Assembly (NCBI RefSeq): GCF_014191255.1
Contig: NZ_JACHWH010000013.1
Location: 1-64,000, forward strand
Source: Amycolatopsis bartoniae
Lineage (GTDB): Bacteria > Actinomycetota > Actinomycetes > Mycobacteriales > Pseudonocardiaceae
Direction: 5' to 3'
DNA: 64,000 nucleotides
Shown one piece after another: positions 1 through 64,000 of the stretch (positions are counted from its first letter, which is position 1; each line of letters opens with the position of its first letter). The notes beneath the pieces were generated by a model, which ran no database searches, was not told the DNA's origin, and saw only the letters and a list, made by a program, of their open reading frames with translations. A program made the translations under genes and the position numbers.

Positions 1-243
1 AACATCCACGTTCCGTTCGTGGTCGGCGCGGTCGCGGTCGTCCTGGGCATCGTCGCGCTCTCCACCGGGCACCGTCAGCTCAGTGCCGCGGACGGGCAGA
101 TGGCCGCGGGGGACGAGAGCGTCGAGCCCACCGAAGAGGAGATCGCGGGCGAGGTGGCCGACGAATTCGGCGGCGCCCCGGGCGCGATCGACGACGAGTT
201 GCACCACGAGCACGCCCGGCACCGGACGCACCCGGCGTCCTGA
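1..243 (+). CDS. C-terminal end of an MFS-type transporter (partial)
   Basis: The reading frame is open from the first base of the window and stops at the TGA at 241-243, so the gene starts upstream. The visible 80 residues begin with one hydrophobic segment that reads like the last transmembrane helix of an MFS drug/metabolite permease, ending in a Thr-Gly-His-Arg turn. An acidic, hydrophilic cytoplasmic tail rich in Glu, Asp and His follows. The family call rests on this one helix and is tentative. A strong hairpin follows the stop. The gene converges on the ligase at 324-1889 and is probably not part of the catabolic cluster. Confidence 0.5.
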   Translation, partial: NIHVPFVVGAVAVVLGIVALSTGHRQLSAADGQMAAGDESVEPTEEEIAGEVADEFGGAPGAIDDELHHEHARHRTHPAS

Positions 244-259
244 CGCGGGCTCTCCGGCC

Positions 260-300
260 ACGGCGTCGTCCGGCGGGCAGAACCGGCCGGACGGCGCCGT
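260..300. terminator. Hairpin terminator after the MFS gene
   Basis: Arms 260-274 and 286-300 pair over 15 bases, with one G-U pair and an 11-base loop, and are followed by a short T run. It lies between convergent genes and can serve both strands. Confidence 0.6.
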
Positions 301-323
301 TTCCATGCGGGGGCAGACCGGGC

Positions 324-1889
324 TCAGCCCAGGAAGGGCAGATCGCGGTCGGCCGTTGCCAGGCGCTGCCGTAGCTCGTGCTTGCGCATCTTGCCGGTGG
401 GGGTGCGGGGCAGCTCGTCGGTGAAACGGATGTCGCGGGGGACCTTGTAACCCGCCAGCTTCGTGCGGGCGAATGCCATGAGCTCGGCACCGGACGGCGG
501 TCCTGCGGGATCCTCGGGCTGCACGACGGCGACGACGCGTTCGCCCATCTCGTCGTCGGGCAGGCCCAGGACGGCGACGTCCGCGACCGCCGGGTGCGTG
601 AGGAGGACGTCTTCGATCTCGCGGGGATAGATGTTGACGCCGCCCGAGATGATCAGGTGGGTTCGCCGGTCGCTCAGGAAGAGGTAGCCGTCCTCGTCGA
701 GGTAGCCGGCGTCGCCGACGGTGGCGGCGCCGCGCGCGTCGCGGATGGCAGCGGTCTTGCCGGGGTCGCCGTGGTAGGAGAACTCGCGTGCCCCGGCGAA
801 CCAGACCGTGCCGACCTCGCCGGCAGGCAGCTCGCGACCGTCGTCGTCGGTGATGAACGGCCGTCCCAACAGCGGTCTGCCGACGGAGCCCGGTTTGCGC
901 AGCCACTCCTCGGAGGTGATGGAGGTGGCGCCGATGGCCTCCGTGCTGGAGTAGTACTCGAACAGGATCGGCCCCCACCACTCGATCATCGCGCGCTTCA
1001 CCTCGACCGGGCAAGGCGCGGCGGCGTGCACGGCATGGCGAAGGCTCGACAGGTCGTACTTCTCGCGGACCTCGGCGGGGAGCTTCAGCAGGCGGGCGAA
1101 CATGGTCGGCACCCATTGGCTGTGGGTGACGCGATGCCGCTCGATCGCCGCGAGCGCGAGCTCCGCGTCGAAGCGTTCGAGAACCACCACGGTGCCGCCG
1201 CTGCGGTGCGCGCTCAGGGACCAGCCGAGCGGGGCGGCGTGGTACAGCGGCGCGGGGGACAGGTAGACGTCGCCGGCGGTGAAGCCGAGCAGCTCGCGCA
1301 GCCAGCGGCCCGCGGTCTCGGGGTACGTGCCGATCGGGCCGCCGGGCAGGGGACGCTGGATGCCCTTGGGACGGCCCGTGGTTCCCGAGGAGTAGAGCAT
1401 GAAGTCGCCTTCGGACTGGTCCGGGATGGGGCCGTCCGGTTGCGATGACGCTGCGGACTCGTAGTTCTCCCAGCCCTGGCTGGGGTTTCCGAGCATGAGC
1501 CGGCCTGCGGGCGCGGGCGCGGGATCGGCCAGCGCGGTGGTGGCCAGGTCCGCGAGCGTGTCGCTCGCGATGACGAGCTGAGCGCCGCTGTCACGGACGA
1601 TGTACGTCGCTTCGTCCGGCGTCAGGTGCGTATTGACGCCGACGTAGTACAGCCCGGCGCGCTGGGCGCCCCACGCCAGCTCCAGGAACTCGGCGCGGTT
1701 CTCGACGAGGATCGCCACGCGGTCGCCCTGTGTCAGGCCGCGTTCCCGGAACAGGTGCGCGGCCTGGTTGGAACGGGCTTCCAGCTCGGCGTAGGTGACG
1801 ACCGTGCCGGACGGCTCGGCGATGATGGCCGCCTGCGCCGGATCGGCGCCGGCGAACGGGGTCCCGGGCGTCACTGCTCGTGCCGTCAT
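324..1889 (-). CDS. Acyl-CoA ligase, FadD type (AMP-binding)
   Basis: This 521-residue ANL-superfamily enzyme adenylates a carboxylic acid and transfers it to CoA. The ATP-binding loop YSSGTTGRPKG lies at about 166-176, the adenine-binding YYSSTE motif follows, and the C-terminal lid carries the catalytic lysine at about 500 in PTGKMRKHE. All core motifs are intact, unlike the ligase at 39612. The ATG start lies 15 bases after the ferredoxin stop, so the two genes are co-transcribed from the promoter with the operator at 2125-2136. The substrate is unknown; the family covers medium/long-chain, aromatic and steroid acids. Confidence 0.9.
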   Translation of the reverse strand: MTARAVTPGTPFAGADPAQAAIIAEPSGTVVTYAELEARSNQAAHLFRERGLTQGDRVAILVENRAEFLELAWGAQRAGLYYVGVNTHLTPDEATYIVRDSGAQLVIASDTLADLATTALADPAPAPAGRLMLGNPSQGWENYESAASSQPDGPIPDQSEGDFMLYSSGTTGRPKGIQRPLPGGPIGTYPETAGRWLRELLGFTAGDVYLSPAPLYHAAPLGWSLSAHRSGGTVVVLERFDAELALAAIERHRVTHSQWVPTMFARLLKLPAEVREKYDLSSLRHAVHAAAPCPVEVKRAMIEWWGPILFEYYSSTEAIGATSITSEEWLRKPGSVGRPLLGRPFITDDDGRELPAGEVGTVWFAGAREFSYHGDPGKTAAIRDARGAATVGDAGYLDEDGYLFLSDRRTHLIISGGVNIYPREIEDVLLTHPAVADVAVLGLPDDEMGERVVAVVQPEDPAGPPSGAELMAFARTKLAGYKVPRDIRFTDELPRTPTGKMRKHELRQRLATADRDLPFLG

Positions 1890-1904
1890 GCCGCCACGGT
1901 ATCC

Positions 1905-2099
1905 CTATTCTTCGACGCGGATTGCCAGCGCGGGACACAAAGCCGCGGCCTCGCGGACCTCGCCGACGCGCTCGGCCGGCGGGTTTTCCTGCAGCAGCAC
2001 GACGGTTCCGTCTTCGTCGTTCTGATCGAACACACCTGCCGCGGCCAGTACACACTGGCCCGAGCCGACGCACGCGTCCTGGTCGACGGTCACCTTCAC
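1905..2099 (-). CDS. Small 3Fe-4S type ferredoxin
   Basis: This 64-residue ferredoxin has Cys10, Cys16 and Cys55, the last followed by Pro. That spacing (C-X5-C...CP) matches the [3Fe-4S] ferredoxins that pass electrons to actinobacterial P450s. The GTG start at 2097-2099 was chosen because GGAGG (2106-2110) stands seven bases upstream and the Cys motif follows directly; the frame remains open further upstream, but that stretch crosses the operator. It is the first gene of a unit with the ligase. The only P450 in the window is at 32.9 kb, under the same operator, so it is the likely partner (inference). Confidence 0.85.
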   Translation of the reverse strand: MKVTVDQDACVGSGQCVLAAAGVFDQNDEDGTVVLLQENPPAERVGEVREAAALCPALAIRVEE

Positions 2100-2124
2100 T
2101 GGCTGCCTCCTCCGTGCGGAATAA

Positions 2125-2136
2125 TAGGACACTATA
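2125..2136. promoter_or_regulatory. Operator copy 1 (TAGGACACTATA)
   Basis: Member of the repeated near-palindrome family YAGGATMCTATA. It stands 26 bases upstream of the ferredoxin start and 40-51 bases upstream of the divergent DoxX gene, where a repressor could cover both promoters. Confidence 0.75.
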
Positions 2137-2175
2137 TACCTGGCGGCAAGAAGACGTTGCCGGACAAGGAGGTCG

Positions 2176-2676
2176 ATGCCCGTGAACGGGACTGAGGCCG
2201 CGCGGCTGTCGCTGCGCGGAACGGTCGGAGCGACGATGATCGCGCACGGGGTCAAGCACGCGCGCTCGCTCAAGGGGACCGCCGGCTGGTTCTCGTCGAT
2301 CGGGTTCCGGAAGCCGGAGCTCCAGGCGGCCGCAAGCGCCGCGGGCGCGATCGGCGCGGGCACTGCGCTGATCGCGGGCGCGGTGACGCCACTCGCCGGC
2401 GCGGCTGTCGTGGGGACGATGGCCGTCGCTGCGCGGTCCGTCCACGTCCGCAACGGGTTCTTCGTCACCAGCGAGGGCTACGAGTACGTGCTCGACCTCG
2501 CGGCGGCGTCGGTCGCGCTCGGCGCGCTGGTCCCGGGTGTTTCAGCGTCGATCGTGGCCTCGGACGGTTCCCGCGGTGGGCCGGGATTCGTGGTGCGCTG
2601 ATCACGGCCGGGCTCGGACTCGGCGCGGCCGCGGCCCAGCTCGGCGCCTTCTGGCGTGATCCGGGCAGATCCGAGC
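2176..2676 (+). pseudogene. DoxX-family membrane protein, frameshifted
   Basis: The first frame (2176-2601) encodes a DoxX-like membrane protein. It has the N-terminal HGVKHARSLKG motif, hydrophobic helices at about 50-85, and a third helix starting near residue 105. At about 2529-2538 the family sequence stops, and the frame runs into unrelated residues and a stop at 2599-2601. The expected C-terminal part, with an SVDRGLGR-like stretch, a last helix and GAFWR, continues in a neighbouring frame from about 2538 to 2670. One missing base near 2529 would rejoin the halves. This is either a real inactivating frameshift or a sequencing error. AAGGAGG at 2166-2172 fits GTG 2182 slightly better than ATG 2176. 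Confidence 0.7.
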
Positions 2677-2686
2677 GACCAGTCCG

Positions 2687-3613
2687 TCACTTGCTCAGCG
2701 CTTGTACGGTGCGCGACGGGCTGGGCCGGCCGAGCTCGCCGGCGAGCCAGTTGCTCGTCTCCACGAGCTTGCCGAGGTCCACTCCGGTGTGAATGCCGAG
2801 ACCGTCGAGCTGCCACAACAGATCCTCGGTGGCGAGGTTGCCGGTCGCGGACCCGGCGAAGGGACAACCGCCCAGGCCACCGGCGGAGGCGTCGACCGTG
2901 GTGATGCCGTGGCGTAGCGCGATGAGCGTGTTCGCGAGTGCCTGGCCGTAGGTGTCGTGGAAGTGCACGGCCAGCTGGTCGGTGCGGATCTCGTGGTGGC
3001 GCAGCGCGTCCAGCAGCGCGACGACCCGGCCGGGGGTGGCGACGCCGATGGTGTCGCCGAGGCTCAATTCGGTACAGCCCAGTTCCAGCAGCCGGGCGGC
3101 CACCGGCACGACCTGCTCCGGTGCGACCTCGCCCTCCCACGGGTCGCCCCAGCACATCGACACGTAACCACGCACGGCCAGGCCCGCCTCGCGCGCCCGC
3201 GCCACGACGGGGGCGAACATCTCCAGCGACTCACCGACAGTGCGGTTCAGGTTCGCCTTGGCGAAGCTCTCGGTGGCCGAGGCGAAGACGGCGATCTCGG
3301 TGACGCCGAGGTCGAGCGCCCGTTCCAGGCCGCGCAGGTTCGGAACCAGTACGGGATACCGCACCCCGTCCCGGCGATCCAGGCGGCGCAGCACCTCCTC
3401 GGCGTCGGCGAGCTGCGGAACCCACTTCGGGTGCACCGTGCTCGTGGCCTCGATGATCGTGTGCCCCGCGTCGGCGAGCCGCTCGATCAGCTCGACCTTC
3501 ACCGCCGTGGGGATCGATGTCTTCTCGTTCTGCAAGCCGTCGCGCGGACCGACCTCGCAAATCGTGACATGACTGGGGAGTTCCGCTAACGGAGTCGCGC
3601 CGTAGAAGTCCAC
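2687..3613 (-). CDS. mvaB: Hydroxymethylglutaryl-CoA lyase family protein
   Basis: This 308-residue TIM-barrel lyase cleaves HMG-CoA or a related 3-hydroxy-3-methyl acyl-CoA to acetyl-CoA and a keto acid. The first strand carries EVGPRDGLQNE (20-30) with catalytic Arg24 and metal ligand Asp25. His217 and His219 in HFHDTYGQ bind the metal. The glycine-rich loop GGLGGCPFAGSATGN carries the active-site Cys250. The start is GTG at 3611-3613 without a clear Shine-Dalgarno sequence, so the mRNA may be leaderless. It is divergent from the SDR at 3740. HMG-CoA lyase beside ACADs and crotonases suggests a branched substrate (inference). Real HMG-CoA specificity is unproven. Confidence 0.88.
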   Translation of the reverse strand: MDFYGATPLAELPSHVTICEVGPRDGLQNEKTSIPTAVKVELIERLADAGHTIIEATSTVHPKWVPQLADAEEVLRRLDRRDGVRYPVLVPNLRGLERALDLGVTEIAVFASATESFAKANLNRTVGESLEMFAPVVARAREAGLAVRGYVSMCWGDPWEGEVAPEQVVPVAARLLELGCTELSLGDTIGVATPGRVVALLDALRHHEIRTDQLAVHFHDTYGQALANTLIALRHGITTVDASAGGLGGCPFAGSATGNLATEDLLWQLDGLGIHTGVDLGKLVETSNWLAGELGRPSPSRTVQALSK

Positions 3614-3739
3614 GTTTTCATTATGAGACTGCTACTGTGTGCGGGACAGTCATGTGACCGAAGTCATCGCCGAATTCTCGAAGCGCTGGAGACAATACGA
3701 TGTCCTCTCGACGTGGAATCGGAAAAGGATGGAAACGGC

Positions 3740-4573
3740 ATGGCTCAGCTGGCTGGCAGGACGCTGCTCATCTCCGGCGGCAGTCGCGGAATCGGTGAGG
3801 CCATCGCCGTGCGCGCGGCCCGTGACGGCGCGAATGTCGCCCTCATCGCCAAGACCGCCGAACCGCATCCGGTGCTGCCGGGCACGATCTATACGGCGGC
3901 GGAGGCGATCGAAGCAGCGGGCGGGACGGCGCTCCCCATCGTCGGCGACATCCGCGACGACGCCACGGTCGCGGCCGCCGTCGAACAGACGGCGAAACGC
4001 TTCGGGGGCATCGACATCGTCGTCAACAACGCCAGCGCGATCGACCTGACGCCGACCGAGTCGGTGTCGATGAAGAAGTACGACCTGATGCAGGACATCA
4101 ACGCCCGCGGCAGCTTCCTGCTGACGAAGCAGGCGATCCCGTACCTGAAGGAGTCGTCGCACGGCCGCGTGCTGACGCTTTCCCCGCCGATCCGGCTGGA
4201 GCCCGAGTGGTTCGCCGAGGGCCATCTCGCCTACACGATCGCGAAGTACTCGATGAGCCTCACGACCGTGGGCCTGGCCGTCGAGTTGAAGCCGTACGGC
4301 GTCGGGGTCAATTCGCTGTGGCCGCGGACGATGATCGCGACCGCCGCCGTGCGCAATGTCGTCGGTGCGGAATTGGTCGAGCGCAGCCGGAAGCCGGAGA
4401 TCATGGCCGACGCGGCGTACGCCGTTCTCACCAAACCGGCCGACGTGACCGGCAATTTCTTCGTTGACCAGGACGTGCTCGCCGCGGAAGGCGTCACCGA
4501 TTTCTCGAAATACCGGATCTCGGGCGCGGAAAACGAGCTCGAAGCCGATCTGTGGATGGATCCGATGAAGTGA
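3740..4573 (+). CDS. Short-chain dehydrogenase, HSDL2-like
   Basis: This 277-residue Rossmann-fold oxidoreductase has the cofactor loop GGSRGIGE (13-20), NNAS (96-99), and a catalytic Ser148-Tyr165-XXX-Lys169 arrangement. The long insertion after the first helix and the PPI...W segment following Ser148 resemble the hydroxysteroid-dehydrogenase-like 2 group. The frame is open for 39 more codons upstream. ATG 3740 was chosen because the SDR fold starts there and a purine-rich AAGGATGG precedes it. It is divergent from the HMG-CoA lyase, and none of the repeated operators lies in the 126-base gap. A role in 3-hydroxyacyl or alcohol oxidation is inferred. Confidence 0.85.
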   Translation: MAQLAGRTLLISGGSRGIGEAIAVRAARDGANVALIAKTAEPHPVLPGTIYTAAEAIEAAGGTALPIVGDIRDDATVAAAVEQTAKRFGGIDIVVNNASAIDLTPTESVSMKKYDLMQDINARGSFLLTKQAIPYLKESSHGRVLTLSPPIRLEPEWFAEGHLAYTIAKYSMSLTTVGLAVELKPYGVGVNSLWPRTMIATAAVRNVVGAELVERSRKPEIMADAAYAVLTKPADVTGNFFVDQDVLAAEGVTDFSKYRISGAENELEADLWMDPMK

Positions 4574-4579
4574 CCGGAC

Positions 4580-4608
4580 GCCGGCCGGGGCGGCACGACC
4601 CGGCCGGC
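4580..4608. terminator. Hairpin between convergent SDR and hydrolase genes
   Basis: Perfect ten-base arms (4580-4589 and 4599-4608) enclose a nine-base loop. It lies seven bases beyond the SDR stop. Confidence 0.6.
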
Positions 4609-4630
4609 CGCCGCCGTGTGACGCCTCACG

Positions 4631-5338
4631 TCACAGGGAGTCGGCGATGGTCCGGAGGATCTTCGCCGTCCCGGCCGGGTCGGTGCACATCACCTGGTGG
4701 GGTGCGCCCTCGATGTCGATGACGGTCACCGGCCAGGGCAGGTTCGCGATCATCTGGTTCTGGGCCTGCGGTGCGAGTCCACGGTCTTCGCCGAGACGGA
4801 CGTACCAGATGGGAACCTGGGGCAACCGCGCGGTGCGCATCGGCGCCCGGAGCGGTACGGAGGGCTCGGGAACGGACCGGTCGAGGACGGCCTTCCCGGT
4901 CTGCCCGTCTCCATTGAACAGTGCTTGTGTCATTCCTTCGCGGTTGTCGGGCCAGAACCCGCCGTCCGCGGCGAACAGTGTCTCCGCGTGCTGCCCGGCC
5001 AGCGACTCGGCCATGCTCTGCCCGTCCGCGGGGACGATCGAGGAGATGTAGACCAGCGCGGCGACCCGGTCGGGATGGGTCACGGCGAAGTCGGTGGCCG
5101 TGATCCCGCCGAGCGAGTGCGACACGATGATCGCGCGCTCGACCCCGGCCGCGTCGAGGGCGCCGCGCAGGTCGGCGACCCACTGGTCCAGTGTGATGGA
5201 GCCGAAGTTGGCGGGGTCGCCGTCACGGCCGGCGAGGTCGACGGTGACGGCGGGGCGGTCGAGTTCGGCTCGCAGGTCGTCCCAGACGAAGGCTGCCTGG
5301 CAGCCACCGTGGACCAGTGCGAAGGGCGGATGCGTCAT
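4631..5338 (-). CDS. Alpha/beta hydrolase
   Basis: A 235-residue hydrolase of the EstC/MES-like group. It has the oxyanion HGG near residue 10, the nucleophile elbow SHSLGG with Ser75, and a C-terminal APHQ with His214 as probable catalytic base. An ATG four codons upstream (5350) is possible, but GGGAGAAG stands directly before ATG 5338 and none precedes 5350, so the shorter form is preferred. The gene follows the thiolase by 39 bases and shares its operator-controlled promoter. It probably hydrolyses an ester or lactone intermediate; the substrate is unknown. Confidence 0.8.
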   Translation of the reverse strand: MTHPPFALVHGGCQAAFVWDDLRAELDRPAVTVDLAGRDGDPANFGSITLDQWVADLRGALDAAGVERAIIVSHSLGGITATDFAVTHPDRVAALVYISSIVPADGQSMAESLAGQHAETLFAADGGFWPDNREGMTQALFNGDGQTGKAVLDRSVPEPSVPLRAPMRTARLPQVPIWYVRLGEDRGLAPQAQNQMIANLPWPVTVIDIEGAPHQVMCTDPAGTAKILRTIADSL

Positions 5339-5377
5339 TGCTTCTCCCATGTTGCGGTGGAACGTGGTTTCGCCGTC

Positions 5378-6550
5378 TCAGACCACCTCGATCAGCACGG
5401 CTCCCGCCTGGCCGCCGCCGGCGCACATCGCCGCGACCGCCAGCCCGCCACCGGCGCCGTGCAGCTGGTGCGCCAGCGTCGTGAGCATGCGCGCACCGGA
5501 CGCGGCGACCGGATGCCCGAGACTGCACCCGCTGCCCCGGGTGTTGACCAGCTCGTCGTCGATGCCGAGCTCACGGCAGGCCACGATCGGCACCACCGCG
5601 AACGCCTCGTTGATCTCCCACAACGCGATGTCCGACACCGTGCGCCCGGTGCGCTCCAGCAGTTTGCGCACGGCGAGCGGCGTCCCGAGGCCGGTGCGGG
5701 CGGGGTCGATGCCGATGGACGCCCAGCCGCGGATGTAGGCGAGCGGCCGCAAATCGTGTTCCCGCAGCACGTTCTCGTTCACGATCGTCAACGCCGCCGC
5801 CGCGTCGTTGACCCCGCTGGAGTTGCCCGCGGTGATCGAGAACCCGGCGATCTCCGGGTGCAGCGGTTTGAGTGACGCGAGCTTTTCGAGCGTGGTGGTG
5901 CGGCGGGGGTGCTCGTCGGTGTCGAAGTGCACCTGGTGCCCGTCCTTGCGGACGTCGAGCGGCACGATCTCGTCCTTGAACGCGCCCGCGTCGATCGCCG
6001 CGATGGCGTGCTGGTGGCTGCGCAGCGCCCATTCGTCCTGTTCCTCGCGGCTGACGCCCGCCAGGTGCGCGGTGTTCCACCCGACGGTGATGGACATGTC
6101 GCGGTTCGGCGCCTCCGGTGAATCCGGGTGCGACGGCGAGAGCCAGTCCTCGGCGTATTCGTCCGTGCCCGGGATCCGCCAGCGCATCCCCGGCGCGGTC
6201 GAGCTGGACTGGACTCCGCCCGCGACGACGGCGTCGTCCATGCCGGCCAGCACGGACCCGGCCCCGATCGACACGGCCGCGAGCCCGCCGGCGCAGTGCC
6301 GGTTCACGGCCTGGCCGGCCGCCCCGGTGAGCCCGAGCGAAACGGCGGTGTGCCGGGCGATGTCGCCGCCACCGTAGCCGGACTCCGCGAGCACGACGTC
6401 GTCGATCTTTTCGGCGGGCAGGCCACTTCTGTGCACGGCCTCGGACACGGCCGCCTGGGCCAGGTCGTAGGCGCTGGTATCGGTGAGCGTGCCCTTGCGG
6501 GCGGTCCCGATGGGCGTCCGCACGGCGCTGACGATCACGGCTTCCGGCAT
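5378..6550 (-). CDS. Acetyl-CoA acyltransferase (thiolase)
   Basis: A complete 390-residue thiolase for the last step of beta-oxidation, releasing acetyl-CoA or propionyl-CoA. The catalytic set is intact: nucleophile Cys86 in NRHCAGGL, His346 in GHPVAASGARM and Cys376 in CAGGGQ. The NEAFA motif precedes them. It starts at ATG 6548-6550 after a GGAAGGGG box. It is the first gene of a two-gene unit with the hydrolase. The operator at 6577-6587 lies 27 bases upstream of its start and also faces the divergent crotonase. Confidence 0.93.
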   Translation of the reverse strand: MPEAVIVSAVRTPIGTARKGTLTDTSAYDLAQAAVSEAVHRSGLPAEKIDDVVLAESGYGGGDIARHTAVSLGLTGAAGQAVNRHCAGGLAAVSIGAGSVLAGMDDAVVAGGVQSSSTAPGMRWRIPGTDEYAEDWLSPSHPDSPEAPNRDMSITVGWNTAHLAGVSREEQDEWALRSHQHAIAAIDAGAFKDEIVPLDVRKDGHQVHFDTDEHPRRTTTLEKLASLKPLHPEIAGFSITAGNSSGVNDAAAALTIVNENVLREHDLRPLAYIRGWASIGIDPARTGLGTPLAVRKLLERTGRTVSDIALWEINEAFAVVPIVACRELGIDDELVNTRGSGCSLGHPVAASGARMLTTLAHQLHGAGGGLAVAAMCAGGGQAGAVLIEVV

Positions 6551-6576
6551 GGGTTTCCCCTTCCTCGTTCGCTAAG

Positions 6577-6587
6577 TAGGATACTAT
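6577..6587. promoter_or_regulatory. Operator copy 2 (TAGGATACTAT)
   Basis: Repeated operator in the 67-base gap between the divergent thiolase (start 6550) and crotonase (start 6618). Confidence 0.78.
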
Positions 6588-6617
6588 TTATCGACGTTCT
6601 TATCCAGGGAGGCAACG

Positions 6618-7382
6618 TTGTCGGACGAGGTTCTCGTCGAACGCCGTGGCGCGGTCCAGCTGATCACGATCAACCGGCCGCACGCGAAGAACGCGCTCGA
6701 CGCGGCGGTGGGCAAAGGGGTCGCGGCGGCTATCGACGAGCTGGACGCCACGGACGAACTGTTCGTCGGGGTACTCACCGGCACGGGAGGCAACTTCTCG
6801 TCGGGAATGGACCTGAAAGCCTTCCTGCGTGGGGAAAAACCGTCGATCGAGGGCCGCGGGCTGTGCGGGATCACGCAGACGCCCCCACGCAAGCCGCTGA
6901 TCGGTGCGGTCGAGGGGTGGGCGCTGGCGGGCGGGTTCGAGCTGCTGCTCGCGTGCGACCTCGTCGTCGCGGCACGCACGGCGCGTTTCGGCGTGCCCGA
7001 GGTGAAGCGTTCACTCGTGGCCGGTGCGGGCGCGGCGGTGCACCTGTCGCGCCGGCTGCCGCTGGCGATCGCGCTCGAACTGCTGCTGACCGGCGAGCCG
7101 ATCGGAGCCGAGCGTGCCGCCGAGATCGGACTGGTCAACCGGCTCACCGACGAGGGGGGCGCGCTGGACGGCGCACTCGAACTCGCCGGAACGATCGCGG
7201 CGAACGGTCCACTGGCCGTGGCCGCCACCAAGCAGATCGCCCGGTCCAGCGGTGACTGGACGCTCGAACAGGCGTGGCAACGACAGTCGGAGATCATCGC
7301 GCCGGTGTTCGCCTCCGAGGACGCGAAGGAGGGCGCGACCGCGTTCGCCGAGAAGCGTGCTCCGGTCTGGAAGAACCGCTGA
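6618..7382 (+). CDS. Enoyl-CoA hydratase (crotonase family)
   Basis: This 254-residue crotonase has both residues expected of a true hydratase: Glu108 in the GGFELLL motif and Glu128 in FGVPEVKR. The oxyanion loop SSGMDLKAF is at 61-69. It ends with the usual FAEKRAPVW tail. The start is TTG at 6618, supported by AGGGAGG at 6606-6612. It is transcribed away from the thiolase, with one operator shared between them, so the two should be co-regulated. It probably adds water across a 2-enoyl-CoA, with acyl chain unknown. Confidence 0.9.
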   Translation: MSDEVLVERRGAVQLITINRPHAKNALDAAVGKGVAAAIDELDATDELFVGVLTGTGGNFSSGMDLKAFLRGEKPSIEGRGLCGITQTPPRKPLIGAVEGWALAGGFELLLACDLVVAARTARFGVPEVKRSLVAGAGAAVHLSRRLPLAIALELLLTGEPIGAERAAEIGLVNRLTDEGGALDGALELAGTIAANGPLAVAATKQIARSSGDWTLEQAWQRQSEIIAPVFASEDAKEGATAFAEKRAPVWKNR

Positions 7383-7391
7383 CACGCCGGT

Positions 7392-7419
7392 CTGCCGCCC
7401 CTTCGCGGAGGGGCGGCAG
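7392..7419. terminator. Hairpin between convergent crotonase and SDR
   Basis: Perfect ten-base arms 7392-7401 and 7410-7419 enclose an eight-base loop, just after the crotonase stop. Confidence 0.7.
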
Positions 7420-7426
7420 CCGGGGA

Positions 7427-8197
7427 CTACTTGGGTCCGAAGCGCTGCGCCCCGTCGAGCCGGATGACCTCGCCGTTGAGGTAGTCGTTCTCCACGATGC
7501 TCGCGACCAGGTGGGCGTACTCCGCGGGCCGCCCCATCCGCTTGGGGAACGGCACGGCCTTGCCCCATTTCTCCTGGGCCTCCTGCTCGTCCATCCTGAA
7601 CGCCGGGGTGAAGAACGTGCCGGGTGCGATGGTCATCACCCGGATCCCCAGCGGCGAGAGGTCGCGCGCGGCGACCAGCCCGATGCCCACCACGCCACTC
7701 TTGGCGGCGGCGTAGTCGATCTGCCCGATCTGGCCTTCGAAGGCCGCGATGCTCGCGGTGTTCACGACCACGCCCCGCGTGCCGGACTCGTTCGGCTCGC
7801 CGGTACCCATGCGTGCCGCGGCGAGCCGGAGCACGTTGAACGTGCCCGCCAGGTACACCTCGAGTGTCCGTTTGAAACCGGCGAAGTCGGCCGGCTTGCC
7901 CTCGCGGTTCACGACCCGCTGCCGTGAGCTGGGCGCGCCGTGCGCGTTCACGGCGATCCGCAGTGGGCCCAGTTCCGACGCGGCGTCGACCGCGGCCTGG
8001 ACGCTGTCCTCGTCGGTCACATCCGTCACGGCGACCGCCACCGACGGCCCCAGCTCGTCGGCCAGTGCCTTCGCCTTCTGCTCGGCCAGGTCGGCGATCA
8101 CCACCCTGGCGCCCGCGCCCGCGAGCCTGCGCACCGTGGCCTCACCCAGGCCGCCGGCGCCACCCGTGACGATCGCGGCGCTTCCTGCGATCTCCAT
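7427..8197 (-). CDS. 3-hydroxyacyl-CoA dehydrogenase, SDR type (HSD17B10-like)
   Basis: A 256-residue SDR resembling type-2 3-hydroxyacyl-CoA dehydrogenase. It has TGGAGGLG at 11-18, an acidic residue after the second strand (Asp36, suggesting NAD preference), and catalytic Ser149, Tyr162 and Lys166. The inserted loop with NREGKPADF is typical of this group. ATG 8195-8197 was chosen over an in-frame start eight codons upstream because GGAGGAG lies at the right distance before it. It is the last gene of the long minus-strand operon, separated from the luciferase-like gene by a crotonase remnant. Confidence 0.88.
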   Translation of the reverse strand: MEIAGSAAIVTGGAGGLGEATVRRLAGAGARVVIADLAEQKAKALADELGPSVAVAVTDVTDEDSVQAAVDAASELGPLRIAVNAHGAPSSRQRVVNREGKPADFAGFKRTLEVYLAGTFNVLRLAAARMGTGEPNESGTRGVVVNTASIAAFEGQIGQIDYAAAKSGVVGIGLVAARDLSPLGIRVMTIAPGTFFTPAFRMDEQEAQEKWGKAVPFPKRMGRPAEYAHLVASIVENDYLNGEVIRLDGAQRFGPK

Positions 8198-8309
8198 GTG
8201 TTCTCCTCCAACAGCTTTCACCGGACCGTGCGGTCACGGCACTCACCGGCGTTCGACCGGAATCCTTTTGACGGTCGCGTAGGCTTCGTCGTTCACCCGC
8301 CACGCTTCG

Positions 8310-8657
8310 GCGAGCGCCCGGTTTGGTCAGCTCGTTGACCAGGCCCACCTCGTGCGCCCGCACCGCGTTGATCGGGTCGCCGGTGAGGGCGGCGAAGATC
8401 GCGTGCCGGATCTTGGGCAGCCCGAAGGACGCATCCCTCGCCGCCACGACGAGATCGCACGCGAGCGCCAGTTCCATGCCACCGCCGACCGCATGCCCCT
8501 CGATGGCGGTGAGGAGCGGCTTCTTTCGCTGCCGCCGCGTGACGCTGCCGAAGCCGTGTTCGTCGGACACCGGCCGGCGCGCACCCAGATCGGCCCCGGC
8601 ACAGAAGGTTCCGCCCGCGCCGGTCAGCACTCCCGTGAGGAGGCCGGTCGAGGTCAT
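8310..8657 (-). pseudogene. Crotonase remnant
   Basis: Reading from ATG 8657, an enoyl-CoA hydratase fragment is clear: GTFCAGADLG (oxyanion loop), the VGGGMELALACD motif, FGLPKIRH and then LTGDPINAVRAHEVGLVNELT. The N-terminal 50 or so residues are missing, about 20 residues are deleted between the last two blocks, and the C-terminal third is replaced by unrelated sequence. The second catalytic Glu (normally PE) is Lys. It abuts the stop of the luciferase-like gene at 8660. I read it as a decayed gene inside an operon and not a functional short protein. Confidence 0.75.
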
Positions 8658-8659
8658 CG

Positions 8660-9526
8660 TCAGTCCTGATCCGGCGGCGTGAGCTGGATCGTGGCCGCGA
8701 AGTCCTTGAGGTCGGCCAATGCCGTCCGCGAGCTGCGCCACGGGGCGACGACCACGCGGTCGACCCCGGCGGCGCCCCACGCGGCGAGATGGTCCTCGGT
8801 GGACACTTCGCCGCCCACGGTGATGTGGAAAGGCTCTTCCGAACGGCCCGCGGTGGCGCGCATCAACCGGAGCGTCTCGATCCGTCCCGCGGCGCTCGCG
8901 GGGGTGTGGCCACCGCGTCCCATCCAGCCGTCACCCAGCCGTGCCGCGCGCAGCAAGGCGGCAGACGACTCGCCGCCCACCAGAACGGGCGGGCCGCCGA
9001 GCTGGACCGGTTTCGGCTCGAAGCCCACTGCCGGAAAACGCCAGAACCGGCCCTCGTGCCGGACGGTTTCCTCGCGCCACAGCCTGCGGCAGACCTCGAT
9101 CGCCTCGTCGAGGCGCGCACCCCGGTCCACGGCGGAGATCCCGGCCGCGTCCCACTCCGCGGTGAGCCAGCCCGCGCCGACGCCCAGCAGTGCGCGGCCG
9201 TCGCTGACCTGGTCGAGGGTGGCCAGCGCCCGCGCGGAGGCGAACGGGTGCCGCAGGCCCAGCAGGAACACGTAGGTGCCGAGGCGGACGTGCCGGGTGA
9301 GGCCCGCGAGGTAGTGGCAGTAGCCGACCGCGTCGTACAGCGGCGTGTCCGGCTTCATCCGCCAGGATTCCCCGCCGAGCCCCTCGGCCTGCCCGGCCGG
9401 GGCGACGAGGTGGTCGGACAGCAGGACCGCGCCGAACCCCAGCTCGTCGGCGAGGCACGCGGCGTCCCGCCAGACCCCGGGGTTCAGCCGGCCGAGCGTG
9501 ATGGCCAGTTCGGGTTTCACAGGCAC
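8660..9526 (-). CDS. LLM-class F420-dependent oxidoreductase
   Basis: A 288-residue TIM-barrel flavin/F420 oxidoreductase of the bacterial luciferase superfamily. It has the SDHLVAP motif near residue 35, RHPFASARALATLDQVSDGR near 95-115, GVGAGWL, and a C-terminal VGGE/GDGWMGRG region typical of TIGR03619-like proteins. GTG 9524-9526 has GGAGG nine bases upstream; GTG 9520, overlapping the SDR stop, is the alternative. The gene overlaps the preceding SDR by a few bases, so translation is coupled. Hydride transfer to or from F420H2 on a pathway intermediate is inferred from family and not visible here. Confidence 0.83.
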   Translation of the reverse strand: MPVKPELAITLGRLNPGVWRDAACLADELGFGAVLLSDHLVAPAGQAEGLGGESWRMKPDTPLYDAVGYCHYLAGLTRHVRLGTYVFLLGLRHPFASARALATLDQVSDGRALLGVGAGWLTAEWDAAGISAVDRGARLDEAIEVCRRLWREETVRHEGRFWRFPAVGFEPKPVQLGGPPVLVGGESSAALLRAARLGDGWMGRGGHTPASAAGRIETLRLMRATAGRSEEPFHITVGGEVSTEDHLAAWGAAGVDRVVVAPWRSSRTALADLKDFAATIQLTPPDQD

Positions 9527-10266
9527 GGGTTGAGACCTCCGGCGACGGTGAGGACCTGGCCGGAGATGTTGCGGGCGTCCGGCCCCAGCAGGAACCGCAC
9601 GGCCCCGGCGATGTCCTCGGGCGAGTTCGGGCGGCCCAGCGGGTTGCGAGTCGCCCACTCGGCCGCGGTGGGGAAGCCGGGCAGGTCCGCGGCGAAGGTG
9701 ACCGTGCCGCCGGGCGCGATGACGTTCGCGGTGACGTCGTACGGGCCGACCTGGGTCGCGACCGAGCGGATGAAGGAGACGAGTGCCGCCTTCGCCGCCG
9801 CGTAGTGCGCGTGATCGGGCGATCCGGCCCAGCTGGTCGAGCCGATCGCGACGATCCGGCCACGTCGCCGCGCCATCATGTCGGGCAGCACCGCCTGCAC
9901 GCAGTGGAAGATCGAGTCCGCGTTGACGGCCATGGTGCGTGCCCACTCGGCGGGCGTGATCGACCAGACGGGGTTCTTCACCGGGCCCTTGATGCCGCCC
10001 GCCACGTGGACCAGGCCGGCGACCGCTGCCCACTGTTCGTGGGCGGCCGCGGTCAACGCCTGCGCGCCCTCCACGGTGCTGATGTCGGCGGTCACGGTGG
10101 CGACCCGGGCGCCCGCCTCCCGCGCGTCCTTCGCGACAGGCAGGAGCGAGCCCTCGCGGCGGTCGTTGAGCACCAGGTCGTAGCCCTCGGCGGCGAGCGT
10201 GGCGGCAACGGCGCTGCCCATCAGGCCGCCCGCTCCCGTGATCACCACGCAGGGTCGTGCATCCAT
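9517..10266 (-). CDS. Short-chain dehydrogenase/reductase
   Basis: A 249-residue SDR with the cofactor loop GAGGLMG (11-17) and a catalytic Ser143/144-Tyr155-Lys159 set within DHAHYAAAKAA. The usual NAG after strand four appears as VAGG (88-91). The start ATG 10264-10266 is preceded by AGGAGA. It sits ten bases after the adenylating enzyme and overlaps the luciferase-like gene, inside the long minus-strand operon. It probably oxidises a hydroxyacyl-CoA or ring hydroxyl group; no substrate can be assigned. Confidence 0.85.
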   Translation of the reverse strand: MDARPCVVITGAGGLMGSAVAATLAAEGYDLVLNDRREGSLLPVAKDAREAGARVATVTADISTVEGAQALTAAAHEQWAAVAGLVHVAGGIKGPVKNPVWSITPAEWARTMAVNADSIFHCVQAVLPDMMARRRGRIVAIGSTSWAGSPDHAHYAAAKAALVSFIRSVATQVGPYDVTANVIAPGGTVTFAADLPGFPTAAEWATRNPLGRPNSPEDIAGAVRFLLGPDARNISGQVLTVAGGLNPCL

Positions 10267-10276
10267 CTCGGATCTC

Positions 10277-11755
10277 CTATCGGCCGAGCAGGGCGAGGAT
10301 CGCCTGCCGGTCGGCCTTCATCGCGGCGGTGCGCGGCAACGCGTCCACCACGGCCACCTGGGCCGGGACCTTGAACGGCTCCAGCCGCTCGCGCACCCAG
10401 CCGCGCAGGTCCTCGCCCGTGACCTTGTCCTTCGTGGACAGTTCGACGGCCGCGACGGGAACCTGGCCGAGGCGCGGGTCGTCCGCGGGCACCACGGCCG
10501 CGTCCCGCACGTCCGGATGCGTGCGCAGCGCGGCGGCGACCTCGTCGGGGTCGATCTTGAAGCCGCCGCGGTTGATGGCCCCGTCCACGCGGCCCTCGAT
10601 CCACAGGAATCCGTCGTCGTCCACGCGCGCGAGATCGCTGGTGCGGACCCAGCCCTTGTCCTCGCGGCCGGCGGAGCGCACCTCCAGCACGCCCTGCTCG
10701 CCGTTCGGCACGGCCTCCCCGGTCTCCGGCGAGACGACCCGGACCTCGACCCCGGGGTGCACGCGACCGACCGCGCCGCGTTTGTCCGCCCCGTGTGCCT
10801 TGTGGTCCTTCAAGGTCCAGCTGGCGATGCCCTGGAACTCCGTGGCGCCGTAGGCGCGCAGCACCGGTACCCCGAACCGCGCCTCGAACTGTTCGGCGAC
10901 CTCCGCCGGCAACGGCGCCGAGCCGGCGCGTACCGCCTTCAGCGAAGAAAGCCAGTCGGCCGGGACGTCCGAGTCGAGCAGCATCTTGACCGCGGCCGGG
11001 GGCAGCCCCGTGGTGACGACCTGGTTTTCGCGGACAGCCTTCGCCCACGGCACGGGTTCGAACCTGGGGAGGACGACGAGCCGCCTGCCCTGCGCGAGCG
11101 TGGTGCACACCGTCTGCAACGCGCTGGTGTGTGCCAGCGACAACATCTGGATGGTCACGCCGGACCGCAACGCGGCCCGCACGGGAGCACCGTCCTTGCT
11201 GTGGTGGCGTTCCACGGCATCGATCGACGCGGACAGTGCGGGGTAGCTCAGCTCGATCCGCTTCGGCGGCCCCGTCGTGCCGCTGGACTTCAGGCTCACC
11301 GCGACATCGCCGGTCAGCACGGCGAACCCGGGAGCCGGGCGGCGCCGCACCCCCAGCCGAGCGGCGCCGCCGCGGCTGACCGCGATGCCGACGAGCCCCG
11401 AGGACTCGATGGACTCACGCACTCCGGGGCGCAGCAGGTCTGTCTCGGTGGCGAGGACGGCTGCCGGGCGCTTCTCGGCGATCTCCTCGGCGAGCGCCTT
11501 GTCCGGCTGCAGGTCGTGGAGCGTGAACACGACCCGGTGCTCGGCCAGCAACGCCACGAAGACCTCGATGACCTCCGGACTGTTGCGGCAGATCACCCCG
11601 ATCGCGGCCTCGGGCGGGATCTCGGCGAGCAGGTCGTGCAGGGTCCCGCGCAGCCGCGCGATGTCGCCCCAGGTGTCCCAGACCCCGTCGGCGCCCACTG
11701 CCGGGGTGTCGGCGCCGAGGGTGAGCAGTTCGCCGAACCGCTGTGTGATGTCCAT
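10277..11755 (-). CDS. Acyl-CoA ligase (AMP-binding)
   Basis: A 492-residue ANL enzyme with the P-loop KSSGTTGPPKR at 156-166, the YGATEFQG motif, and catalytic Lys480 in the C-terminal RTAAMKADR. The N-terminal domain is shorter than in typical FadD proteins and the P-loop ends in Arg where Gly is usual. ATG 11753-11755 begins two bases after the stop of the phosphotransferase gene, so the two are translationally coupled. It is one of four ligases here and is likely dedicated to one intermediate or to an alternative growth substrate (inference). Confidence 0.85.
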   Translation of the reverse strand: MDITQRFGELLTLGADTPAVGADGVWDTWGDIARLRGTLHDLLAEIPPEAAIGVICRNSPEVIEVFVALLAEHRVVFTLHDLQPDKALAEEIAEKRPAAVLATETDLLRPGVRESIESSGLVGIAVSRGGAARLGVRRRPAPGFAVLTGDVAVSLKSSGTTGPPKRIELSYPALSASIDAVERHHSKDGAPVRAALRSGVTIQMLSLAHTSALQTVCTTLAQGRRLVVLPRFEPVPWAKAVRENQVVTTGLPPAAVKMLLDSDVPADWLSSLKAVRAGSAPLPAEVAEQFEARFGVPVLRAYGATEFQGIASWTLKDHKAHGADKRGAVGRVHPGVEVRVVSPETGEAVPNGEQGVLEVRSAGREDKGWVRTSDLARVDDDGFLWIEGRVDGAINRGGFKIDPDEVAAALRTHPDVRDAAVVPADDPRLGQVPVAAVELSTKDKVTGEDLRGWVRERLEPFKVPAQVAVVDALPRTAAMKADRQAILALLGR

Positions 11756-11757
11756 GT

Positions 11758-12789
11758 TCACCGGAGGCCCTTCGTGGCGTCGAGTGCCGTGTCGATCAGC
11801 TGGGGGACGATCCACTCGAACTCGGCCTGGTGGGCGTTCCCGCCGTCCCCGCGCACGTGTTTGGCGTAGCCGCCTTCCAGGACGACGGCGAGCTTGAACA
11901 GCGCCAATGCCTGGTAGTAGCCGAGGTTCGCGACGTCCTCGCCGGAGGCGCGCGCGTAGCGTTCGACCACCTCGTCGCGCGTGGGCATGCCCGCACGCTG
12001 GGTGACCCACGAGCGGCCGGGCGGGACCGCTGCCGGTTGCTCGCCCGCGTGCGCCCACAGCCCGACGAACCAGCCAAGGTCCAGCATCGGGTCGCCGATC
12101 GTCGCCTGCTCCCAGTCGACCACCGCGGTCACCCCGCCGTTCTCGGCCAGCACGTTGGCGAAGGTGAAGTCACCGTGCATCAGCCCGGTCCGGTAGCGCG
12201 CCGGGCGGTGCTCTTCGAGCCAGCGGGCCAGCTCGTCCACGCCCGGCAGCGGCCGGATCCGGTACTGCTCCAGCTGACTGGTCCACCGGCCGACCTGGCG
12301 CTCCAGAAACCCGTCCGGGCGGCCGAAACCGCCGAGCCCGGCGGCTTCCCAGTCCACCGCGCCGATCGCGGCGAGCGTGTCGACCGTGCGAAGCGCCAGC
12401 TCACGCACCTCGGCCTCGGGCAGGGCGGGGGAGTCCCAGCGCAGGTTGAAGCCCGGCACGAGCTCCATGATCAGGAACGGCCCGCCCAGCGGGGACGACT
12501 CGTCACCGTGCAGCAGCGGCCGGGGGTGGGGGACCGCTGTGCCGGCGAGAGCGCGCAGCAGCCGCCACTCGCGTCCGACGTCGTGCGCGCTCTTGGACAC
12601 CTTGCGCCGCGGCGGAATGCGCAGCACGAGCGGGCCGCGGTCGGTGTCGAGGCGGTACATGCGGTTGGACGCGCCGACGGAAATGGGGGTGATGGCCGTC
12701 AGCTCCACCGGCCCGTCCGGGTGTCCGGAAAGGACGGTTGCCAGATTGGCGGGATCGGTGGCGGGGTCGACCCGTTCGTCAACGCTCAC
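11758..12789 (-). CDS. Phosphotransferase family protein (APH/ACAD10-like)
   Basis: A 343-residue kinase-fold protein with the Brenner motif HGDFTFANVL and the metal-binding DWEQATIGDPMLDLGW. In bacteria this group is typically encoded beside an acyl-CoA dehydrogenase, as here. In eukaryotes the two are fused as ACAD10/11, which phosphorylates 4-hydroxyacyl-CoAs for their catabolism. The GTG start (12787-12789) overlaps the end of the ACAD at 12779 by 11 bases, which supports a functional pair. The suggested role is 4-hydroxyacyl-CoA handling together with that ACAD; antibiotic resistance is unlikely. Confidence 0.85.
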   Translation of the reverse strand: MSVDERVDPATDPANLATVLSGHPDGPVELTAITPISVGASNRMYRLDTDRGPLVLRIPPRRKVSKSAHDVGREWRLLRALAGTAVPHPRPLLHGDESSPLGGPFLIMELVPGFNLRWDSPALPEAEVRELALRTVDTLAAIGAVDWEAAGLGGFGRPDGFLERQVGRWTSQLEQYRIRPLPGVDELARWLEEHRPARYRTGLMHGDFTFANVLAENGGVTAVVDWEQATIGDPMLDLGWFVGLWAHAGEQPAAVPPGRSWVTQRAGMPTRDEVVERYARASGEDVANLGYYQALALFKLAVVLEGGYAKHVRGDGGNAHQAEFEWIVPQLIDTALDATKGLR

Positions 12790-13978
12790 CGAAATCCCAG
12801 CCCTCTCCGTTCTCGTACGAACGCAGGATGCGGGTGGCGACGCGCTGGACGTGCACTTCGTCCGGGCCGTCGACGACGCGGCCGAAGCGCGCCTCGCGGT
12901 ACATCGCCTCCAGTGGCAGCAGGTTCGACATGCCCTCGGCGCCCCAGACCTGCATCGCGCGGTCGATCACGTTGTGCACGGTCTGTGCACAATGGACCTT
13001 CACCGAGCTGAGCTCGACCCGCGCCTGGTCTCCGGAGTCCAGCTTCGCCGCCGCGTCGAGCACGAGGAGCCTGCTGGCCTTGAGCTCCTGGTAGGAGTCG
13101 AAGACGAACTTCTGCACGAGCTGCTTGCGCGCCAGTGGTTCGCCCTTGAGCGTGCGGCTGTTGGCGCGCTCGCAGAGGTAGTCGAACGCGCGCTGCGCCG
13201 AGCCGAGCCAGCGCATGCAGTGGAAGATCCGGCCGGGGCCGAGGCGCTGCTGCGCGAGCTTGAACCCGTCACCGCGGCCGCCGATGATGTTCGCGGCGGG
13301 CACGCGCGCGTTGTCGAACTCGATCTCGAAGTGGCCGGACATCACGCCGCGCATGCCCATCACCTCGATGTCGCGCACGAGGTCGTAGCCGGGCGTGTCC
13401 CGCTCGACGAGGATCATGCTGAACGCCTCGTGCGCCGGGGCGTCGGGCTCGGTGCGGGCCATCACGATCGTCGCGGCGGAGCGGTCGGCGGCGCTGATGA
13501 ACCACTTGCGCCCGGTGAGCACCCACTCGTCGTTCTCAAGGCGGGCGGTGGTGGTGAACTGGGTCGGGTCGGAGCTGGAGACGCCGGGTTCGGTCATCGC
13601 GAACGCGAGCCGCAGATCTCCCGCCACCGAAGGAAGAACCCACCGTTCGCGCTGCTCGTCGGTGGCCACCGGGTCGAGCATCAGCACGGTCTGCAGCGTC
13701 GTGGTGCCGAAGACCTGCGTCGCGGGCTCGGAGCGGCCGATGACCTCGTTGACGTACGCGTAGTCCAGCATGGACAGTCCGCCACCGCCGAGATGCCGGG
13801 GGTGGCCGAGCGCCCACAGCCCGTCGGACTTGGCCTTCTCCTCGAGCTCGCGCAGGACGTCGCGGCCCTGCTCGCCGCCGCCGAGCAGCGTCTGCTCGGC
13901 CGGGTACACGTGCGTTTCCAGGAAGTCGAGCACGCGCCGGCGTATCGGGCGCACCGATTCCGGGACTTCGAAGCTCAT
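12779..13978 (-). CDS. Acyl-CoA dehydrogenase (ACAD10/11-like)
   Basis: A 399-residue FAD-dependent acyl-CoA dehydrogenase. The FAD/substrate signature AFAMTEPGVSSSD is present, followed by GRKWFISAAD and the C-terminal VWGAEGMSNLLPLEAMYREARFGRVVDGPDEVH with the probable catalytic Glu. The sequence is closest to the ACAD10/11 group, in keeping with the overlapping phosphotransferase gene downstream. It starts at ATG 13976-13978, 30 bases after the crotonase stop. Together the pair may remove a gamma-hydroxyl from a 4-hydroxyacyl-CoA via a phosphorylated intermediate (family knowledge applied by inference). Confidence 0.9.
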   Translation of the reverse strand: MSFEVPESVRPIRRRVLDFLETHVYPAEQTLLGGGEQGRDVLRELEEKAKSDGLWALGHPRHLGGGGLSMLDYAYVNEVIGRSEPATQVFGTTTLQTVLMLDPVATDEQRERWVLPSVAGDLRLAFAMTEPGVSSSDPTQFTTTARLENDEWVLTGRKWFISAADRSAATIVMARTEPDAPAHEAFSMILVERDTPGYDLVRDIEVMGMRGVMSGHFEIEFDNARVPAANIIGGRGDGFKLAQQRLGPGRIFHCMRWLGSAQRAFDYLCERANSRTLKGEPLARKQLVQKFVFDSYQELKASRLLVLDAAAKLDSGDQARVELSSVKVHCAQTVHNVIDRAMQVWGAEGMSNLLPLEAMYREARFGRVVDGPDEVHVQRVATRILRSYENGEGWDFGER

Positions 13979-14008
13979 CGTCGATCCTTTCGCAGCCGGA
14001 GAGCCCGG

Positions 14009-14818
14009 TCAGACCTGCCACCGCGGAGGACGCCGCTCCGCGAACGCCCTCGGGCCCTCCTGGGCGTCGGGATGGTGGTCGGCGTGCGCGCGCAACAGGA
14101 CGAAGCCGCGGCGCAGCGCCTCGTGGTGGGGGAGTGACAGCGACTCCAGAACCGCCTGCCTGCTGATCGCGATCGCCTCGGGGCTGCCCTCGGCGACCAT
14201 CGCGGCCAGCTCGGCCGCGCGCTTGCGCAGGTCCGCCGCGGGGACGACCTCGGTGACCAGCCCGATCGCCTCGGCGCGCTCGGCCGTGATCCGCTCGCCC
14301 TTGCCGACCAGCACCATGCGCATGAGATGACCCAGCGGCACCGTGCGGGACAGCCCGATCGGCTCCAGCGCCGACACCTGGCCGACGTTGACGTGCGGGT
14401 CGAGGAACGTCGCCGAGTCCGCGGCGATCGCGAAGTCGCAGTCACTGACGAAATGCAGCCCCGCGCCCGCGCACACGCCGTTGACAGCGCAGATCGTCGG
14501 TTTGCGGATGCCGGCCTGGACCGGGGTGAAGTTGTTCTCGCGGTCGTAGTCGCTCGTGCGGTTGCGCGAGGTGTCGGCGACGGTCGAGACGTCGGCGCCC
14601 GAGCAGAACGCGCGGTCGCCGGCACCGGTCACCACGGCGACGCGCAGCTGCGGGTCCGCGTCGTAGGCGAGCCAGACCTGGTGCAGTTCCTGTTGCATGA
14701 GCGGCGAGAGCGCGTTCAACCGGTCGGGCCGGTTCAGCTCGACCGTCGCGACCGGACCGTCCACGGTGACGTCAAGGGTCTCCCACGGCCCCGTCACCGG
14801 GTGTTCGCCGGTCGTCAT
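14009..14818 (-). CDS. Crotonase-fold protein without hydratase glutamates
   Basis: This 269-residue crotonase keeps the oxyanion loop CSGADVSTV (about 72-80) and the C-terminal FAERRPPRW tail. The two catalytic Glu positions are changed: GGGxEL reads GAGLHFV (His122) and the LPEV region reads DPHVNVGQ. The fold is therefore clear, but simple enoyl-CoA hydration is doubtful; isomerase, hydrolase or C-C lyase chemistry is known among such variants. The ATG (14816-14818) overlaps the stop of the PaaK-like gene, so translation is coupled. Confidence 0.85.
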   Translation of the reverse strand: MTTGEHPVTGPWETLDVTVDGPVATVELNRPDRLNALSPLMQQELHQVWLAYDADPQLRVAVVTGAGDRAFCSGADVSTVADTSRNRTSDYDRENNFTPVQAGIRKPTICAVNGVCAGAGLHFVSDCDFAIAADSATFLDPHVNVGQVSALEPIGLSRTVPLGHLMRMVLVGKGERITAERAEAIGLVTEVVPAADLRKRAAELAAMVAEGSPEAIAISRQAVLESLSLPHHEALRRGFVLLRAHADHHPDAQEGPRAFAERRPPRWQV

Positions 14819-16098
14819 CACGCCTCGATCCGGCGCGGCTTGAACGAGGACCGCGGGAACGTGCCCGCCTCGACCGTCGACGCCGAGACTGGCACCCCGA
14901 GAACGCCGCTGACCGTGCTCTCGATCGTCTTCGCGTCCCGCTCGGATTCCACGCGCAGTTGCAGCGTGTCCGTTTCGCCGGGAGTCACCCGGAACTCCGG
15001 CGCGCCGAGCTCCTCCAGCGCCAGCTGCACGTCGATCGGCAGGATCTGCTTGCCGGCCACCACGGCCGCGTCCGCGCCGCGGCCCCAGAACGTGTAGCGC
15101 GGACCGGTCTCCCCGCAGGGGCACGGCTCCGTGCTGACGCTGACGATGTCTTCGAGGTCGTAGCGCAGCGCGAAGGCATCGAGTCCGAACGCCGACACGA
15201 CAAGGTGCCCACGCTCGCCCGGCGCGACCTCGCGGCCGGTTTCCGGGTCGCACACCTGCACCACGTGGTGGCTCGGCGACACGTGCAGCCCGGTGTGGAA
15301 CCGGCAGTCGCTGCTGGTGAAGCCGGGCAGCTCCGACGCGCCGCTGAGGTTGTGCAGCCGGACGCCGTACGCGTTCTCGATCCGCTTGCGCGGCACCTCG
15401 AACTGGCAGGAGGCCTCGCTCAGCAGCAGGATCGCGCCGTCCATGATCTCGGCCAGGTCGTAGCCCAGGTTCACCGCGACGCGGTCGTAGGTCTGCAGCT
15501 GCGAGCCGGTCAGCATGTACCCGGTGGGCTTGAGCAGCCGCCACAGCTCGATGTGGTCGGCGGCCACGTCGTCGGTGAACGGTGGGCCCGCGGGGATCTC
15601 GGTGATGTCCAGGTCGTAGTAGTCCCGTCCGCCCAGCACGGCCGACGGGTACAGGCCCGCGGGCCAGCTGTGCGCGAACCGGCCACCGGGGCGCAGTCCG
15701 ATGCGCCACAGGTAGCGCAGCCGGGTCGCGAGCATCTCGTCGAGATCGTGCTTGGTGAAGAACGTGTAGAACGGCTTGCCGGTGGTGCCGGTGGACCGGC
15801 CGAGCCGGATCGCGTCCTCGAGCCCGACCGTGCGGTGCGTGCCCCACGGCGGGTTCGCCGCCTCGTCGGCGCGGAAGTCGTTCTTCGTCACGCGCGGGAT
15901 GTCGTCGAGCGAAGGCACCTTTCCGGCACTCAGACCGGCCGACTCGTAACGCTGCTTGTAGAACTCGATCGGCTGCTGCCAGACCCGCTCCCACTCACGC
16001 GCGAGCCCTTCTTCGGCCAGCTTGGCCAGCTGCGGTTCGGGCACCGTCTGCGCGGCCTCGTCCCACAGTTCGCGCTCGGTCGTCGCCGTCGACGTCAT
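14818..16098 (-). CDS. Phenylacetate-CoA ligase (PaaK)-like adenylating enzyme
   Basis: A 426-residue protein with PaaK-family architecture: a helical N-terminus, the ATP-binding STGTTGKPFY at 102-111, and a CPCGETGPRY zinc-knuckle-like segment near residue 325. It has a lid domain ending in SSFKPRRIE, but I see no clear canonical lysine. PaaK enzymes activate aryl acetates and other aromatic acids to CoA thioesters. It starts at ATG 16096-16098 after the ACAD at 16121 with a 22-base gap. It is the second gene of the long operator-controlled operon. Confidence 0.83.
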   Translation of the reverse strand: MTSTATTERELWDEAAQTVPEPQLAKLAEEGLAREWERVWQQPIEFYKQRYESAGLSAGKVPSLDDIPRVTKNDFRADEAANPPWGTHRTVGLEDAIRLGRSTGTTGKPFYTFFTKHDLDEMLATRLRYLWRIGLRPGGRFAHSWPAGLYPSAVLGGRDYYDLDITEIPAGPPFTDDVAADHIELWRLLKPTGYMLTGSQLQTYDRVAVNLGYDLAEIMDGAILLLSEASCQFEVPRKRIENAYGVRLHNLSGASELPGFTSSDCRFHTGLHVSPSHHVVQVCDPETGREVAPGERGHLVVSAFGLDAFALRYDLEDIVSVSTEPCPCGETGPRYTFWGRGADAAVVAGKQILPIDVQLALEELGAPEFRVTPGETDTLQLRVESERDAKTIESTVSGVLGVPVSASTVEAGTFPRSSFKPRRIEA

Positions 16099-16120
16099 GA
16101 ATTTCCTTCCGTTTCGTGCT

Positions 16121-17422
16121 TCAGGCACCGCGTTGGATGTCCCGCCAGGGCAGCTTGTTGTCGGAGAACGGATCCTTGGGCAGGCCCAGTGTTCGTTCCG
16201 CGAGGTTGTTGCGGTGCACTTCGGAGGTCCCGCCCCCGATCGTGTCACCGCGGCTGCGCAGGTAGCCGAACACGATCCGCTCGGCCTCCGCGTCGCCGGG
16301 CTCCTGCGCCAGCCCCCGCTCGCCCAGCAGCCGCAGGAATGCCTGCTGCAGCCGCTGGTTGTGCTCCGAGGACATGATCTTGATGAGGCCGGGGTCGGTC
16401 GCCCGCCCGCCGAGAGCGCGGTTCCGCTTGTTCGTCACGCGGAGCACGGTGTTCTCGACGACCAGCTGCGCCACGGTGTCCGCGACGAGCGGGTCGTCGA
16501 TCGGCCGGCGCCCGTCCTGCTCGCGGCAGGCCAGCTCCAGCAGTCGTTCGACCGACGAGCCGCTCGTGCGCTCGCGGACCCCGGAGCCGGCGCCCGACAG
16601 CATGCGGCGTTCGTGCGCGAGGACGGTGCGCGCGACCGGCCAGCCCTGACCGGGCTCGCCGATCCGGTTCTCGTCGGAGACCAGCGCCGCGTCGAGGAAG
16701 ACCTCGTTGAACTCGGCCTCGCCATTGATCTTCCGCAGCGGCCGGACGAGCACGCCCTCCTGGTCCATCGGCAGCGCGAACGCCGTGATGCCCTGGTGTT
16801 TGGGGACGTCCGGATCGGTGCGCGCGAGGAGGATGCCCATCTGCGCCTCGTGGGCGAAGCTGCTCCAGATCTTCTGCCCGGTCACCCGCCAGCCGTTGGC
16901 CACGGGAACGGCGCGCGTGGACAGTCCCGCGAGGTCGGAACCGGCGCCGGGCTCGCTGAACAGCTGGCACCACGTGTCGGTGTTGTCGGCGATGCGAGGC
17001 AGCAGCCTGCGGCACTGCTCCGGGGTGCCCCACTCCATCAGCGTCGGCGCGGCGAGCGCGATCCCGACGACGTTAAGGACGGTGAGCCGGCAGGCGGCCA
17101 GTTCGGCCTGCACGACGCGCGCGAGCGTGTCGCCCACACCGAGGCCGCCGTACTCCACCGGCCAGGAAGGCACGACGAGTCCGGAGCGCCCGAGTACCGG
17201 ATACCACTCCCGGTACTGCTCGGGCGTCCGGATCTCGTGCAGCCGGTTGAGGTCGCCGTCTCGTGCGGCCCGGAGCCATTCGCCGGGGACGTGCCGCTCG
17301 ACCCAGTCCCGGACGGCGTCGAGCAACCGCGCTTCGTCACCGTCTTGTGCGGCGGCCGTCAGTTCGGGATCGGGCGGCACGGCGTCGGGGCTCGGATCTG
17401 GTTCGTGCATCACATCGCCCAT
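16121..17422 (-). CDS. Acyl-CoA dehydrogenase, long FadE-type subunit
   Basis: A 433-residue ACAD with LFSEPGAGSDLAGL (FAD/substrate motif), VTGQKIWSSFAHEA, and the C-terminal TIGGGTSEVHRNNLAERTLGLPK. The position that is catalytic Glu in classical ACADs (EGT) is Gly, as in the long subunits of actinobacterial heteromeric FadE enzymes. The first gene of the nine-gene minus-strand unit. Two starts are possible, ATG 17422 and ATG 17410. The operator begins only three bases before the first, so either translation is leaderless or the second start is used. Confidence 0.9.
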   Translation of the reverse strand: MGDVMHEPDPSPDAVPPDPELTAAAQDGDEARLLDAVRDWVERHVPGEWLRAARDGDLNRLHEIRTPEQYREWYPVLGRSGLVVPSWPVEYGGLGVGDTLARVVQAELAACRLTVLNVVGIALAAPTLMEWGTPEQCRRLLPRIADNTDTWCQLFSEPGAGSDLAGLSTRAVPVANGWRVTGQKIWSSFAHEAQMGILLARTDPDVPKHQGITAFALPMDQEGVLVRPLRKINGEAEFNEVFLDAALVSDENRIGEPGQGWPVARTVLAHERRMLSGAGSGVRERTSGSSVERLLELACREQDGRRPIDDPLVADTVAQLVVENTVLRVTNKRNRALGGRATDPGLIKIMSSEHNQRLQQAFLRLLGERGLAQEPGDAEAERIVFGYLRSRGDTIGGGTSEVHRNNLAERTLGLPKDPFSDNKLPWRDIQRGA

Positions 17423-17423
17423 T

Positions 17424-17437
17424 ATTAGGATCCTAAT
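17424..17437. promoter_or_regulatory. Operator copy 3, best palindrome (ATTAGGATCCTAAT)
   Basis: A perfect 14-base palindrome that lies directly against the first possible ATG of the ACAD gene. It is the most symmetrical copy and defines the half-site ATTAGGA. Confidence 0.82.
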
Positions 17438-17460
17438 TAGGTGCTGTCAACGACGCGTGG

Positions 17461-18660
17461 TCAGCCCAACACGGCGGACACGTCGATCGCCTGACCGCCG
17501 AACTGCGGGTTGTACGCGCCGTCGCGGTACTCCCACGAGTAGTTCGAGGTGGCGAACACCCGCGGGTAGGAACCGCCGCGCTGCTTGGTGAAGTCGAACT
17601 TCTGCGGGAAGCCCTCGACGCTCACGTCGGAGGCGGACTGCATCGCCTTCAGCAGGCTGGCGGCGTCGTAGGCGTTCGCCTTCGCCGCGACCTGCTTGAC
17701 CACCTGGACACCGGACCACGCGAGCAGGGACTGGTCGCTCTTCGTCCCGTTCGGGCTGTACTTCGCCATGTCGGCGAGGAAGGCCGGCGTGATCTTCTCG
17801 TCCGGGATCGGAACGCTGCCCGAGACATGGACCCCGTTGGCCGCCGCACCGAGGGACTTCGCGAGCGCGTCGGGGAAGGCGGCCACGGGGGTGTAGACCG
17901 GCATGTCCGGCCTGCTGCTCTGCCGCAGCGCGCCGACCACCTTGGCGACCGCCGCGGGCTGCTCCGCCACGAGCAGGCAGTCGGCGCCGGACGAGGCGGC
18001 CTGCGACACCGGCGCCGAGAAGTCGGTCGACGTGCCCACCTGCTTGATCACCTGCTGCACGGGCGCGCCCCCGGCGGCGGCACCCGCTGTCATCGCCTTC
18101 GTGGTCTCCTCGGTGGCGGCCGCGGTGTCACGCAGCAGCACCGTGGACTTGCAGCCGGACTTGCCCGCGATCATCCCGGCGCCGCCGTAGTCGAGCGGGT
18201 TGCCGCCGGAGATGGGGAAGGAGATCTTGCTGGTGAAGTCCGGCTGGGTCAACGGAGTGCCGCCGATGGCCGGAATGTTCGCCGCTTCGAGGAGCGGGAC
18301 GTACGACGCGGCGTAGAGCGAGACCGGGTTGATGACAGCGGTGTAACCCTCCTGCGCCGCCTTGCGGCCGCAGGTGCCCGCCACGTTCGGGTCACCCTGA
18401 TCGTTGCAGGTGTCGACCTGGATCTTGTGGCCGTTGACGCCACCGGTGGCGTTGATGGACTGCGCCGCGGCCTGCGCGCCGTCCGCGATCTCGGGGAAGG
18501 AGAAGGCGGTGGCCTGCAGCTGGCTGATGACGAGCAGCTTGATGGTCCCGTCCCCGGAACCACCACCCGAGCCACTGGAACCGGGTCCGTTGTTGCTGCA
18601 CGCGACCGTCCCGAACAGCACGGCCGCACCCACGAGCGCGGCCGATCGGCGAAGCTTCAT
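17461..18660 (-). CDS. ABC transporter substrate-binding lipoprotein (branched-chain amino acid type)
   Basis: This 399-residue Peripla_BP_6 protein has a lipoprotein signal: basic MKLRR, a hydrophobic stretch and a lipobox ending at Cys21, followed by a Gly/Ser-rich linker. It is exported and lipid-anchored on the outer face of the membrane. AAGGGAG precedes ATG 18658-18660; an in-frame GTG lies two codons upstream. The permease and ATPase genes are 24 kb away (42318-45712) with the same operator. I infer that this protein captures the growth substrate or a related acid for that importer, as such proteins do for aromatic and steroid acids. Confidence 0.9.
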   Translation of the reverse strand: MKLRRSAALVGAAVLFGTVACSNNGPGSSGSGGGSGDGTIKLLVISQLQATAFSFPEIADGAQAAAQSINATGGVNGHKIQVDTCNDQGDPNVAGTCGRKAAQEGYTAVINPVSLYAASYVPLLEAANIPAIGGTPLTQPDFTSKISFPISGGNPLDYGGAGMIAGKSGCKSTVLLRDTAAATEETTKAMTAGAAAGGAPVQQVIKQVGTSTDFSAPVSQAASSGADCLLVAEQPAAVAKVVGALRQSSRPDMPVYTPVAAFPDALAKSLGAAANGVHVSGSVPIPDEKITPAFLADMAKYSPNGTKSDQSLLAWSGVQVVKQVAAKANAYDAASLLKAMQSASDVSVEGFPQKFDFTKQRGGSYPRVFATSNYSWEYRDGAYNPQFGGQAIDVSAVLG

Positions 18661-18806
18661 GTTCACTCCCTTGGGAACTGAAGAGATGGGGATCGCCCGC
18701 GCAGACGCGGGCCGGGAAAGATGGGCTATACGGTATCCCAGAAGCGAGCAGGAGCAAGAGTTTCCTGCCGCCGGTGCTCGGTCTTGAGGTCGGATAGGTG
18801 CCGTAT

Positions 18807-18818
18807 TAGGATCCTATA
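18807..18818. promoter_or_regulatory. Operator copy 4 (TAGGATCCTATA)
   Basis: It lies 14 bases upstream of the GMC oxidoreductase start (18832). It is also about 150 bases upstream of the divergent binding-protein gene, which may share it. Confidence 0.78.
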
Positions 18819-18831
18819 GACCAGGACAGTG

Positions 18832-20511
18832 ATGTCCCGGGTGGATGCACGACGCAGATCGGAGCACGCTGACGTGTCGAGCCCAATCGTGGCCGGGGAA
18901 TGGGACTACGTGGTCGTCGGGGCCGGTTCGGCGGGCTGCGTGCTCGCCGAGCGGCTGTCGGAGTCGCCGGGGAACCGCGTGCTGGTGCTCGAGGCAGGCG
19001 GACGTGACCTGAACCCGATGGTGCATCTGCCCGTCGGCCTCTACCGGTTGCCGCGTTCGGTGGACTGGAACTACTTCGGCGAGCCCGACGAGTCGCTCGA
19101 CGGGCGGGTCGACCGGTGGTTGGCCGGGAAGATCGTCGGCGGCGGCAGTTCCGTCAACGGCATGGTCTGGGTGCGCGGCGATCCGGCCGACTTCGACGAG
19201 TGGGCGCGGCTCGGTGCCACCGGCTGGGACTATTCGTCGGTGCTGCCGTACTTCCGGCGGTCGGAGACGTATGCCGGCGGCGGCGACGCCTACCGGGGCG
19301 ACCGGGGGCCGCAGCACGTCGCGCAGGTCGCCGTCGAGCATCGGCTCAATGACGCGTTCCTGACCGCGGCGACGCAAGCGGGTTTGCCGTTCAACACCGA
19401 CTACAACGGCGCCGCGCAGCACGGTGCCTCCCGGACGCAGCTGTCGCAGCGCCGCGGGCTGCGAGCGAGCACCGCGCGCGGCTATCTGGCGCAGGCGTGG
19501 CGGCGGTCCAACTGCACGGTGCGGACGCACGCCACCGTGACCCGCGTGCTGTTCGAGGGCACGCGCGCCGTCGGGGTCGAGGTGCTGCAAAAGGGACGCC
19601 GGGTCGAGGTGCGCGCGGCGCGTGAGGTGATCCTCAGCGCGGGGGCGATCGCGTCGCCGAAGCTGCTGATGCTGTCGGGCGTCGGCCCGGCCGCCCGGTT
19701 GCGGGCGCACGGGATCGACGTCGTGGCCGACGTGCCGGGTGTGGGGGAGAACCTCAGCGAGCACGCCTGCCTGCCGATCACGTTCGACGTCAACATCCCC
19801 AGTCTCGTACAGGAAGCCACGCCCTGGGGTTTCGTCCGGCACGGCGCGCGGTTCGTCGCCACCGGCCGTGGCGCGGCCACGGCTTCCGCGGCGCAGGCGC
19901 TCGTGTTCGGCACCTACGACGGGCGCCCGGGCCGCACCGATGTGGAGATCATGTTCGCCCCGTTCAGCATGGCCAAGCCCTCGGCGGGCGCGAAGGGACA
20001 CGACATGCACGCGATGAAGCTCGCTGGCACCCCGATGGCCCGCGCGCTTGTGTGTCCCGTCCACCCGCACGGACGCGGCCGGATCTCCTTGCGCTCGGCG
20101 AGTTTCTCGGACCCGCCGGTGATCTCGCGTCCGCTCCTGGGTGACGCGCGGGACGCGAAGCAGCTGGTCGAAGCGGTGCGGTTCGCGCGGGAAATCGTCG
20201 ACGCACCGGCATTCCGCAAGCATGTGAACGTGGAGGTGCTACCGGGGCCGGACGCGAAGTCCGATGAAGACATCCTCGCCGTGGCGCGGCGAACCGTGTA
20301 CGGCGGGCAGCACGCGTCGGGCACGTGCCGGATGGGCAGCGACGACGAAGCGGTGGTCTCCCCCGAGTTGGCGGTGCGCGGGGTGAGTGGCCTGCGAGTC
20401 GCGGACGCTTCGGTGATGCCGAGCCTCACGAGCGGCAACACGAACGCGCCCGTGATCATGATCGGCGAGCGCGCGGCGGACTTCGCGTTGAATGCGAGCG
20501 TGGGGGCGTGA
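18832..20511 (+). CDS. GMC-family FAD oxidoreductase
   Basis: A 559-residue glucose-methanol-choline oxidoreductase. It has the dinucleotide loop GAGSAG (30-35), the GMC signature around GGGSSVNGM, a second signature GAIASPKLLMLSG, the catalytic-His segment HASGTCRMG and a closing GNTNAPVIMIGERAADF. It oxidises a primary or secondary alcohol, passing electrons to oxygen or a carrier. No export signal is seen, so it acts in the cytoplasm. GTG 18829 and GTG 18874 are alternative starts. It overlaps the following crotonase by GTGA, and the operator stands 14 bases upstream of ATG 18832. Confidence 0.9.
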   Translation: MSRVDARRRSEHADVSSPIVAGEWDYVVVGAGSAGCVLAERLSESPGNRVLVLEAGGRDLNPMVHLPVGLYRLPRSVDWNYFGEPDESLDGRVDRWLAGKIVGGGSSVNGMVWVRGDPADFDEWARLGATGWDYSSVLPYFRRSETYAGGGDAYRGDRGPQHVAQVAVEHRLNDAFLTAATQAGLPFNTDYNGAAQHGASRTQLSQRRGLRASTARGYLAQAWRRSNCTVRTHATVTRVLFEGTRAVGVEVLQKGRRVEVRAAREVILSAGAIASPKLLMLSGVGPAARLRAHGIDVVADVPGVGENLSEHACLPITFDVNIPSLVQEATPWGFVRHGARFVATGRGAATASAAQALVFGTYDGRPGRTDVEIMFAPFSMAKPSAGAKGHDMHAMKLAGTPMARALVCPVHPHGRGRISLRSASFSDPPVISRPLLGDARDAKQLVEAVRFAREIVDAPAFRKHVNVEVLPGPDAKSDEDILAVARRTVYGGQHASGTCRMGSDDEAVVSPELAVRGVSGLRVADASVMPSLTSGNTNAPVIMIGERAADFALNASVGA

Positions 20512-21242
20512 GCGAGGAACTGGTTCGCTACCAGCGAGAAGGGCAGACGGGGCTGCTGGTCCTCGACGCACCGCACCGCAACGCGCTGACGCCGGAGTTC
20601 GCCGACGCCGTGGTGCGGCAGCTGCGATGCGCCGAGGCGGATCCGGACTTGACGGCCGTGGTGCTGATTTCCGCCGGGCCCGCCTTCTGCAGTGGCGCGG
20701 ACCTCGGGATGCTCAAGTCGGTGGGCGCGGACCCGCTGGCGGAGGACAACTTCGACGGGATCGGCCGGATCTACGGCATGTTCGAGCGCCTGCGTGACGC
20801 ACGCCTGCCGACGATAGCGGCGATCAACGGAGGGGTCGCGGGCGCCGGGCTGAACCTGGCGCTGGCATGTGACCTGCGCATCGCCGCCGATGACGTGCGG
20901 CTGATCGGTTTCGGCCGGGCCGGGGTGCATCCGGGTGGCGGCCACCTCGCGATGGTGACCCGGAAGCTGGTGCCCGCCACCGATGCGGCGCTGGCGTTGT
21001 TCGGCCAGGAGATCCGGGCGGACCGCGCCGTGTCGAGCGGGTTCGCGTGGGACGTCGTGGCCGCGGAGGAGCTGCGGAAGCGGGCGCTGGAGATCGCCGG
21101 GGCGGCCGGTACCGATGGCGCGCTGGCGCGCATGCTGGTGCGGACGTACCGCGCCGTGGAGGAGACGCAGCCGAACCCGCGCGCCGCGGTGCTGATGGAG
21201 CGCGCGGCGCAGGTGTGGAGCATGCAACGCCGCGTGCGGTGA
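20508..21242 (+). CDS. Enoyl-CoA hydratase/isomerase family protein
   Basis: A 244-residue crotonase with FCSGADLGML (oxyanion loop) and VAGAGLNLALACDLRIA. As in the crotonase at 14009, the positions of both hydratase glutamates are altered (Asn in the GAGLNL motif, and GRAGVHPGGG in place of PE). This suggests isomerase or another reaction and not plain hydration. It starts at GTG 20508, overlapping the GMC stop as GTGA, so it is translated with it. It is followed by a strong hairpin and converges on the aldehyde dehydrogenase. Confidence 0.84.
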   Translation: MSEELVRYQREGQTGLLVLDAPHRNALTPEFADAVVRQLRCAEADPDLTAVVLISAGPAFCSGADLGMLKSVGADPLAEDNFDGIGRIYGMFERLRDARLPTIAAINGGVAGAGLNLALACDLRIAADDVRLIGFGRAGVHPGGGHLAMVTRKLVPATDAALALFGQEIRADRAVSSGFAWDVVAAEELRKRALEIAGAAGTDGALARMLVRTYRAVEETQPNPRAAVLMERAAQVWSMQRRVR

Positions 21243-21264
21243 CGATCGGGGCAGTCGAGGTACG

Positions 21265-21315
21265 GACGGAGGAAGGGCCGGCAACCGCGACGCGGTTGCC
21301 GGCCCTTCCTCCGTC
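21265..21315. terminator. Very strong bidirectional hairpin terminator
   Basis: Perfect 25-base arms (21265-21289 and 21291-21315) around one central base lie between convergent genes. The inner base pairs will open to form the real loop. T-rich tracts are absent, as is common in actinomycetes. Confidence 0.85.
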
Positions 21316-21318
21316 ACA

Positions 21319-22767
21319 TCACGCCGCTGCCGGATCGTTGATCGTGTGGTACTCGAGGAACTCGTCGATGCCTTCGGCACCGAACTCCCGGCCAATGCCG
21401 CTGCCCTTGACCCCGCCGAAGGGCGCCGCCGGGTTGTTCACGTAGCCGTTGATGGTGAACGTGCCGGACTCCACCCGCGCCGCGACGTACTCGGCACGGG
21501 CGCGGTCCGGCGTGAACACCGCCCCGTGCAGCCCGTACTTCGAGTCGTTCGCGATGGCGATCGCGTCGTCGTCCGTGCCGTCGTAGGGGAGCACCGACAG
21601 GACCGGGCCGAAGATCTCCTCCTGTGCGATCCGCATGTCGTTGCGCACGTCCGCGAACACCGTCGGCTCGACGAAATAGCCCTTCGGCAGGTGCGCGGGA
21701 CGGCCGCCGCCGTGCACGAGCCGCGCTCCCTCGGACTTCCCGATCCCGATGTAAGCCTCGACCCGGTTCCGCTGGGCGGCCGTCGCGAGCGGGCCGATCT
21801 GGGTGGCCTGGTCCAGCGGGTCGCCGACGACCATGTTCTTCGCCGCCTGCGCCATCGCCTCCACGACCTCGTCGTACCGCGACCGGTGCACCACGAGCCG
21901 CGTCAGCGCCGTGCACGCCTGGCCCGTGTTGTAGAACGATCCGGCCACCAGCGCGGGCACGAGCGTCTCGATGTCGACGTCGTCGAGTGCGATCGCGGCC
22001 GACTTCCCGCCCAGCTCCAGGCTGACCCGCTTCAGCTGCTCACCGCACACCGCGGCGATCTTGCGGCCCGAGTCGGTGCTGCCGGTGAAGCTGACCTTGT
22101 TGACGCCCGGGTGCGCCACGAGGTGCGCGCCCGCCTCCCGCCCGGCGGGAACCACGCTCAGCACGCCCTCGGGGAGATCCGCCTCGGCGGCGGCCTCCGC
22201 GAGCACGTAGCCGCTGAGCGGGGTGTTGTCCGCAGGCTTGGCGATGACGGAACACCCGGCCAGCAGCGCGGGCGCGACCTTGACCGCGGACAGGAAGAAC
22301 GGCCCGTTCCACGGGGAGATCGCCGCGGCGACCCCGACCCCTTCCCGCCGCACCAGCGCCGGCCCGGCAGGCCCGGTCCGGCGCTCCTCGAACACGATCC
22401 GGTCCAGTGCGTCCACAAAGGACCGGATGAGGCCGATGGCACCCCGCTGGCTTCGGGCGGACAGCGCCATCGGCTGCCCCATTTCGAGCGTCACGCGACG
22501 GGCGATGTCGTCCGCGCGGGAGTCGAGAACTTCGGCGAGCCGCAGCACTTTCCTGCCGCGTTCGGCGGGGTAGAGGTCGCGCCAGGTGCGGCGATCCCAG
22601 GCCGCCCGCGCCGAGCTGACCGCCGCGTCGATGTCGGCCTCGGTCGCCTCCGGGATGACGGCGACCGCTTCCTCGGTGGCCGGCGAGATGATCTCGACCG
22701 TGCCGTCGCCCGCCGGCGCGACCCAGTGCCCGCCGATGAAGAACTCGTCGTACTCGTATTCGTACAC
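21319..22767 (-). CDS. Aldehyde dehydrogenase
   Basis: A 482-residue NAD(P)-dependent aldehyde dehydrogenase. It has ISPWNGPFFL, KPADNTP (cofactor Lys), the catalytic Glu in LELGGKSA and the nucleophile Cys in NTGQACTALTR. It ends in FGGVKGSGIGREFG, with QEEIFGPVLSV before that. All family motifs are intact, unlike the paralogue at 25554. The start GTG 22765-22767 follows the stop of the beta-propeller gene by one base, so both are made from one mRNA driven by the operator pair at 24070-24167. It probably oxidises the aldehyde made by the GMC oxidoreductase or alcohol dehydrogenases (inference). Confidence 0.92.
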   Translation of the reverse strand: MYEYEYDEFFIGGHWVAPAGDGTVEIISPATEEAVAVIPEATEADIDAAVSSARAAWDRRTWRDLYPAERGRKVLRLAEVLDSRADDIARRVTLEMGQPMALSARSQRGAIGLIRSFVDALDRIVFEERRTGPAGPALVRREGVGVAAAISPWNGPFFLSAVKVAPALLAGCSVIAKPADNTPLSGYVLAEAAAEADLPEGVLSVVPAGREAGAHLVAHPGVNKVSFTGSTDSGRKIAAVCGEQLKRVSLELGGKSAAIALDDVDIETLVPALVAGSFYNTGQACTALTRLVVHRSRYDEVVEAMAQAAKNMVVGDPLDQATQIGPLATAAQRNRVEAYIGIGKSEGARLVHGGGRPAHLPKGYFVEPTVFADVRNDMRIAQEEIFGPVLSVLPYDGTDDDAIAIANDSKYGLHGAVFTPDRARAEYVAARVESGTFTINGYVNNPAAPFGGVKGSGIGREFGAEGIDEFLEYHTINDPAAA

Positions 22768-22768
22768 G

Positions 22769-23902
22769 TCAGCGCTCGGGGTGCACTTCGTAGATCGAGC
22801 CGTCCGGCTCGTGGTACTCGCCCGTCGCGTAGCTCTTGCGCAGGCTGCCGATGTACATCTTGTCGCCGACGAACGTGAAGCTGGTCGAACCGCCCTGCAG
22901 GCCCTCCGCGAAGACCTCGGTGTTGCCGTCGAGGTCCGTCGCCAGGATCTTGGCGTCGTAGGGCAGCGCCTCGTCCTGGATCTTGGTGGTGTGCATGGCG
23001 TTGGTGGTGCCCTCGTCCGCGGAGAACAGGTAGCCGCCGTACCTGCCGAAGCTCTCCGGCGCGATCGCGGTGTTCGTGCCGTAGGTGACACCCTCGATGG
23101 GCGTCGGGTCGAACTCGCCGGCCCGCGTGAGGCGGAAGTACTCCAGCTGGAACCGCTTCGCCGCGCGCTCGGTGTAGCTGGTGCCGCGCGGGCCGGCCAC
23201 GATGAGCTCGCCGGCGTGCTTGCCCCAGTGCGGGGGAGCGTAGAACACCAGCAGCGGCATGATGGTCTGTTCGAGCGTCGGCGGGCCGAGGGTGATGAAC
23301 GGTTCCACGTCCCCGTCGGCCGAGATCCGGTACACGGTGCAGTTCATCATCGACTGCGCGAAGAAGTAGCCCTCGTGCTCGCTGCCCTTCTCGCCGAAGC
23401 AGCCGGGCATCATCGCGCCCGGGATGCCGTCACCGATGGTGCCGGTGTGGGGCAGCTTCGCGAAGACCTCGACCTGCGTGCTGCCCGGTGCCAGCCGGTA
23501 GAGGAAGTGCTGGTGGTGCGCACCCGCGCGGCCGGGCTTGCTCTGTCCGGCGATGAACACGTGCCCGCCCCACTTGCCGAAGTGGTCGGGGGCGAGCTTC
23601 GGGCGCAGGAACGAGCCCGCGCCACCCTCGCCGGGGGCGATGATGGTGCGCAGCGTGTCGTCGTGCCGCAGCTCGTAGAGCGCGCCGTGCCCGGCGTCCG
23701 GGTCCCAGCCCGGCTCCCGCTGCCCGCCGATGTCGCTGACGATCAGGCCGTCCTCGGTGGGCCAGCACAGCTGCGGGTCGTACAGCGGGCCGCCGGCCGG
23801 GATGACCTCGCGGGCGGTGTAGCCCTCGGGCACGGTCATCCGGAACTCGCACTGTGCTCGCAGCCACGAGTAGTCCTGGCCGTCGCGGGTGTCGGTGGTC
23901 AA
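22769..23902 (-). CDS. Predicted beta-propeller protein, function unknown
   Basis: 377 residues with repeated beta-rich blocks (GGHVFIAGQ, GGYLFSADEGTTN, KMYIGSLRKSY) like a six- or seven-bladed propeller of the SMP-30/NHL kind. No signal peptide is seen, so it is probably cytoplasmic. The start is TTG 23900-23902, chosen because GGGAGG stands eight bases before it. It is first in a unit with an aldehyde dehydrogenase and divergent from an amidohydrolase. Possible roles are lactonase or binding scaffold. A second, unrelated-looking propeller gene at 31688 occupies a similar place in another unit. Confidence 0.65.
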   Translation of the reverse strand: MTTDTRDGQDYSWLRAQCEFRMTVPEGYTAREVIPAGGPLYDPQLCWPTEDGLIVSDIGGQREPGWDPDAGHGALYELRHDDTLRTIIAPGEGGAGSFLRPKLAPDHFGKWGGHVFIAGQSKPGRAGAHHQHFLYRLAPGSTQVEVFAKLPHTGTIGDGIPGAMMPGCFGEKGSEHEGYFFAQSMMNCTVYRISADGDVEPFITLGPPTLEQTIMPLLVFYAPPHWGKHAGELIVAGPRGTSYTERAAKRFQLEYFRLTRAGEFDPTPIEGVTYGTNTAIAPESFGRYGGYLFSADEGTTNAMHTTKIQDEALPYDAKILATDLDGNTEVFAEGLQGGSTSFTFVGDKMYIGSLRKSYATGEYHEPDGSIYEVHPER

Positions 23903-24069
23903 ACTACTTACCTCCCATTGTCAGTGGCACCGCAGGTGCAGGTGCGCGGGTGAAGTGAACGGCGACGGTCGAACTCCGCGAAGACGCCGGGCCTCGCCAA
24001 GGGGTTCGAGGCGTCGTTCCGTGTCTCCATGGATGGCCTTCCGACGGCTTCCGAGGAAGAACTGACAAG

Positions 24070-24081
24070 TAGGATACTATA
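24070..24081. promoter_or_regulatory. Operator copy 5 (TAGGATACTATA)
   Basis: Consensus copy in the 314-base gap between the divergent beta-propeller (start 23902) and amidohydrolase (start 24217). It is the distal one of a pair. Apart from the two operators the gap holds only an unconvincing 90-codon frame. Confidence 0.8.
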
Positions 24082-24155
24082 AATGCGCAGCCAGAACCAG
24101 GAAACCGACCGGGGGTGCGGCAGGGGTCTTGCCGCGGCGCACTTGATGAGTTAAA

Positions 24156-24167
24156 CAGGGTCCTATA
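24156..24167. promoter_or_regulatory. Operator copy 6, variant (CAGGGTCCTATA)
   Basis: A degenerate copy 86 bases from copy 5, about 50 bases upstream of the amidohydrolase start. The spacing is roughly eight helical turns, which would allow co-operative or looped binding. Confidence 0.55.
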
Positions 24168-24216
24168 AGTCCTCACTCAACGATGCGAGCCGTCCGCGGC
24201 TGGAGGCAGGAGGATC

Positions 24217-25431
24217 ATGTCCGAGCTCCCGAAGATCATCTCCGTTGACGACCACGTGGTGGAGCCGCCGACGCTGTGGCAGGAACGGCTGCCCGCGAAA
24301 CACCGCGCCGAGGGTCCCCACGTCGAGCGCCGCAAAGGGCAGGTCGCGGTCGAGAACGGCAAGACGGTGTTCCGGGAAGGAGCCGACGGTCCGCACAGCG
24401 GCTGGTCCGATGTCTGGGTGTACCAGGACATGGCGTGGCCGCTGCACGCCGGCTACGCCCAATACGGCGTCGCCAAGGAGTCGCGCGAACCGGTGGTCTA
24501 CGACGAGATCCACCCCGGCTGCTGGAACCAGGACGCGCGGCTGGCCGCGATGGACTCGAACCACAACGAAGCCTCGCTGTGCTTCCCGACCGTGCCGCGT
24601 TTCTGCGGGCAGACGTTCCTCGAACGTGAGGACAAGGAGCTCGCGCTGCTGTGCGTGCGGGCCTACAACGACTGGACGATCGACGAGTGGTGCGGCGGCG
24701 CGGGCAAGGGCCGGCTCATCCCGGTCACGCTGATCCCGTTGTGGGACGTCCAGCTCGCGGCCGAGGAGGTCCGCCGCTGCGCGGACAAGGGCGCGCACGC
24801 GATCGCGTTCTCCGAGGCGCCGCACGCGCTCGGGCTGCCCAGTGTCCACTCGGACTACTGGGAGCCGTTGTGGCAGGCGTGCAACGAGACCGAGACGACG
24901 GTCAACATGCACATCGGCTCGTCCTCGCGGATGCCCTCGACCTCGGCGGACGCGCCGCAGATGGTCGGCGTCACGCTCAACACCCAGAACTCGATCCACG
25001 CCGTGACGGACTGGATCTGGTCGGGGGTGTTCGTGCGGCACCCGAAGCTGAAGATCGCGCTGAGCGAGGGCCAGGTCGGGTGGATGCCGTTCTACTACGA
25101 GCGGATGGACAGCATCTGGAAGCGCGCGCACCTCTACGACGCCACGCTCAAGGAGCGCATGCCGGAGCCCCCGAGCAGCTACGGCCGCGGACACGTGTAC
25201 GGCTGCATCTTCGATGATGTGACCGGCCTGCGGCAGCGTGAGTACATCGGGATGAACCAGATCATGCTCGAGATCGATTTCCCGCACTCCGACAGCACTT
25301 ACCCGCACACGCGGAAGGTGGTCGAGGACCTCTGCCACGAGGCGGGCCTGACCGACGACGAGGCCCGGCTGCTCGTCCGCGGCAGCGCGATCGAGTGCTT
25401 CGGCTTGGAGCGGTTCGGGATCGCCTCCTGA
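24217..25431 (+). CDS. Amidohydrolase-family protein (PF04909 type)
   Basis: A 404-residue metal-dependent TIM-barrel hydrolase/decarboxylase of the amidohydrolase-2 family. It starts with SVDDHVVEPP, where the usual HxH-like metal motif is reduced to DDH. NMHIGSS lies mid-protein and EIDFPHSDSTYP near the C-terminus supplies the metal-ligand Asp/His region. Relatives decarboxylate aromatic or semialdehyde acids or hydrolyse cyclic amides and lactones. ATG 24217 is preceded by AGGAGG. It is divergent from the propeller/aldehyde dehydrogenase unit and followed by a second aldehyde dehydrogenase 122 bases on. The exact reaction is unknown. Confidence 0.82.
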   Translation: MSELPKIISVDDHVVEPPTLWQERLPAKHRAEGPHVERRKGQVAVENGKTVFREGADGPHSGWSDVWVYQDMAWPLHAGYAQYGVAKESREPVVYDEIHPGCWNQDARLAAMDSNHNEASLCFPTVPRFCGQTFLEREDKELALLCVRAYNDWTIDEWCGGAGKGRLIPVTLIPLWDVQLAAEEVRRCADKGAHAIAFSEAPHALGLPSVHSDYWEPLWQACNETETTVNMHIGSSSRMPSTSADAPQMVGVTLNTQNSIHAVTDWIWSGVFVRHPKLKIALSEGQVGWMPFYYERMDSIWKRAHLYDATLKERMPEPPSSYGRGHVYGCIFDDVTGLRQREYIGMNQIMLEIDFPHSDSTYPHTRKVVEDLCHEAGLTDDEARLLVRGSAIECFGLERFGIAS

Positions 25432-25553
25432 CGGACCGATCCCCGCCGCGTCAATGTTCTGCATGCCCGGCTTGGCCGCGGAGGACGTGCTGACCGGCAT
25501 CAACAGCCGTCCGAGTCCAGGCACTCGGACCAGCACACCTTGCCAGGGAGTCG

Positions 25554-27080
25554 ATGATGACCACTAACACGCTCACAGCGCAGCTACCCGGACTGCGGGA
25601 CAGAGACACCTTCTTCGCCGGGGGCCGGTGGGTGGAAGCCCACGGCGACACGATCTTCCCGGTCGTGAACCCGGCGACGGAGGAAGAGGTCGCGCGGGTG
25701 CGCGAGGTGTCGGGGGCGGACGTCGACTTCGCCGTCGGCACGGCCCGCAGCGCCTTCGACGAGGGCCCGTGGCCCACGTGGAGCGGCGAGCGCCGGGCCG
25801 AGGCGATCGACGCGCTGGCCGACGGCCTCGAGCGGAGGCTGCCGGAGATCTCCGCGCTGGCGACGATCGAGGTCGGGGTGCCGTCCGCGTTCGGCAACGG
25901 CCAGGGCCGGGCAGTCGCGTTGCTGCGGTACTACGCCGGGCAGGCGCGCTCGTTCCCGTTCCGCACCGACCGGGTGCGGCCGGACGGCGGGACGACCCGG
26001 GTGCTGCGTGAGCCCGCTGGTGTGGTGGCGGCGATCGCGCCCTGGAACGGGCCGTTGTCCGTCGCCGCGCTGAAGCTCGGCCCGGCGCTCGCCAGCGGGT
26101 GCACGGCCGCGCTGAAGCTCGGCCCGGCGCTCGCCAGCGGGTGCACGGCCGTGCTGAAGCCGGCTCCCGAGACCCCGTTGACCACGTACGTGCTGGCCGA
26201 GGTCGTCCAGGAGCTCGTCGAGGCGGGGACCCTGCCCGAGGGTGTGGTGAGCGTGCTCGCCGCCGGTCGTGAGATCGGTGCGACCCTGGTGGCGCACCCC
26301 GGCGTCGACAAGATCACCTTCACCGGGAGCACGGCGGCCGGGAAGCGTGTCATGGCCATCGGCGCGGAGCGCATCGCCCGGGTGACCCTGGAGCTCGGCG
26401 GTAAGTCCGCGGCCATCATCGCGGACGACGCTCCGCTGGCGGATGTGCTGCCCAGCCTGGTTCCCGGTGGTTGCGGAAACACCGGCCAGATGTGTTTCGC
26501 CCTGACCCGGGTCCTGGTTTCCGAGGCCCGGCACGACGAGTTCGTCGACGCGATGGGCGCCGCGCTGTCCGCGCTGAAGGTCGGCGACCCCACCGACCCG
26601 GCGACCACCATCGGCCCGCTCGCGTTGGAGCGGCAGCGGGACCGGGTCGAAAGCTACCTCGCGCTCGCGCGCGAGGAGGGCGCCACGGTCGCGGTCGGCG
26701 GCGGGCGGCCGGCGGGCCTGCCCAAGGGGTTCTACTTCGAGCCGACGCTCCTCACGAACGTCCGCAGCGACATGCGGATCGCGCAGGAGGAGATCTTCGG
26801 CCCGGTGATCAGCGTGCTGACCTACCGGGATCTCGACGACGCCGTCGCGATCGCCAACGACTCCATCTACGGCCTCTCGGGCTCGGTGTACACCGCCGAT
26901 GTCGAGCGTGGGTACGAGATCGCGAGGCGGGTCCGGACCGGCACGATTTCGGTCAACGGAGCCGTATTCGACACCACGGTGCCGTTCGGCGGGTACAAGC
27001 AGTCGGGCACCGGCCGCGAGGGCGGCCCCGAGGGCATGGAGCCGTTCCTGGAGTATAAATCGGTGCACATGCCGGCTTGA
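25554..27080 (+). CDS. Aldehyde dehydrogenase with an internal 14-residue duplication
   Basis: A 508-residue aldehyde dehydrogenase with APWNGPLSVAALKLGP, LELGGKSA (Glu) and NTGQMCFALTR (Cys). Residues 171-184 are repeated exactly as 185-198 by a 42-bp tandem duplication, just before the cofactor lysine in LKPAPETP. Without it the protein would have the normal length. The insertion falls between a cofactor-domain helix and the strand that places the lysine, so NAD binding may be impaired. Start is ATG 25554 or 25557 after AGGGA. It lies downstream of the amidohydrolase, with the same direction and likely the same mRNA. Confidence 0.85.
   Translation: MMTTNTLTAQLPGLRDRDTFFAGGRWVEAHGDTIFPVVNPATEEEVARVREVSGADVDFAVGTARSAFDEGPWPTWSGERRAEAIDALADGLERRLPEISALATIEVGVPSAFGNGQGRAVALLRYYAGQARSFPFRTDRVRPDGGTTRVLREPAGVVAAIAPWNGPLSVAALKLGPALASGCTAALKLGPALASGCTAVLKPAPETPLTTYVLAEVVQELVEAGTLPEGVVSVLAAGREIGATLVAHPGVDKITFTGSTAAGKRVMAIGAERIARVTLELGGKSAAIIADDAPLADVLPSLVPGGCGNTGQMCFALTRVLVSEARHDEFVDAMGAALSALKVGDPTDPATTIGPLALERQRDRVESYLALAREEGATVAVGGGRPAGLPKGFYFEPTLLTNVRSDMRIAQEEIFGPVISVLTYRDLDDAVAIANDSIYGLSGSVYTADVERGYEIARRVRTGTISVNGAVFDTTVPFGGYKQSGTGREGGPEGMEPFLEYKSVHMPA
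26064..26147 (+). repeat. 42-bp perfect tandem duplication
   Basis: Units 26064-26105 and 26106-26147 are identical. They lie in frame inside the aldehyde dehydrogenase gene. Complete identity implies a recent event or a sequence-assembly artefact. Confidence 0.95.
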
Positions 27081-27086
27081 CGGGTG

Positions 27087-27118
27087 AAGGGCCCCGGGGT
27101 CTCGGCCCCGGGGCCCTT
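27087..27118. terminator. Hairpin between convergent ALDH and LLM genes
   Basis: Perfect 13-base arms 27087-27099 and 27106-27118 with a six-base loop, followed by a short T run on the plus strand. Confidence 0.82.
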
Positions 27119-27121
27119 TCG

Positions 27122-28102
27122 TCAGCGTCCGGCCAGCGCCAGTGCGCCCTCGAAAGCGTCCACGCCGAACGGCATGATCGAGACCACCGGCAGCGTGACC
27201 CCGGCTTCGCGGTACTGCCGCAGCCCTTCGCGGCACTGCTCGGGTGTTCCGTGTACGACCAGCCCGTCGACCAGCTCGTCGGGCACCGCCGCGGCGGCCT
27301 CGTCGCGACGGCCGTCGTGCCACGCCCGCCAGACCGGTTCGAGCTGGTCCGCATGACCGAGCCAGCGCTGGAACTCCGCATAGCCCGGCACGCTGAGGTA
27401 GCGCGCTATCAACGGTTTCACGGACGTGCGAACCAGTTCGGCGTCCGGGTTGGGACACACCATGATCCGGTCCACGACCGTCCCGGAGCCACCGGCGTCA
27501 CGGTAGGTCTGGACCACCTGCCGGACATCGGCGGGGGACACCCAGTTGGTCATCACCCCGTCCGCGTGCCGGGCCGCGAGGCGGATCATGCCCTCGCGCA
27601 GTGCGGCCAGCACGACCGGCGGCGCCGCGGCGGGCTTGCGACCCAGCCTGATGCCCCGCACTTGCAGGGTTTCGCCGTCCAGGTCGGTGCGCTCGCCGGC
27701 CAGCGCGGACCGCAGCACCCGCAGGACGTCACGCGCCCGCTGGTACGGCTTCACGTACGGCACCGAGTTCCAGCGCTCCACGAACACCGCGGACGAGACA
27801 CCGACGCCGATGGTGGCGCGGCCGGGCGCCGCCTCCGCCAGTGCGGCGGCGGTCTGCGCGAGCAGCCCCGGGCCGCGCGTGAACACCGACGCCACACCCG
27901 TGCCGACGTTGAGCCGGGGCTCCCAGGCGGCGGCGAGGACGAGGGGGGTGAACGCGTCGGTGCCGGCGCTCTCGATGCTCCACACGTCGGTGTAGCCGGC
28001 GTCGGCCAGAGCGCGGTAGAGGCCGCGGTGGGCTTCGAGCGGGGCGTCGAACGGCACCGTCACGCCGAGACGCTGAGCGGGCGAGGAAAGTTCGGACTCC
28101 AT
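27122..28102 (-). CDS. LLM-class oxidoreductase (F420/FMN)
   Basis: A 326-residue luciferase-like monooxygenase/F420 oxidoreductase. It has VWSIESAGTDAFTPLVLAAA (N-terminal barrel), GTGVASVFTRGP, a central IGVGVSS and C-terminal VVHGTPEQCREGL, as in the TIGR03617 group. ATG 28100-28102 is preceded two codons earlier by GTG 28108. The operator at 28114-28125 almost touches the latter, leaving no room for a normal ribosome site, so a leaderless message is possible. Divergent from the ACAD/racemase unit. Distinct from the LLM protein at 8660. Confidence 0.83.
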   Translation of the reverse strand: MESELSSPAQRLGVTVPFDAPLEAHRGLYRALADAGYTDVWSIESAGTDAFTPLVLAAAWEPRLNVGTGVASVFTRGPGLLAQTAAALAEAAPGRATIGVGVSSAVFVERWNSVPYVKPYQRARDVLRVLRSALAGERTDLDGETLQVRGIRLGRKPAAAPPVVLAALREGMIRLAARHADGVMTNWVSPADVRQVVQTYRDAGGSGTVVDRIMVCPNPDAELVRTSVKPLIARYLSVPGYAEFQRWLGHADQLEPVWRAWHDGRRDEAAAAVPDELVDGLVVHGTPEQCREGLRQYREAGVTLPVVSIMPFGVDAFEGALALAGR

Positions 28103-28113
28103 TGACACGCGGG

Positions 28114-28125
28114 TATAGTATCCTA
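28114..28125. promoter_or_regulatory. Operator copy 7 (TAGGATACTATA on minus strand)
   Basis: Consensus copy in the gap between the divergent LLM gene and the ACAD at 28151. Confidence 0.8.
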
Positions 28126-28150
28126 ATTAGGGCTCCGAGGTCGAGGCACG

Positions 28151-29293
28151 GTGAGGCGGGGAATGAATCCCTACGTCGAGACAGACGAACAGAAGCTCCT
28201 TCGCAGCACGGTTCACGAGGCGTTGGCCGACGCGAATCCGATAGCCGAGGCACGCGCGCACGCGGACGACGCGGACGGGTTCGACCGCGCCTGCTGGCGC
28301 GCGCTCGCCGCCGACATGGAGCTGGCGGGCCTGCTCGTGCCCGCGGCGCACGGCGGGGTGGACGCGAGCATGCGCGAGGTCGGCATCGTGCTCGAGGAGA
28401 TGGGCCGGTTCGTCTACCCCGGCCCGTTCCTCGCCGCCGCGGTGCTCGCCCCGCTGGTGCTGCGCGCGGCCGACCAGGACGTCGCGAAGCACCTCGAAGC
28501 CGTTGCCGCGGGGGAGATCTACACCGTCACGGGACTCCACCGCGGTGCCGAACCACGGTTGTGGCCGGACACCGTCACGGCGGAGCAGACCGCGGACGGC
28601 TGGGTCCTCGACGGGCGGGCCACCGGCGTACTGCACGGCGAAGCCGCGAGTGTGCTGCTGGTGGTCGCCCGCGCGGAGGCGGGGCTGGGAGTCTGGGCCG
28701 TGAACGCCGAGACCACCGGGCACCGCGCCCGGCGGCTGGGCACGCTCGACCTCACGCGCCGGCAGTCGGAGCACGCCTTCGAGCGCGCGACCGCGGAACT
28801 GGTCCTCAGCCCTGGTACCGGTACCGGAGCGCTGTCCGAGGCGGCCGTGCTCGCGGCGGTCGCCCTGAGCGCCGAGCAGGTGGGATCGAGCAAGCAGCTG
28901 CTGGAGAACACGTTGGAGCACCTGCGTTCCCGGTACCAGTTCGGCCGGCCCATCGGCTCATTCCAAGCGCTGAAACACCGGTGTGCCGACATGGCTGTCG
29001 CACTGGAGGGCGCGATCGCCGTCTCCGCCGAAGCCATCGACGCGGCGGTGTCCACTATGGACGGCGAGTCCGACGTGGAGCTGGTCCGCGCGGCCGCGGT
29101 CGCCGGAGCGCATTGCTCTCAGGCGTTCCTCGGCATCGCGTCGTCCGCGTTGCAGCTGCACGGCGGCACCGGGATGGCGTGGGAGCACGACTCGCACCTG
29201 TACTTCCGGCGCGCCACGGCTTCCGAGGCGCTGTTCGGGACCCCGCAGGACCATCGCCGGTCCCTGCTCGCCGCCGTGACGGCCGCCCGGTGA
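28151..29293 (+). CDS. Acyl-CoA dehydrogenase, short FadE-type subunit
   Basis: A 380-residue ACAD of the divergent short type. Its C-terminal half has RYQFGRPIGSFQALKHRCADM and LHGGTGMAWEHDSHLYFRRA. The middle domain is poor in classical FAD motifs. Such subunits usually pair with a long subunit in alpha2-beta2 enzymes, but no partner gene lies beside it; the long ACAD at 16121 could be that partner (speculative). The GTG start at 28151 has GAGG nine bases upstream; ATG 28163 is an alternative. It overlaps the racemase gene by GTGA. Confidence 0.85.
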   Translation: MRRGMNPYVETDEQKLLRSTVHEALADANPIAEARAHADDADGFDRACWRALAADMELAGLLVPAAHGGVDASMREVGIVLEEMGRFVYPGPFLAAAVLAPLVLRAADQDVAKHLEAVAAGEIYTVTGLHRGAEPRLWPDTVTAEQTADGWVLDGRATGVLHGEAASVLLVVARAEAGLGVWAVNAETTGHRARRLGTLDLTRRQSEHAFERATAELVLSPGTGTGALSEAAVLAAVALSAEQVGSSKQLLENTLEHLRSRYQFGRPIGSFQALKHRCADMAVALEGAIAVSAEAIDAAVSTMDGESDVELVRAAAVAGAHCSQAFLGIASSALQLHGGTGMAWEHDSHLYFRRATASEALFGTPQDHRRSLLAAVTAAR

Positions 29294-30456
29294 CGAGCGG
29301 GCCGCTGAGCGCCGTGCGGGTGCTCGAGTTCGCGGGCAAGGGCCCGGTGCCGTTCGCGGCGATGGTGCTGGCGGGTCTCGGCGCGGACGTGCTGCGGATC
29401 GACCGGCTGCCCCGGCCCCGCCGGCACGCCGACTACCGCCCCGAGACCGACCTGCTGCAGCTCGGGCGCCCGTCGGTGGCGCTGGACCTGCGCTCCGCCG
29501 ACGGGCTCGCACTCGCGAAAGACCTGCTGCGGCGGGCGGACGTCCTGGTGGAGGGTTACCGGCCCGGGGTGATGGAACGCCTCGGGCTCGGGCCCGCCGA
29601 GGTCGCCGGCCTGAATCCCGGGCTCGTGTACGGGCGCGCCACCGGCTGGGGCCAGAGCGGCCCGCTGGCGGCCGCCGCCGGGCACGACATCAACTACCTC
29701 GCGCTGTCCGGCGTGCTGCACCTGCTCGGCCGCGCGGGGGAGCCGCCGACGCCCCCGGCGAACCTGCTGGCCGACTTCGGTGGCGGGGGGATGCTGCTCG
29801 CGATGGGCGTGCTCGCGGGGCTGGCCGGCCGCTCGGCGTCCGGCCGCGGCACGGTGGTCGACGCGGCCATGCTCGACGGCGCGACGCAGCTGGCGACGCT
29901 GCTGTTCGGGCTGCGCGCGGGCGGGATGTGGTCGGACGAGCGCGGCACCAACCTGCTCGACACGGGCGCGCCGTACTACGACGTCTACCGCACCGCGGAC
30001 GACGGGTGGATCGCTGTGGGCGCCGTCGAGCCGGTGTTCTTCGAGCGCCTCGTCACGACACTGGGGCTGCGGGACGACCCGGCCTGCGCGTCGCCCGCCG
30101 ACCGCGCGACGTGGCCCGCGATGCGTGCGCGGTTCACCGAGGTCTTCGGGATGCGGACGCGCGACGAGTGGGTGAAAGTCTTCGCGGGTGTGGACGCCTG
30201 CGTGACCCCGGTGCTGACCCCGGAGGAAGCGGCGGCGCATCCGCACAACCAGGCGCGGGGACTGTACCGGGAGAACGCCGGAGTCCTGCATCCCGCCGTG
30301 GCCCCCCGGTTCGCGCACCTGGGCGAGGACACCGCCGAAGCCGAAGTGTCCGCGGTGTCCGCAGTGGACATTCTGGCGGCCTTGCGTGCCTGGGGTGTGC
30401 CGGATTCCAGGCTTGACGAGCTTCAGGCGTCGGGCTCCGTGGAACCCGGCGCCTGA
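29290..30456 (+). CDS. mcr: Alpha-methylacyl-CoA racemase
   Basis: A 388-residue class III CoA-transferase-fold protein with the hallmark catalytic residues of AMACR/MCR: His132 in AGHDINYLALSG and Asp162 in NLLADFGGGG. These racemise the 2-methyl centre of branched acyl-CoAs so that S-specific acyl-CoA dehydrogenases can act. GTG 29290 overlaps the stop of the ACAD as GTGA, a fitting functional pair. This enzyme is strong evidence that the pathway handles 2-methyl-branched acyl-CoAs, as in steroid or isoprenoid side chains. It ends inside a hairpin. Confidence 0.88.
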   Translation: MTSGPLSAVRVLEFAGKGPVPFAAMVLAGLGADVLRIDRLPRPRRHADYRPETDLLQLGRPSVALDLRSADGLALAKDLLRRADVLVEGYRPGVMERLGLGPAEVAGLNPGLVYGRATGWGQSGPLAAAAGHDINYLALSGVLHLLGRAGEPPTPPANLLADFGGGGMLLAMGVLAGLAGRSASGRGTVVDAAMLDGATQLATLLFGLRAGGMWSDERGTNLLDTGAPYYDVYRTADDGWIAVGAVEPVFFERLVTTLGLRDDPACASPADRATWPAMRARFTEVFGMRTRDEWVKVFAGVDACVTPVLTPEEAAAHPHNQARGLYRENAGVLHPAVAPRFAHLGEDTAEAEVSAVSAVDILAALRAWGVPDSRLDELQASGSVEPGA

Positions 30457-30458
30457 AG
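30421..30458. terminator. Hairpin overlapping the racemase stop codon
   Basis: Fourteen-base arms 30421-30434 and 30445-30458, with one G-U pair and a ten-base loop. The right arm includes the racemase stop codon. Converging MaoC-like gene ends at 30467. Confidence 0.65.
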
Positions 30459-30466
30459 CCTTCTCG

Positions 30467-31681
30467 TCAGTCGTGCGGCCGGTACGGCGGCAGCTGCACC
30501 GGGCCGCTCTTGCGCGACGGCAGCAGGATCGTCGCCGAGCCACGGATGTTCTCCTGCCCGCGCTGGTTCGTGCCGGTCAGCGACAGCTCCACCAGCGGGC
30601 CGAGGACGTCGTCGACGCGGTGCTCGGTGATCGCCGCCGTGATCCACGTCGTGTCCCCGACGTAGTTGAACCTCCGGAACTCGCCGCGCACCCGGTACAC
30701 CCAGCCGTCGTCGCCCGCGAAGTTCGTGCAGTAGTGCACCAGCCACATCCAGCGGACGGGGCCGATGTCGTATGACGCCGGCACCCCGATGCTGCGCGCC
30801 GTGTCGTCCTCCCAGTGGATCCGCATGATCGCGTCCCACGAGCCGAAGTCGTTGCGGCTGTAGAAACCACGCAGCCGCTTGCGGTTCTCCCGCGCCATGC
30901 GCAGCGGCGGGCAGCCGTAGCCGTACCAGCCCGCACCCATGAAGAAGTTGATGAGATCGGTGACCGTGAACGGGCCCTTCACCATCTTCGGCAACGCCTC
31001 GTCCGGGCGCACGTCCTCGTGGAACAGCGTGTCGCTGCCACGGATGAACTCGTTGTCGTACGCGGCGTCGATCTCCTCGATCTGCTCGTCGGTGTAGTGC
31101 GCCCGCTCGTCCTTGGCGTACTTGTGCTCCTTCGTCACCGGCTTGCGCTCGGCGTGCACGTACCACGGCCGCCGCACCGCGTACGTGTCCCCGGCCTCGT
31201 CCCACCAACGGTGCTCGTTGGTGACGATGACCGAGCGGCCCGCGAACTCCGAGACCTTGTCCTCTACCCGCGCCACCGTGCCCGACTTCGACAACGTGAC
31301 CCCGGGCGTCACCGGCTTGTAGAACCAGCCCTCGTGCCCGGCGTTGAACAGGTGCACGCCCCGCAGTGCGCGCCGCGTCTCCGCCAGCTCCTCCGGCACC
31401 TCGGGGGAGCGGTCGACACCCATCGTCCATTCGAAACCCGGGGGTGCCACCAGCCCGCCCCAGCGGGACTTGGCGGCGTGGGCCGGATCGGAGTAGAGCG
31501 GGTTGATGTCGCCGTAGCCGTGGGCGAACTGCCGGATGCTGTCAGCGGTGGCCTCGCTGTTCCACGGCCACGTCACGTATCCGGTGCGCAGCGTCGGGTT
31601 CGGGTACCCGATACGCCGGCGCATCATCTCCACGGACTCGTCGGTGATCTTCCCGTGGATGAGGCTGTCTGTCACTGGCAC
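30467..31681 (-). CDS. MaoC/FAS1-like hot-dog dehydratase
   Basis: A 404-residue protein with an N-terminal hot-dog domain of the FAS1-type dehydratase family (PF13452), seen in FAHGYGDINPLYSDPAHAAKSRWGGLVAPP. A second hot-dog-like half carries GAGWYGYGCPP and RGEFRRFNYVGDTTW. It probably hydrates an enoyl-CoA too bulky for crotonases, as MaoC-type proteins do in steroid degradation. GTG 31679-31681 or the GTG two codons later may be used. The gene begins six bases after the stop of the propeller protein and shares its promoter. Confidence 0.8.
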   Translation of the reverse strand: MPVTDSLIHGKITDESVEMMRRRIGYPNPTLRTGYVTWPWNSEATADSIRQFAHGYGDINPLYSDPAHAAKSRWGGLVAPPGFEWTMGVDRSPEVPEELAETRRALRGVHLFNAGHEGWFYKPVTPGVTLSKSGTVARVEDKVSEFAGRSVIVTNEHRWWDEAGDTYAVRRPWYVHAERKPVTKEHKYAKDERAHYTDEQIEEIDAAYDNEFIRGSDTLFHEDVRPDEALPKMVKGPFTVTDLINFFMGAGWYGYGCPPLRMARENRKRLRGFYSRNDFGSWDAIMRIHWEDDTARSIGVPASYDIGPVRWMWLVHYCTNFAGDDGWVYRVRGEFRRFNYVGDTTWITAAITEHRVDDVLGPLVELSLTGTNQRGQENIRGSATILLPSRKSGPVQLPPYRPHD

Positions 31682-31687
31682 TCCGTT

Positions 31688-32776
31688 CTACAGTCCGGTG
31701 AGGTCGAGCGCCGTCACCGAATGGCTGCCCTTCGCGACGCTCACGTCGGGCACGAGCAGTGCGGGTTCGCCGTCGAGGAACGGCGGGTAGCACACGTTCA
31801 CGTCCGCCGGGTTCGCGACCGTTTCCGCGCCCTCGAACGTCAGGATCTCATGCCCGGTGGCGGAGATGACGTGGATCTGGCCCAGCGTCGGGCTCGTCGC
31901 GATGACCGTGCCGCGCCGGGTGACGCCGATCCCGTCGAGCACCCGGAGCTCGCCGCCGAGCTGGTTGTGCAGCGGCGCCGGAAGCCGGCCCGCGGCGAAG
32001 TCCTCGTCCAGGATGCGGAAGACGGCACCGCCTTCGGGATCCTTGGCGTAGCAGCTGACGACGTGGATCGTACCGTCTGCTTTGGACGAAGCGACGCCGT
32101 TGATCCAGTTCTCCGGCAGCTCGACCCGCTGTACGGCGTCGGCCGCGCCCGGCCTGCCGTTCGCGAGGTCGTCGAGACTGCTGTTCGGGATCCTGTACAC
32201 CGCCGGCGGTGTCGGGAACGGCAGCGCGCCCTTCGGGTTCCCGTTGGGAATGTCCGAAACGTAGAGGTTCCCGTCCGGGTCGAATGCGAGCCCGTTGGGC
32301 TGGTTGACCGGATTGAACTTCTCCGCCAGCGCCGACCCCGCCCACAGCGGAATCGGGGGCAGCTTCTCGCCGGTCGACGGGTCGTAGGTCAGCGCCTGCT
32401 GGCGCACCTGCGCCGGGTCGGTGACGAGCGTGGCGCCGTCCGCCGTGACCGGCTCCCCGCCCGAAGCGGCGAACACCGTGCCGGCTGGGAAGATCTCCGT
32501 GGCCACCGGCAGCACGTCGAGGCCCAGGTTCGCGGTGCACCCGGTGACCAGGTGCAGCTCGTCGAGGTGCAGACCCTTCTCGTCCAGACGCAGCCTGCTG
32601 GCGAACGCCTCGCCCTGGCGGTAGACCCCGCCGCGGCCGTCCCGGTACGCCGGCAGGCCGAACGTGATGGCGGCGTTGGAGACGACGACCGTTTCGCCGT
32701 CCGGGAGCAGGTCCGCGCTCTCCGGGTTGGTCAGTCCGGCGACCCTGCCGAGGACCGCGACTTCACGGTGCTGCAT
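31688..32776 (-). CDS. SMP-30/gluconolactonase-like beta-propeller protein
   Basis: A 362-residue beta-propeller with NPVNQPNGLAFDPDGNLYVSDI and DGIGVTRRGTVIATSP, typical of SMP-30/NHL blades. No signal peptide. Relatives are metal-dependent lactonases, which would suit opening a lactone made by a Baeyer-Villiger enzyme (inference). It starts at ATG 32774-32776, first in a two-gene unit with the MaoC-like dehydratase and divergent from the P450. The operator is 50-60 bases upstream. Metal ligands cannot be assigned with certainty. Confidence 0.72.
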   Translation of the reverse strand: MQHREVAVLGRVAGLTNPESADLLPDGETVVVSNAAITFGLPAYRDGRGGVYRQGEAFASRLRLDEKGLHLDELHLVTGCTANLGLDVLPVATEIFPAGTVFAASGGEPVTADGATLVTDPAQVRQQALTYDPSTGEKLPPIPLWAGSALAEKFNPVNQPNGLAFDPDGNLYVSDIPNGNPKGALPFPTPPAVYRIPNSSLDDLANGRPGAADAVQRVELPENWINGVASSKADGTIHVVSCYAKDPEGGAVFRILDEDFAAGRLPAPLHNQLGGELRVLDGIGVTRRGTVIATSPTLGQIHVISATGHEILTFEGAETVANPADVNVCYPPFLDGEPALLVPDVSVAKGSHSVTALDLTGL

Positions 32777-32826
32777 GACTTTCCTTTCAGCCGGTTACCC
32801 GCCGACCATACCCCCGCGGCCATGTA

Positions 32827-32838
32827 CAGGATACTATT
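32827..32838. promoter_or_regulatory. Operator copy 8 (CAGGATACTATT)
   Basis: Between the divergent SMP-30-like gene (start 32776) and P450 (start 32887 or 32863). Confidence 0.75.
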
Positions 32839-32886
32839 AGTGGACGAGGTATTCGCCGGATCGTGTCCGAGGAAGGGGCGTCACCA

Positions 32887-34158
32887 GTGCCAGCTGACGA
32901 AATCCGCCGCAATTCAGGGTGTCCCGTGAACCTGCCCGCGGAGCTCGTCCGCGACTACGACCACGTGTCGGGGCCGGAGATCATGGACTTCCCGCCCGCC
33001 GCCGCCGACAGGATGCGCGACGCCGGGCCCGCCTTCTGGAGCACGGCGCACGGTGGTTTCTGGGTCGTCACCCGGTTCGAGGACGCACGTGCCGCCTTCC
33101 AGGACCCCGAGCTCTTTCCGCAGTGGGGCCGGGGGATGCCGGAGAACCCGTTCAGCCGCACGTACATCCCGCTGAACCTGAACCCGCCGGAGCACCACGC
33201 GTACCGCAAGGCGCTGGTCCCGCTGCTGTCGCCGCGCCGGGTGCGCGCGCTCGAAGAAGTCGTACGCGAGACCGCGCGCCGCCAGCTCGCGAAGATCGGC
33301 CCGAAGGGTGAATGCGAGTTCGTCGAGGATTTCGCCATGACGTTGCCCGCGGCCATGTTCTGCGGCCTGCTCGGGCTCCCGCTCGACGAGTTTTCGGTCT
33401 TCGCCGACATGGCCTTCGACCTGATCTACGCGCCCGCGAAGGTCGGGCGCGAGGAGGGCATGGAGGCGGCGAAGGCGCACCGCGCCCGCGCCAACAAGAA
33501 GATCGAAGACTTCATGCGCGACCTGCTGGCCCGCCGCAAGGAGGAGCCCGGCGACGACATGATCAGCTTCCTGCTCGGGCAGCAGGTCCACGACCGGCCA
33601 CTGACCGACGAGGAGGTGTTCAACATCTCGACGCTGATGTTCTTCGCGGGCACCGACTCCACGGGCTCGGCTATCGCCTACTCGTTCGCGTTCCTCGCTC
33701 AGCACCCGGAGCACCGGCAGCAGCTCCTCGACGACCCGTCGATCGCGCCGCGGGCGGCCGACGAACTGTTGCGCTACCACGGTTTCCACCACATCACCCG
33801 CCAGGTCTCCCGCGACACCGAGTTCGCCGGCGTGCCCATGCGCAAGGGTGACGTGGTGCTCCTGCCCACCGGCGGCGCGAACCGCGACCCGGAGCAGTTC
33901 GAGGACCCGAACACGGTCGACTTCTCGCGCAAGGCTTCGCACCATCTGACGTTCGGTGCGGGCCCGCACCGGTGTGTCGGCGCGCCGCTCGCGACGCTGG
34001 AGCTGAAGGTCGCGCTGGAGGAGGTGCACAAGGTGATCACCGACTACCGCATCGGTGACGCGGGGATCGAGTACGTCAGCGGGCAGAGCAAGACGATCCC
34101 GCAGCGGCTGCCGATGGTCTACACCCCGGTGAGCAGCTCCGTGGACGCGGCTCGGTGA
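32887..34158 (+). CDS. Cytochrome P450 monooxygenase
   Basis: A 423-residue soluble bacterial P450. The I-helix motif AGTDST is at 254-259, ExxR appears as ELLR in the K helix, and the heme loop FGAGPHRCVGAP holds the axial Cys363. Substrate classes of the nearest families include terpenes and fatty acids; I cannot place it further. GTG 32887 was chosen because GGAAGGGG lies about nine bases before it; GTG 32863 is the alternative. It overlaps the CoA-transferase by GTGA. Electron supply is probably the ferredoxin at 1905, under the same operator. Confidence 0.93.
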   Translation: MPADEIRRNSGCPVNLPAELVRDYDHVSGPEIMDFPPAAADRMRDAGPAFWSTAHGGFWVVTRFEDARAAFQDPELFPQWGRGMPENPFSRTYIPLNLNPPEHHAYRKALVPLLSPRRVRALEEVVRETARRQLAKIGPKGECEFVEDFAMTLPAAMFCGLLGLPLDEFSVFADMAFDLIYAPAKVGREEGMEAAKAHRARANKKIEDFMRDLLARRKEEPGDDMISFLLGQQVHDRPLTDEEVFNISTLMFFAGTDSTGSAIAYSFAFLAQHPEHRQQLLDDPSIAPRAADELLRYHGFHHITRQVSRDTEFAGVPMRKGDVVLLPTGGANRDPEQFEDPNTVDFSRKASHHLTFGAGPHRCVGAPLATLELKVALEEVHKVITDYRIGDAGIEYVSGQSKTIPQRLPMVYTPVSSSVDAAR

Positions 34159-35393
34159 CCCAGCTGCTCGCGGGCGTCCGCGTCGTCGAGGTCGCGGTGC
34201 TGCTCAACGGTTCCACCGCCTCCATGCACCTCGCCGACCTCGGCGCGGACGTGATCAAGGTGGAGAGCCCGGCGCCCGGGGACTACCTGCGGTTCGGGCA
34301 CACCGGACATCTGCACGCGCAGGTGAACAAGGGCAAGCGCAGCGTAGTGCTCGACCTCAAGAGCGAGGCGGGCCGCGAGGCGCTCGGCCGGCTGGTGAGC
34401 ACGGCGGACGTCTTCGTCACCAATGTGCTCGGCCCGTCGCTGGCGAGCCTCGGCATCACCTACGAACAGCTGCGCGCCCACCGCGAAGACCTGGTGTACT
34501 GCCAGGTCACGGGGTTCGGCGGCACCGGCCCGTACGCGCCGGTCCCCGCGCACGGGCAGATGATGGACGCGGTCGCGGGGACGATACCCACCGAGACCGG
34601 CCCCGACGGGCTGGCCCGGATGGCGCGTCCGCCGGCCGTGCGCAGCGGGAGCCTGTCGGTGGCCGGCGAGGCCACCTCGATGTCGGCGGTGTTCGCGGCG
34701 TTCCACATCTGCGCCGCGCTGGCGCATCGCGCGCGGACGGGGCGCGGGTGCGTCATCGACGTGTCCGCCGCGGACGCGGCGTTCGCGAGCGCGTGGACCT
34801 CCGTCGTGTCGCGGCTGAACCTGCCCGAGGAACGGCAGTGGTGGCTGCGTCCGGATGCCGGCGAGCACGGCGCGCGGTACCAGGTGTACCTGGCGGCCGA
34901 CGGGCGTTATCTCATGTTCTGCCCGGAGGAGCGCAAGTTCTGGGAGCGGTTCTGCCTGTTGGCCGACCGCCCGGACCTGCTGGAGCGCACCAGCGGGTAC
35001 GAGCTGCGCGCGGAGATCCAGCGGATCATCGGCGCGCGCGGCAGCGCGGAGTGGATGAAGCTCGCCATCGAGCACCGGCTGCCGCTGGCCCCGGTGAACG
35101 ACGGGGTGGCGGAGGTCGCCGCCGACCCGCAGGTCCGCTCCCGCGGCGTTCTGCAGACGTTTCCCGGCCCGGACGGCCGCGACTACACCGGGGTGCGCCA
35201 GCCCGCGCTGATCGACGGGCAGGCGTGCGAGCCGCCTTCGCCCGCACCGGCGCTGGGCGAGCACACCCGGGAAGTGCTCGCGGAGCTCGGCTACGACGAG
35301 GCCCGGCAAAGCGTTTTCGCGATGCGCGCCGAGCCGGCCGACGGGTACATCATCGCCGACGCCCAGGGCGCCGACGAGGGTTCGGGATCCTGA
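34155..35393 (+). CDS. Class III CoA-transferase (CaiB/BaiF family)
   Basis: A 412-residue family III CoA-transferase with the N-terminal VRVVEVAVLLNGSTASMHLADLGADVIKVE and NKGKRSVVLDLKS, then QVTGFGGTGPYA. The AMACR His/Asp signature is absent, so it more likely moves CoA between acids than racemises. Its GTG start overlaps the P450 stop (GTGA), so hydroxylation and CoA transfer are encoded together. The GntR regulator begins about 100 bases later in the same direction and could be on the same mRNA. Confidence 0.87.
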   Translation: MTQLLAGVRVVEVAVLLNGSTASMHLADLGADVIKVESPAPGDYLRFGHTGHLHAQVNKGKRSVVLDLKSEAGREALGRLVSTADVFVTNVLGPSLASLGITYEQLRAHREDLVYCQVTGFGGTGPYAPVPAHGQMMDAVAGTIPTETGPDGLARMARPPAVRSGSLSVAGEATSMSAVFAAFHICAALAHRARTGRGCVIDVSAADAAFASAWTSVVSRLNLPEERQWWLRPDAGEHGARYQVYLAADGRYLMFCPEERKFWERFCLLADRPDLLERTSGYELRAEIQRIIGARGSAEWMKLAIEHRLPLAPVNDGVAEVAADPQVRSRGVLQTFPGPDGRDYTGVRQPALIDGQACEPPSPAPALGEHTREVLAELGYDEARQSVFAMRAEPADGYIIADAQGADEGSGS

Positions 35394-35496
35394 TCTGCGA
35401 GCGGAGGTTTGCCCGATGGAACAAAGGAGTCCGGTTCCCGGCGGCGATGAGCCGGCGAACCGGCGGCCGGCGCGGAACGTGAATTACAATCGCCGG

Positions 35497-36291
35497 ATGC
35501 CAAGCCGAAACGCCGCGACCGTGACCACCCGAGAATCGGGTCCCGACGACTCCAAGAAGCTCGCCGAACGCGTCGCGGCGGCGATCGAGCACAAGATCGC
35601 CGACATGGGCTGGCCGGTGGGCCAGTGGATCGGCTCCGAACCGGAGCTGCTGGCCGAGTTCGGAGTCAGCCGGGTCGTCTTCCGCCAGGCCGTGAGCCTG
35701 CTGGAGCACCACTCGATCGCGGAGATGCGGCGCGGCCCGCTCGGCGGTCTCACGGTGACGGCGCCCGACGGAGTGTCGGTCGTGCGTAGCGCGGCGCTCA
35801 ACCTTCGCTACAACGACGCGACGCCGCAGGACGTGTTCGAGGCGCGTGTCGCGCTCGAACTGAAGTGCGTCGAGCTGGCGGCCGAGCGCATCGACGAGGA
35901 CGGCATCGCGAAGCTGCGGGCGTCGCTGGCGAGCGAGGCCGAACACCAGCGCAGCGACAAGCCCTTGGGCAGCCATGACATCCACCGCACCATCGCGGAG
36001 CTGACCGGCAACCCGGCCATGCGGCTGTTCATCGACGTCCTCACCCAGCTGTCGGTGTCCGACCGGCCGGAGAACCTGAACCAGCAGCAGCAGCGAGGCC
36101 GTACCGTGGTGCACGCGCACGAGCGCATCGTGGACGCGATCATTTCCGGAGACGTCGCGGTGGCCCGGCACCGGATGCTCGCCCACCTGAGGGCCATCGC
36201 GAAGTTCATCGACGCCGGCGAAAAAGCCCATGCGAAGAAGAAGGCCGCGGTGGCCGGACCGAAACGGGCGCCGCGCGCGAAGGCGAAGTAG
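35497..36291 (+). CDS. GntR-family regulator with FCD domain
   Basis: A winged-helix regulator of the FadR/VanR branch. The N-terminal HTH includes GSEPELLAEFGVSRVVFRQAVSLLE; the C-terminal all-helical FCD domain has the metal/ligand His residues in HDIHRTIAELTGN, HAHERIVDAI and HRMLAHL. A basic Lys/Arg/Ala-rich tail ends the protein. ATG 35497 gives 264 residues; ATG 35416 would add 27 disordered residues. No good ribosome site decides. It is the only GntR protein here and lies inside the cluster of repeated operators, downstream of a unit that carries one. I infer that it is the pathway regulator, relieved by an acid or acyl-CoA. Confidence 0.87.
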   Translation: MPSRNAATVTTRESGPDDSKKLAERVAAAIEHKIADMGWPVGQWIGSEPELLAEFGVSRVVFRQAVSLLEHHSIAEMRRGPLGGLTVTAPDGVSVVRSAALNLRYNDATPQDVFEARVALELKCVELAAERIDEDGIAKLRASLASEAEHQRSDKPLGSHDIHRTIAELTGNPAMRLFIDVLTQLSVSDRPENLNQQQQRGRTVVHAHERIVDAIISGDVAVARHRMLAHLRAIAKFIDAGEKAHAKKKAAVAGPKRAPRAKAK

Positions 36292-36294
36292 CCG

Positions 36295-36322
36295 CAGAGA
36301 TCCGAGCACCGCGGGTTCTCTG
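36295..36322. terminator. Hairpin after the GntR gene
   Basis: Nine-base arms (36295-36303 and 36314-36322) with one mismatch, four bases after the GntR stop and facing a convergent ACAD gene. Confidence 0.45.
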
Positions 36323-36336
36323 CTGTACGAAGGTTT

Positions 36337-37443
36337 TCAGCCCGCGGCCAGCATCTCCGCCGCGGACAGCTCGCGGTGCCAGGCCGCGCTGCCGAGCAGT
36401 GCCTCGTCCAGCTGTGCGCGCTTGAACACCAGATGGCACACGTGCTCCCACGTGTACCCGATGCCGCCGTGCACCTGGATCGCGTCCCCGGCGACGCTGA
36501 GGTAGCCCTCCAGTGTGTACGCGGTGGTGAGCGCGGCGGTGCGCGGATCCTGCTCGCCGACGGCCGTCGCGGCGTGCTCCGCTGCCGCCGACATCGCCTC
36601 GACGAGCACGAACATGTCGGCCAGCTTGTGCTTGACCGCCTGGAAGGAGCCGATCGGACGGCCGAACTGGACACGCTGCTTCGCGTACTCGACAGCCGTT
36701 TCGTGGATCATCCGCGCACCGCCCGCGGCATCGGCGGCCAATGCGGCCCCCGCACGCCGGTACAGCTCCTCGATGGTCGCCGCCGCTTCGGCCCCCTCGG
36801 CCAGGATCGCGTCCGCGCCGACGGTCACGCCGTCCAGGCCGATCCTGCTCAGGCGGCGCGTGCGGTCGTGGACGAGCGTGGCTTCGCGCCGCAGCGAGCC
36901 GGGGCCGGCCACCACCAGCAGCGGGCCGTCCGGCCCGTCCGCGGCGACGACGACCACGTCGGCGAACTCCGTGTCGAGCACGTAACCGGCCGATCCCGAC
37001 AGTTCGAAACCTTGACTGGACCGCGCGGCCCGGACACCGGGTGCGCCCGCGCGGCCGTCCTCACCGGTCAGCGCCACCGTGCCGATCCGGCCTGCGGCGA
37101 GCTGCGGCAACCAGCGCGTGGACAGCGGATGACCGGCGTGCGCGGCGAAGGCCGAGGCCGCGAGCACCGCGCTCGACAGGAAGGGCACCGCCGCGAGCGC
37201 GGCCCCGAGCTCCTCGCCGACCGCCCGGACCGCGGCCGGCCCGGCGTCGAGCCCGCCGTGCTCCTCGGGTACCACGAGCGCCGCCACCCCGACGTCGGTG
37301 GCCAGCGTGTGCCACAGTTCGAGGTCGGCGCCGGGCCCGTTCTCGGTGACGCGGCGGACGGACTCGATGCCGCCACGTCGTTCGAGGACGCTCCGCACGC
37401 TGGCGCGCAGATCCGCGAGGTCCTGGTCGGTAGGTGTGGTCAC
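36337..37443 (-). CDS. Acyl-CoA dehydrogenase, short subunit of a pair
   Basis: A 368-residue short-type ACAD. It has RVQFGRPIGSFQAVKHKLADMFV and VHGGIGYTWEHVCHLVFKRAQ near the C-terminus, with a poorly conserved N-terminal domain. GTG 37441-37443 follows AAGGAG by six bases and overlaps the stop of the long ACAD as GTGA. Adjacent short and long ACAD genes of this kind encode the heterotetrameric dehydrogenases known from steroid side-chain catabolism (FadE26-27, FadE28-29). The bulky acyl-CoA they use is unknown. Confidence 0.88.
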   Translation of the reverse strand: MTTPTDQDLADLRASVRSVLERRGGIESVRRVTENGPGADLELWHTLATDVGVAALVVPEEHGGLDAGPAAVRAVGEELGAALAAVPFLSSAVLAASAFAAHAGHPLSTRWLPQLAAGRIGTVALTGEDGRAGAPGVRAARSSQGFELSGSAGYVLDTEFADVVVVAADGPDGPLLVVAGPGSLRREATLVHDRTRRLSRIGLDGVTVGADAILAEGAEAAATIEELYRRAGAALAADAAGGARMIHETAVEYAKQRVQFGRPIGSFQAVKHKLADMFVLVEAMSAAAEHAATAVGEQDPRTAALTTAYTLEGYLSVAGDAIQVHGGIGYTWEHVCHLVFKRAQLDEALLGSAAWHRELSAAEMLAAG

Positions 37444-38627
37444 CGTGGCTCCTTCGGCAGGCCGAGCACGCGCTCGCCGATGATGTTCCGCTGGATTTCG
37501 CTGGTCCCGGCCGAGATGGTCCAGGTCCACGACCTGATGTGGTCGAGCATCCAGTCACCGGAGGTGTACGACAGGTCGTTCTTGCGCCGCGGGTCGAGCT
37601 GCGCGGACAGGCCTTGGCTGCGGACGCCGAACGCGGTGAGCTGCTGCAGCAGCTGACTGAAGAAGAGCTTGAGGATGGACCCGCGCGCGCCGGGGTCGCG
37701 TCCCTCGGCCACGGCACCGAGCACGCGGTCGTTGAGCGCGCCGAAGGCCTCGATCGCGCCGGCGAGCTCGGCCAGCCGCTGCCGGAAGGCGGAGTCCTCG
37801 GCCAGCGGCCGCCCGTCGGGGGCCGGTGTCGTCTTCGACTCGCGGACGAGCTGGGCGAGCAGCTCGGTGAGGCCGGCGTGCACTTCGATCATCTGCGCGT
37901 AGCGCTCGGTGGTGAGCGTGGTCTGCGCGATGCGCCAGCCGTTGTTCTCCTCGCCGACGAGCATGCTGGCGGGGATCCGGACGTCGTTGAGGAAGACCTC
38001 GGCGAACTCGTGCGCACCGGTGGCCTGCCGGATCGGCCGGACGGTGATGCCGGGGCTGCGCATGTCCATGATGAACAGCGAGATGCCCTTGTGCTTGGGC
38101 GCGTCCGGATCCGTGCGGGCGAGCAGCAGGCACCAGCGTGCGTGCAAACCCATGCTGGACCAGATCTTCTGGCCGTTGACGACGTAGTAGTCGCCTTCAC
38201 GCCGGGCCTTCGTACGCAGCGAGGCGAGGTCGGAACCCGCCTCGGGCTCGGAAAACCCTTGGCACCACACGTCTCCTTCGAGGATACCGGCCAGCAGTCG
38301 TTGCTGCTCCGGCGTCCCGTGCTGCATCAGCGTCGCCGCCGCGTGCCCCAGGGAGATCGCGAGATACCGCGGGCGGGGCGCGCCGGCGCGGCTCAGCTCC
38401 TGCTGGATGATCAACTGCTCGGCGACCCCCGCGCCTTCGCCGCCGAAGCGGGCAGGCCAGTGCGGCACGAGCAGGCCGCCCGAGTGCAGTTTCCTCGCCC
38501 AGTCGCGGTAGAAGGCCAGCACCTGCGACTCGTCGGCGTACGGGAGCTTCTCCGCCCAGCCGGACGGGGTGTGCTCCGCCAGCCAGGAACGCACCCGTTC
38601 ACGGTAGGCGGCCACGCTCTCGCTCAT
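37440..38627 (-). CDS. Acyl-CoA dehydrogenase, long subunit of a pair
   Basis: A 395-residue ACAD with GFSEPEAGSDLASL, VNGQKIWSSMGLHA and the C-terminal WTISAGTSEIQRNIIGERVLGLPK. The classical EGT glutamate is Ala in AGT, as in the long partners of heteromeric FadE enzymes. ATG 38625-38627 is preceded by GAGGAAGCGGG. It is first in the unit with the short ACAD, and the operator lies 61-73 bases upstream. It is divergent from the SDR at 38727. Confidence 0.9.
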   Translation of the reverse strand: MSESVAAYRERVRSWLAEHTPSGWAEKLPYADESQVLAFYRDWARKLHSGGLLVPHWPARFGGEGAGVAEQLIIQQELSRAGAPRPRYLAISLGHAAATLMQHGTPEQQRLLAGILEGDVWCQGFSEPEAGSDLASLRTKARREGDYYVVNGQKIWSSMGLHARWCLLLARTDPDAPKHKGISLFIMDMRSPGITVRPIRQATGAHEFAEVFLNDVRIPASMLVGEENNGWRIAQTTLTTERYAQMIEVHAGLTELLAQLVRESKTTPAPDGRPLAEDSAFRQRLAELAGAIEAFGALNDRVLGAVAEGRDPGARGSILKLFFSQLLQQLTAFGVRSQGLSAQLDPRRKNDLSYTSGDWMLDHIRSWTWTISAGTSEIQRNIIGERVLGLPKEPR

Positions 38628-38687
38628 GTCCCGCTTCCTCGACCCACGCTGGCCTCCGTTCGTGCTGGCCGTTCCCGGCACCGACTG

Positions 38688-38700
38688 TATAGTATCCTAA
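38688..38700. promoter_or_regulatory. Operator copy 9 (TTAGGATACTATA on minus strand)
   Basis: Between the divergent ACAD pair (start 38627) and SDR (start 38727), 27 bases upstream of the latter. Confidence 0.8.
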
Positions 38701-38726
38701 TCAGTGTCCCGCGGGAACGGAGTGCG

Positions 38727-39533
38727 ATGTCCGCCAAGACCAGGGTCCTGATCACGGGGTGTGCCACGGGGATCGGCCGGGCCGCGGCGATCGAGCTGAC
38801 GAGGCGCGGGTACGAGGTCGTGGCCACGGCCCGGAATCCGGCGGTGCTGGCCGATCTCGCGGTCGCGGAGCGGCATCGGCTGGACGTCACGAGTGACGAG
38901 CAGGTCGCGGATCTCGTCAACCGCACCGCACCTGTCGACGTGCTGATCAACAACGCCGGGGTCGGTGTGCACGGTCCCTTGGAGGCGATCCCGCTCACCG
39001 AGATCGAGCGCGTGTTCGCCACCAACCTGTTCGGTGCGCTGCGGGTGACCAAGGCACTGCTGCCGGGGTTCCGCGAGCGCGGTGGTGCCACGATCGTCAA
39101 CATCAGCTCGCCCGCCGGGCGTGCCACCCGTCCGCTGACGGGCACGTACGGCGGGTCGAAGGCCGCGCTCGAGCTGATGTCCGAGTCGCTGTCGTTCGAG
39201 TTGGAGCCGACCGGGGCGCGGGTGATCCTGGTGGAGCCCGGCGCGGTTTCCAGCGCGTTCGGGGCGAGCCGCGGCCGGTACACGCTGGACGTCGAGCCGT
39301 ACCGGACCATCGTGGCCCAGTGGGCGGGCGTGCTCGCGAATTCACGGCGGAACTCGGCCAGTACGCCCGAAGAGGTGGCCGCCGTCGTGGCCGACGTGCT
39401 GGAGACGGAAAAACGGCCGTTCAGCAGGCATCCCGTCGGCGCGGAGGCGGCCGCGCTGCTGCGGCAGCGCGCGGAGTGCGACGACGACGCCTATCGCGAG
39501 CGGGTGTGGGGGAAGCTTCGCGGCGGGTCTTGA
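38727..39533 (+). CDS. Short-chain dehydrogenase
   Basis: A 268-residue classical SDR with TGCATGIG (10-17), NNAGVG, and the catalytic SSPAGRATRPLTGTYGGSKAA block (Ser, Tyr and Lys in order). It belongs to the 17-beta-HSD-like group with a long C-terminal helix region. The start ATG 38727 follows ACGGAG. The stop is only 13 bases before the next operator, so it is a single-gene unit unless read-through occurs. The broken SDR at 50596 shares its C-terminal style and may be a paralogue. Confidence 0.87.
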   Translation: MSAKTRVLITGCATGIGRAAAIELTRRGYEVVATARNPAVLADLAVAERHRLDVTSDEQVADLVNRTAPVDVLINNAGVGVHGPLEAIPLTEIERVFATNLFGALRVTKALLPGFRERGGATIVNISSPAGRATRPLTGTYGGSKAALELMSESLSFELEPTGARVILVEPGAVSSAFGASRGRYTLDVEPYRTIVAQWAGVLANSRRNSASTPEEVAAVVADVLETEKRPFSRHPVGAEAAALLRQRAECDDDAYRERVWGKLRGGS

Positions 39534-39546
39534 CACCCGCCGCAAG

Positions 39547-39558
39547 TAGGATCCTAAT
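39547..39558. promoter_or_regulatory. Operator copy 10 (TAGGATCCTAAT)
   Basis: It precedes the unit made of the unusual ligase, NDMA-dependent alcohol dehydrogenase and ABC importer. Confidence 0.8.
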
Positions 39559-39611
39559 AGTGCAATCCCGGGTGCGAACGCATCCGCTGGGTGAGTGGGG
39601 AATGGCGGACC

Positions 39612-41165
39612 ATGGTTGCTTCGCAGATCTTGTCGCTGGGTGACGTCGCACGGGAACACCGGCGCAGCAGGCCGGAACTCCCGGCGGTCGTCGACGGTGA
39701 CGTCCGGCTGAGCTATCGCGAGCTGGATACGCGGGCCAACCGCGTCGCCTCGGCGCTGCGGGCCCGCGGCGTGGAGCGGGGCTCACGGGTCGTGTGGTTC
39801 GGGCAGAACTCCTTCAAGCTCCTCGAACTGATCGTGGCGGCGTCGAAGGCGGGCGCGGTCGTCGTTCCGCTCAACTGGCGGGAGCATCCGGCGTCGCTCG
39901 CCGGTGCGCTGGCCGACGCGGACCCGCGGATGGTGTTCTGGCAGGACGAGGAGATCGGCGAGACGGTCGGGAAGGTCCGTGCCTCCGCCGCGGAAGGCGC
40001 GACGTGGATCCAGGCGGACGCCGCGGAGTACGACGAGTTCGTCGCCTCCGGGACCGACACCGACGACGAAGAGCCAGTGCGCCACGACGAGCCCGTCCTC
40101 GGTATCTACACCGCGACGAAGGACAACGGGCTCACCGCCGCGCTGCTGAGCCACCTCGGGATCTTCGTGGAGTCGCTCGCGGTCGGGCGCGCCAACGAGA
40201 TCTCGGACGCCACGGTGTTCCTCAACTCCGGCCCGATGTTCCACATGGGCACCCTCGTCTCGACCCTCGCGACCTTCCACCACGGCGGGACCAACGTGTT
40301 CCTCCGGCGCGTGGAGCCGCTCGCGTTGTGCGAGCTGATCGAGCAGGAACGCTGCGACCGTGCTTTTCTCACCCCGCCGACCGTCGCGGCCATGCGTGAA
40401 ATCGTGGCGGAGAGGCAGTTCGACCTCAGCAGCCTGTGGCCGGGCCTCGAACCCGGGCAATGGCACAGTGTCACGCCGAGTCTCAACCCCACCACGGGGC
40501 GCAGCGGTTCCTACGGCCAGTCCGAGATCGCGGGCCTGGGTACGTTCGCCGGGCTCGGCCGCGCGCCCGGCTCGCCGTTCGGCCGTCCACTCCCGACGGT
40601 GCAGGTGCGCATCCTCGATCCCGAGGGCCGCGAATGTGAGCCCGGTCAGGTGGGGGAGCTGGTCTTCCGCGGCCCGACCGTCACCGTCGGCTTCCTGGGC
40701 CGCCCGGACCTCGACGAGAAGCGGTTTCGTAACGGCTGGCTGCACAGCGGCGACCTCGGCCTGCGCGAGATCGACGGCTCGATCCGCTTCGTCGCCCCGA
40801 TGGGACGGCTGATCAAGTCGGCGTCGGAGAACATCCACCCCGCGGACGTCGAACGCTGCCTGGCCGGACACCCCGCGGTGAAAGAGGTTTGCGTCATCGG
40901 TGTCCCGGACACGCACTGGGGCCAGGTCGTGAAGGCGCTCGTCGTCCCCGTGGACGGGGCCACGCCGACGCTGGAGGAGCTGGCCGGTTTCGCGCGGGAA
41001 CGCATCGCCTCGTTCAAGAAGCCCCGCCTGCTCCAGATCGTCGACGCGATCCCGCGCGGGCCCGGCGGGCAGGTCGACCGCGCCGCGGCCGATGAGCTCG
41101 GCGGCGGGGGCGGCTATCCCGGTGAGCACTCCGGGAGCGCGGGCCACGTCGCGGTGCGCCAGTAG
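39612..41165 (+). CDS. AMP-binding protein with degenerate ATP site
   Basis: A 517-residue ANL-fold protein. The overall FadD frame is intact (LSYRELDTRANRVASALRARG, WLHSGDLGLRE, SASENIHPADVE). The P-loop usually reading SGTTGRPKG is YTATKDNGLTA (166-176), and the catalytic lysine near the C-terminus is Gln487 in GPGGQVDR. Adenylation by the normal mechanism is therefore doubtful. It may be a CoA-binding or regulatory partner, a thioesterification-only enzyme, or inactive. ATG 39612 was preferred over GTG 39591 for the upstream GGGGA. It is first in the unit with the alcohol dehydrogenase and ABC importer. Confidence 0.82.
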   Translation: MVASQILSLGDVAREHRRSRPELPAVVDGDVRLSYRELDTRANRVASALRARGVERGSRVVWFGQNSFKLLELIVAASKAGAVVVPLNWREHPASLAGALADADPRMVFWQDEEIGETVGKVRASAAEGATWIQADAAEYDEFVASGTDTDDEEPVRHDEPVLGIYTATKDNGLTAALLSHLGIFVESLAVGRANEISDATVFLNSGPMFHMGTLVSTLATFHHGGTNVFLRRVEPLALCELIEQERCDRAFLTPPTVAAMREIVAERQFDLSSLWPGLEPGQWHSVTPSLNPTTGRSGSYGQSEIAGLGTFAGLGRAPGSPFGRPLPTVQVRILDPEGRECEPGQVGELVFRGPTVTVGFLGRPDLDEKRFRNGWLHSGDLGLREIDGSIRFVAPMGRLIKSASENIHPADVERCLAGHPAVKEVCVIGVPDTHWGQVVKALVVPVDGATPTLEELAGFARERIASFKKPRLLQIVDAIPRGPGGQVDRAAADELGGGGGYPGEHSGSAGHVAVRQ

Positions 41166-41197
41166 AAACCCTTTGTCCCACGAGCAGGAGCACGCCA

Positions 41198-42307
41198 ATG
41201 AAGACGAATGCTGCCGTATTGTGGAAGATCGGTGACAAGTGGTCCGTCGAGGAGGTCGACGTCGCCCCGCCGGGGCCGGGTGAGCTCACCCTCCAGGTGC
41301 ACGCGGCGGGCCTGTGCCACAGCGACGACCACAACGTCACCGGTGACATGGCCGCGCCGATGCCCGTCGTCGGCGGGCACGAAGGCACCGGAGAGGTCGT
41401 CGAGGTCGGCCCTGGGGTCGACCGGTACAAGCCGGGTGACCGGGTGCTCACCTTCCCGATGCCCGCTTGCGGTCGCTGCCGGTTCTGCTCGCAGGGCCGC
41501 AGCTGGCTGTGCGACCTGAGCGCGCGCACGATGTCCGCGACGTCCAGGGGCGACCGGTACCCGTTCAGCAAGAACGGCCAGGGGATCGGCGCCTTCACCC
41601 AGCTCGGGGTGTTCAGCGAGTACACCACCGTCAGCGAGGCGCAGGTGTTCCCGTTGCCCGACGACATCGCCTACGAACCGGCGGCGCTCGTCGGCTGCGG
41701 GGTGAGCACCGGGTACGGCGCCGCGGTCCGCGCGGGCGGCGTCCGGCCCGGCGACACGGTGGTGGTCATCGGTGCCGGCGGTGTCGGCATGGCGGCGGTG
41801 CAGGGCGCGGTGGTCGCGGGCGCGTCGTCCGTGCTGGCCGTCGACCCGGTCATGTTCAAACGCGCCGAGGCCGTGCGGTTCGGCGCCACCCACACCTCGG
41901 CGGGCCTCGCCGAGGCGGCCGAGACGCTGCGGGAGCTGACGTGGGGCCGGATGGCCGACGTGGCCATCGTGACCGTGGGCGTGATGCACGGCGAGTGGCT
42001 CGACGAGATGGCCGGCCTGATCTCGAAGGGCGGCAAGATCGTCATGACCTCGGTCACGCCCGTCGCGGAGACCACCTCCTCCTTCTCCCTCACCCCGTTC
42101 GCGATGTCCGGCAAATCGCTGATCGGCAACCTGGCCGGGTTCACCAACCCGCTCGCCGACTTCGAGGAGCTGTGGCGGCTGCACCGCGCGGGCCGGTTCG
42201 AGCTGGCCGGGATGGTCACGAACACCTACCGGCTCGACCAGATCAACGAGGGTTACGCGGACATGCACGCGGGCAACAACGTGCGTGGCGTGGTCGTGTT
42301 CGGCTGA
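41198..42307 (+). CDS. NDMA-dependent zinc alcohol dehydrogenase
   Basis: A 369-residue medium-chain zinc dehydrogenase of the actinobacterial NDMA-dependent type, which keeps NAD(H) tightly bound. Catalytic zinc ligands Cys40 and His61/Glu62 and structural zinc cysteines 91, 94, 97 and 105 are all present. The dinucleotide loop is GAGGVG. It oxidises primary alcohols to aldehydes or disproportionates them; partner redox carriers are sometimes of the mycofactocin system, which is not seen here. It is 32 bases after the ligase and 10 before the ABC gene. Confidence 0.92.
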   Translation: MKTNAAVLWKIGDKWSVEEVDVAPPGPGELTLQVHAAGLCHSDDHNVTGDMAAPMPVVGGHEGTGEVVEVGPGVDRYKPGDRVLTFPMPACGRCRFCSQGRSWLCDLSARTMSATSRGDRYPFSKNGQGIGAFTQLGVFSEYTTVSEAQVFPLPDDIAYEPAALVGCGVSTGYGAAVRAGGVRPGDTVVVIGAGGVGMAAVQGAVVAGASSVLAVDPVMFKRAEAVRFGATHTSAGLAEAAETLRELTWGRMADVAIVTVGVMHGEWLDEMAGLISKGGKIVMTSVTPVAETTSSFSLTPFAMSGKSLIGNLAGFTNPLADFEELWRLHRAGRFELAGMVTNTYRLDQINEGYADMHAGNNVRGVVVFG

Positions 42308-42317
42308 GGGGCAGGTC

Positions 42318-45023
42318 GTGACCACTCTCCTGCAGTTCGTGATCCTCGGCCTGTGCACCGGTGCCCTGTACGCGCTCTCCGCGCTGGGCATGGTGATCGT
42401 GTACCGGGGTTCCCAGGTGATCAATTTCGCGCACGCCGCCATCGGGGTCGCGGGTGCCTATGGTTTCTACGAGCTCCACGACGTGCGGCACCTGCCGTTC
42501 TTCGCCGCGTTCGTGCCCGCGATCCTGCTCTGCGCGGTTCTGGGTGTGCTCGTGCAGTTCGGCATCATGCGGCCCCTGCAGAACAGCTCACCGCTGGTGC
42601 AGATCCTCGGCACGCTCGGCGTGCTCGCGGTGATCCAGGGCGCGCTCGCGTTGCGGTACAAGCAGCAGACCATCGCGGTGACCTCCTCGTTGCCGCGTGA
42701 CCCGGTGACGTTGGGCGGCATCAGCGTGGGCGCGGACCGCCTGCTGATCCTGCTCGTCGTGGTGGTCGTCGCCGTCCTGCTCGCGTGGCTCTACGCGAGG
42801 ACACCGTTCGGGCGGGCGACCTCCGCGGTGGCCGAGGACCGCACCAGCGCCGCGTACCTCGGGTACTCGCCCAACGCGATCGCCGGGGCCAACTGGGCCG
42901 TCGGCTCGATGCTCGCCGGCACGGCCGCGATCCTGCTCGCGCCCATCACCGGCCTGCAGACGAATCAGCTCACGCTGCTGCTTGTGCCCGCGCTCGCCGC
43001 CGCGGTCGTGGGCCGGCTGCGGTCCTTCCCGATCACGGTGGGCGCGGGGCTGCTGATCGGCGCGGTGCAGGCGGTGCTGGGCCGTTACGCCAACGCCGTC
43101 GACTGGGGTTCGGCCGTCCCGTTCGTGCTCGTGCTCGTCGTGCTGCTGTTGCGCGGCAGCCGGATCCCCGGGCGCGGGCACGTCGAGCTGCGGCTGCCGG
43201 CGGTCGGCACCGGGCGGATCAGGCCGGTCACGGTGATCGTGCTGGCCGTGCTCGCGATCGTGGTGCTGCAGGTGCTGCCGGTCGGCTGGGTCGACGGCGC
43301 CATCACCACGGTCGCGACCGGCGTGATGATCCTGTCCGTCGTGGTGGTGACCGGATACGGCGGGCAGGTGTCGCTGGCCCAGGTCGTGCTCGGCGGTATC
43401 GGCGCCTGGGTCGCGGGACGCCTGGTGGCGGCCATGGGACTCGGGTTCGGCCCGGCGCTGGTGCTCGGAGTGCTCGCGGCGCTTCCCGTCGGGATCATCG
43501 TCGGCCTCCCGGCGCTGAGAACGCGTGGCGCCAACCTGGCGGTGATCACGCTCGCGTTCGGGGTCGCCGTTGAGGCGCTGCTGTTCAACTCGGCGCCGCT
43601 CACCGGTGGGGACGTCGGCACGCAGGTCGGGTTCATCTCGCTGTTCGGGATCAAGCTCGACACGATCTTCAACCCGCGCAACTACGCCACGTTCTGCGTG
43701 GTGGCCTTCGCGGTGTGCGGGCTCGCGGTCGCGAACCTCCGGCGAGGCAAGGCCGGACGACGGCTGCTCGCGGTACGCGCCAACGAACGCGCGGCCGCGG
43801 CGGCGGGCGTCAACACCACGGCGGCGAAGCTCTATGCCTTCTCGGTCGGCGCGATGATCGCCTCCCTGGGCGGAATCCTGCTGGCGTTCCGCGACTCGTC
43901 GATCGTCTACTACAACATCCAGGCCTTCCACTCGGTCGACGTGCTCGGCTACGCCGTCTTCGGTGGTGTCGGCTACGTGGCCGGCCCGCTCGTCGGCGGG
44001 ATCCTGCAGCCGGGCGGGTTCGGCACCAACATCGGGAACCTGTTCTCCCCGGCGGTGCAGGACTATCTGCCGATCATCGGCGGGGCGCTGCTCATCCTGA
44101 CGCTGCTGACGCAGCAGAACGGCGTCGTCCACCTGGAGGCCCGTCGTTGGGGCCGCTGGCTCGACGCGGCCGGCTCCTGGCTGCGCCGGCGCCGCACGCG
44201 CCCGGTCGTGCTGCCCGACGAAGACCCGTCCGTCCCGCGAGTACAGCCGAAAACCCTTCGCACGGAGGAGCTTTCGGTGACGTTCGGCAGCACGACCGTC
44301 CTCAACGGACTTTCCATGGAAGTCGCACCCGGGCAGGTCGTCGGGCTGATCGGGCCGAACGGCGCCGGCAAGACCACGGCCATCGACGCGATCACCGGGT
44401 TCGTCCAGCCGTCCGCGGGGCGGGTCCTGCTCGGCGAAGACGACCTGACCCGGCAGCCGCCGCGGCGCCGCGCGGAGGCCGGGCTGGCGCGGTCCTTCCA
44501 GCAGCTGGAGCTGTTCGAGGACATGACGTTGTTCGAGAACCTGCTGGTGGTCAGCGAAAGCCGGTCCTGGTCGTCCTACGTCAAGGATCTCTTCTGGCCG
44601 GGCACGCCGAAGCTGAGCCCGGCGGCCGCGGCGGCGGTGCGGATGTTCGGGCTGTCCGAGGATCTGCACCGCAAACCGACCGAGCTGTCCTACGGCCGCC
44701 GCCGGCTGGCCGCCATCGCACGGGCCATCGCGGCGGAACCGTCGGTGATCCTGCTCGACGAGCCCGCCGCGGGGCTGAGCCAGCACGAGAGCGCGGAGCT
44801 CGAGCACCTGCTGCGCTATCTCGCCGACGAGCGCGGCATGGGCGTGCTGCTGATCGAGCACGACGTGGACCTGGTGATGGCCAGCTGCGACACGGTCACC
44901 GCGATCGTGTTCGGCACCGAGATCGTCTCCGGCACGCCCGAAGAGGTGCGACGCGACGCCACCCTCATCGAGGCCTACCTCGGCCGGCCCGTCGGCGTCG
45001 ACGTCGAAATGGAGGACCGATGA
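42318..45023 (+). CDS. Fused LivH-LivM-LivG branched-chain-type ABC importer
   Basis: A 901-residue single chain joining three usually separate proteins. Residues 1 to about 290 form a LivH-like permease (GALYALSALGMVIVYRGSQVI), about 300 to 620 a LivM-like permease (GYGGQVSLAQ), and about 650 to 901 a LivG-like ATPase. The ATPase has Walker A GPNGAGKTT (about 679-687), signature LSYGRRR (about 789), Walker B VILLDEPAAGLS and switch His in IEHDVD. It acts in the cytoplasmic membrane with LivF (next gene) and the distant binding protein. GTG 42318 is preceded by AGGGGC. Its ATGA overlap with livF supports one complex. Confidence 0.92.
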   Translation: MTTLLQFVILGLCTGALYALSALGMVIVYRGSQVINFAHAAIGVAGAYGFYELHDVRHLPFFAAFVPAILLCAVLGVLVQFGIMRPLQNSSPLVQILGTLGVLAVIQGALALRYKQQTIAVTSSLPRDPVTLGGISVGADRLLILLVVVVVAVLLAWLYARTPFGRATSAVAEDRTSAAYLGYSPNAIAGANWAVGSMLAGTAAILLAPITGLQTNQLTLLLVPALAAAVVGRLRSFPITVGAGLLIGAVQAVLGRYANAVDWGSAVPFVLVLVVLLLRGSRIPGRGHVELRLPAVGTGRIRPVTVIVLAVLAIVVLQVLPVGWVDGAITTVATGVMILSVVVVTGYGGQVSLAQVVLGGIGAWVAGRLVAAMGLGFGPALVLGVLAALPVGIIVGLPALRTRGANLAVITLAFGVAVEALLFNSAPLTGGDVGTQVGFISLFGIKLDTIFNPRNYATFCVVAFAVCGLAVANLRRGKAGRRLLAVRANERAAAAAGVNTTAAKLYAFSVGAMIASLGGILLAFRDSSIVYYNIQAFHSVDVLGYAVFGGVGYVAGPLVGGILQPGGFGTNIGNLFSPAVQDYLPIIGGALLILTLLTQQNGVVHLEARRWGRWLDAAGSWLRRRRTRPVVLPDEDPSVPRVQPKTLRTEELSVTFGSTTVLNGLSMEVAPGQVVGLIGPNGAGKTTAIDAITGFVQPSAGRVLLGEDDLTRQPPRRRAEAGLARSFQQLELFEDMTLFENLLVVSESRSWSSYVKDLFWPGTPKLSPAAAAAVRMFGLSEDLHRKPTELSYGRRRLAAIARAIAAEPSVILLDEPAAGLSQHESAELEHLLRYLADERGMGVLLIEHDVDLVMASCDTVTAIVFGTEIVSGTPEEVRRDATLIEAYLGRPVGVDVEMEDR

Positions 45024-45712
45024 GCGCGCTGCTCGAGGCCAGAAGCCTGTCGGCCGGGTACCACGGGACCGCCGTGGTACACGAGCTGGACCTCCGGGTG
45101 GAGCCCGGCGAGGTGGTACTTCTGCTGGGCGCCAACGGCGCGGGCAAGACCACGACCATGCACACCCTGGCGGGCGGCCTGCCGTCGCTGGGCGGCGAAA
45201 TCCTGATCGAGGGCGAACCGGTGCGCGGCCCGGCGCACCGGCGGTGCCGCAAGCAGGTCGGGTTCGTCACCGAGGAACGGATGATCTTCGGCTCGATGTC
45301 GGTCGAGGACAACCTGAAGCTCGGCCGCGGTGGTCTCGGGCCGGCACTGGAGCTGATGCCGGAGCTCGAGAAGTTCCTGCGCCGCAAGGCCGGGCTCCTG
45401 TCCGGCGGTGAGCAGCAGATGCTGGCGCTGGGCCGTGCGCTGGCGGCGGGCCCACGGGTGCTGCTGGCCGACGAGTTGTCCTTCGGCCTGGCGCCGCTGA
45501 TCGTGCAGCGTCTGCTCGAGGTCGTCCGCAAGGCGGCCGACGACGGTCTCGGTGCGCTGCTGGTGGAGCAGCACGTCCGGCAGGCCATGACGATCGCCGA
45601 CCGGATCTACGTCCTGCGCCGCGGCCGCGTGATCCTGCAGGGCACGGCGGACGAGATGCGGGGAAGGCTCTCGGAGATCGAGGACAGCTACCTGTCCGGC
45701 GCCGCCGCCTGA
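45020..45712 (+). CDS. livF: LivF-type ABC transporter ATPase
   Basis: A 230-residue nucleotide-binding subunit with Walker A GANGAGKTT (37-45), signature LLSGGEQQM, Walker B VLLADELSFGLAP and switch His in VEQHVRQA. The Walker B Asp is followed by Glu, so it is catalytically complete. ATG 45020 overlaps the stop of the fused importer as ATGA and has GGAGGA upstream. It completes the importer as the second ATPase, facing the LivG domain. A terminator follows. Confidence 0.93.
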   Translation: MSALLEARSLSAGYHGTAVVHELDLRVEPGEVVLLLGANGAGKTTTMHTLAGGLPSLGGEILIEGEPVRGPAHRRCRKQVGFVTEERMIFGSMSVEDNLKLGRGGLGPALELMPELEKFLRRKAGLLSGGEQQMLALGRALAAGPRVLLADELSFGLAPLIVQRLLEVVRKAADDGLGALLVEQHVRQAMTIADRIYVLRRGRVILQGTADEMRGRLSEIEDSYLSGAAA

Positions 45713-45714
45713 CC

Positions 45715-45746
45715 GTGCCCGGCCGGTGTCACTTCCGGCCGGGCAC
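45715..45746. terminator. Hairpin between convergent livF and BVMO genes
   Basis: Perfect 12-base arms 45715-45726 and 45735-45746 with an eight-base loop, directly after the livF stop. Confidence 0.8.
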
Positions 45747-45753
45747 CGTCACG

Positions 45754-47382
45754 TCAGCTCGTCAGTTGCTCTTCGCGCTCGTGCTGTCGCGTGTGGACGA
45801 ACCCGCGGTAACCGTTCGCGGCGACGTCCGCGCAGACCTGGCCGTAGACGTTGAGGCCGCCGACGTAGGGCATGAAGATTCTCGGCTTGCCCGGGATGTT
45901 GGCGCCCATGTACCACGAGGCGGCCTGCGGGTAGAGCGTGCTGTGCGCGACCTCGTTGACGTGCCCGACCCACTGGTCCTCGGCAGCCCGGTCGGGCTCG
46001 GTCGCGGCGATCCCGTCCGCGCGCAGCTTCGCCACGTACCCCGCGATCCACTCGACGTGCTGCTCGATCGCACACACCATGTTGGACAGTACCGAGGGGC
46101 TGCCCGGACCGGTGACGATGAACAGGTTCGGAAAGCCCGCACTCGCGATGCCGAGGTACGTGCGCGGCCCGTCCCGCCACTTGTCACGCAGTTTCAGTCC
46201 GTCCTTGCCCCGGATGTCGATCCGGTTGAGCGGGCCGGTCATGGCGTCGTAGCCGGTGGCGAAGACGATCACGTCCACCACCGTGTGGTCCCCGCCCACG
46301 GTCACGCCGTCGCGGGTGATCCGCTCGATCGGCCGGTCCTTCACGCTCACCAGCGTCACGTTGTCCCTGTTGAACGTGGCATAGTAGTCGGTGTCGACGC
46401 AGATCCGTTTGGTGCCGATGGGATAGTCGGTCGGTTCGAGCAGCGCCGCCACTTCGGGGTCCTCGACGATTTCGTGGATGCGTTCCCGGACGAACTCGGC
46501 GGCGATGTCGTTGGCCGTCCGGTCGGTGAGGCAGTCCGCGAAGGTCCCCATGTACCCGGGACCGCCCTTCGCCCAGCGTTCCTCGAGCGCGCGCCGCTGC
46601 TGTTCGGTGGTGAGGTCGGCGGCCTTGCCGGCGGGCGGGGCCTGCAGCGAGCCACCGGCGGTCTGCCGCTGCTGCGCCCGGATCTCGGGGTACCGCGCCT
46701 TGACATCGGCGATCTCCTCCTCGCTGAGGGGCCGGTTGCGGGCGGGGAGCGAGAAGTTCGGCGTCCGCTGGAACACCGTGAGGTGCGCTGCCTGTTTGGC
46801 GATCTCGGGGATGGCCTGGATGCCGGACGAGCCGGTGCCGATGACGGCGACCCGCTTGCCGGTGAAGTCCACGCCTTCGTGCGGCCAGTGGCCGGTGTGG
46901 TAGACCTCGCCGGCGAACTCCTCCAGGCCGGGGAACTCCGGCACCTGTGCCGCTGAGAGGCAGCCGACGGCGCTGACGACCCAGCGGGCGGAGACGGTTT
47001 CACCGTCGTCGAGCCCGACCTCCCAGCGGGAGCCGGCCTCCTGCCACGTCGCGGAAACGACCCGGGTGCGGAACCGGATGTCGCGGCGCAGGTCGTGGCG
47101 CTGCGCGACGTACTGGGCGTAGGCGAGGATTTCCGGCTGTGTCGCGAACCGTTCGCTCCACGTCCACGACTGGTCGAGCTCGGGGTCGAACGAGTAGGAG
47201 TAGTAGATGCTCTCGGCGTCGCAGCGCGCGCCGGGGTAGCGGTTCCAGTACCAGGTGCCGCCGACGTCGTCCCCGGTCTCGTACACCACGACGGACAGCC
47301 CGAGGTCGTCCCGTAGCTTCTTGAGCGCGTACAGACCCGCGAACCCCGCGCCGATGACGACGGCGTCGTAAGTGTTGCTCAT
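45754..47382 (-). CDS. Baeyer-Villiger monooxygenase (flavin)
   Basis: A 542-residue class B flavoprotein monooxygenase. It has two Rossmann loops, GAGFAG (11-16) and GTGSSG (about 187-192), and the type I BVMO fingerprint FxGxxxHxxxWP at 156-167. It inserts oxygen beside a ketone to give an ester or lactone, using NADPH and O2. ATG 47380-47382 overlaps the stop of the esterase-like gene (ATGA), the expected partner for hydrolysing the ester. That partner seems damaged. A second BVMO with an intact-looking esterase lies at the right end of the window. Confidence 0.9.
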   Translation of the reverse strand: MSNTYDAVVIGAGFAGLYALKKLRDDLGLSVVVYETGDDVGGTWYWNRYPGARCDAESIYYSYSFDPELDQSWTWSERFATQPEILAYAQYVAQRHDLRRDIRFRTRVVSATWQEAGSRWEVGLDDGETVSARWVVSAVGCLSAAQVPEFPGLEEFAGEVYHTGHWPHEGVDFTGKRVAVIGTGSSGIQAIPEIAKQAAHLTVFQRTPNFSLPARNRPLSEEEIADVKARYPEIRAQQRQTAGGSLQAPPAGKAADLTTEQQRRALEERWAKGGPGYMGTFADCLTDRTANDIAAEFVRERIHEIVEDPEVAALLEPTDYPIGTKRICVDTDYYATFNRDNVTLVSVKDRPIERITRDGVTVGGDHTVVDVIVFATGYDAMTGPLNRIDIRGKDGLKLRDKWRDGPRTYLGIASAGFPNLFIVTGPGSPSVLSNMVCAIEQHVEWIAGYVAKLRADGIAATEPDRAAEDQWVGHVNEVAHSTLYPQAASWYMGANIPGKPRIFMPYVGGLNVYGQVCADVAANGYRGFVHTRQHEREEQLTS

Positions 47383-48206
47383 TCAGTCACCTCCGCGATC
47401 CCGTCGACAGCGAAGTCCATTCCGTCCTTCGCGCCGGGCAGGATGTTGACCACCGAAAAGAACCCGTGCATCTGCCCCTCGAAAAGCTTGCTGCGCACCG
47501 GAACCCCTGCCGCCACCAGCGGGCTGGCGTCGGTCTCGCCGCGCCGCTCGACCGGGATGTAGTGGTCCCATAACCAGATCATGGTTTCCCGGGTGAGCAT
47601 CGTCTGGTTCTCCGGCGCGAGGTACGACGCGGTGTCGAAGTTCGCGTCGGTCACCGGGTAGGCGAGCAGCTGCAGCGCGATCCGCGGCCCGGACCGGGCC
47701 TTCGCGCGCTGAGCCAGGACGGCGGCGAGGTTGCCGCCCGCGCTGTCGCCCGCGAGGATCAGCGGAACTTCCGCCCCCGCGAGCTTTTCACGGTTCTGGT
47801 CGGCCCACGCGGTGGCAAGCCACGCGTCCTCGACCGCGGTGGGGTAAGGATTCTCGGGCGCCTTGCGGTAGTCCACCAACACCACCGTGCACCCGGTGCG
47901 GGCCGCCAGCTGCCGGCCGAGCGTGTCGAACCCGTCGATGTTCCCGGTGACCCAGCCGCCGTCATGGAAGTACACGATGACCCCCTTCGCGGTTGCTCCG
48001 GGCTTGAGGATCCTGATCCGGAACTTGCCGCCGTCGCCCTCCAGGTACTCGTCCGCCACGGTGTGCATCTGTGGACCGGGGCCGATGAGTTCGGTGAGCC
48101 TTTCGCCCCGTTGTCGTGCTCCGGGCGGTTCCATCTCGTGGAGCGGTTTTCCGCCCGCCTCCGCCATCTGCTGCAGGAACACGGTTGTCGCGTGATCCAG
48201 GGCCAT
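47379..48206 (-). CDS. HSL-family alpha/beta hydrolase with internal deletion
   Basis: A 275-residue hydrolase of the hormone-sensitive-lipase family. The oxyanion motif appears as FHDGGW (80-85), the nucleophile as Ser155 in GDSAGG, and the base as His247 in GQMHGFF. Between DASPLVA and AGVPVRSK (about 231-234, near base 47510) the usual 30-40 residues are missing, including the strand and the catalytic Asp segment. The partial homologue at 63766 keeps that segment. The frame is intact but the triad is broken, so activity is doubtful. It is translationally coupled to the BVMO. Confidence 0.82.
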   Translation of the reverse strand: MALDHATTVFLQQMAEAGGKPLHEMEPPGARQRGERLTELIGPGPQMHTVADEYLEGDGGKFRIRILKPGATAKGVIVYFHDGGWVTGNIDGFDTLGRQLAARTGCTVVLVDYRKAPENPYPTAVEDAWLATAWADQNREKLAGAEVPLILAGDSAGGNLAAVLAQRAKARSGPRIALQLLAYPVTDANFDTASYLAPENQTMLTRETMIWLWDHYIPVERRGETDASPLVAAGVPVRSKLFEGQMHGFFSVVNILPGAKDGMDFAVDGIAEVTE

Positions 48207-48282
48207 GACTGGGTTCCTTCCGGTCGACCGCGGACCTCGTCGTCGCGGTTACCCAAAGGTTGCGGTGTGCCCGGGAGCGAGG

Positions 48283-49398
48283 TCACTGGTCAAATGGCGC
48301 GTTCCGGTAGCCAAATGGACTGTGCGGCGGGAGCAGCTGGTGGGTCTCCCGCAGCCGCCGCAGGGTGAGGGCCATGAACAGGCGGGTGCGGCCGTAGCTG
48401 TCCGAGAGGCTGAACCCGAGTCCCCGTTCGGCCTGCGCCACCCGGTGCGCGACCGAGTTGTGATGGGCGCGCAGAGTACGGGCCGCTTGCCGGATCGAGC
48501 CGGCGGACACGACGACGTCGAGCGTCTCCAGCATCGGGAGGCCGCCGGACTGCAGGACCGCGTCCAGCGCATGGAGATCGGAGATCCGGGCCAGGTGGTC
48601 CGGAGTCAGCGCTTCGGCGAGCACCTCGTAGCCGTGCACCATCTCCGTCCGCACCACCGCGCCCTCCTCCGCGCGGTAAGGGCCACTGTCGTGGGTGCTG
48701 GGCTGGCTGAACCGGAACGCGGCTTCAGCCTCCCGGCAGGCACGCGGGGCGTCGGCGGTGGGGTGGACGCCGCTGATGCCCGCCTGGACGCCACGCGGTA
48801 CGTCGATACGGTCGATGTCGTCGAGCCCCTGGCACAGCAGCAGAAGCGTGCGTGGCTTTTCCCAGCAGGTCGTGCGCGCGCCCTGGGCTTCGAGTCCCTC
48901 GGTGAAGGCGCGCAACGCTTCTTTCGGCCCTGCGGCGACGACCACCCGGACACGCGTGGAGGGACCGAGGGCGAGATGGCGGAGCGCGGCGTCGCGCACC
49001 ATCGGGCGCACGTCCGGGTCGACGAGCAAGGCAACCGCGGTGGAGCTGGTGAGGCGGGGGCCGAACGGGCGTTCGGCGTCGAGTCGCAGCCGTACGGTGA
49101 GCGCGAGCCGGTCGAGGATCGCGTGGTCCTCGTCGGTGAGGTCACGTCCGATCGCGACGAGCACGTTGTGCCGGTCGAGGACGAGCGCGGTTTCTTGGGG
49201 CCAGGTCGTACTCAGCCGGTCCCCGGTGGCCACCGTCACGGTGGCCCCGGCGTCCGCCGGCCGCACTCCGATGGTGCGGCCGGTCCAGCGGGCGGTCTCG
49301 CGCACGATCGTTCCCACATCGGCGTGGGAGGTCAGCAGGTCGTCGAAGAACCGGATGACCCGATCGGGGTAGGACGGCGCGGCGTCGCGATCGGCCAT
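48283..49398 (-). CDS. PucR/CdaR-type transcriptional regulator
   Basis: A 371-residue regulator with a C-terminal PucR-type helix-turn-helix at about 305-345 (LETLDVVVSAGSIRQAARTL, then HHNSVAHRVAQAERGLG) and a GGDEF-like or GAF-like middle region without clear catalytic motifs. Such proteins are usually activators of small catabolic operons sensing their substrate. It lies 76 bases upstream of the esterase/BVMO genes in the same direction and is divergent from the zinc dehydrogenase. I infer control of either neighbour. Start is ATG 49396-49398. Confidence 0.8.
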   Translation of the reverse strand: MADRDAAPSYPDRVIRFFDDLLTSHADVGTIVRETARWTGRTIGVRPADAGATVTVATGDRLSTTWPQETALVLDRHNVLVAIGRDLTDEDHAILDRLALTVRLRLDAERPFGPRLTSSTAVALLVDPDVRPMVRDAALRHLALGPSTRVRVVVAAGPKEALRAFTEGLEAQGARTTCWEKPRTLLLLCQGLDDIDRIDVPRGVQAGISGVHPTADAPRACREAEAAFRFSQPSTHDSGPYRAEEGAVVRTEMVHGYEVLAEALTPDHLARISDLHALDAVLQSGGLPMLETLDVVVSAGSIRQAARTLRAHHNSVAHRVAQAERGLGFSLSDSYGRTRLFMALTLRRLRETHQLLPPHSPFGYRNAPFDQ

Positions 49399-49495
49399 CG
49401 GAAGATCCTAGCGAAAGTCTCCGCGTGCACGCCGTGCGCGCCGTGCCGGACCGATGGGGTCCGGGTCGGAACCGCCAGGCGACCACCGAGAGTAA

Positions 49496-49507
49496 TAGGA
49501 TCCTGTA
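49496..49507. promoter_or_regulatory. Operator copy 11 (TAGGATCCTGTA)
   Basis: In the gap between the divergent PucR-type gene (start 49398) and the frameshifted alcohol dehydrogenase (start 49537). Confidence 0.75.
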
Positions 49508-49536
49508 AGAGATCCTTACGAGAAGGGAGTCCGGCG

Positions 49537-50555
49537 ATGAAGGCGTACCGCCTGTATGGCGACCACGACGGCCGGCTGGTGGACGTGCCGGTTCCGTCAC
49601 CGAAGGCCGGTGAGGTGCTGGTCAAGGTCGCCGCCACCGGGGTGTGCGGTTCGGACGTGCACAGCCTGGAGAACGCGGGACGTTACGGGTATCCGCTGCC
49701 GCACACCCTCGGTCACGAGACGACCGGCTGGGTCGAGACGCTGGGAGACGGGGTGTCCGGATTCGAGCCGGGGCAGCCGGTTGCGCTGTACTCGTTGCTG
49801 TCGTGCGGGAAGTGCGGCAATTGTGCGCGCGGCTACGCGAACTTGTGCCGGACGGGATTCGCGGCTCCGCTGGGCGGCGCTGTGGACGGGGGCATGGCGG
49901 AGTACGTCGTGGCACCCGCCGCAACCTCGTGCCGTTGGGCGATCTCGACCCGGTGGTCGCGGCCCCGCTCACCGACGCGGGAAAGACGAGTCACAACGCC
50001 GTAAGCGTGGCCAAGGACCGGCTGGGTGAGGGGTCGGTCTGCGTGGTCGTGGGTATCGGCGGCATCGGGCACGTCGCGCTGCAGGTTCTTCGCGCCATCA
50101 CCCGGGCGCGTGTCATCGCGGTGGACACGGACCCGGACCGGCTCGGCTACGCTCGCGAGCTCGGCGCAGGGGAGACGGTGCAGTCGGGTCCGGGCGCCCG
50201 TGAGCGGATCGCCGAGCTGTGCGACGGGATGGGAGCGGACGTGGTGTTCGACTTCGTCGGTCTGTCCCAGACGGTGGAGCTGGCGTGCGGAGTCGTCGCG
50301 GCCGGCGGCAAGATCGTCATGGTCGGACTGGGAGATGGCGTGGTGCCGGTCAAACTGGGCGGCGTGCTACCGCAGCAGGTCGAGGTGGTGGTGCCGCTCG
50401 CGGGCGGGAAACCGAACCTGGAAGCCGTGCTCGAACTCGCGCGCAAGGGCGAGGTCACGGCGAAGGTCACCACGTTCCCGCTCGCGGAAGTGGCCGACGT
50501 GGTGCGCCGGGTCCACGAGGGGAAGGTGCTCGGCCGCGCTGTACTGGTTCCCTGA
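49537..50555 (+). pseudogene. Zinc alcohol dehydrogenase, frameshifted
   Basis: The first part (49537 to about 49920) has Cys37, His60/Glu61 and the structural zinc cysteines 90, 93, 96 and 104 of a medium-chain dehydrogenase. At about 49918-49921 the reading frame breaks. The protein continues in another frame with NLVPLGDLDPVVAAPLTDAG, the cofactor loop GIGGIG and a normal C-terminus ending at 50555. One inserted C near 49920 restores a full-length protein. The original frame ends at 50004. The start follows AAGGGA, with operator copy 11 upstream. It is either a real inactivating deletion or a sequencing error. Confidence 0.85.
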
Positions 50556-50577
50556 CCGGGCTGGCGTCCCACAAAAA

Positions 50578-50589
50578 TAGGATACTGTA
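50578..50589. promoter_or_regulatory. Operator copy 12 (TAGGATACTGTA)
   Basis: It lies just upstream of the broken SDR gene at 50596, the last copy to the right. Confidence 0.75.
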
Positions 50590-50595
50590 AACGTC

Positions 50596-51363
50596 GTGGT
50601 GCGTGAAACGGCGAATTCGGTGGTGAGCAAGCGGATTCTGCTGACCGGCTGCGGATCCGGGATGGGACGGCCGCGGCGGTGGAGTTCATCGGCCGGGGAC
50701 ACGAAGTCATCGTGGGACCGTCGCGGCCGACCTCGCCCGGGTTCGCGAAGCCGTCGGGCCCGTCGATGTGCTGGTGAGCAACGCCGGTATCGGCCTGCTG
50801 CGCCCGGTCGAGCCGGCCGACGCCGATTCCGTCCGGCGCGCCTTCGAGGTCAATGTCCTGGCGCACTGACGATGAGCCAGGCGTTCCTGCCCGCCATACG
50901 GGAGCGGGGGAGCGGGCGCATCCTCGCGGTCTCCTCGGTCGCGGGGCGACGGGTGGGACCGACGACCGGGATCTATGCCGCGATCAAGCACGCGCTCGAG
51001 GCGGTACTGGAAGCACTCCGCTACGAGGTGCGCCTGTTCGGTGTGGACGTGGTCGTCGTGGAACCGGGCCGGGTCGACACCGAGTCCGGCAAACACCGGC
51101 TCGCGGGTTCCGTCCCCGTCGGGAAGCCCTACGAGGACCTCGTACGGCGAGCGGGGCGCTCCACCGGGGACGCGACCGCCCAGCCGGTGACCGAGGTCGC
51201 GGCCGTGATAGCGGACGCCGTCGACGCCGATACCCCACCGTTCCGGTGGGCCACCTCCGCCGAAGCGTCCGCGATGATCGATCAGCGGCGCACGCTGTCC
51301 GACGAGAAGTACGAGGAGCTGGTGATGCGGGGCCTGCGCACGACGGAGGAGGCGACCGCGTGA
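50596..51363 (+). pseudogene. Short-chain dehydrogenase, multiply frameshifted
   Basis: SDR pieces occur in order but in different frames: SKRILLTGCGSGMG (about 50625-50665), AAAVEFIGRGHEVIVG (about 50670-50720), and DVLVSNAGIGLLRPVE plus FEVNVLAH (about 50765-50868, ending at a stop). Then follows an intact C-terminal half from MSQAFLPAIRERG through the Ser/Tyr/Lys region to 51363. In the Tyr motif YAAIK, the first Ala-Ala pair is conserved. At least two indels and a short internal loss near 50720 are needed. The gene retains its operator and overlaps the next remnant by GTGA, which shows they once formed an operon. Confidence 0.85.
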
Positions 51364-51699
51364 CGCACTTTCGCCGCCTGTTCGAGCCGTTCCACGACGA
51401 CCTTGTCATCCCCGCACTCCGGGAGCGGGCCCAGGTCGTCCAGGCCGAGGGGGCACGCTGCTTCGCCCGGCTCGCGCACGGCGGCGGATCACAGCACTGG
51501 CCGGTGATGGCGCCTCCGCTCGGGCCGTCGAACGTTCCCGACCCCTACGACGGGCACGTTCCGCACCAGCTCACCGACGAGCAGATCGAGGGGCTCATCG
51601 TCGCCTTCGCCCACGGACAAGGGGGAGGCAGCGTCGAGAACCGTGCCCGGTTCCTGCGCGAGATCCTCGCCGCGGCGCGCGAGCTGGTGGGCGATGAGT
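51360..51699 (+). pseudogene. Old-yellow-enzyme remnant, N-terminal half with deletion
   Basis: From GTG 51360 the frame shows OYE/2,4-dienoyl-CoA reductase-like sequence: VIPALRERAQVVQAEGARCF, RLAHGGGSQHWP, APPLGPSNVPDP, HQLTDEQIEGLIVAFAH, then directly GGSVENRARFLREIL. About 35 residues that normally carry the GVEIHGAHGYL block between AFA and GGS are missing. Homology stops at about 51699, exactly where an inverted piece begins. It overlaps the SDR remnant by GTGA. Confidence 0.8.
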
Positions 51700-51700
51700 C

Positions 51701-51904
51701 CGTGAGGACGGCGGGAACATCGACGACCGCACGGACCGCGGCCGCCGCCTCGGCGTTGTAGGCGGGCTGGCGGTACCGGGGACTGACGTACGCACCGTTG
51801 AACCCGTCCGCGAGACCCGAGTAACTGCCACCGCTGACGCTGATGTAGGCCTCCTGGGAGGCCACCAGCCCGGCCACTTCCACGGCATCCTCGACGCTCA
51901 GCCC
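51701..51904 (-). pseudogene. Old-yellow-enzyme remnant, inverted C-terminal piece
   Basis: Read on the minus strand from 51904, the DNA encodes GLSVEDAVEVAGLV, ISVSGGSYSGLADGFNGAYV and AAAVRAVVDVPAVLT. This is the part of an OYE barrel that should follow the plus-strand half ending at 51699. Its orientation is reversed, so a segment of about 200 bases has inverted within the gene. The remaining 51905-52077 holds no recognisable coding sequence. Confidence 0.78.
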
Positions 51905-52077
51905 GCGCCCGTGATGAGGCGCTCGGGTCCTCGTACGCCGAGGACGAGTGGCGGGAGCGGCTGGCGACGCCGTTCGTGACCGCCCACCGTCTGTCCGATG
52001 TGGTCGCCGTCGTCGGCGCCGGATGATCTCCGAGAGCAACGGAACGGCCCTGCGCGACCTCGTTCCTTCCGATCACC

Positions 52078-52887
52078 CTAACAAGGCTCGAACGACTCCA
52101 TGATGTGCGAAACCCGCTCCTCGATTCGCTGTCGCGAGCCAGGGTTGGTGAACACGTAGAAGCTGTTGTTCTGGATCGCGTGAAAGACCTTTTCTGCGAC
52201 CACGTCAGGAGAGAGGTGCGTCGTGGGAGTCCCGATCGCCCGAGCGCCCCAGTCCGCCTGATCGCCGTCGGCGCCTGTCTGGGCCTGCTGGCTGGCCACG
52301 ATGTTCGTCTCGACCGGGCCCGGACAGACCATTGTCACACTGATGGAGGACTGCCGAGCGGCGAGCTGCAGCCGCAAGGCCTCCGTCAGCGCCACAACGG
52401 CATGCTTGCTCGCGTTGTACTGCGGAACGACAGGGCTGACTGTGAAGCCTCCCATCGACGCGGTGTTCACGATGTGCGCCCTGCGGCCTGCGGCGAGCAA
52501 ACGGGGTACGAATGCGCGAATCCCGTGCACAACGCCGAGGAAATTGACCGACAGGACTCGCGTCCACTCCGCGAGGGGAATCTCCCAGAGCGGATCGCCC
52601 ATCGGGCCGAGAGTTCCTGCGTTGTTGCACACGACATCGACCTGACCGAACTCCGACCAGACAAAGTCGGCGAGCGAGACGACGGCGTCTTCGTCAGCCA
52701 CATTGGTCACCTTGATCGTGCAACGATCCGCCCCGATCAGGTCCTGGGTCTCGCGAAGACCCTTCTCCTGGATGTCCGCGATCACGACATGCATGCCCGC
52801 CGTGGCGAACCGCTTGGCAAGACTGCGGCCGATACCACTGCCGGCACCGGTTATCACCGCGACCTTGAAGTCTGAATCGGCATACAT
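52078..52887 (-). CDS. Short-chain dehydrogenase
   Basis: A 269-residue classical SDR with TGAGSGIG (14-21), Asp after the second strand (NAD preference), NNAGTLG, and the Ser-Tyr-Lys set around NTASMGGF and QYNASKHA. The sequence is complete. ATG 52885-52887 follows GAGGAG. Its local base composition is somewhat lower in GC than its neighbours. It has no repeated operator and stands between the decayed region and the IS remnant, so it may have a separate origin. Related proteins oxidise secondary alcohols. Confidence 0.87.
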   Translation of the reverse strand: MYADSDFKVAVITGAGSGIGRSLAKRFATAGMHVVIADIQEKGLRETQDLIGADRCTIKVTNVADEDAVVSLADFVWSEFGQVDVVCNNAGTLGPMGDPLWEIPLAEWTRVLSVNFLGVVHGIRAFVPRLLAAGRRAHIVNTASMGGFTVSPVVPQYNASKHAVVALTEALRLQLAARQSSISVTMVCPGPVETNIVASQQAQTGADGDQADWGARAIGTPTTHLSPDVVAEKVFHAIQNNSFYVFTNPGSRQRIEERVSHIMESFEPC

Positions 52888-53589
52888 CGTTGTTCTCCTC
52901 TGCTTCGCGGAACCGGAGTTCGTTGCGGCAAGGCGCCGCGATCGCCGTGGGGCGCGCGGCTGCAGCTCTCTTCCGTTGCTCATAATGAGGATAGCGTGAT
53001 CGGTGTTCGCGATTTGATCCGGAACTCTTTCTGTTTCACTTCCCAACAATACGTCGGCGCGATCCGGACCTCGCAGTCATTCGACAGAGCAAGCAGCAAC
53101 GAAATGCCTTTACCTTGTGACCCGCAGCCTCGATCCCGCCGGGACCGGGGCAGTACTGGTCGAGAACGCCGAAACACCGTTCGCAGTGCGGGCCCAGCCA
53201 CGCCATCGGTCGGAACACGTGGACCTTCGAGCCGGTCTTACCGCGAGCGACCGGGCTGGGCCCGGTCATGGCCCCCAGCCTTGGTCCACTCGGCGAGCCG
53301 GCGGTGCGCGATGCTACCGTTGGTTGATCATGCCGATGCTCCTGCGAGATCCACGGGAGACTTGGTCTGAAGGCGTGATCGGTATCAGCTGATCTCGATC
53401 TCGGCCCCTGCCTGGCGGGCCCGTACGTTCGCTGGTGGCGACGATCGCCTTCCTGTCGATCTTCATGATCGCGCTGTGTGCCAATCCGTTGTGCGACGTG
53501 ATCCGTGCCCCAGCCGCCGGGTCAGCAGTACTTTGTGGACACGAGCAGACCTCCACGATCGGATGATGTGGTTTCGTTCGTCGAAGCCG
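52888..53589. other. Long non-coding gap, lower GC, with IS debris
   Basis: About 700 bases without an intact gene. The first 200 bases are visibly richer in A and T and probably hold the promoter of the SDR. The middle holds a transposase scrap (see 53215-53312). Several frames of 65-90 codons are open but show no family or ribosome-site support. This gap separates the operator-bearing cluster from the right-hand module. Confidence 0.6.
53215..53312 (-). mobile_element. Fragment of an IS5-type transposase
   Basis: On the minus strand, IAHRRLAEWTKAG (53312 to about 53274) and then, in another frame, TGPSPVARGKTGSKVHV (about 53266-53216) match in order two conserved parts of IS5-family transposases: the N-terminal helix region and the stretch before the first catalytic Asp. 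The DNA between them and everything after is lost. It is a decayed insertion with no ends visible. Confidence 0.6.
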
Positions 53590-54705
53590 TCAGACGCCGA
53601 TGCGCTGAGCCAGCGCTTCGCGGTGGGCGAAGGCGTCGCCGAGGAAGACCTCGGACGAGCGGGCGCGCTTGTAGTACAGGTGCGCCGGCACCTCCCAGGT
53701 GAAGCCCATGCCGCCGTGGAACTGGATGTTCTGGTGGGCGGCGGTGACGAACGCTTCGCTGCAGTACGCCTTGGCCAGCGACGCGGCGACGGGCAGTTCG
53801 TCGTTGTCCTGCGCCGCGGCGTCGAGCGCGTAGTACGCTGCCGACCTGGCCGATTCGACCTCGATCAGGACGTCGGCGGCCATGTGCTTGAGCGCCTGGA
53901 ACGCGCCGATCACCTGTCCGAACTGGACCCGGGTCTTCAGGTACTCGACTGACATGTCCAGCGCGGCTTGCGCACCGCCGGTCTGCTCGGCCGCCAGTGC
54001 GACCGCGGCGAAGTCCAGCACTCGCCGGAGCACGGGGCCGCCACCGCCCTCGGCTCCGATCAGCCGCGCGGGCGTGGTGTCGAACTCGACGACGGCGAGC
54101 TTTCGCGTTTCGTCGAGCGTGATCGACGGCCGCCTGCTCACCCCGGCGGCCGCCGGGTCGACGGCGAACAACGAGATGCCGCTGGCGGTGCGGGCGGGCA
54201 CGATGATGAGGTTGGCGGTGAGGCCGTCGAGCACGAAGTGCTTGGCGCCGCTGAGTGTCCAGCCGTCGGGGGTGTGGGTGGCCGGCACCGTGATGCCACT
54301 TTCGTCCCAGCGTCCGTCCTCTTCGGTCAGTGCGACGGTGGCGATCAGGCTGCCGTCGGCGATCGCGGGCAGGTACTGCTGCTTCGCTTCCTCGTCGCCT
54401 GACTCGAGCAGGGTGGTCGCCGCGAGCACGACGGTGGAGAAGAACGGCGCGCACAGCAGGGCCCGGCCCATCTCCTCGAGCACGATGCCGAGCTCTGTCC
54501 AGCCGGCCCCTTGGCCGCCGTACTGCTCGGGGATCGCCAGGCCCTGCAAGCCGACCTCGCGGGCCATCTGTGTCCACACGGCCGGGTCGTAGCCCTCGTC
54601 GGTGGCCATCAGGCGACGCACTTCGGATTCGGGCGACTTGTCGCGCAAGTAGTCCCGGACGAGCTCACGCAGTTGCTGCTGGTCTTCGGTGAACGATCCG
54701 AACAC
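53590..54705 (-). CDS. Acyl-CoA dehydrogenase, short FadE-type subunit
   Basis: A 371-residue short ACAD with RVQFGQVIGAFQALKHMAADV, FHGGMGFTWEVPAHLYYKRA and a C-terminal HREALAQRIGV. It is the partner type of the long ACAD that precedes it in the operon. GTG 54703-54705 is preceded by GGAGGA. Last gene of a five-gene unit (crotonase, thiolase-like, DUF35, ACAD, ACAD). Steroid-degrading actinobacteria place FadE28/FadE29-like pairs beside DUF35 and Ltp2 in the same way, so a role in side-chain dehydrogenation is inferred. Confidence 0.9.
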   Translation of the reverse strand: MFGSFTEDQQQLRELVRDYLRDKSPESEVRRLMATDEGYDPAVWTQMAREVGLQGLAIPEQYGGQGAGWTELGIVLEEMGRALLCAPFFSTVVLAATTLLESGDEEAKQQYLPAIADGSLIATVALTEEDGRWDESGITVPATHTPDGWTLSGAKHFVLDGLTANLIIVPARTASGISLFAVDPAAAGVSRRPSITLDETRKLAVVEFDTTPARLIGAEGGGGPVLRRVLDFAAVALAAEQTGGAQAALDMSVEYLKTRVQFGQVIGAFQALKHMAADVLIEVESARSAAYYALDAAAQDNDELPVAASLAKAYCSEAFVTAAHQNIQFHGGMGFTWEVPAHLYYKRARSSEVFLGDAFAHREALAQRIGV

Positions 54706-54715
54706 GGTGGTCCTC

Positions 54716-55939
54716 CTATTTTCCGTCCGGGCGGGCGGTGCCGCCCTTGCGCACGTCGCGGAACGGCACGCCCCGGTCGGGTTCGTACCCCTTGGGCAGG
54801 CCGAGGATGCGCTCGCTGATGATGTTGCGCTGGATCTGGTCGGTGCCGCCGCCGATGGAGTTGATGAACGACCACATCATCTGGTGGTCGACCTCGTAGG
54901 CGGCCTTGTCGGCGGGGTCGTACAGCATTCCGCGCGCGCCGATGAGCCGGAACTTCAGCGCCCACGATTCGTGCAGGATGCGCGACTTCGCCAGCTTGCC
55001 CAGCGAAGCCAGCGAGGATCCGCCGCCGGCTTCGATCTCCTTCTTCGCCCGGACCGCGTTCCAGTCGTTCACCAGCCGCCACGAGTGGATGCGCATGATG
55101 TCCTGCCGGACCGCTTCGTCGCCGAGCTTCCCGGCGGCGCGGGCCGCTTCGATCAGGTCCTCGGACGCGGTGAAGATCGGCGCCCGGCCGTCTTCCGCGC
55201 GCCCGCGAGCGCCGAGGTCGAAGCCCATCGTGCGGCGTTCTTCCTTCAGCGCGGTCTGCAGGACGCGCCAGCCGTCGTCCAGTTTGCCGATGAGGGTGCC
55301 GGCGGGGATGCGGACGTCGGTGAGGAAGACCTCGTTGAAGTCCGATTCGCCGGTCATCTGCTTGATGGGGCGTACCTCGATGCCGGGGAGGTCCATCGGG
55401 ATGATGAAGAAGCTGATCCCGGCGTGCTTGGGCACGTCCCAGTTCGTCCGGGCGAGCAGCAGCGCGAACTGGGCCTCGTGGCCGCCGGTGGTCCAGATCT
55501 TCTGCCCGTTGACGACGAACTCGTCGCCGTCACGCTCGGCGCGGGTCTGCAACCCGGCCAGATCCGAGCCGTTGCCCGGCTCGCTGTAGAGCAGGCATCC
55601 GCGGGTCAGCTCGCCGGACAGCAATTTCGGCAGAATGTCGCGTTTGAGCTCGGCCGAGCCGAATTCGACGATCGTGTTGCCGGCGAGCGCGGTGAAGCCG
55701 CGGGTCTCGACCGCCGCCCCCGGTGCCCCGACGGCGGCGAACTCCGCGGCCACCGTCTTCGCGTCCGCGCGGGACAGCCCGCGCCCGAACGCGTCCCGCG
55801 GCCAGCTCGGGGCGGCCCAGCCGGCTTCGACCACACGGCGCCGCCAGTCGGCGTCATCGGTGCCGTGCCAGTTGTCGGCCAGCCAGGCACGCACCTCTTC
55901 GGCGAGCCCGCCGGCTGTCCGCTCCTGTTCGGTGGTCAT
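54716..55939 (-). CDS. Acyl-CoA dehydrogenase, long FadE-type subunit
   Basis: A 407-residue ACAD with LYSEPGNGSDLAGL, VNGQKIWTTGGHEA and the C-terminal SIGGGTDQIQRNIISERILGLPK. The classical catalytic Glu position is Gly. An insertion with RAEDGRAPIFTASEDLIEAAR marks it as a long subunit of a heteromeric enzyme. ATG 55937-55939 follows GAGGA and overlaps the DUF35 stop (ATGA); its own stop lies ten bases before the short ACAD. Co-translation supports a complex. Confidence 0.9.
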   Translation of the reverse strand: MTTEQERTAGGLAEEVRAWLADNWHGTDDADWRRRVVEAGWAAPSWPRDAFGRGLSRADAKTVAAEFAAVGAPGAAVETRGFTALAGNTIVEFGSAELKRDILPKLLSGELTRGCLLYSEPGNGSDLAGLQTRAERDGDEFVVNGQKIWTTGGHEAQFALLLARTNWDVPKHAGISFFIIPMDLPGIEVRPIKQMTGESDFNEVFLTDVRIPAGTLIGKLDDGWRVLQTALKEERRTMGFDLGARGRAEDGRAPIFTASEDLIEAARAAGKLGDEAVRQDIMRIHSWRLVNDWNAVRAKKEIEAGGGSSLASLGKLAKSRILHESWALKFRLIGARGMLYDPADKAAYEVDHQMMWSFINSIGGGTDQIQRNIISERILGLPKGYEPDRGVPFRDVRKGGTARPDGK

Positions 55940-56334
55940 AGCGTGGTCCTCTCGATCGCGGTGAAGTACGGAATGGTTTCGTCGCCGGCTTCGGCGAATG
56001 CGACCTGGACGCGCAGTCCGAGGAGGTCGGCGTCCGGGTCGACGCCGTCGAGGGCCGTCCACCACCACGGGCCTTCGTCGAGCTCGACGATGCCGACGGG
56101 GTGCCGGCTGGTGGTGCCGTCGGCCTGGCGCCGGTGCACGACCGACCAGCTGACGACGGTGCCGGTACCGGCGGCGGGCACGTGCTGGTAGCGATCGGGA
56201 TCGATGGTGGCGTCGAACTGCGGCGCGAGTAGCGCGCCCGTCTGTGTGTCGCGCACGAGCAGGAACTGTTCCCGCGCGGTCCCGTCGAGGAAAGCCGCGG
56301 TCGCCGCGTCGCGGCGCACCGGAATTCCGAGCAT
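55936..56334 (-). CDS. DUF35 OB-fold protein lacking the zinc ribbon cysteines
   Basis: A 132-residue OB-fold protein of the DUF35/ChsH2-like family. The conserved GTVVSWSVVHRR and PVGIVELDEG strands are visible, with LGLRVQVAF at the end. No CxxC pairs are present, so the usual zinc finger is lost. DUF35 proteins bind thiolase-fold partners (as in ChsH2-Ltp2) and position the acyl-CoA for retro-aldol cleavage. It lies directly between the thiolase-like gene (ten-base gap) and the ACAD (ATGA overlap), which supports such a complex. Confidence 0.82.
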   Translation of the reverse strand: MLGIPVRRDAATAAFLDGTAREQFLLVRDTQTGALLAPQFDATIDPDRYQHVPAAGTGTVVSWSVVHRRQADGTTSRHPVGIVELDEGPWWWTALDGVDPDADLLGLRVQVAFAEAGDETIPYFTAIERTTL

Positions 56335-56344
56335 GGTCTCCCCC

Positions 56345-57508
56345 TCAGTCGTCGGTGCCGAGGATCAGCGTCGAGTGGTAGTCGAGAACCCCGCCATTGC
56401 CCGAGACGAGCACGCGATCGTGCCGCTCGACCTGGCGGTCACCACCTTGGCCGCGGGCTTGGACGACGCCTTCGTGCACTGGCGTCATGCCCCACATGTA
56501 GAAGGCGCTCAGCTCGCCGCCGCCGGTGTTGACCTTCAGCTTGCCGCCGGGGCCGAGCATCCCCGGTTCGGACAGCGCCGGGCCGCCTTCGCCCTTGGGC
56601 ACGAAGCCGTAGTCCTCCAACGTGAGCAGGGCGGTGAAGGTGTAGCAGTCGTAGACCTCGACGACGTCGATCTCGTCGAGCGTGACTCCGGCCATCTTGA
56701 GTGCCCGCGGGCCGGCCGAGGCGGCTCCGCTGACGAGGCCGAAGTCGTCGTTGCGGAGCCCGGCGTTCCCCGGGTGTGCCTGCGCCCAGCCCAGTACCCG
56801 CACCGGAGGCTGCCGCAGTGCGCGAGCGCGGTCGAGCGAGGTGACGATGACGGCGACCCCGCCGTTGCTGACGAGGCAGCAGTCGTACAGGTGGAACGGT
56901 TCCGCGATGTAGCGGCTGGCGTGGTACTCCTCCAGCGTCAGCGGGGTTCCGTAGAACTGCGCGATCGGGTTGAGCTGCGCCCACTCCCGCTGCGCCACCG
57001 CGATGTGCCCGAAGTGGTCCTGCGTCGTGCCGTACTTCTTCATGTGGCGGCGGGCCGCCAGCGCGTACATGGTGTTGGCCGAGGAGATCCCGTTCGCGGC
57101 CGTGATCCCGCGCCAGCCCGTGGGCACCGACCTGGCCGCGTAGGACTCCGACACCCGGGTCTTGTCCTTGAGCGGGTCGTCGGCCCACACGACGGCGATG
57201 GTGTCGGCCATGCCGGACTGTACGGCCATCGACGCGTACTGGATCATCTGCGCGGCCGTCGAACCGTAGCCCTGCATGTAGGTCAGCAGCTTGAGATCGG
57301 TGAGGCCGAGGTCACCTTGCAGGTGGATCCCCATCGAATCGGTGACGCCACCGGACATGAGCAGCCCGTCGACGTCGGTCAGCTCCAGCCCCGCGTCGTG
57401 GACGGCGAGGCGGACCGCCTCGGCGGCGAACTGTGGCGCGGTCCGGCCGTAGACCTTGCCTTGGGCGGTGATGCCCAGACCGGCGATCGCCGGCTCCCTG
57501 AACGACAT
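56345..57508 (-). CDS. Thiolase-fold protein, Ltp2-like (lipid-transfer/aldolase type)
   Basis: A 387-residue thiolase-fold protein of the SCP-x/Ltp group. The classical nucleophile Cys region reads QGYGSTAAQMIQYASMAV, with no Cys. VVEVYDCYTFTALLTLEDYG supplies Tyr residues of the kind used by Ltp2 aldolases, and NTGGGELSAFYMWGM lies near the C-terminus. The lack of the nucleophile argues against thiolysis and for carbon-carbon cleavage of a beta-hydroxyacyl-CoA with DUF35. ATG 57506-57508 follows the crotonase by ten bases. Confidence 0.85.
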   Translation of the reverse strand: MSFREPAIAGLGITAQGKVYGRTAPQFAAEAVRLAVHDAGLELTDVDGLLMSGGVTDSMGIHLQGDLGLTDLKLLTYMQGYGSTAAQMIQYASMAVQSGMADTIAVVWADDPLKDKTRVSESYAARSVPTGWRGITAANGISSANTMYALAARRHMKKYGTTQDHFGHIAVAQREWAQLNPIAQFYGTPLTLEEYHASRYIAEPFHLYDCCLVSNGGVAVIVTSLDRARALRQPPVRVLGWAQAHPGNAGLRNDDFGLVSGAASAGPRALKMAGVTLDEIDVVEVYDCYTFTALLTLEDYGFVPKGEGGPALSEPGMLGPGGKLKVNTGGGELSAFYMWGMTPVHEGVVQARGQGGDRQVERHDRVLVSGNGGVLDYHSTLILGTDD

Positions 57509-57518
57509 GGTGGTCCCT

Positions 57519-58343
57519 CTACTTTCCCTGCCACCGCGGCGCGCGTTTTTCGGCGAAGGCCCGCATGCCCTCCTGGGCGTCGGCGCTGGTGATGACGTTC
57601 TTGCCTTCGGCTTGCGAGCGCTCCCAGTCCGGCTGCTCGGCCACGACGGCGCCGTCGGTGATGCCGCGGGCGATGCGCTTGCTCGCCTGCACCGCCACCG
57701 GGGCGTTGGCCATGATCCGGCCGGCCAGCTCGAAGGCCGCGTCCAGCAGCTGCCCGGCCGGCACCACCCGGTTGACCAAGCCCAGCTCCAAGGCTCGTCG
57801 CGCGGAGATCGGCTCACCGGTCAGGATCGCTTCCATCGCGACCTTGGCCGGGATCTGCCGGCCCAGGCGGAACGCCCCGCCGGCGCCGGCGTAGATGCCG
57901 CGCTTCACCTCGGGAAGGCCGAAGGACGCGGTGTCCACGGCGACCGCGAGGTCGCTGGCCAGCACGATCTCCGTGCCACCGCCGAGGGCGAAACCGTTGA
58001 CGGCGGCGATGACCGGCTTGGAGATCGCGTGCCGCACGAACCCGGCGAAGCCCCATCGTTCGACGCGAGGATCGTCGAGGTGGATGCCGGCCGCGGCTTC
58101 CTTGAGGTCCTGCCCCGCGCAGAAAGACTTCTCGCCAGCGCCGGTGACGATCACGACCCACACGTCGGTCTGGTCTTCCGCGTAGTCCAGTGCTTCGCCG
58201 ATCCCGAGGGCGACCTGCGTGTTGACGGCGTTGCGGGCGTCCGGGCGGTTGATCGTCACGAGCAGGACGTGCCCGTGCAGCTCGACCCGGACGGCGTCGC
58301 CGCCGGCGGTCGGCACGGCGGTCGCCGTCACGGGATCGGTCAT
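57519..58343 (-). CDS. Enoyl-CoA hydratase (crotonase family)
   Basis: A 274-residue crotonase with both hydratase glutamates: one in FALGGGTEIVLASD, the other in FGLPEVKRG. The oxyanion loop is FCAGQDLKEAA. ATG 58341-58343 was preferred to the start 14 codons upstream because GAGGAAG lies before it. First gene of the five-gene minus-strand unit. It would supply the hydroxyacyl-CoA for the Ltp2-like/DUF35 pair. Two inverted repeats in the upstream gap may be its operator. Confidence 0.92.
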   Translation of the reverse strand: MTDPVTATAVPTAGGDAVRVELHGHVLLVTINRPDARNAVNTQVALGIGEALDYAEDQTDVWVVIVTGAGEKSFCAGQDLKEAAAGIHLDDPRVERWGFAGFVRHAISKPVIAAVNGFALGGGTEIVLASDLAVAVDTASFGLPEVKRGIYAGAGGAFRLGRQIPAKVAMEAILTGEPISARRALELGLVNRVVPAGQLLDAAFELAGRIMANAPVAVQASKRIARGITDGAVVAEQPDWERSQAEGKNVITSADAQEGMRAFAEKRAPRWQGK

Positions 58344-58422
58344 GGCTTCCTCACTTCGTTGTGCTTCACGCGCTCTGCCATCCACGTTCGCACCATTCGG
58401 GCAGCGCGTAAACGATCAGCCC

Positions 58423-58440
58423 GCTCACGACCACGTGAGC
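58423..58440. promoter_or_regulatory. Inverted repeat GCTCACG-N4-CGTGAGC
   Basis: A perfect 7-base inverted repeat in the 248-base gap between divergent crotonase and CoA-transferase genes. Regulator unknown; unlike the twelve-copy operator. Confidence 0.4.
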
Positions 58441-58546
58441 CGTTGGGAAACGCACCGGTGTCGTGATCTGTGATGTACAGCAACACAGCTGCCGCGCCAA
58501 CATCGGTTGCAGGACAGCTCATCCCGACCATTCAGATGTCCTCATG

Positions 58547-58561
58547 GGACACCGGGTGTCC
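58547..58561. promoter_or_regulatory. Inverted repeat GGACAC-N3-GTGTCC
   Basis: A 6-base inverted repeat 31 bases upstream of the CoA-transferase start; a possible operator. Confidence 0.3.
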
Positions 58562-58591
58562 GCATCGCGTCCACCGACAAGGAGGTTGGTC

Positions 58592-60973
58592 TTGACCGAC
58601 AACACCCCCAGCTACGACCCGCCGCTGCTCGGGGTCCAGGTGGTCGATCTCGTGTCCGGTCCCATGCAGGCCGTCGGCCGGCACCTCCTGGACCTCGGCG
58701 CCTCCGTGCACCGAGTGCGGCTGAGCGGCGTGACCAGCGACGCCGGCTTCGGACCCGTCGTCGACGGTGTGGCGCTCGGCAGCGTGCTCGCCACCCGCGG
58801 CGCCACGGAGTCGGCGCTCACTCCGGACTCGCAGAGCTGGCAGGACCTGCTCGCGGGCGCCGACCTGCTCATCGAGAACACGGCGCCGGGAAGTGCGGCG
58901 GAAAGCAGGCTCGACGTCGAGGCGATCCGCCGGGCGCACCCGTCCCTGGTGATCCTGTCGATCAGCGACTTCGGCCGTGGCAACGCGTTCAGCACCTGGC
59001 AGGCCACCTCACCGGTCTTCCACGCACTGACCAGCGAACTGTCGCGCTCCGGCCTGCCCGGCCGGCCGCCGCTCATCCCGCCCGCCGAGCTGCCTTACGA
59101 CGTCGCGGCGGCTCAGGCCGTGTTCCAGCTGCTGAGCCTCTACCTCGACCGGCTGCGCACCGGAGCCGGAAACCGGATCGACTTCTCCGTCCTCGACGGC
59201 GCGATGCAGACGCTCGATCCCGCCTACGGCATGGCCGGCAGCGCCGCGGCCGGCGTCCCGCCCAGCCAGGCGCCCCGCGGCCGGACCGACGAGCGGTACA
59301 GGTACCCCATCATCCCGTGCAAAGACGGGTTCGCCCGCATCTGCATACTGGCCAAGCGCCAGTGGCGCGGCATGTTCGAATGGCTGGGCAGGCCCGAGGA
59401 ATTCGCCGACGCGAAGTACGACAACCTCATGGTCCGGTTCAGTTCGCCGACGCTGCTGCCCGCGATCGCCCGCCTCTTCGCCGACAAGACCCGTGCCGAA
59501 CTCGAACAGCAAGGCCAGGAACACGGCGTTCCCACCGCCGCCGTCCTGACGCTGGACGAAGCGCTGCAAACCGAACAGATCAAGGCACGGGCGTTCCTGC
59601 GCGACGTCGAACTCGCCCCGGGCGTCACCAGGCCGGTCCCAGCCGGTGTCGTCGAGATCGACGGCGCCCGTGCGTGGGCCGACAACGTCCCCGCCGCCCC
59701 TGCACCGAGCCGCACGGTGGAGCGCACCGGCGGTCGCCCCAGCGGCCTTCCGCTCTCGGGACTGCGGATCCTCGACCTCGGGGTCATCGTGGTCGGCGGC
59801 GACACCGGCCGCCTCTTCGGCGATCTCGGCGCCGATGTCATCAAGGTCGAGAACTCCGCCTTTCCGGACGGCGCCCGCGCCGCGCAAGGCGCGACCGGAA
59901 TGGCGGCCGGCTTCGCCTCCGGGCACCGCAACAAGCGCAGTATCGGAATCAACCTGCGCGATCCCGAAGGCCACCGGCTCGTGCGCGAGCTCGCCCGGTC
60001 CGCCGACATCGTCCTGACGAACTTCAAGCCGGGAGTGATCAACTCTCTCGGCCTCGACTACGCCTCGCTCCAGGACGTCAACCCCGGCCTCGTCGTCGTC
60101 GACAGCTCGGCGTTCGGCCCGACCGGCCCCTGGGCCAGGCGTCTCGGCTACGGCCCGCTCGTCCGGGCCGCCGCCGGCTGCACCGACCAGTGGGTCTACC
60201 CGGGCGAACCGGGCAGCTTCAGTGATGCCGTCACCGTCTACCCGGACCACGTCTGCGCCCGGGTCGGCGCCTTCGCCGCGCTCGCCCTGCTCATCCGGCG
60301 CCGGCGGACCGGACGCGGTGGCTCGGTCAGCGTCGCTCAGTCCGAGGTGATGCTCAGCCACTTCGCCACGAAGATCGCCGCCGGTGCACGCGCGGACCGG
60401 CCCGAGCACGACGCGCCATGGGGCCTGTTCCCCGCCGCGGGCGACGACGAATGGGTGGCGGTGACCATCCGTGGCAACGCGGACTGGAACGCACTGTGTT
60501 CGGTGATCGACCGGCCCGACCTGTCGGCCGACCCGTCGCTCGCCGACGCCGCCGGCCGGGACGCCCAACGTGACCGCGTCGACGGAGCGGTCGCGGCGTG
60601 GACCGCGCTGCACTCTCCTGCCGATGCGATGGCCGCCCTGCAGGCCGCCGGCGTCCCGGCCGGCGCGATGCTGCGTGGAATCGACCTGCCTGAGTGGGAC
60701 TACTACCGCGCACGCCGGTCCTTCCGCGACGAGCCCCACCCGCTCAGCCCGGAGCCCTATGTGCTGGAAAACGTGCAGATCCACGCCGACGGAATCACCG
60801 ATCCGCCACTGCGGCCCGCGCCCCTGCTCGGTGAGCAGACCTACGAGATCGCCCGGGAACTGCTGGACCTCGACACCACCCAGGTCGACGATTTCGTACG
60901 GCGGGGAGTGCTCGAAGCCAACACCGCGCGGGTCGAGCCGGCGTCGGGCGGCGTCACGGCCGACGCGGGCTGA
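58592..60973 (+). CDS. Double-domain class III CoA-transferase
   Basis: A 793-residue protein made of two CaiB/BaiF-type halves in one chain. Domain 1 (to about 395) starts with VQVVDLVSGPMQAVGRHLLDLGA and is divergent. Domain 2 (from about 410) has LRILDLGVIVVGGDTGRLFGDLGADVIKVEN, NKRSIGINLRDPEG and SSAFGPTGPW and looks closer to active enzymes. Single-domain relatives form intertwined dimers, so this fusion could act as a pseudo-dimer with one active site. TTG 58592 was chosen because AAGGAGG stands six bases upstream; the frame is open further upstream without a good site. The lysR gene follows. Confidence 0.87.
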   Translation: MTDNTPSYDPPLLGVQVVDLVSGPMQAVGRHLLDLGASVHRVRLSGVTSDAGFGPVVDGVALGSVLATRGATESALTPDSQSWQDLLAGADLLIENTAPGSAAESRLDVEAIRRAHPSLVILSISDFGRGNAFSTWQATSPVFHALTSELSRSGLPGRPPLIPPAELPYDVAAAQAVFQLLSLYLDRLRTGAGNRIDFSVLDGAMQTLDPAYGMAGSAAAGVPPSQAPRGRTDERYRYPIIPCKDGFARICILAKRQWRGMFEWLGRPEEFADAKYDNLMVRFSSPTLLPAIARLFADKTRAELEQQGQEHGVPTAAVLTLDEALQTEQIKARAFLRDVELAPGVTRPVPAGVVEIDGARAWADNVPAAPAPSRTVERTGGRPSGLPLSGLRILDLGVIVVGGDTGRLFGDLGADVIKVENSAFPDGARAAQGATGMAAGFASGHRNKRSIGINLRDPEGHRLVRELARSADIVLTNFKPGVINSLGLDYASLQDVNPGLVVVDSSAFGPTGPWARRLGYGPLVRAAAGCTDQWVYPGEPGSFSDAVTVYPDHVCARVGAFAALALLIRRRRTGRGGSVSVAQSEVMLSHFATKIAAGARADRPEHDAPWGLFPAAGDDEWVAVTIRGNADWNALCSVIDRPDLSADPSLADAAGRDAQRDRVDGAVAAWTALHSPADAMAALQAAGVPAGAMLRGIDLPEWDYYRARRSFRDEPHPLSPEPYVLENVQIHADGITDPPLRPAPLLGEQTYEIARELLDLDTTQVDDFVRRGVLEANTARVEPASGGVTADAG

Positions 60974-60986
60974 ACCGGCCTATGAT

Positions 60987-61005
60987 CGGTGACAGTGAGT
61001 CACCG
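60987..61005. promoter_or_regulatory. Inverted repeat CGGTGAC-N5-GTCACCG before lysR
   Basis: A perfect 7-base inverted repeat between the CoA-transferase stop and the LysR start (61026). A likely autoregulatory site or, less likely, a terminator. Confidence 0.45.
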
Positions 61006-61025
61006 AGGACACGTGGGACGGCCAG

Positions 61026-61949
61026 ATGGAGATCGACTTCACCCGCCTGAAGTACTTCCTGGCGGTCGCGGACGAACTGCACTTCAAGCGCGCCGCCGAG
61101 CGGCTGCACATCACGCCACCGCCGCTGAGCAAGCAGATCAAGCTGCTCGAACGCGAGCTCGGCGGCGCGCTGTTCGAACGCGACTACCACGAGGTCCGCC
61201 TGACGCCCCTCGGCGAAGCACTGGTCGAACCGGTCCGGCGGATCCTCGAACAGGTAGCCGAACTGAAGGTCACCGCCGACACCGTCATCAAGCAGGTCGC
61301 ACCGCTGCGCGTCGGCGCCACCGCTTACGCCCCGTCGGACCTGGTCAACGCGTTCGAAGACGCCGTGGCGGGCCTGACTTCGACTCCGACCGTCTTCAGC
61401 ATCCCCGGTTCCGCGGCCGAGGTGGCCGCCCACCTCGTCGCGGGGCACCTCGACCTGGGCTTGATCCACCTGCCGCCGACCGACGAACGCATCGACTACC
61501 GCGTCATCGCCAGGTACCGCAGCGGCATCGCGGTGCGCAGCGACGACCCGCTGGCCGAAAAGGACCTCATCGTCCTCGACGACCTGCGCGACCGGGAGGT
61601 CGCCGTCGACTTCGCCGGCGCCAACCCGTTCATCCTGGCCCAGCTGACCCGCCGGCTCACCGCCCGCGGGATCACCAAGCTCGTCCAAGCCAGCCCGACC
61701 GGAAGGGGCAGCGAGATCGAGGTCGCCGCGCAGGTCCGTTCGCGCCACCTGGTCGTGCTGATCAGCTACGCGCCGACTTCCTTCCTCGGCCGGGTGTTCT
61801 CGCCGCCGGAGTTCACGCTCATCCCGATCGACGAAGACAGCTGGGAGCCCGGCGAGCTGGCCATCGCGTGGGCACGCGAGCGACGCAGGCAGCACGTCGC
61901 TCTCGAGCCGGCCATCGAGGAGCTGGCGGCGGCCTTCCACACACCGTGA
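61026..61949 (+). CDS. LysR-family transcriptional regulator
   Basis: A 307-residue LysR regulator. The N-terminal winged HTH (about 5-64) reads LKYFLAVADELHFKRAAERL and then PPLSKQIKLLERELGGALF. The C-terminal effector domain has the periplasmic-binding fold. Its position between the double CoA-transferase and the BVMO/esterase unit, and the absence of the repeated operator here, suggest that it controls the right-hand module in response to an aromatic or acyl effector (inference). Confidence 0.9.
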   Translation: MEIDFTRLKYFLAVADELHFKRAAERLHITPPPLSKQIKLLERELGGALFERDYHEVRLTPLGEALVEPVRRILEQVAELKVTADTVIKQVAPLRVGATAYAPSDLVNAFEDAVAGLTSTPTVFSIPGSAAEVAAHLVAGHLDLGLIHLPPTDERIDYRVIARYRSGIAVRSDDPLAEKDLIVLDDLRDREVAVDFAGANPFILAQLTRRLTARGITKLVQASPTGRGSEIEVAAQVRSRHLVVLISYAPTSFLGRVFSPPEFTLIPIDEDSWEPGELAIAWARERRRQHVALEPAIEELAAAFHTP

Positions 61950-62076
61950 CCGGCCACCTTTCCCGGGCGGCGGCGTAGCCGTTTCAGTTCGAAAATCCGC
62001 CGCCGTTCGCCGCGCCGGTGATGCGGCGGAGGCGAGCTACCTGGAAGGCGTGGAGTCGGGTGCTCAGCCTCGCGGT

Positions 62077-63750
62077 TCAGACCGGCTGGCGGCCCGCTTG
62101 TTCGGACCGGCACTCGAAGCCCTCGTAGTTCTTCTGCGCCACCTCGTCGATCTCCGTCTGGTAGAGGGCGTTGCCGCCGAGGTAGGGCATGAAGACTCGC
62201 GGTTTGCCGGGGATGTTCGCGCCCATGTACCACGAGTCCGTTTGCGGCCAGAGGGTCTCGTTGGCCGTGTCGGTGCAGTGCTGGGTCCAGCGAGCCTGGG
62301 CCTCCAGGTCGGCCTCGATGCGGTCGACGTGCTGCTCCTGGAGATGTTCGAGCAGTGTGGTCAGCCAGTTGACGTGCTGCTCGATGGAGTTGATGACGTT
62401 GCTGAGGACCGAGGGGCTGCCCGGGCCGGTCAGCATGAACAGGTTGGGGAAACCATGTGCGGCGATCCCGAGGTACGTCTGGGGTCCAGACGCCCATGCG
62501 TCTTGCAGCTTGCGTCCCTCGACGCCTTCGATGTTGAGGCCGAAGAGCGGACCGGTCATCGCGTCGAAGCCGGTCGCGAAGACGATGACGTCCGCCTCGA
62601 TCAGCTTGCCGCTGGCCGACACGACGCCTTCCGGGGTGATGCGGTCGATGGGATCGGCGCGGATGTCCTCCAGGGTCACGTTGGGCCGGTTGAACGTCTC
62701 GTAGTACCCCGTGTCGACGATCTGGCGCTTGGTGCCGATGGGGTAGCGCGGCATGAGCTTCTCGGCCGTCTCCGGGTCCTTGACGATGGACCGGATCTTG
62801 CGCCGGACGAACTCCGCCGCTTCCTCGTTGGCCGCCGGATCGGTCATCGTGTCGAGGTAACCGAAGGGGAAGGCGCCGGCGGCGCTCTGCCAGAGCTGCT
62901 CGAAGAAGGCTTCGCGCTCCTCGGGGCTGTCGTCGAAGGTCTTCTTGGTGCCGAAGATCTCCCACAGCCGGCGGGTCTTCGCGGTGTCGCCGAGCTGCGC
63001 CGTCATCTGCTGCATGCGCTCGAGCGAGGCGTCGACGACCTCGGGGGTGAGTGGTACGTTCCAGGCCGGGATGGTGAACTGCGGGGTTCGCTGCAGGACC
63101 GTGAGGTGAGCGGCGGTCTGCGCGATCACCGGTGCGGCCTGCACCCCGGAGGACCCCGTCCCGATCTGGACGACCCGCTTGCCGCTGAAGTCGACCTCGC
63201 GCTCCCGCGGCCACCGGCCGGTGTGGAACCAGTCGCCGCGGAAGGTGTTCAGGCCGGGGATGTCGGGGACCTGCGAGTCGGACAGGCAGCCCACCGCGGA
63301 GATCAGGAAGCGGGCGCGGACCCGGTGGCCCCGGTCGGTCTCGACGACCCACTGCCGGGCCGGCTCGTCCCAGGCCGCGCGGGTGACCGCCGTGTCGAAC
63401 CGGATGTCGCGGCGCAGGTCGTAGCGCTCGGCGACGTGGCGGGCGTAGTCGAGGATGGCGGGCTGGCGGGAGAACCGCTCGGGCCAGCGGTACTGGTAGT
63501 CGCTCCGCAGCTCCGGGTCGAAGGCGTAGTTGTAGACGAGGCTCTCGGCGTCGCACCGGGCGCCGGGGTAGGTGTTCCAGTACCACGTCCCGCCGACGTC
63601 GGACCCCCGCTCGAAGACCACGGTGGACAGACCGAGCTGGCGCACTCGGTGGAGCATGTACATGCCGGCGAACCCGGCTCCGACGACGATCGTGTCGTAC
63701 TCGTCGGCGATCGCGCCGGTGTCCGGCGTCGAGGTCTCAGCGGAGGCCAT
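62077..63750 (-). CDS. Baeyer-Villiger monooxygenase (flavin)
   Basis: A 557-residue type I BVMO. FAD loop GAGFAG is at 24-29, NADP loop GTGSSG near 200, and the fingerprint FxGxxxHxxxWP at 170-181 (Phe170, Gly172, His176, Trp180, Pro181). It shares motif spacing with the BVMO at 45754 but differs clearly in the middle domain. It starts at ATG 63748-63750, 15 bases after the esterase stop. It converts a ketone or cyclic ketone to an ester or lactone for that esterase. Confidence 0.92.
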   Translation of the reverse strand: MASAETSTPDTGAIADEYDTIVVGAGFAGMYMLHRVRQLGLSTVVFERGSDVGGTWYWNTYPGARCDAESLVYNYAFDPELRSDYQYRWPERFSRQPAILDYARHVAERYDLRRDIRFDTAVTRAAWDEPARQWVVETDRGHRVRARFLISAVGCLSDSQVPDIPGLNTFRGDWFHTGRWPREREVDFSGKRVVQIGTGSSGVQAAPVIAQTAAHLTVLQRTPQFTIPAWNVPLTPEVVDASLERMQQMTAQLGDTAKTRRLWEIFGTKKTFDDSPEEREAFFEQLWQSAAGAFPFGYLDTMTDPAANEEAAEFVRRKIRSIVKDPETAEKLMPRYPIGTKRQIVDTGYYETFNRPNVTLEDIRADPIDRITPEGVVSASGKLIEADVIVFATGFDAMTGPLFGLNIEGVEGRKLQDAWASGPQTYLGIAAHGFPNLFMLTGPGSPSVLSNVINSIEQHVNWLTTLLEHLQEQHVDRIEADLEAQARWTQHCTDTANETLWPQTDSWYMGANIPGKPRVFMPYLGGNALYQTEIDEVAQKNYEGFECRSEQAGRQPV

Positions 63751-63765
63751 GTCGAGTTCTCCCCC

Positions 63766-64000
63766 TCATTCCGCGGTGTGCCGCAGGACGAACTGCCCGA
63801 TCCGGTCGACGCCCTGCTGGGCCTCGGGGTAGAGCGGGAAGAGCTGGTAGCAGTGGAACAGCCCCGGTTCGGGCTGGTACTCGACGACGCCACCGGCCGC
63901 CTTGACCTTGTCGACCAGGCGCTCGGCGTCGGAGAGCAGGACTTCGGCGGTGCCGACCTGGACCAGCAGCGGCGGCAGTCCCGACAGGTCGGCATTGAGC
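63766..64000 (-). CDS. C-terminal end of HSL-family alpha/beta hydrolase (partial)
   Basis: The last 77 residues of an esterase whose start lies beyond the window. They contain LSGLPPLLVQVGTAEVLLSDAERL, with the catalytic-Asp segment, and FHCY with the catalytic His. This is exactly the segment missing from the paralogue at 47379. The stop TGA is at 63766-63768, 15 bases before the BVMO start, so the two genes form an esterase-BVMO unit. Confidence 0.82.
   Translation of the reverse strand, partial: LNADLSGLPPLLVQVGTAEVLLSDAERLVDKVKAAGGVVEYQPEPGLFHCYQLFPLYPEAQQGVDRIGQFVLRHTAE

Follow-up and report, generated by a model that had tools for sequence, protein, structure and literature searches.

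A palindromic operator predicted for an FCD-type GntR repressor and its possible divergence between two paralogous catabolic clusters of Amycolatopsis bartoniae

The Caulobacter VanR operator is ATTGGATCCAAT, the steroid regulons KstR and KstR2 are based on a TetR regulator and a KstR-type operator, and the metal-binding FCD GntR regulators possess a site of three histidines (and an aspartate). The operators of the FadR subfamily (FCD) are described by the consensus TKGT/ACMA, NyGTM-N0-1-KACNy, and Thr46 of FadR is given as a base-contacting residue (PMC4494728, Table 1). Within the VanR group, Atu1419 of Agrobacterium fabrum, a tetramer, has the operator ATGTATACAT (PMC7797058), and AlkR, the GntR/VanR repressor of alkB2, has the operator ATTGTCAGACAAT and one main target gene (PMC12042122). 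NanR binds a (GGTATA)3 repeat (PMC8012715). We found no description of the operator, the regulon or the FCD-GntR subfamily considered below among the matches listed in the open-licence literature.

The window analysed in the present work is a stretch of 64,000 nucleotides from Amycolatopsis bartoniae (contig NZ_JACHWH010000013.1, positions 1 to 64,000). The original prediction placed a palindromic motif at 12 positions between 2 and 51 kb, and the motif was present at all of them. The sites share the core YAGGATMCTR (variants AGGACACT at 2125 and AGGGTCCT at 24156), the exact 12-mer YAGGATMCTATA occurs at four places, AG occupies half-site positions 4 and 3 in 24/24 half-sites, and GG instead of GT is found in 17 of the 24. 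On a 20-bp matrix built from the same 12 sites they score 24.9–35.3 bits; apart from them, the highest distinct score in the window is 12.3 bits, at a coding place. In Markov shuffles (n = 20), the mean was 0.05 matches per window at 18–20 bits and 0 above. All 12 sites are intergenic, the intergenic share of the region 1–51.4 kb being 7.5% according to our gene calls.

The operators lie on the forward strand, except for operators 7 and 9, which lie on the reverse one. Operator 1 (2125..2134, TAGGACACTA) is located between an acyl-CoA ligase (−) and a short ORF of doubtful status (+) and overlaps the promoter-like pair 2121–2149; operator 2 (6577..6586, TAGGATACTA) separates a thiolase (−) from an enoyl-CoA hydratase (+). 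Operator 3 (17426..17435), a perfect palindrome in ATTAGGATCCTAAT, lies ahead of the largest controlled operon (8660..17422, −), whose eight predicted genes code for two acyl-CoA dehydrogenases, an AMP-binding ligase, a PaaK-like ligase (weak NCBIfam match), an enoyl-CoA hydratase, an APH-type kinase, an SDR and a luciferase-like protein. Operator 4 (18807..18816) falls between a substrate-binding protein (−) and a GMC oxidoreductase (+), while operators 5 (24070..24079) and 6 (24156..24165, the degenerate CAGGGTCCTA) share the junction between an unknown protein–aldehyde dehydrogenase unit (−) and an amidohydrolase unit (+). Operator 7 (28116..28125) lies between a luciferase-like gene (−) and an acyl-CoA dehydrogenase (+). 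Operator 8 (32827..32836, CAGGATACTA) separates an unknown–FAS1_DH unit (−) from a unit (+) embedding a cytochrome P450 (32926..34158, +), a CoA transferase and, as third gene, the FCD-type GntR regulator proposed here as the repressor (35521..36291, +; GntR-1). Operator 9 (38690..38699) lies between an acyl-CoA dehydrogenase pair (−) and an SDR (+), and operator 10 (39547..39556) upstream of an acyl-CoA ligase–ADH–Liv-type ABC transporter unit (+); a 901-aa ABC transporter ORF (42318..45023, +) combines a branched-chain-type permease (two stretches) with an ATPase. Operator 11 (49496..49505, TAGGATCCTG) divides an alcohol dehydrogenase (+) from a unit (−) composed of a PucR-type HTH_30 regulator (Pfam HTH_30; 48283..49398, −), a hydrolase and a Baeyer–Villiger monooxygenase (BVMO; 45754..47382, −), and operator 12 (50578..50587, TAGGATACTG) is found upstream of an SDR (+).

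Nine of the twelve sites, rather than the seven originally counted, lie between divergent genes. Near-complete coverage of the units from 2 to 51 kb holds for eight of the nine divergent junctions and fails at the divergent pair 2687–4573, which has no operator site. Eleven sites had been assigned to intergenic regions and one to a position against a start codon; the former assignment extends to all 12, and the latter, concerning the site at 17426, was not retained. Indeed, ATG 17422 lies inside the −10 of a promoter-like pair, TTGACA-18-AATAAT, so GTG 17380 would be the likelier start; operator 3 is placed at the spacer/−10 border of this pair.

The confinement of the operators to this locus was supported by searches of the whole genome (7.76 Mb). 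Outside the window, TAGGATMCTA occurs at one place, inside a coding ORF, and the exact YAGGATMCTRWW at one place, C12:48456, five bases into a called ORF. The AT-flanked core AGKATMCT was found at 17 places genome-wide, 16 on the contig of the window (eight in the window, one of which, at 48004, is coding, and eight in a second cluster described below) and one on contig C15. Searching for YAGGATMCTRWW with one mismatch retrieved 103 forward and 98 reverse places, compared with 18 and 38 when the pattern was reversed; since these are mostly CAGGATCCTG-like among the matches listed, the loose consensus is not specific, and the search was rejected as uninformative. Among relatives, TAGGATMCTA is present in two of 61 genomes (own included); in the family, it is present in 32 of 390, and each of the 31 besides our own has a single distinct place. 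Within the sample analysed, repeated use of this operator form thus appears restricted to the genome studied here. A GntR match at 1e-40 is additionally present in four of the 31 (G155, G172, G331 and G401), but on another contig or 1.7 Mb off.

GntR-1 had been indicated as the regulator, and it is the right candidate. It matches Pfam GntR (3e-08) and FCD (9.9e-21), both above the cut-off, which assigns it to the FCD GntR regulators, a class other than the TetR one of KstR and KstR2. Its AlphaFold model (pLDDT 89) predicts effector-domain helices at residues 84–97, 102–122, 126–144, 153–161, 165–179, 186–208 and 212–244, and the presence of seven such helices, not six, points to the FadR group. 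The NCBIfam models for NanR, LldR, PdhR, UxuR, ExuR and GlcC all score far below their cut-offs (the best, NanR, at 81 of 260 bits). Of the candidate metal-site histidines, H155 is invariant and H200 and H222 are conserved in at least 90% in 40 sequences. No operator lies directly at the GntR-1 gene; GntR-1 belongs to the operon under operator 8 and is therefore probably autoregulated.

We then considered 74 deduplicated loci around GntR homologues (four near-duplicates having been removed before the association count), 69 of which were counted and five dropped for having less than 50% called coding DNA. Around the homologues in the 69 loci, AGKATMCT occurs 60 times in intergenic and four times in coding DNA, ranking first of 128 palindrome classes as the most intergenic; an earlier count of 85 loci without these exclusions gave 87 and five. 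In 20 control loci, taken from around more remote GntR homologues, a single intergenic AGKATMCT was counted. An intergenic core site is absent in 31 of the 69 loci, and the AT-flanked core is present in 27/35 single-GntR loci vs. 16/39 fused-GntR loci; the operator is thus not universal in the subfamily. We define AGKATMCT-type FCD regulators by homology and by a nearby intergenic core, and GntR-1 shows both. This association, together with the genome searches, supports the idea of one local regulator. Since AGKATMCT is common to a wide GntR subfamily, the window motif is not unique in kind; the comparison supports its interpretation as a specificity-shifted form of the operator of this mostly actinobacterial subfamily. 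Taken as a whole, the sequence data make it very probable that GntR-1 is a dimeric repressor with the 12 palindromes as its operators, and that the regulon is a duplicated one.

Indeed, a paralogous cluster is located at 66–124 kb on the same contig, its start lying some 2 kb past the end of the window, and 30 of 45 ORFs are reciprocal best hits between the two. Cluster 2 has its own GntR (GntR-2), 62–64% identical to GntR-1, a PucR-type gene at 66504 and nine core operators of the ordinary family type (e.g., AAGTATACTC), all intergenic, one of them at the GntR-2 promoter; many of these sites recur in two other genomes, G003 and G196, the latter from a different genus. The best reading of these sequences is that the window cluster represents a diverged duplicate of a cluster-2 catabolon run by GntR-2.

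The window operators differ from those of the family at the outer base. The core AGKATMCT gave 82 matches in 78 loci, from which 66 family sites were retained as unique sequences with at least six of 12 flanking bases A/T; their half-sites are mixed (85 GT and 47 GG of 132). An outer purine on at least one side is found in 0/12 window sites vs. 62/66 family sites, and T on both outer sides in 8/12 vs. 1/66; for the 10 window sites found by the core alone, the values are 0/10 and 7/10. As for the DNA-reading head, V52, S59 and L74 are exclusive to GntR-1 in an alignment of 78 sequences, where L74 is partly an ascertainment effect (one fetch pattern contained RRGPGGGL), and also among 49 stretches obtained from protein searches instead, one locus possibly being in both sets; Q56 is found in two of the 78 and in two of the 49. 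According to our own residue match, position 52 would correspond to FadR Thr46 and position 56 to Glu50. GntR-2 would act on operators of the usual family form, NAGKATMCTN with an outer purine, while GntR-1 and its operators would have shifted jointly, to T outside and to GG for GT in most half-sites, which may keep the two circuits mostly apart. The evidence leans, by a modest degree, towards a duplication of the whole catabolon followed by rewiring of the copy, in which the reading head (V52, Q56, S59 and L74) and all the operators would have changed to give two insulated circuits.

A different scenario, unlikely in our opinion and yet deserving attention, is that GntR-1 and GntR-2 cross-regulate both clusters and that the operator difference represents drift without insulation. 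AGKATMCT is common to both motifs, and the cluster-1 matrix gives the cluster-2 sites at 72498 and 83533 slightly higher scores than their own matrix does, which makes a degree of cross-binding likely. However, all 12 window sites prefer their own leave-one-out matrix to that of cluster 2, seven of nine cluster-2 sites prefer their own, the outer-base split is near complete, and the changed reading-head residues are found in GntR-1 alone. Still less probable is that GntR-1 is an activator, as some FCD proteins are, e.g., CitO with citrate (PMC4746285): in 1–51.8 kb, strict sigma-70-type promoters are matched twice, each time overlapping an operator, as would be expected of a repressor. This evidence is weak, because the number of matches is no greater than in shuffles (means of 0.8, 0.5 and 0.5 for three stretches) and their position alone is informative.

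That the motif instead represents a conserved element of promoters, an actinobacterial −10 box read as TAGGAT or TACTAT, is in our view very improbable. Both hexamers fit TANNNT, and a loose −35/−10 pair is overlapped by 7/12 sites vs. 27/500 random intergenic points; nevertheless, this excess is partly due to AT-richness, the value for cluster 2 is 3/9, and operator 3 shares only one base with its −10. Moreover, AG is conserved in both half-sites, and a −10 box would be expected genome-wide, where TAGGATMCTA recurs just once. Hardly more credible is the binding of the sites by the PucR-type regulator, with GntR-1 as a bystander, although operator 11 lies in its promoter and both clusters harbor such a gene. 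PucR-type homologues (E ≤ 1e-20) occur in five of 61 genomes, own included, and four of these (G000, G003, G007 and G040) also belong to the six, of the same 61, that show a GntR match at E ≤ 1e-40; because the two regulators tend to co-occur, the rarity of the PucR-type one in relatives does not separate them. The loci, however, speak against its role: the AT-flanked core is present in 43 of the 74 GntR loci, none of which has a PucR-type homologue, and the single locus with one lacks the site; of nine PucR-type loci of about 4 kb each, only that of the window carries a site, and in cluster 2 the distance between the PucR-type gene and the nearest site (72498) is about 5 kb. The PucR-type regulator is probably a target or co-regulator.

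The gene order suggests a regulon nearer to 40 predicted genes in 19 units than to the approximately 30 first proposed. GntR-1, as a dimer, would repress these genes, and it may be released when the FCD pocket takes up an intermediate, either a carboxylate or a CoA-ester. It is plausible that the regulon serves a single compound class: the approximately 40 genes would take up and degrade one hydrophobic compound, probably cyclic or terpenoid/steroid-like, through P450/BVMO oxidation and CoA-thioester steps. In PDB sequence searches, the P450 (55% to the cluster-2 P450) is nearest to CYP101J2, CYP125MRCA and P450cam, and the BVMO to phenylacetone and steroid monooxygenases, both being family-level clues; the substrate-binding protein had no PDB match at 1e-10. 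An operator for a widespread, mostly actinobacterial FCD-GntR subfamily of catabolic clusters would make such regulons readable from genomes. If the rewiring is true, it would represent a natural GntR-family specificity switch with both the ancestral and the derived forms present; with repressors 62–64% identical and matched operators, few substitutions could probe the GntR protein–DNA code, and orthogonal repressor–operator pairs could be useful for gene circuits.

As regards known systems, the Caulobacter VanR operator has a GGATCC centre and AT arms alike, with TTGG there vs. TAGG here. Foldseek matches of the GntR-1 model, with modest TM-scores (0.31–0.61 by query) among the best 50, include the VanR-group structures Atu1419 and AlkR; NanR, LldR (CGL2915) and S. 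agalactiae GntR are among the best fold matches listed (22–26% identity) and take the first three places among the sequence matches of the family profile. Like Atu1419, as described in PMC7797058, the system combines a 10-bp palindrome, a GTATAC centre, a −10 overlap and a catabolic repressor; unlike it, the flanks are different, GG occurs in most window half-sites, and the GntR-1 model points to the FadR group. AlkR, according to PMC12042122, is likewise an FCD repressor that sits on −10 regions and is displaced by fatty acyl-CoA, but it has another operator, belongs to the VanR group and has one main target. Compared with the FadR-subfamily consensus reported in PMC4494728, the window operators depart from the GT/AC boxes in 17 of 24 half-sites, which have GG, with A before it where the consensus has TK; the short dimer palindrome, the divergent promoters and the local regulon are alike, and the cluster-2 type AGTATACT fits GTM-KAC with zero spacer bases.

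The twelve near-identical palindromes of the original prediction were confirmed, each of them being retrieved at its place (10-mers between 2125 and 50587, with TAGGATMCTA as the window form). With a 20-bp matrix, trained on the same 12 sites that it scores, all of them reached at least 24.9 bits, and the best score anywhere else in the window was 12.3; 20 shuffles gave a mean of 0.05 hits per window at 18–20 bits and none above, and leave-one-out scores with a symmetric matrix ranged from 21.5 to 31.1. According to our gene calls, intergenic DNA makes up 7.5% of the stretch that holds the sites, and all 12 fall within it; the original prediction had placed eleven in intergenic promoter regions and one against a start codon. 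The sites between divergent genes are nine out of 12 and not seven. Eight of the nine divergent junctions from 1 to 51.8 kb harbor an operator, the exception being 3613/3713.

The sites had also been expected to be confined to this locus and a few catabolic promoters; outside the window, TAGGATMCTA occurs once in the 7.76 Mb genome, within a coding ORF. The AT-flanked core AGKATMCT, the family form, has 17 places genome-wide: eight in the window (seven operators and the coding place 48004), eight further along the contig, and one, TAGAGGATACTTTA, on contig C15 (position 5498). This contig, which also bears a PucR-type paralogue at 78778, may continue the sister cluster described below. TAGGATMCTA was found in 32 out of 390 family genomes, at one distinct place each except for the own genome.

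About 40 predicted genes in 19 units lie downstream of the operators; they encode CoA ligases, acyl-CoA dehydrogenases, CoA transferases, a P450, a BVMO, aldehyde dehydrogenases, and a branched-chain-type ABC transporter. Among solved structures, the P450 and the BVMO come closest to enzymes acting on cyclic terpenoids, steroids, and ketones, a weak hint that the substrate might belong to such a class. A 901-aa ORF (42318–45023) joins a branched-chain-type permease (two stretches) and an ATPase in a single chain. A tRNA-Val call (3267–3360) within an HMGL-like ORF is probably false, and a short fragment of an old-yellow-enzyme family gene (51360–51761) is probably a remnant. The unit at 53590–58343, with an acyl-CoA dehydrogenase pair (one closest to the solved Tcur3481) and a Thiolase_C_1 protein, is devoid of operators and looks like a separate pathway.

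The catabolic genes at about 2–51 kb (cluster 1) include two regulators, i.e., one FCD-type GntR (GntR-1, 35521–36291, + strand) and one PucR-type protein (48283–49398, − strand). Seventy-eight loci of GntR-1 homologues in named genomes were fetched, 74 after deduplication; 69 were counted, five being excluded for poor gene calls. The intergenic DNA of these 69 loci (172 kb) contains 60 copies of AGKATMCT and their coding DNA (1,116 kb) four, a contrast by which the motif ranks first among 128 palindrome classes; 38 loci have at least one intergenic copy, which is absent from the fetched stretch of the other 31. The surroundings of 20 more distant GntR homologues (26–35% identical), used as controls, gave one intergenic copy in 41 kb, for which the family rate yields a Poisson P of ~1e-5. 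That the PucR-type protein rather than GntR-1 acts on the sites is very improbable: the two genes tend to co-occur in the same genomes, but a PucR-type homologue is present in only one of the 74 GntR loci, itself lacking the site, whereas 43 of the 74 possess an AT-flanked site but lack any PucR-type gene. Of nine loci collected through PucR-type homology, eight are without the site, and the remaining one is the window itself. Since the sites associate with GntR rather than with PucR-type loci, the motif was assigned to GntR-1 as its putative binding site; the idea of a single GntR regulator is in this way supported and extended to its homologues.

A second cluster, at 66–124 kb of the same contig, has nine core sites, all intergenic, and a paralogue, GntR-2 (122188–122982), 62–64% identical to GntR-1 and with an operator in its own promoter region (123064). 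Of the 45 window-cluster ORFs, 30 have a reciprocal best hit (28–81% identity) among the 50 ORFs beyond 66 kb; the matches of the ABC permease and of one SDR pair are weak. Most cluster-2 proteins are 91–99% identical in a genome of the same genus (G003) and 86–98% in one of another genus (G196), although the 66.5–70.2 kb unit and a few other ORFs lack such a partner in the fetched stretches. Operator sequences of cluster 2 also recur, e.g., ATTTTGAGGATACTAATTAG in the own genome and both relatives. In the same stretches window ORFs do not exceed 81% identity, except for a 74-aa contig-start piece (89%). Hence, cluster 2 is the common form and the window cluster its diverged sister, the pair having presumably arisen by duplication.

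The operators diverged as well. At the outer position of the 10-mer, 20 of 24 window half-sites carry T and four carry C; T occurs there in 14 of 132 family half-sites (66 unique sites). A purine on at least one outer side is found in none of the 12 window sites vs. 62 of the 66 family sites, and T on both sides in eight vs. one (Fisher P 1.8e-7). The original search pattern started with Y, which might bias the outer base; a core-only search regains ten of the 12 sites, with purine in none (Fisher P 1e-9) and T on both sides in seven (Fisher P 4e-7). The second base of the half-site, adjoining the center pair, is G in 17/24 (window), 6/18 (cluster 2), and 47/132 (family). On the protein side, V52, S59, and L74 are exclusive to GntR-1 both in an alignment of 78 sequences and in a set of 49 distinct stretches retrieved by protein search, while Q56 occurs in two of each set and E68 in nine and one, respectively. 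In our alignment to FadR, referred to Table 1 of PMC4494728, residue 52 corresponds to Thr46, which touches bases, and 56 to Glu50, which holds arginines; 74 falls in the wing. Individual residues might be paired with individual base changes. The window operator is a new variant among FCD-GntR operators, and we slightly favor a scenario in which the catabolon was duplicated and the repressor and operators of the copy were rewired together, giving two insulated circuits. This pair of catabolons, one of them putatively rewired, is what makes the locus most interesting.

A double GntR ORF of about 480–510 aa is present in 39 of the 74 loci (L053:10108–11583, L052:14629–16161, and L055:10733–12169, among others); all three tested with Pfam have two stretches each of GntR and FCD. 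They look like single-chain dimers; a narrow-phrase literature search found no description of such a fusion. AT-flanked AGKATMCT occurs in 16 of these 39 loci vs. 27 of the 35 without fusion. Between the genes of the fused-GntR loci (L075, L080, and L090, among others), AGTACACT and AGTATACG were seen repeatedly, in 10 and eight loci, respectively; both may be asymmetric operators to which the fused proteins bind.

Strict promoter matches from 1 to 51.8 kb are only two, a number not above that of shuffles, and overlap operators 1 and 3 (2125 and 17426); this overlap favors a mode of action in which GntR-1, once on its operators, would block the polymerase and repress transcription. The GntR-1 family has three conserved histidines, the number that a metal-binding FCD domain would need. 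The predicted GntR-1 structure (mean pLDDT 89) matches those of NanR, LldR, and the S. agalactiae GntR, with VanR-group structures lower in the list, and its seven C-terminal helices are the number that PMC7797058 gives as a trait of the FadR group.
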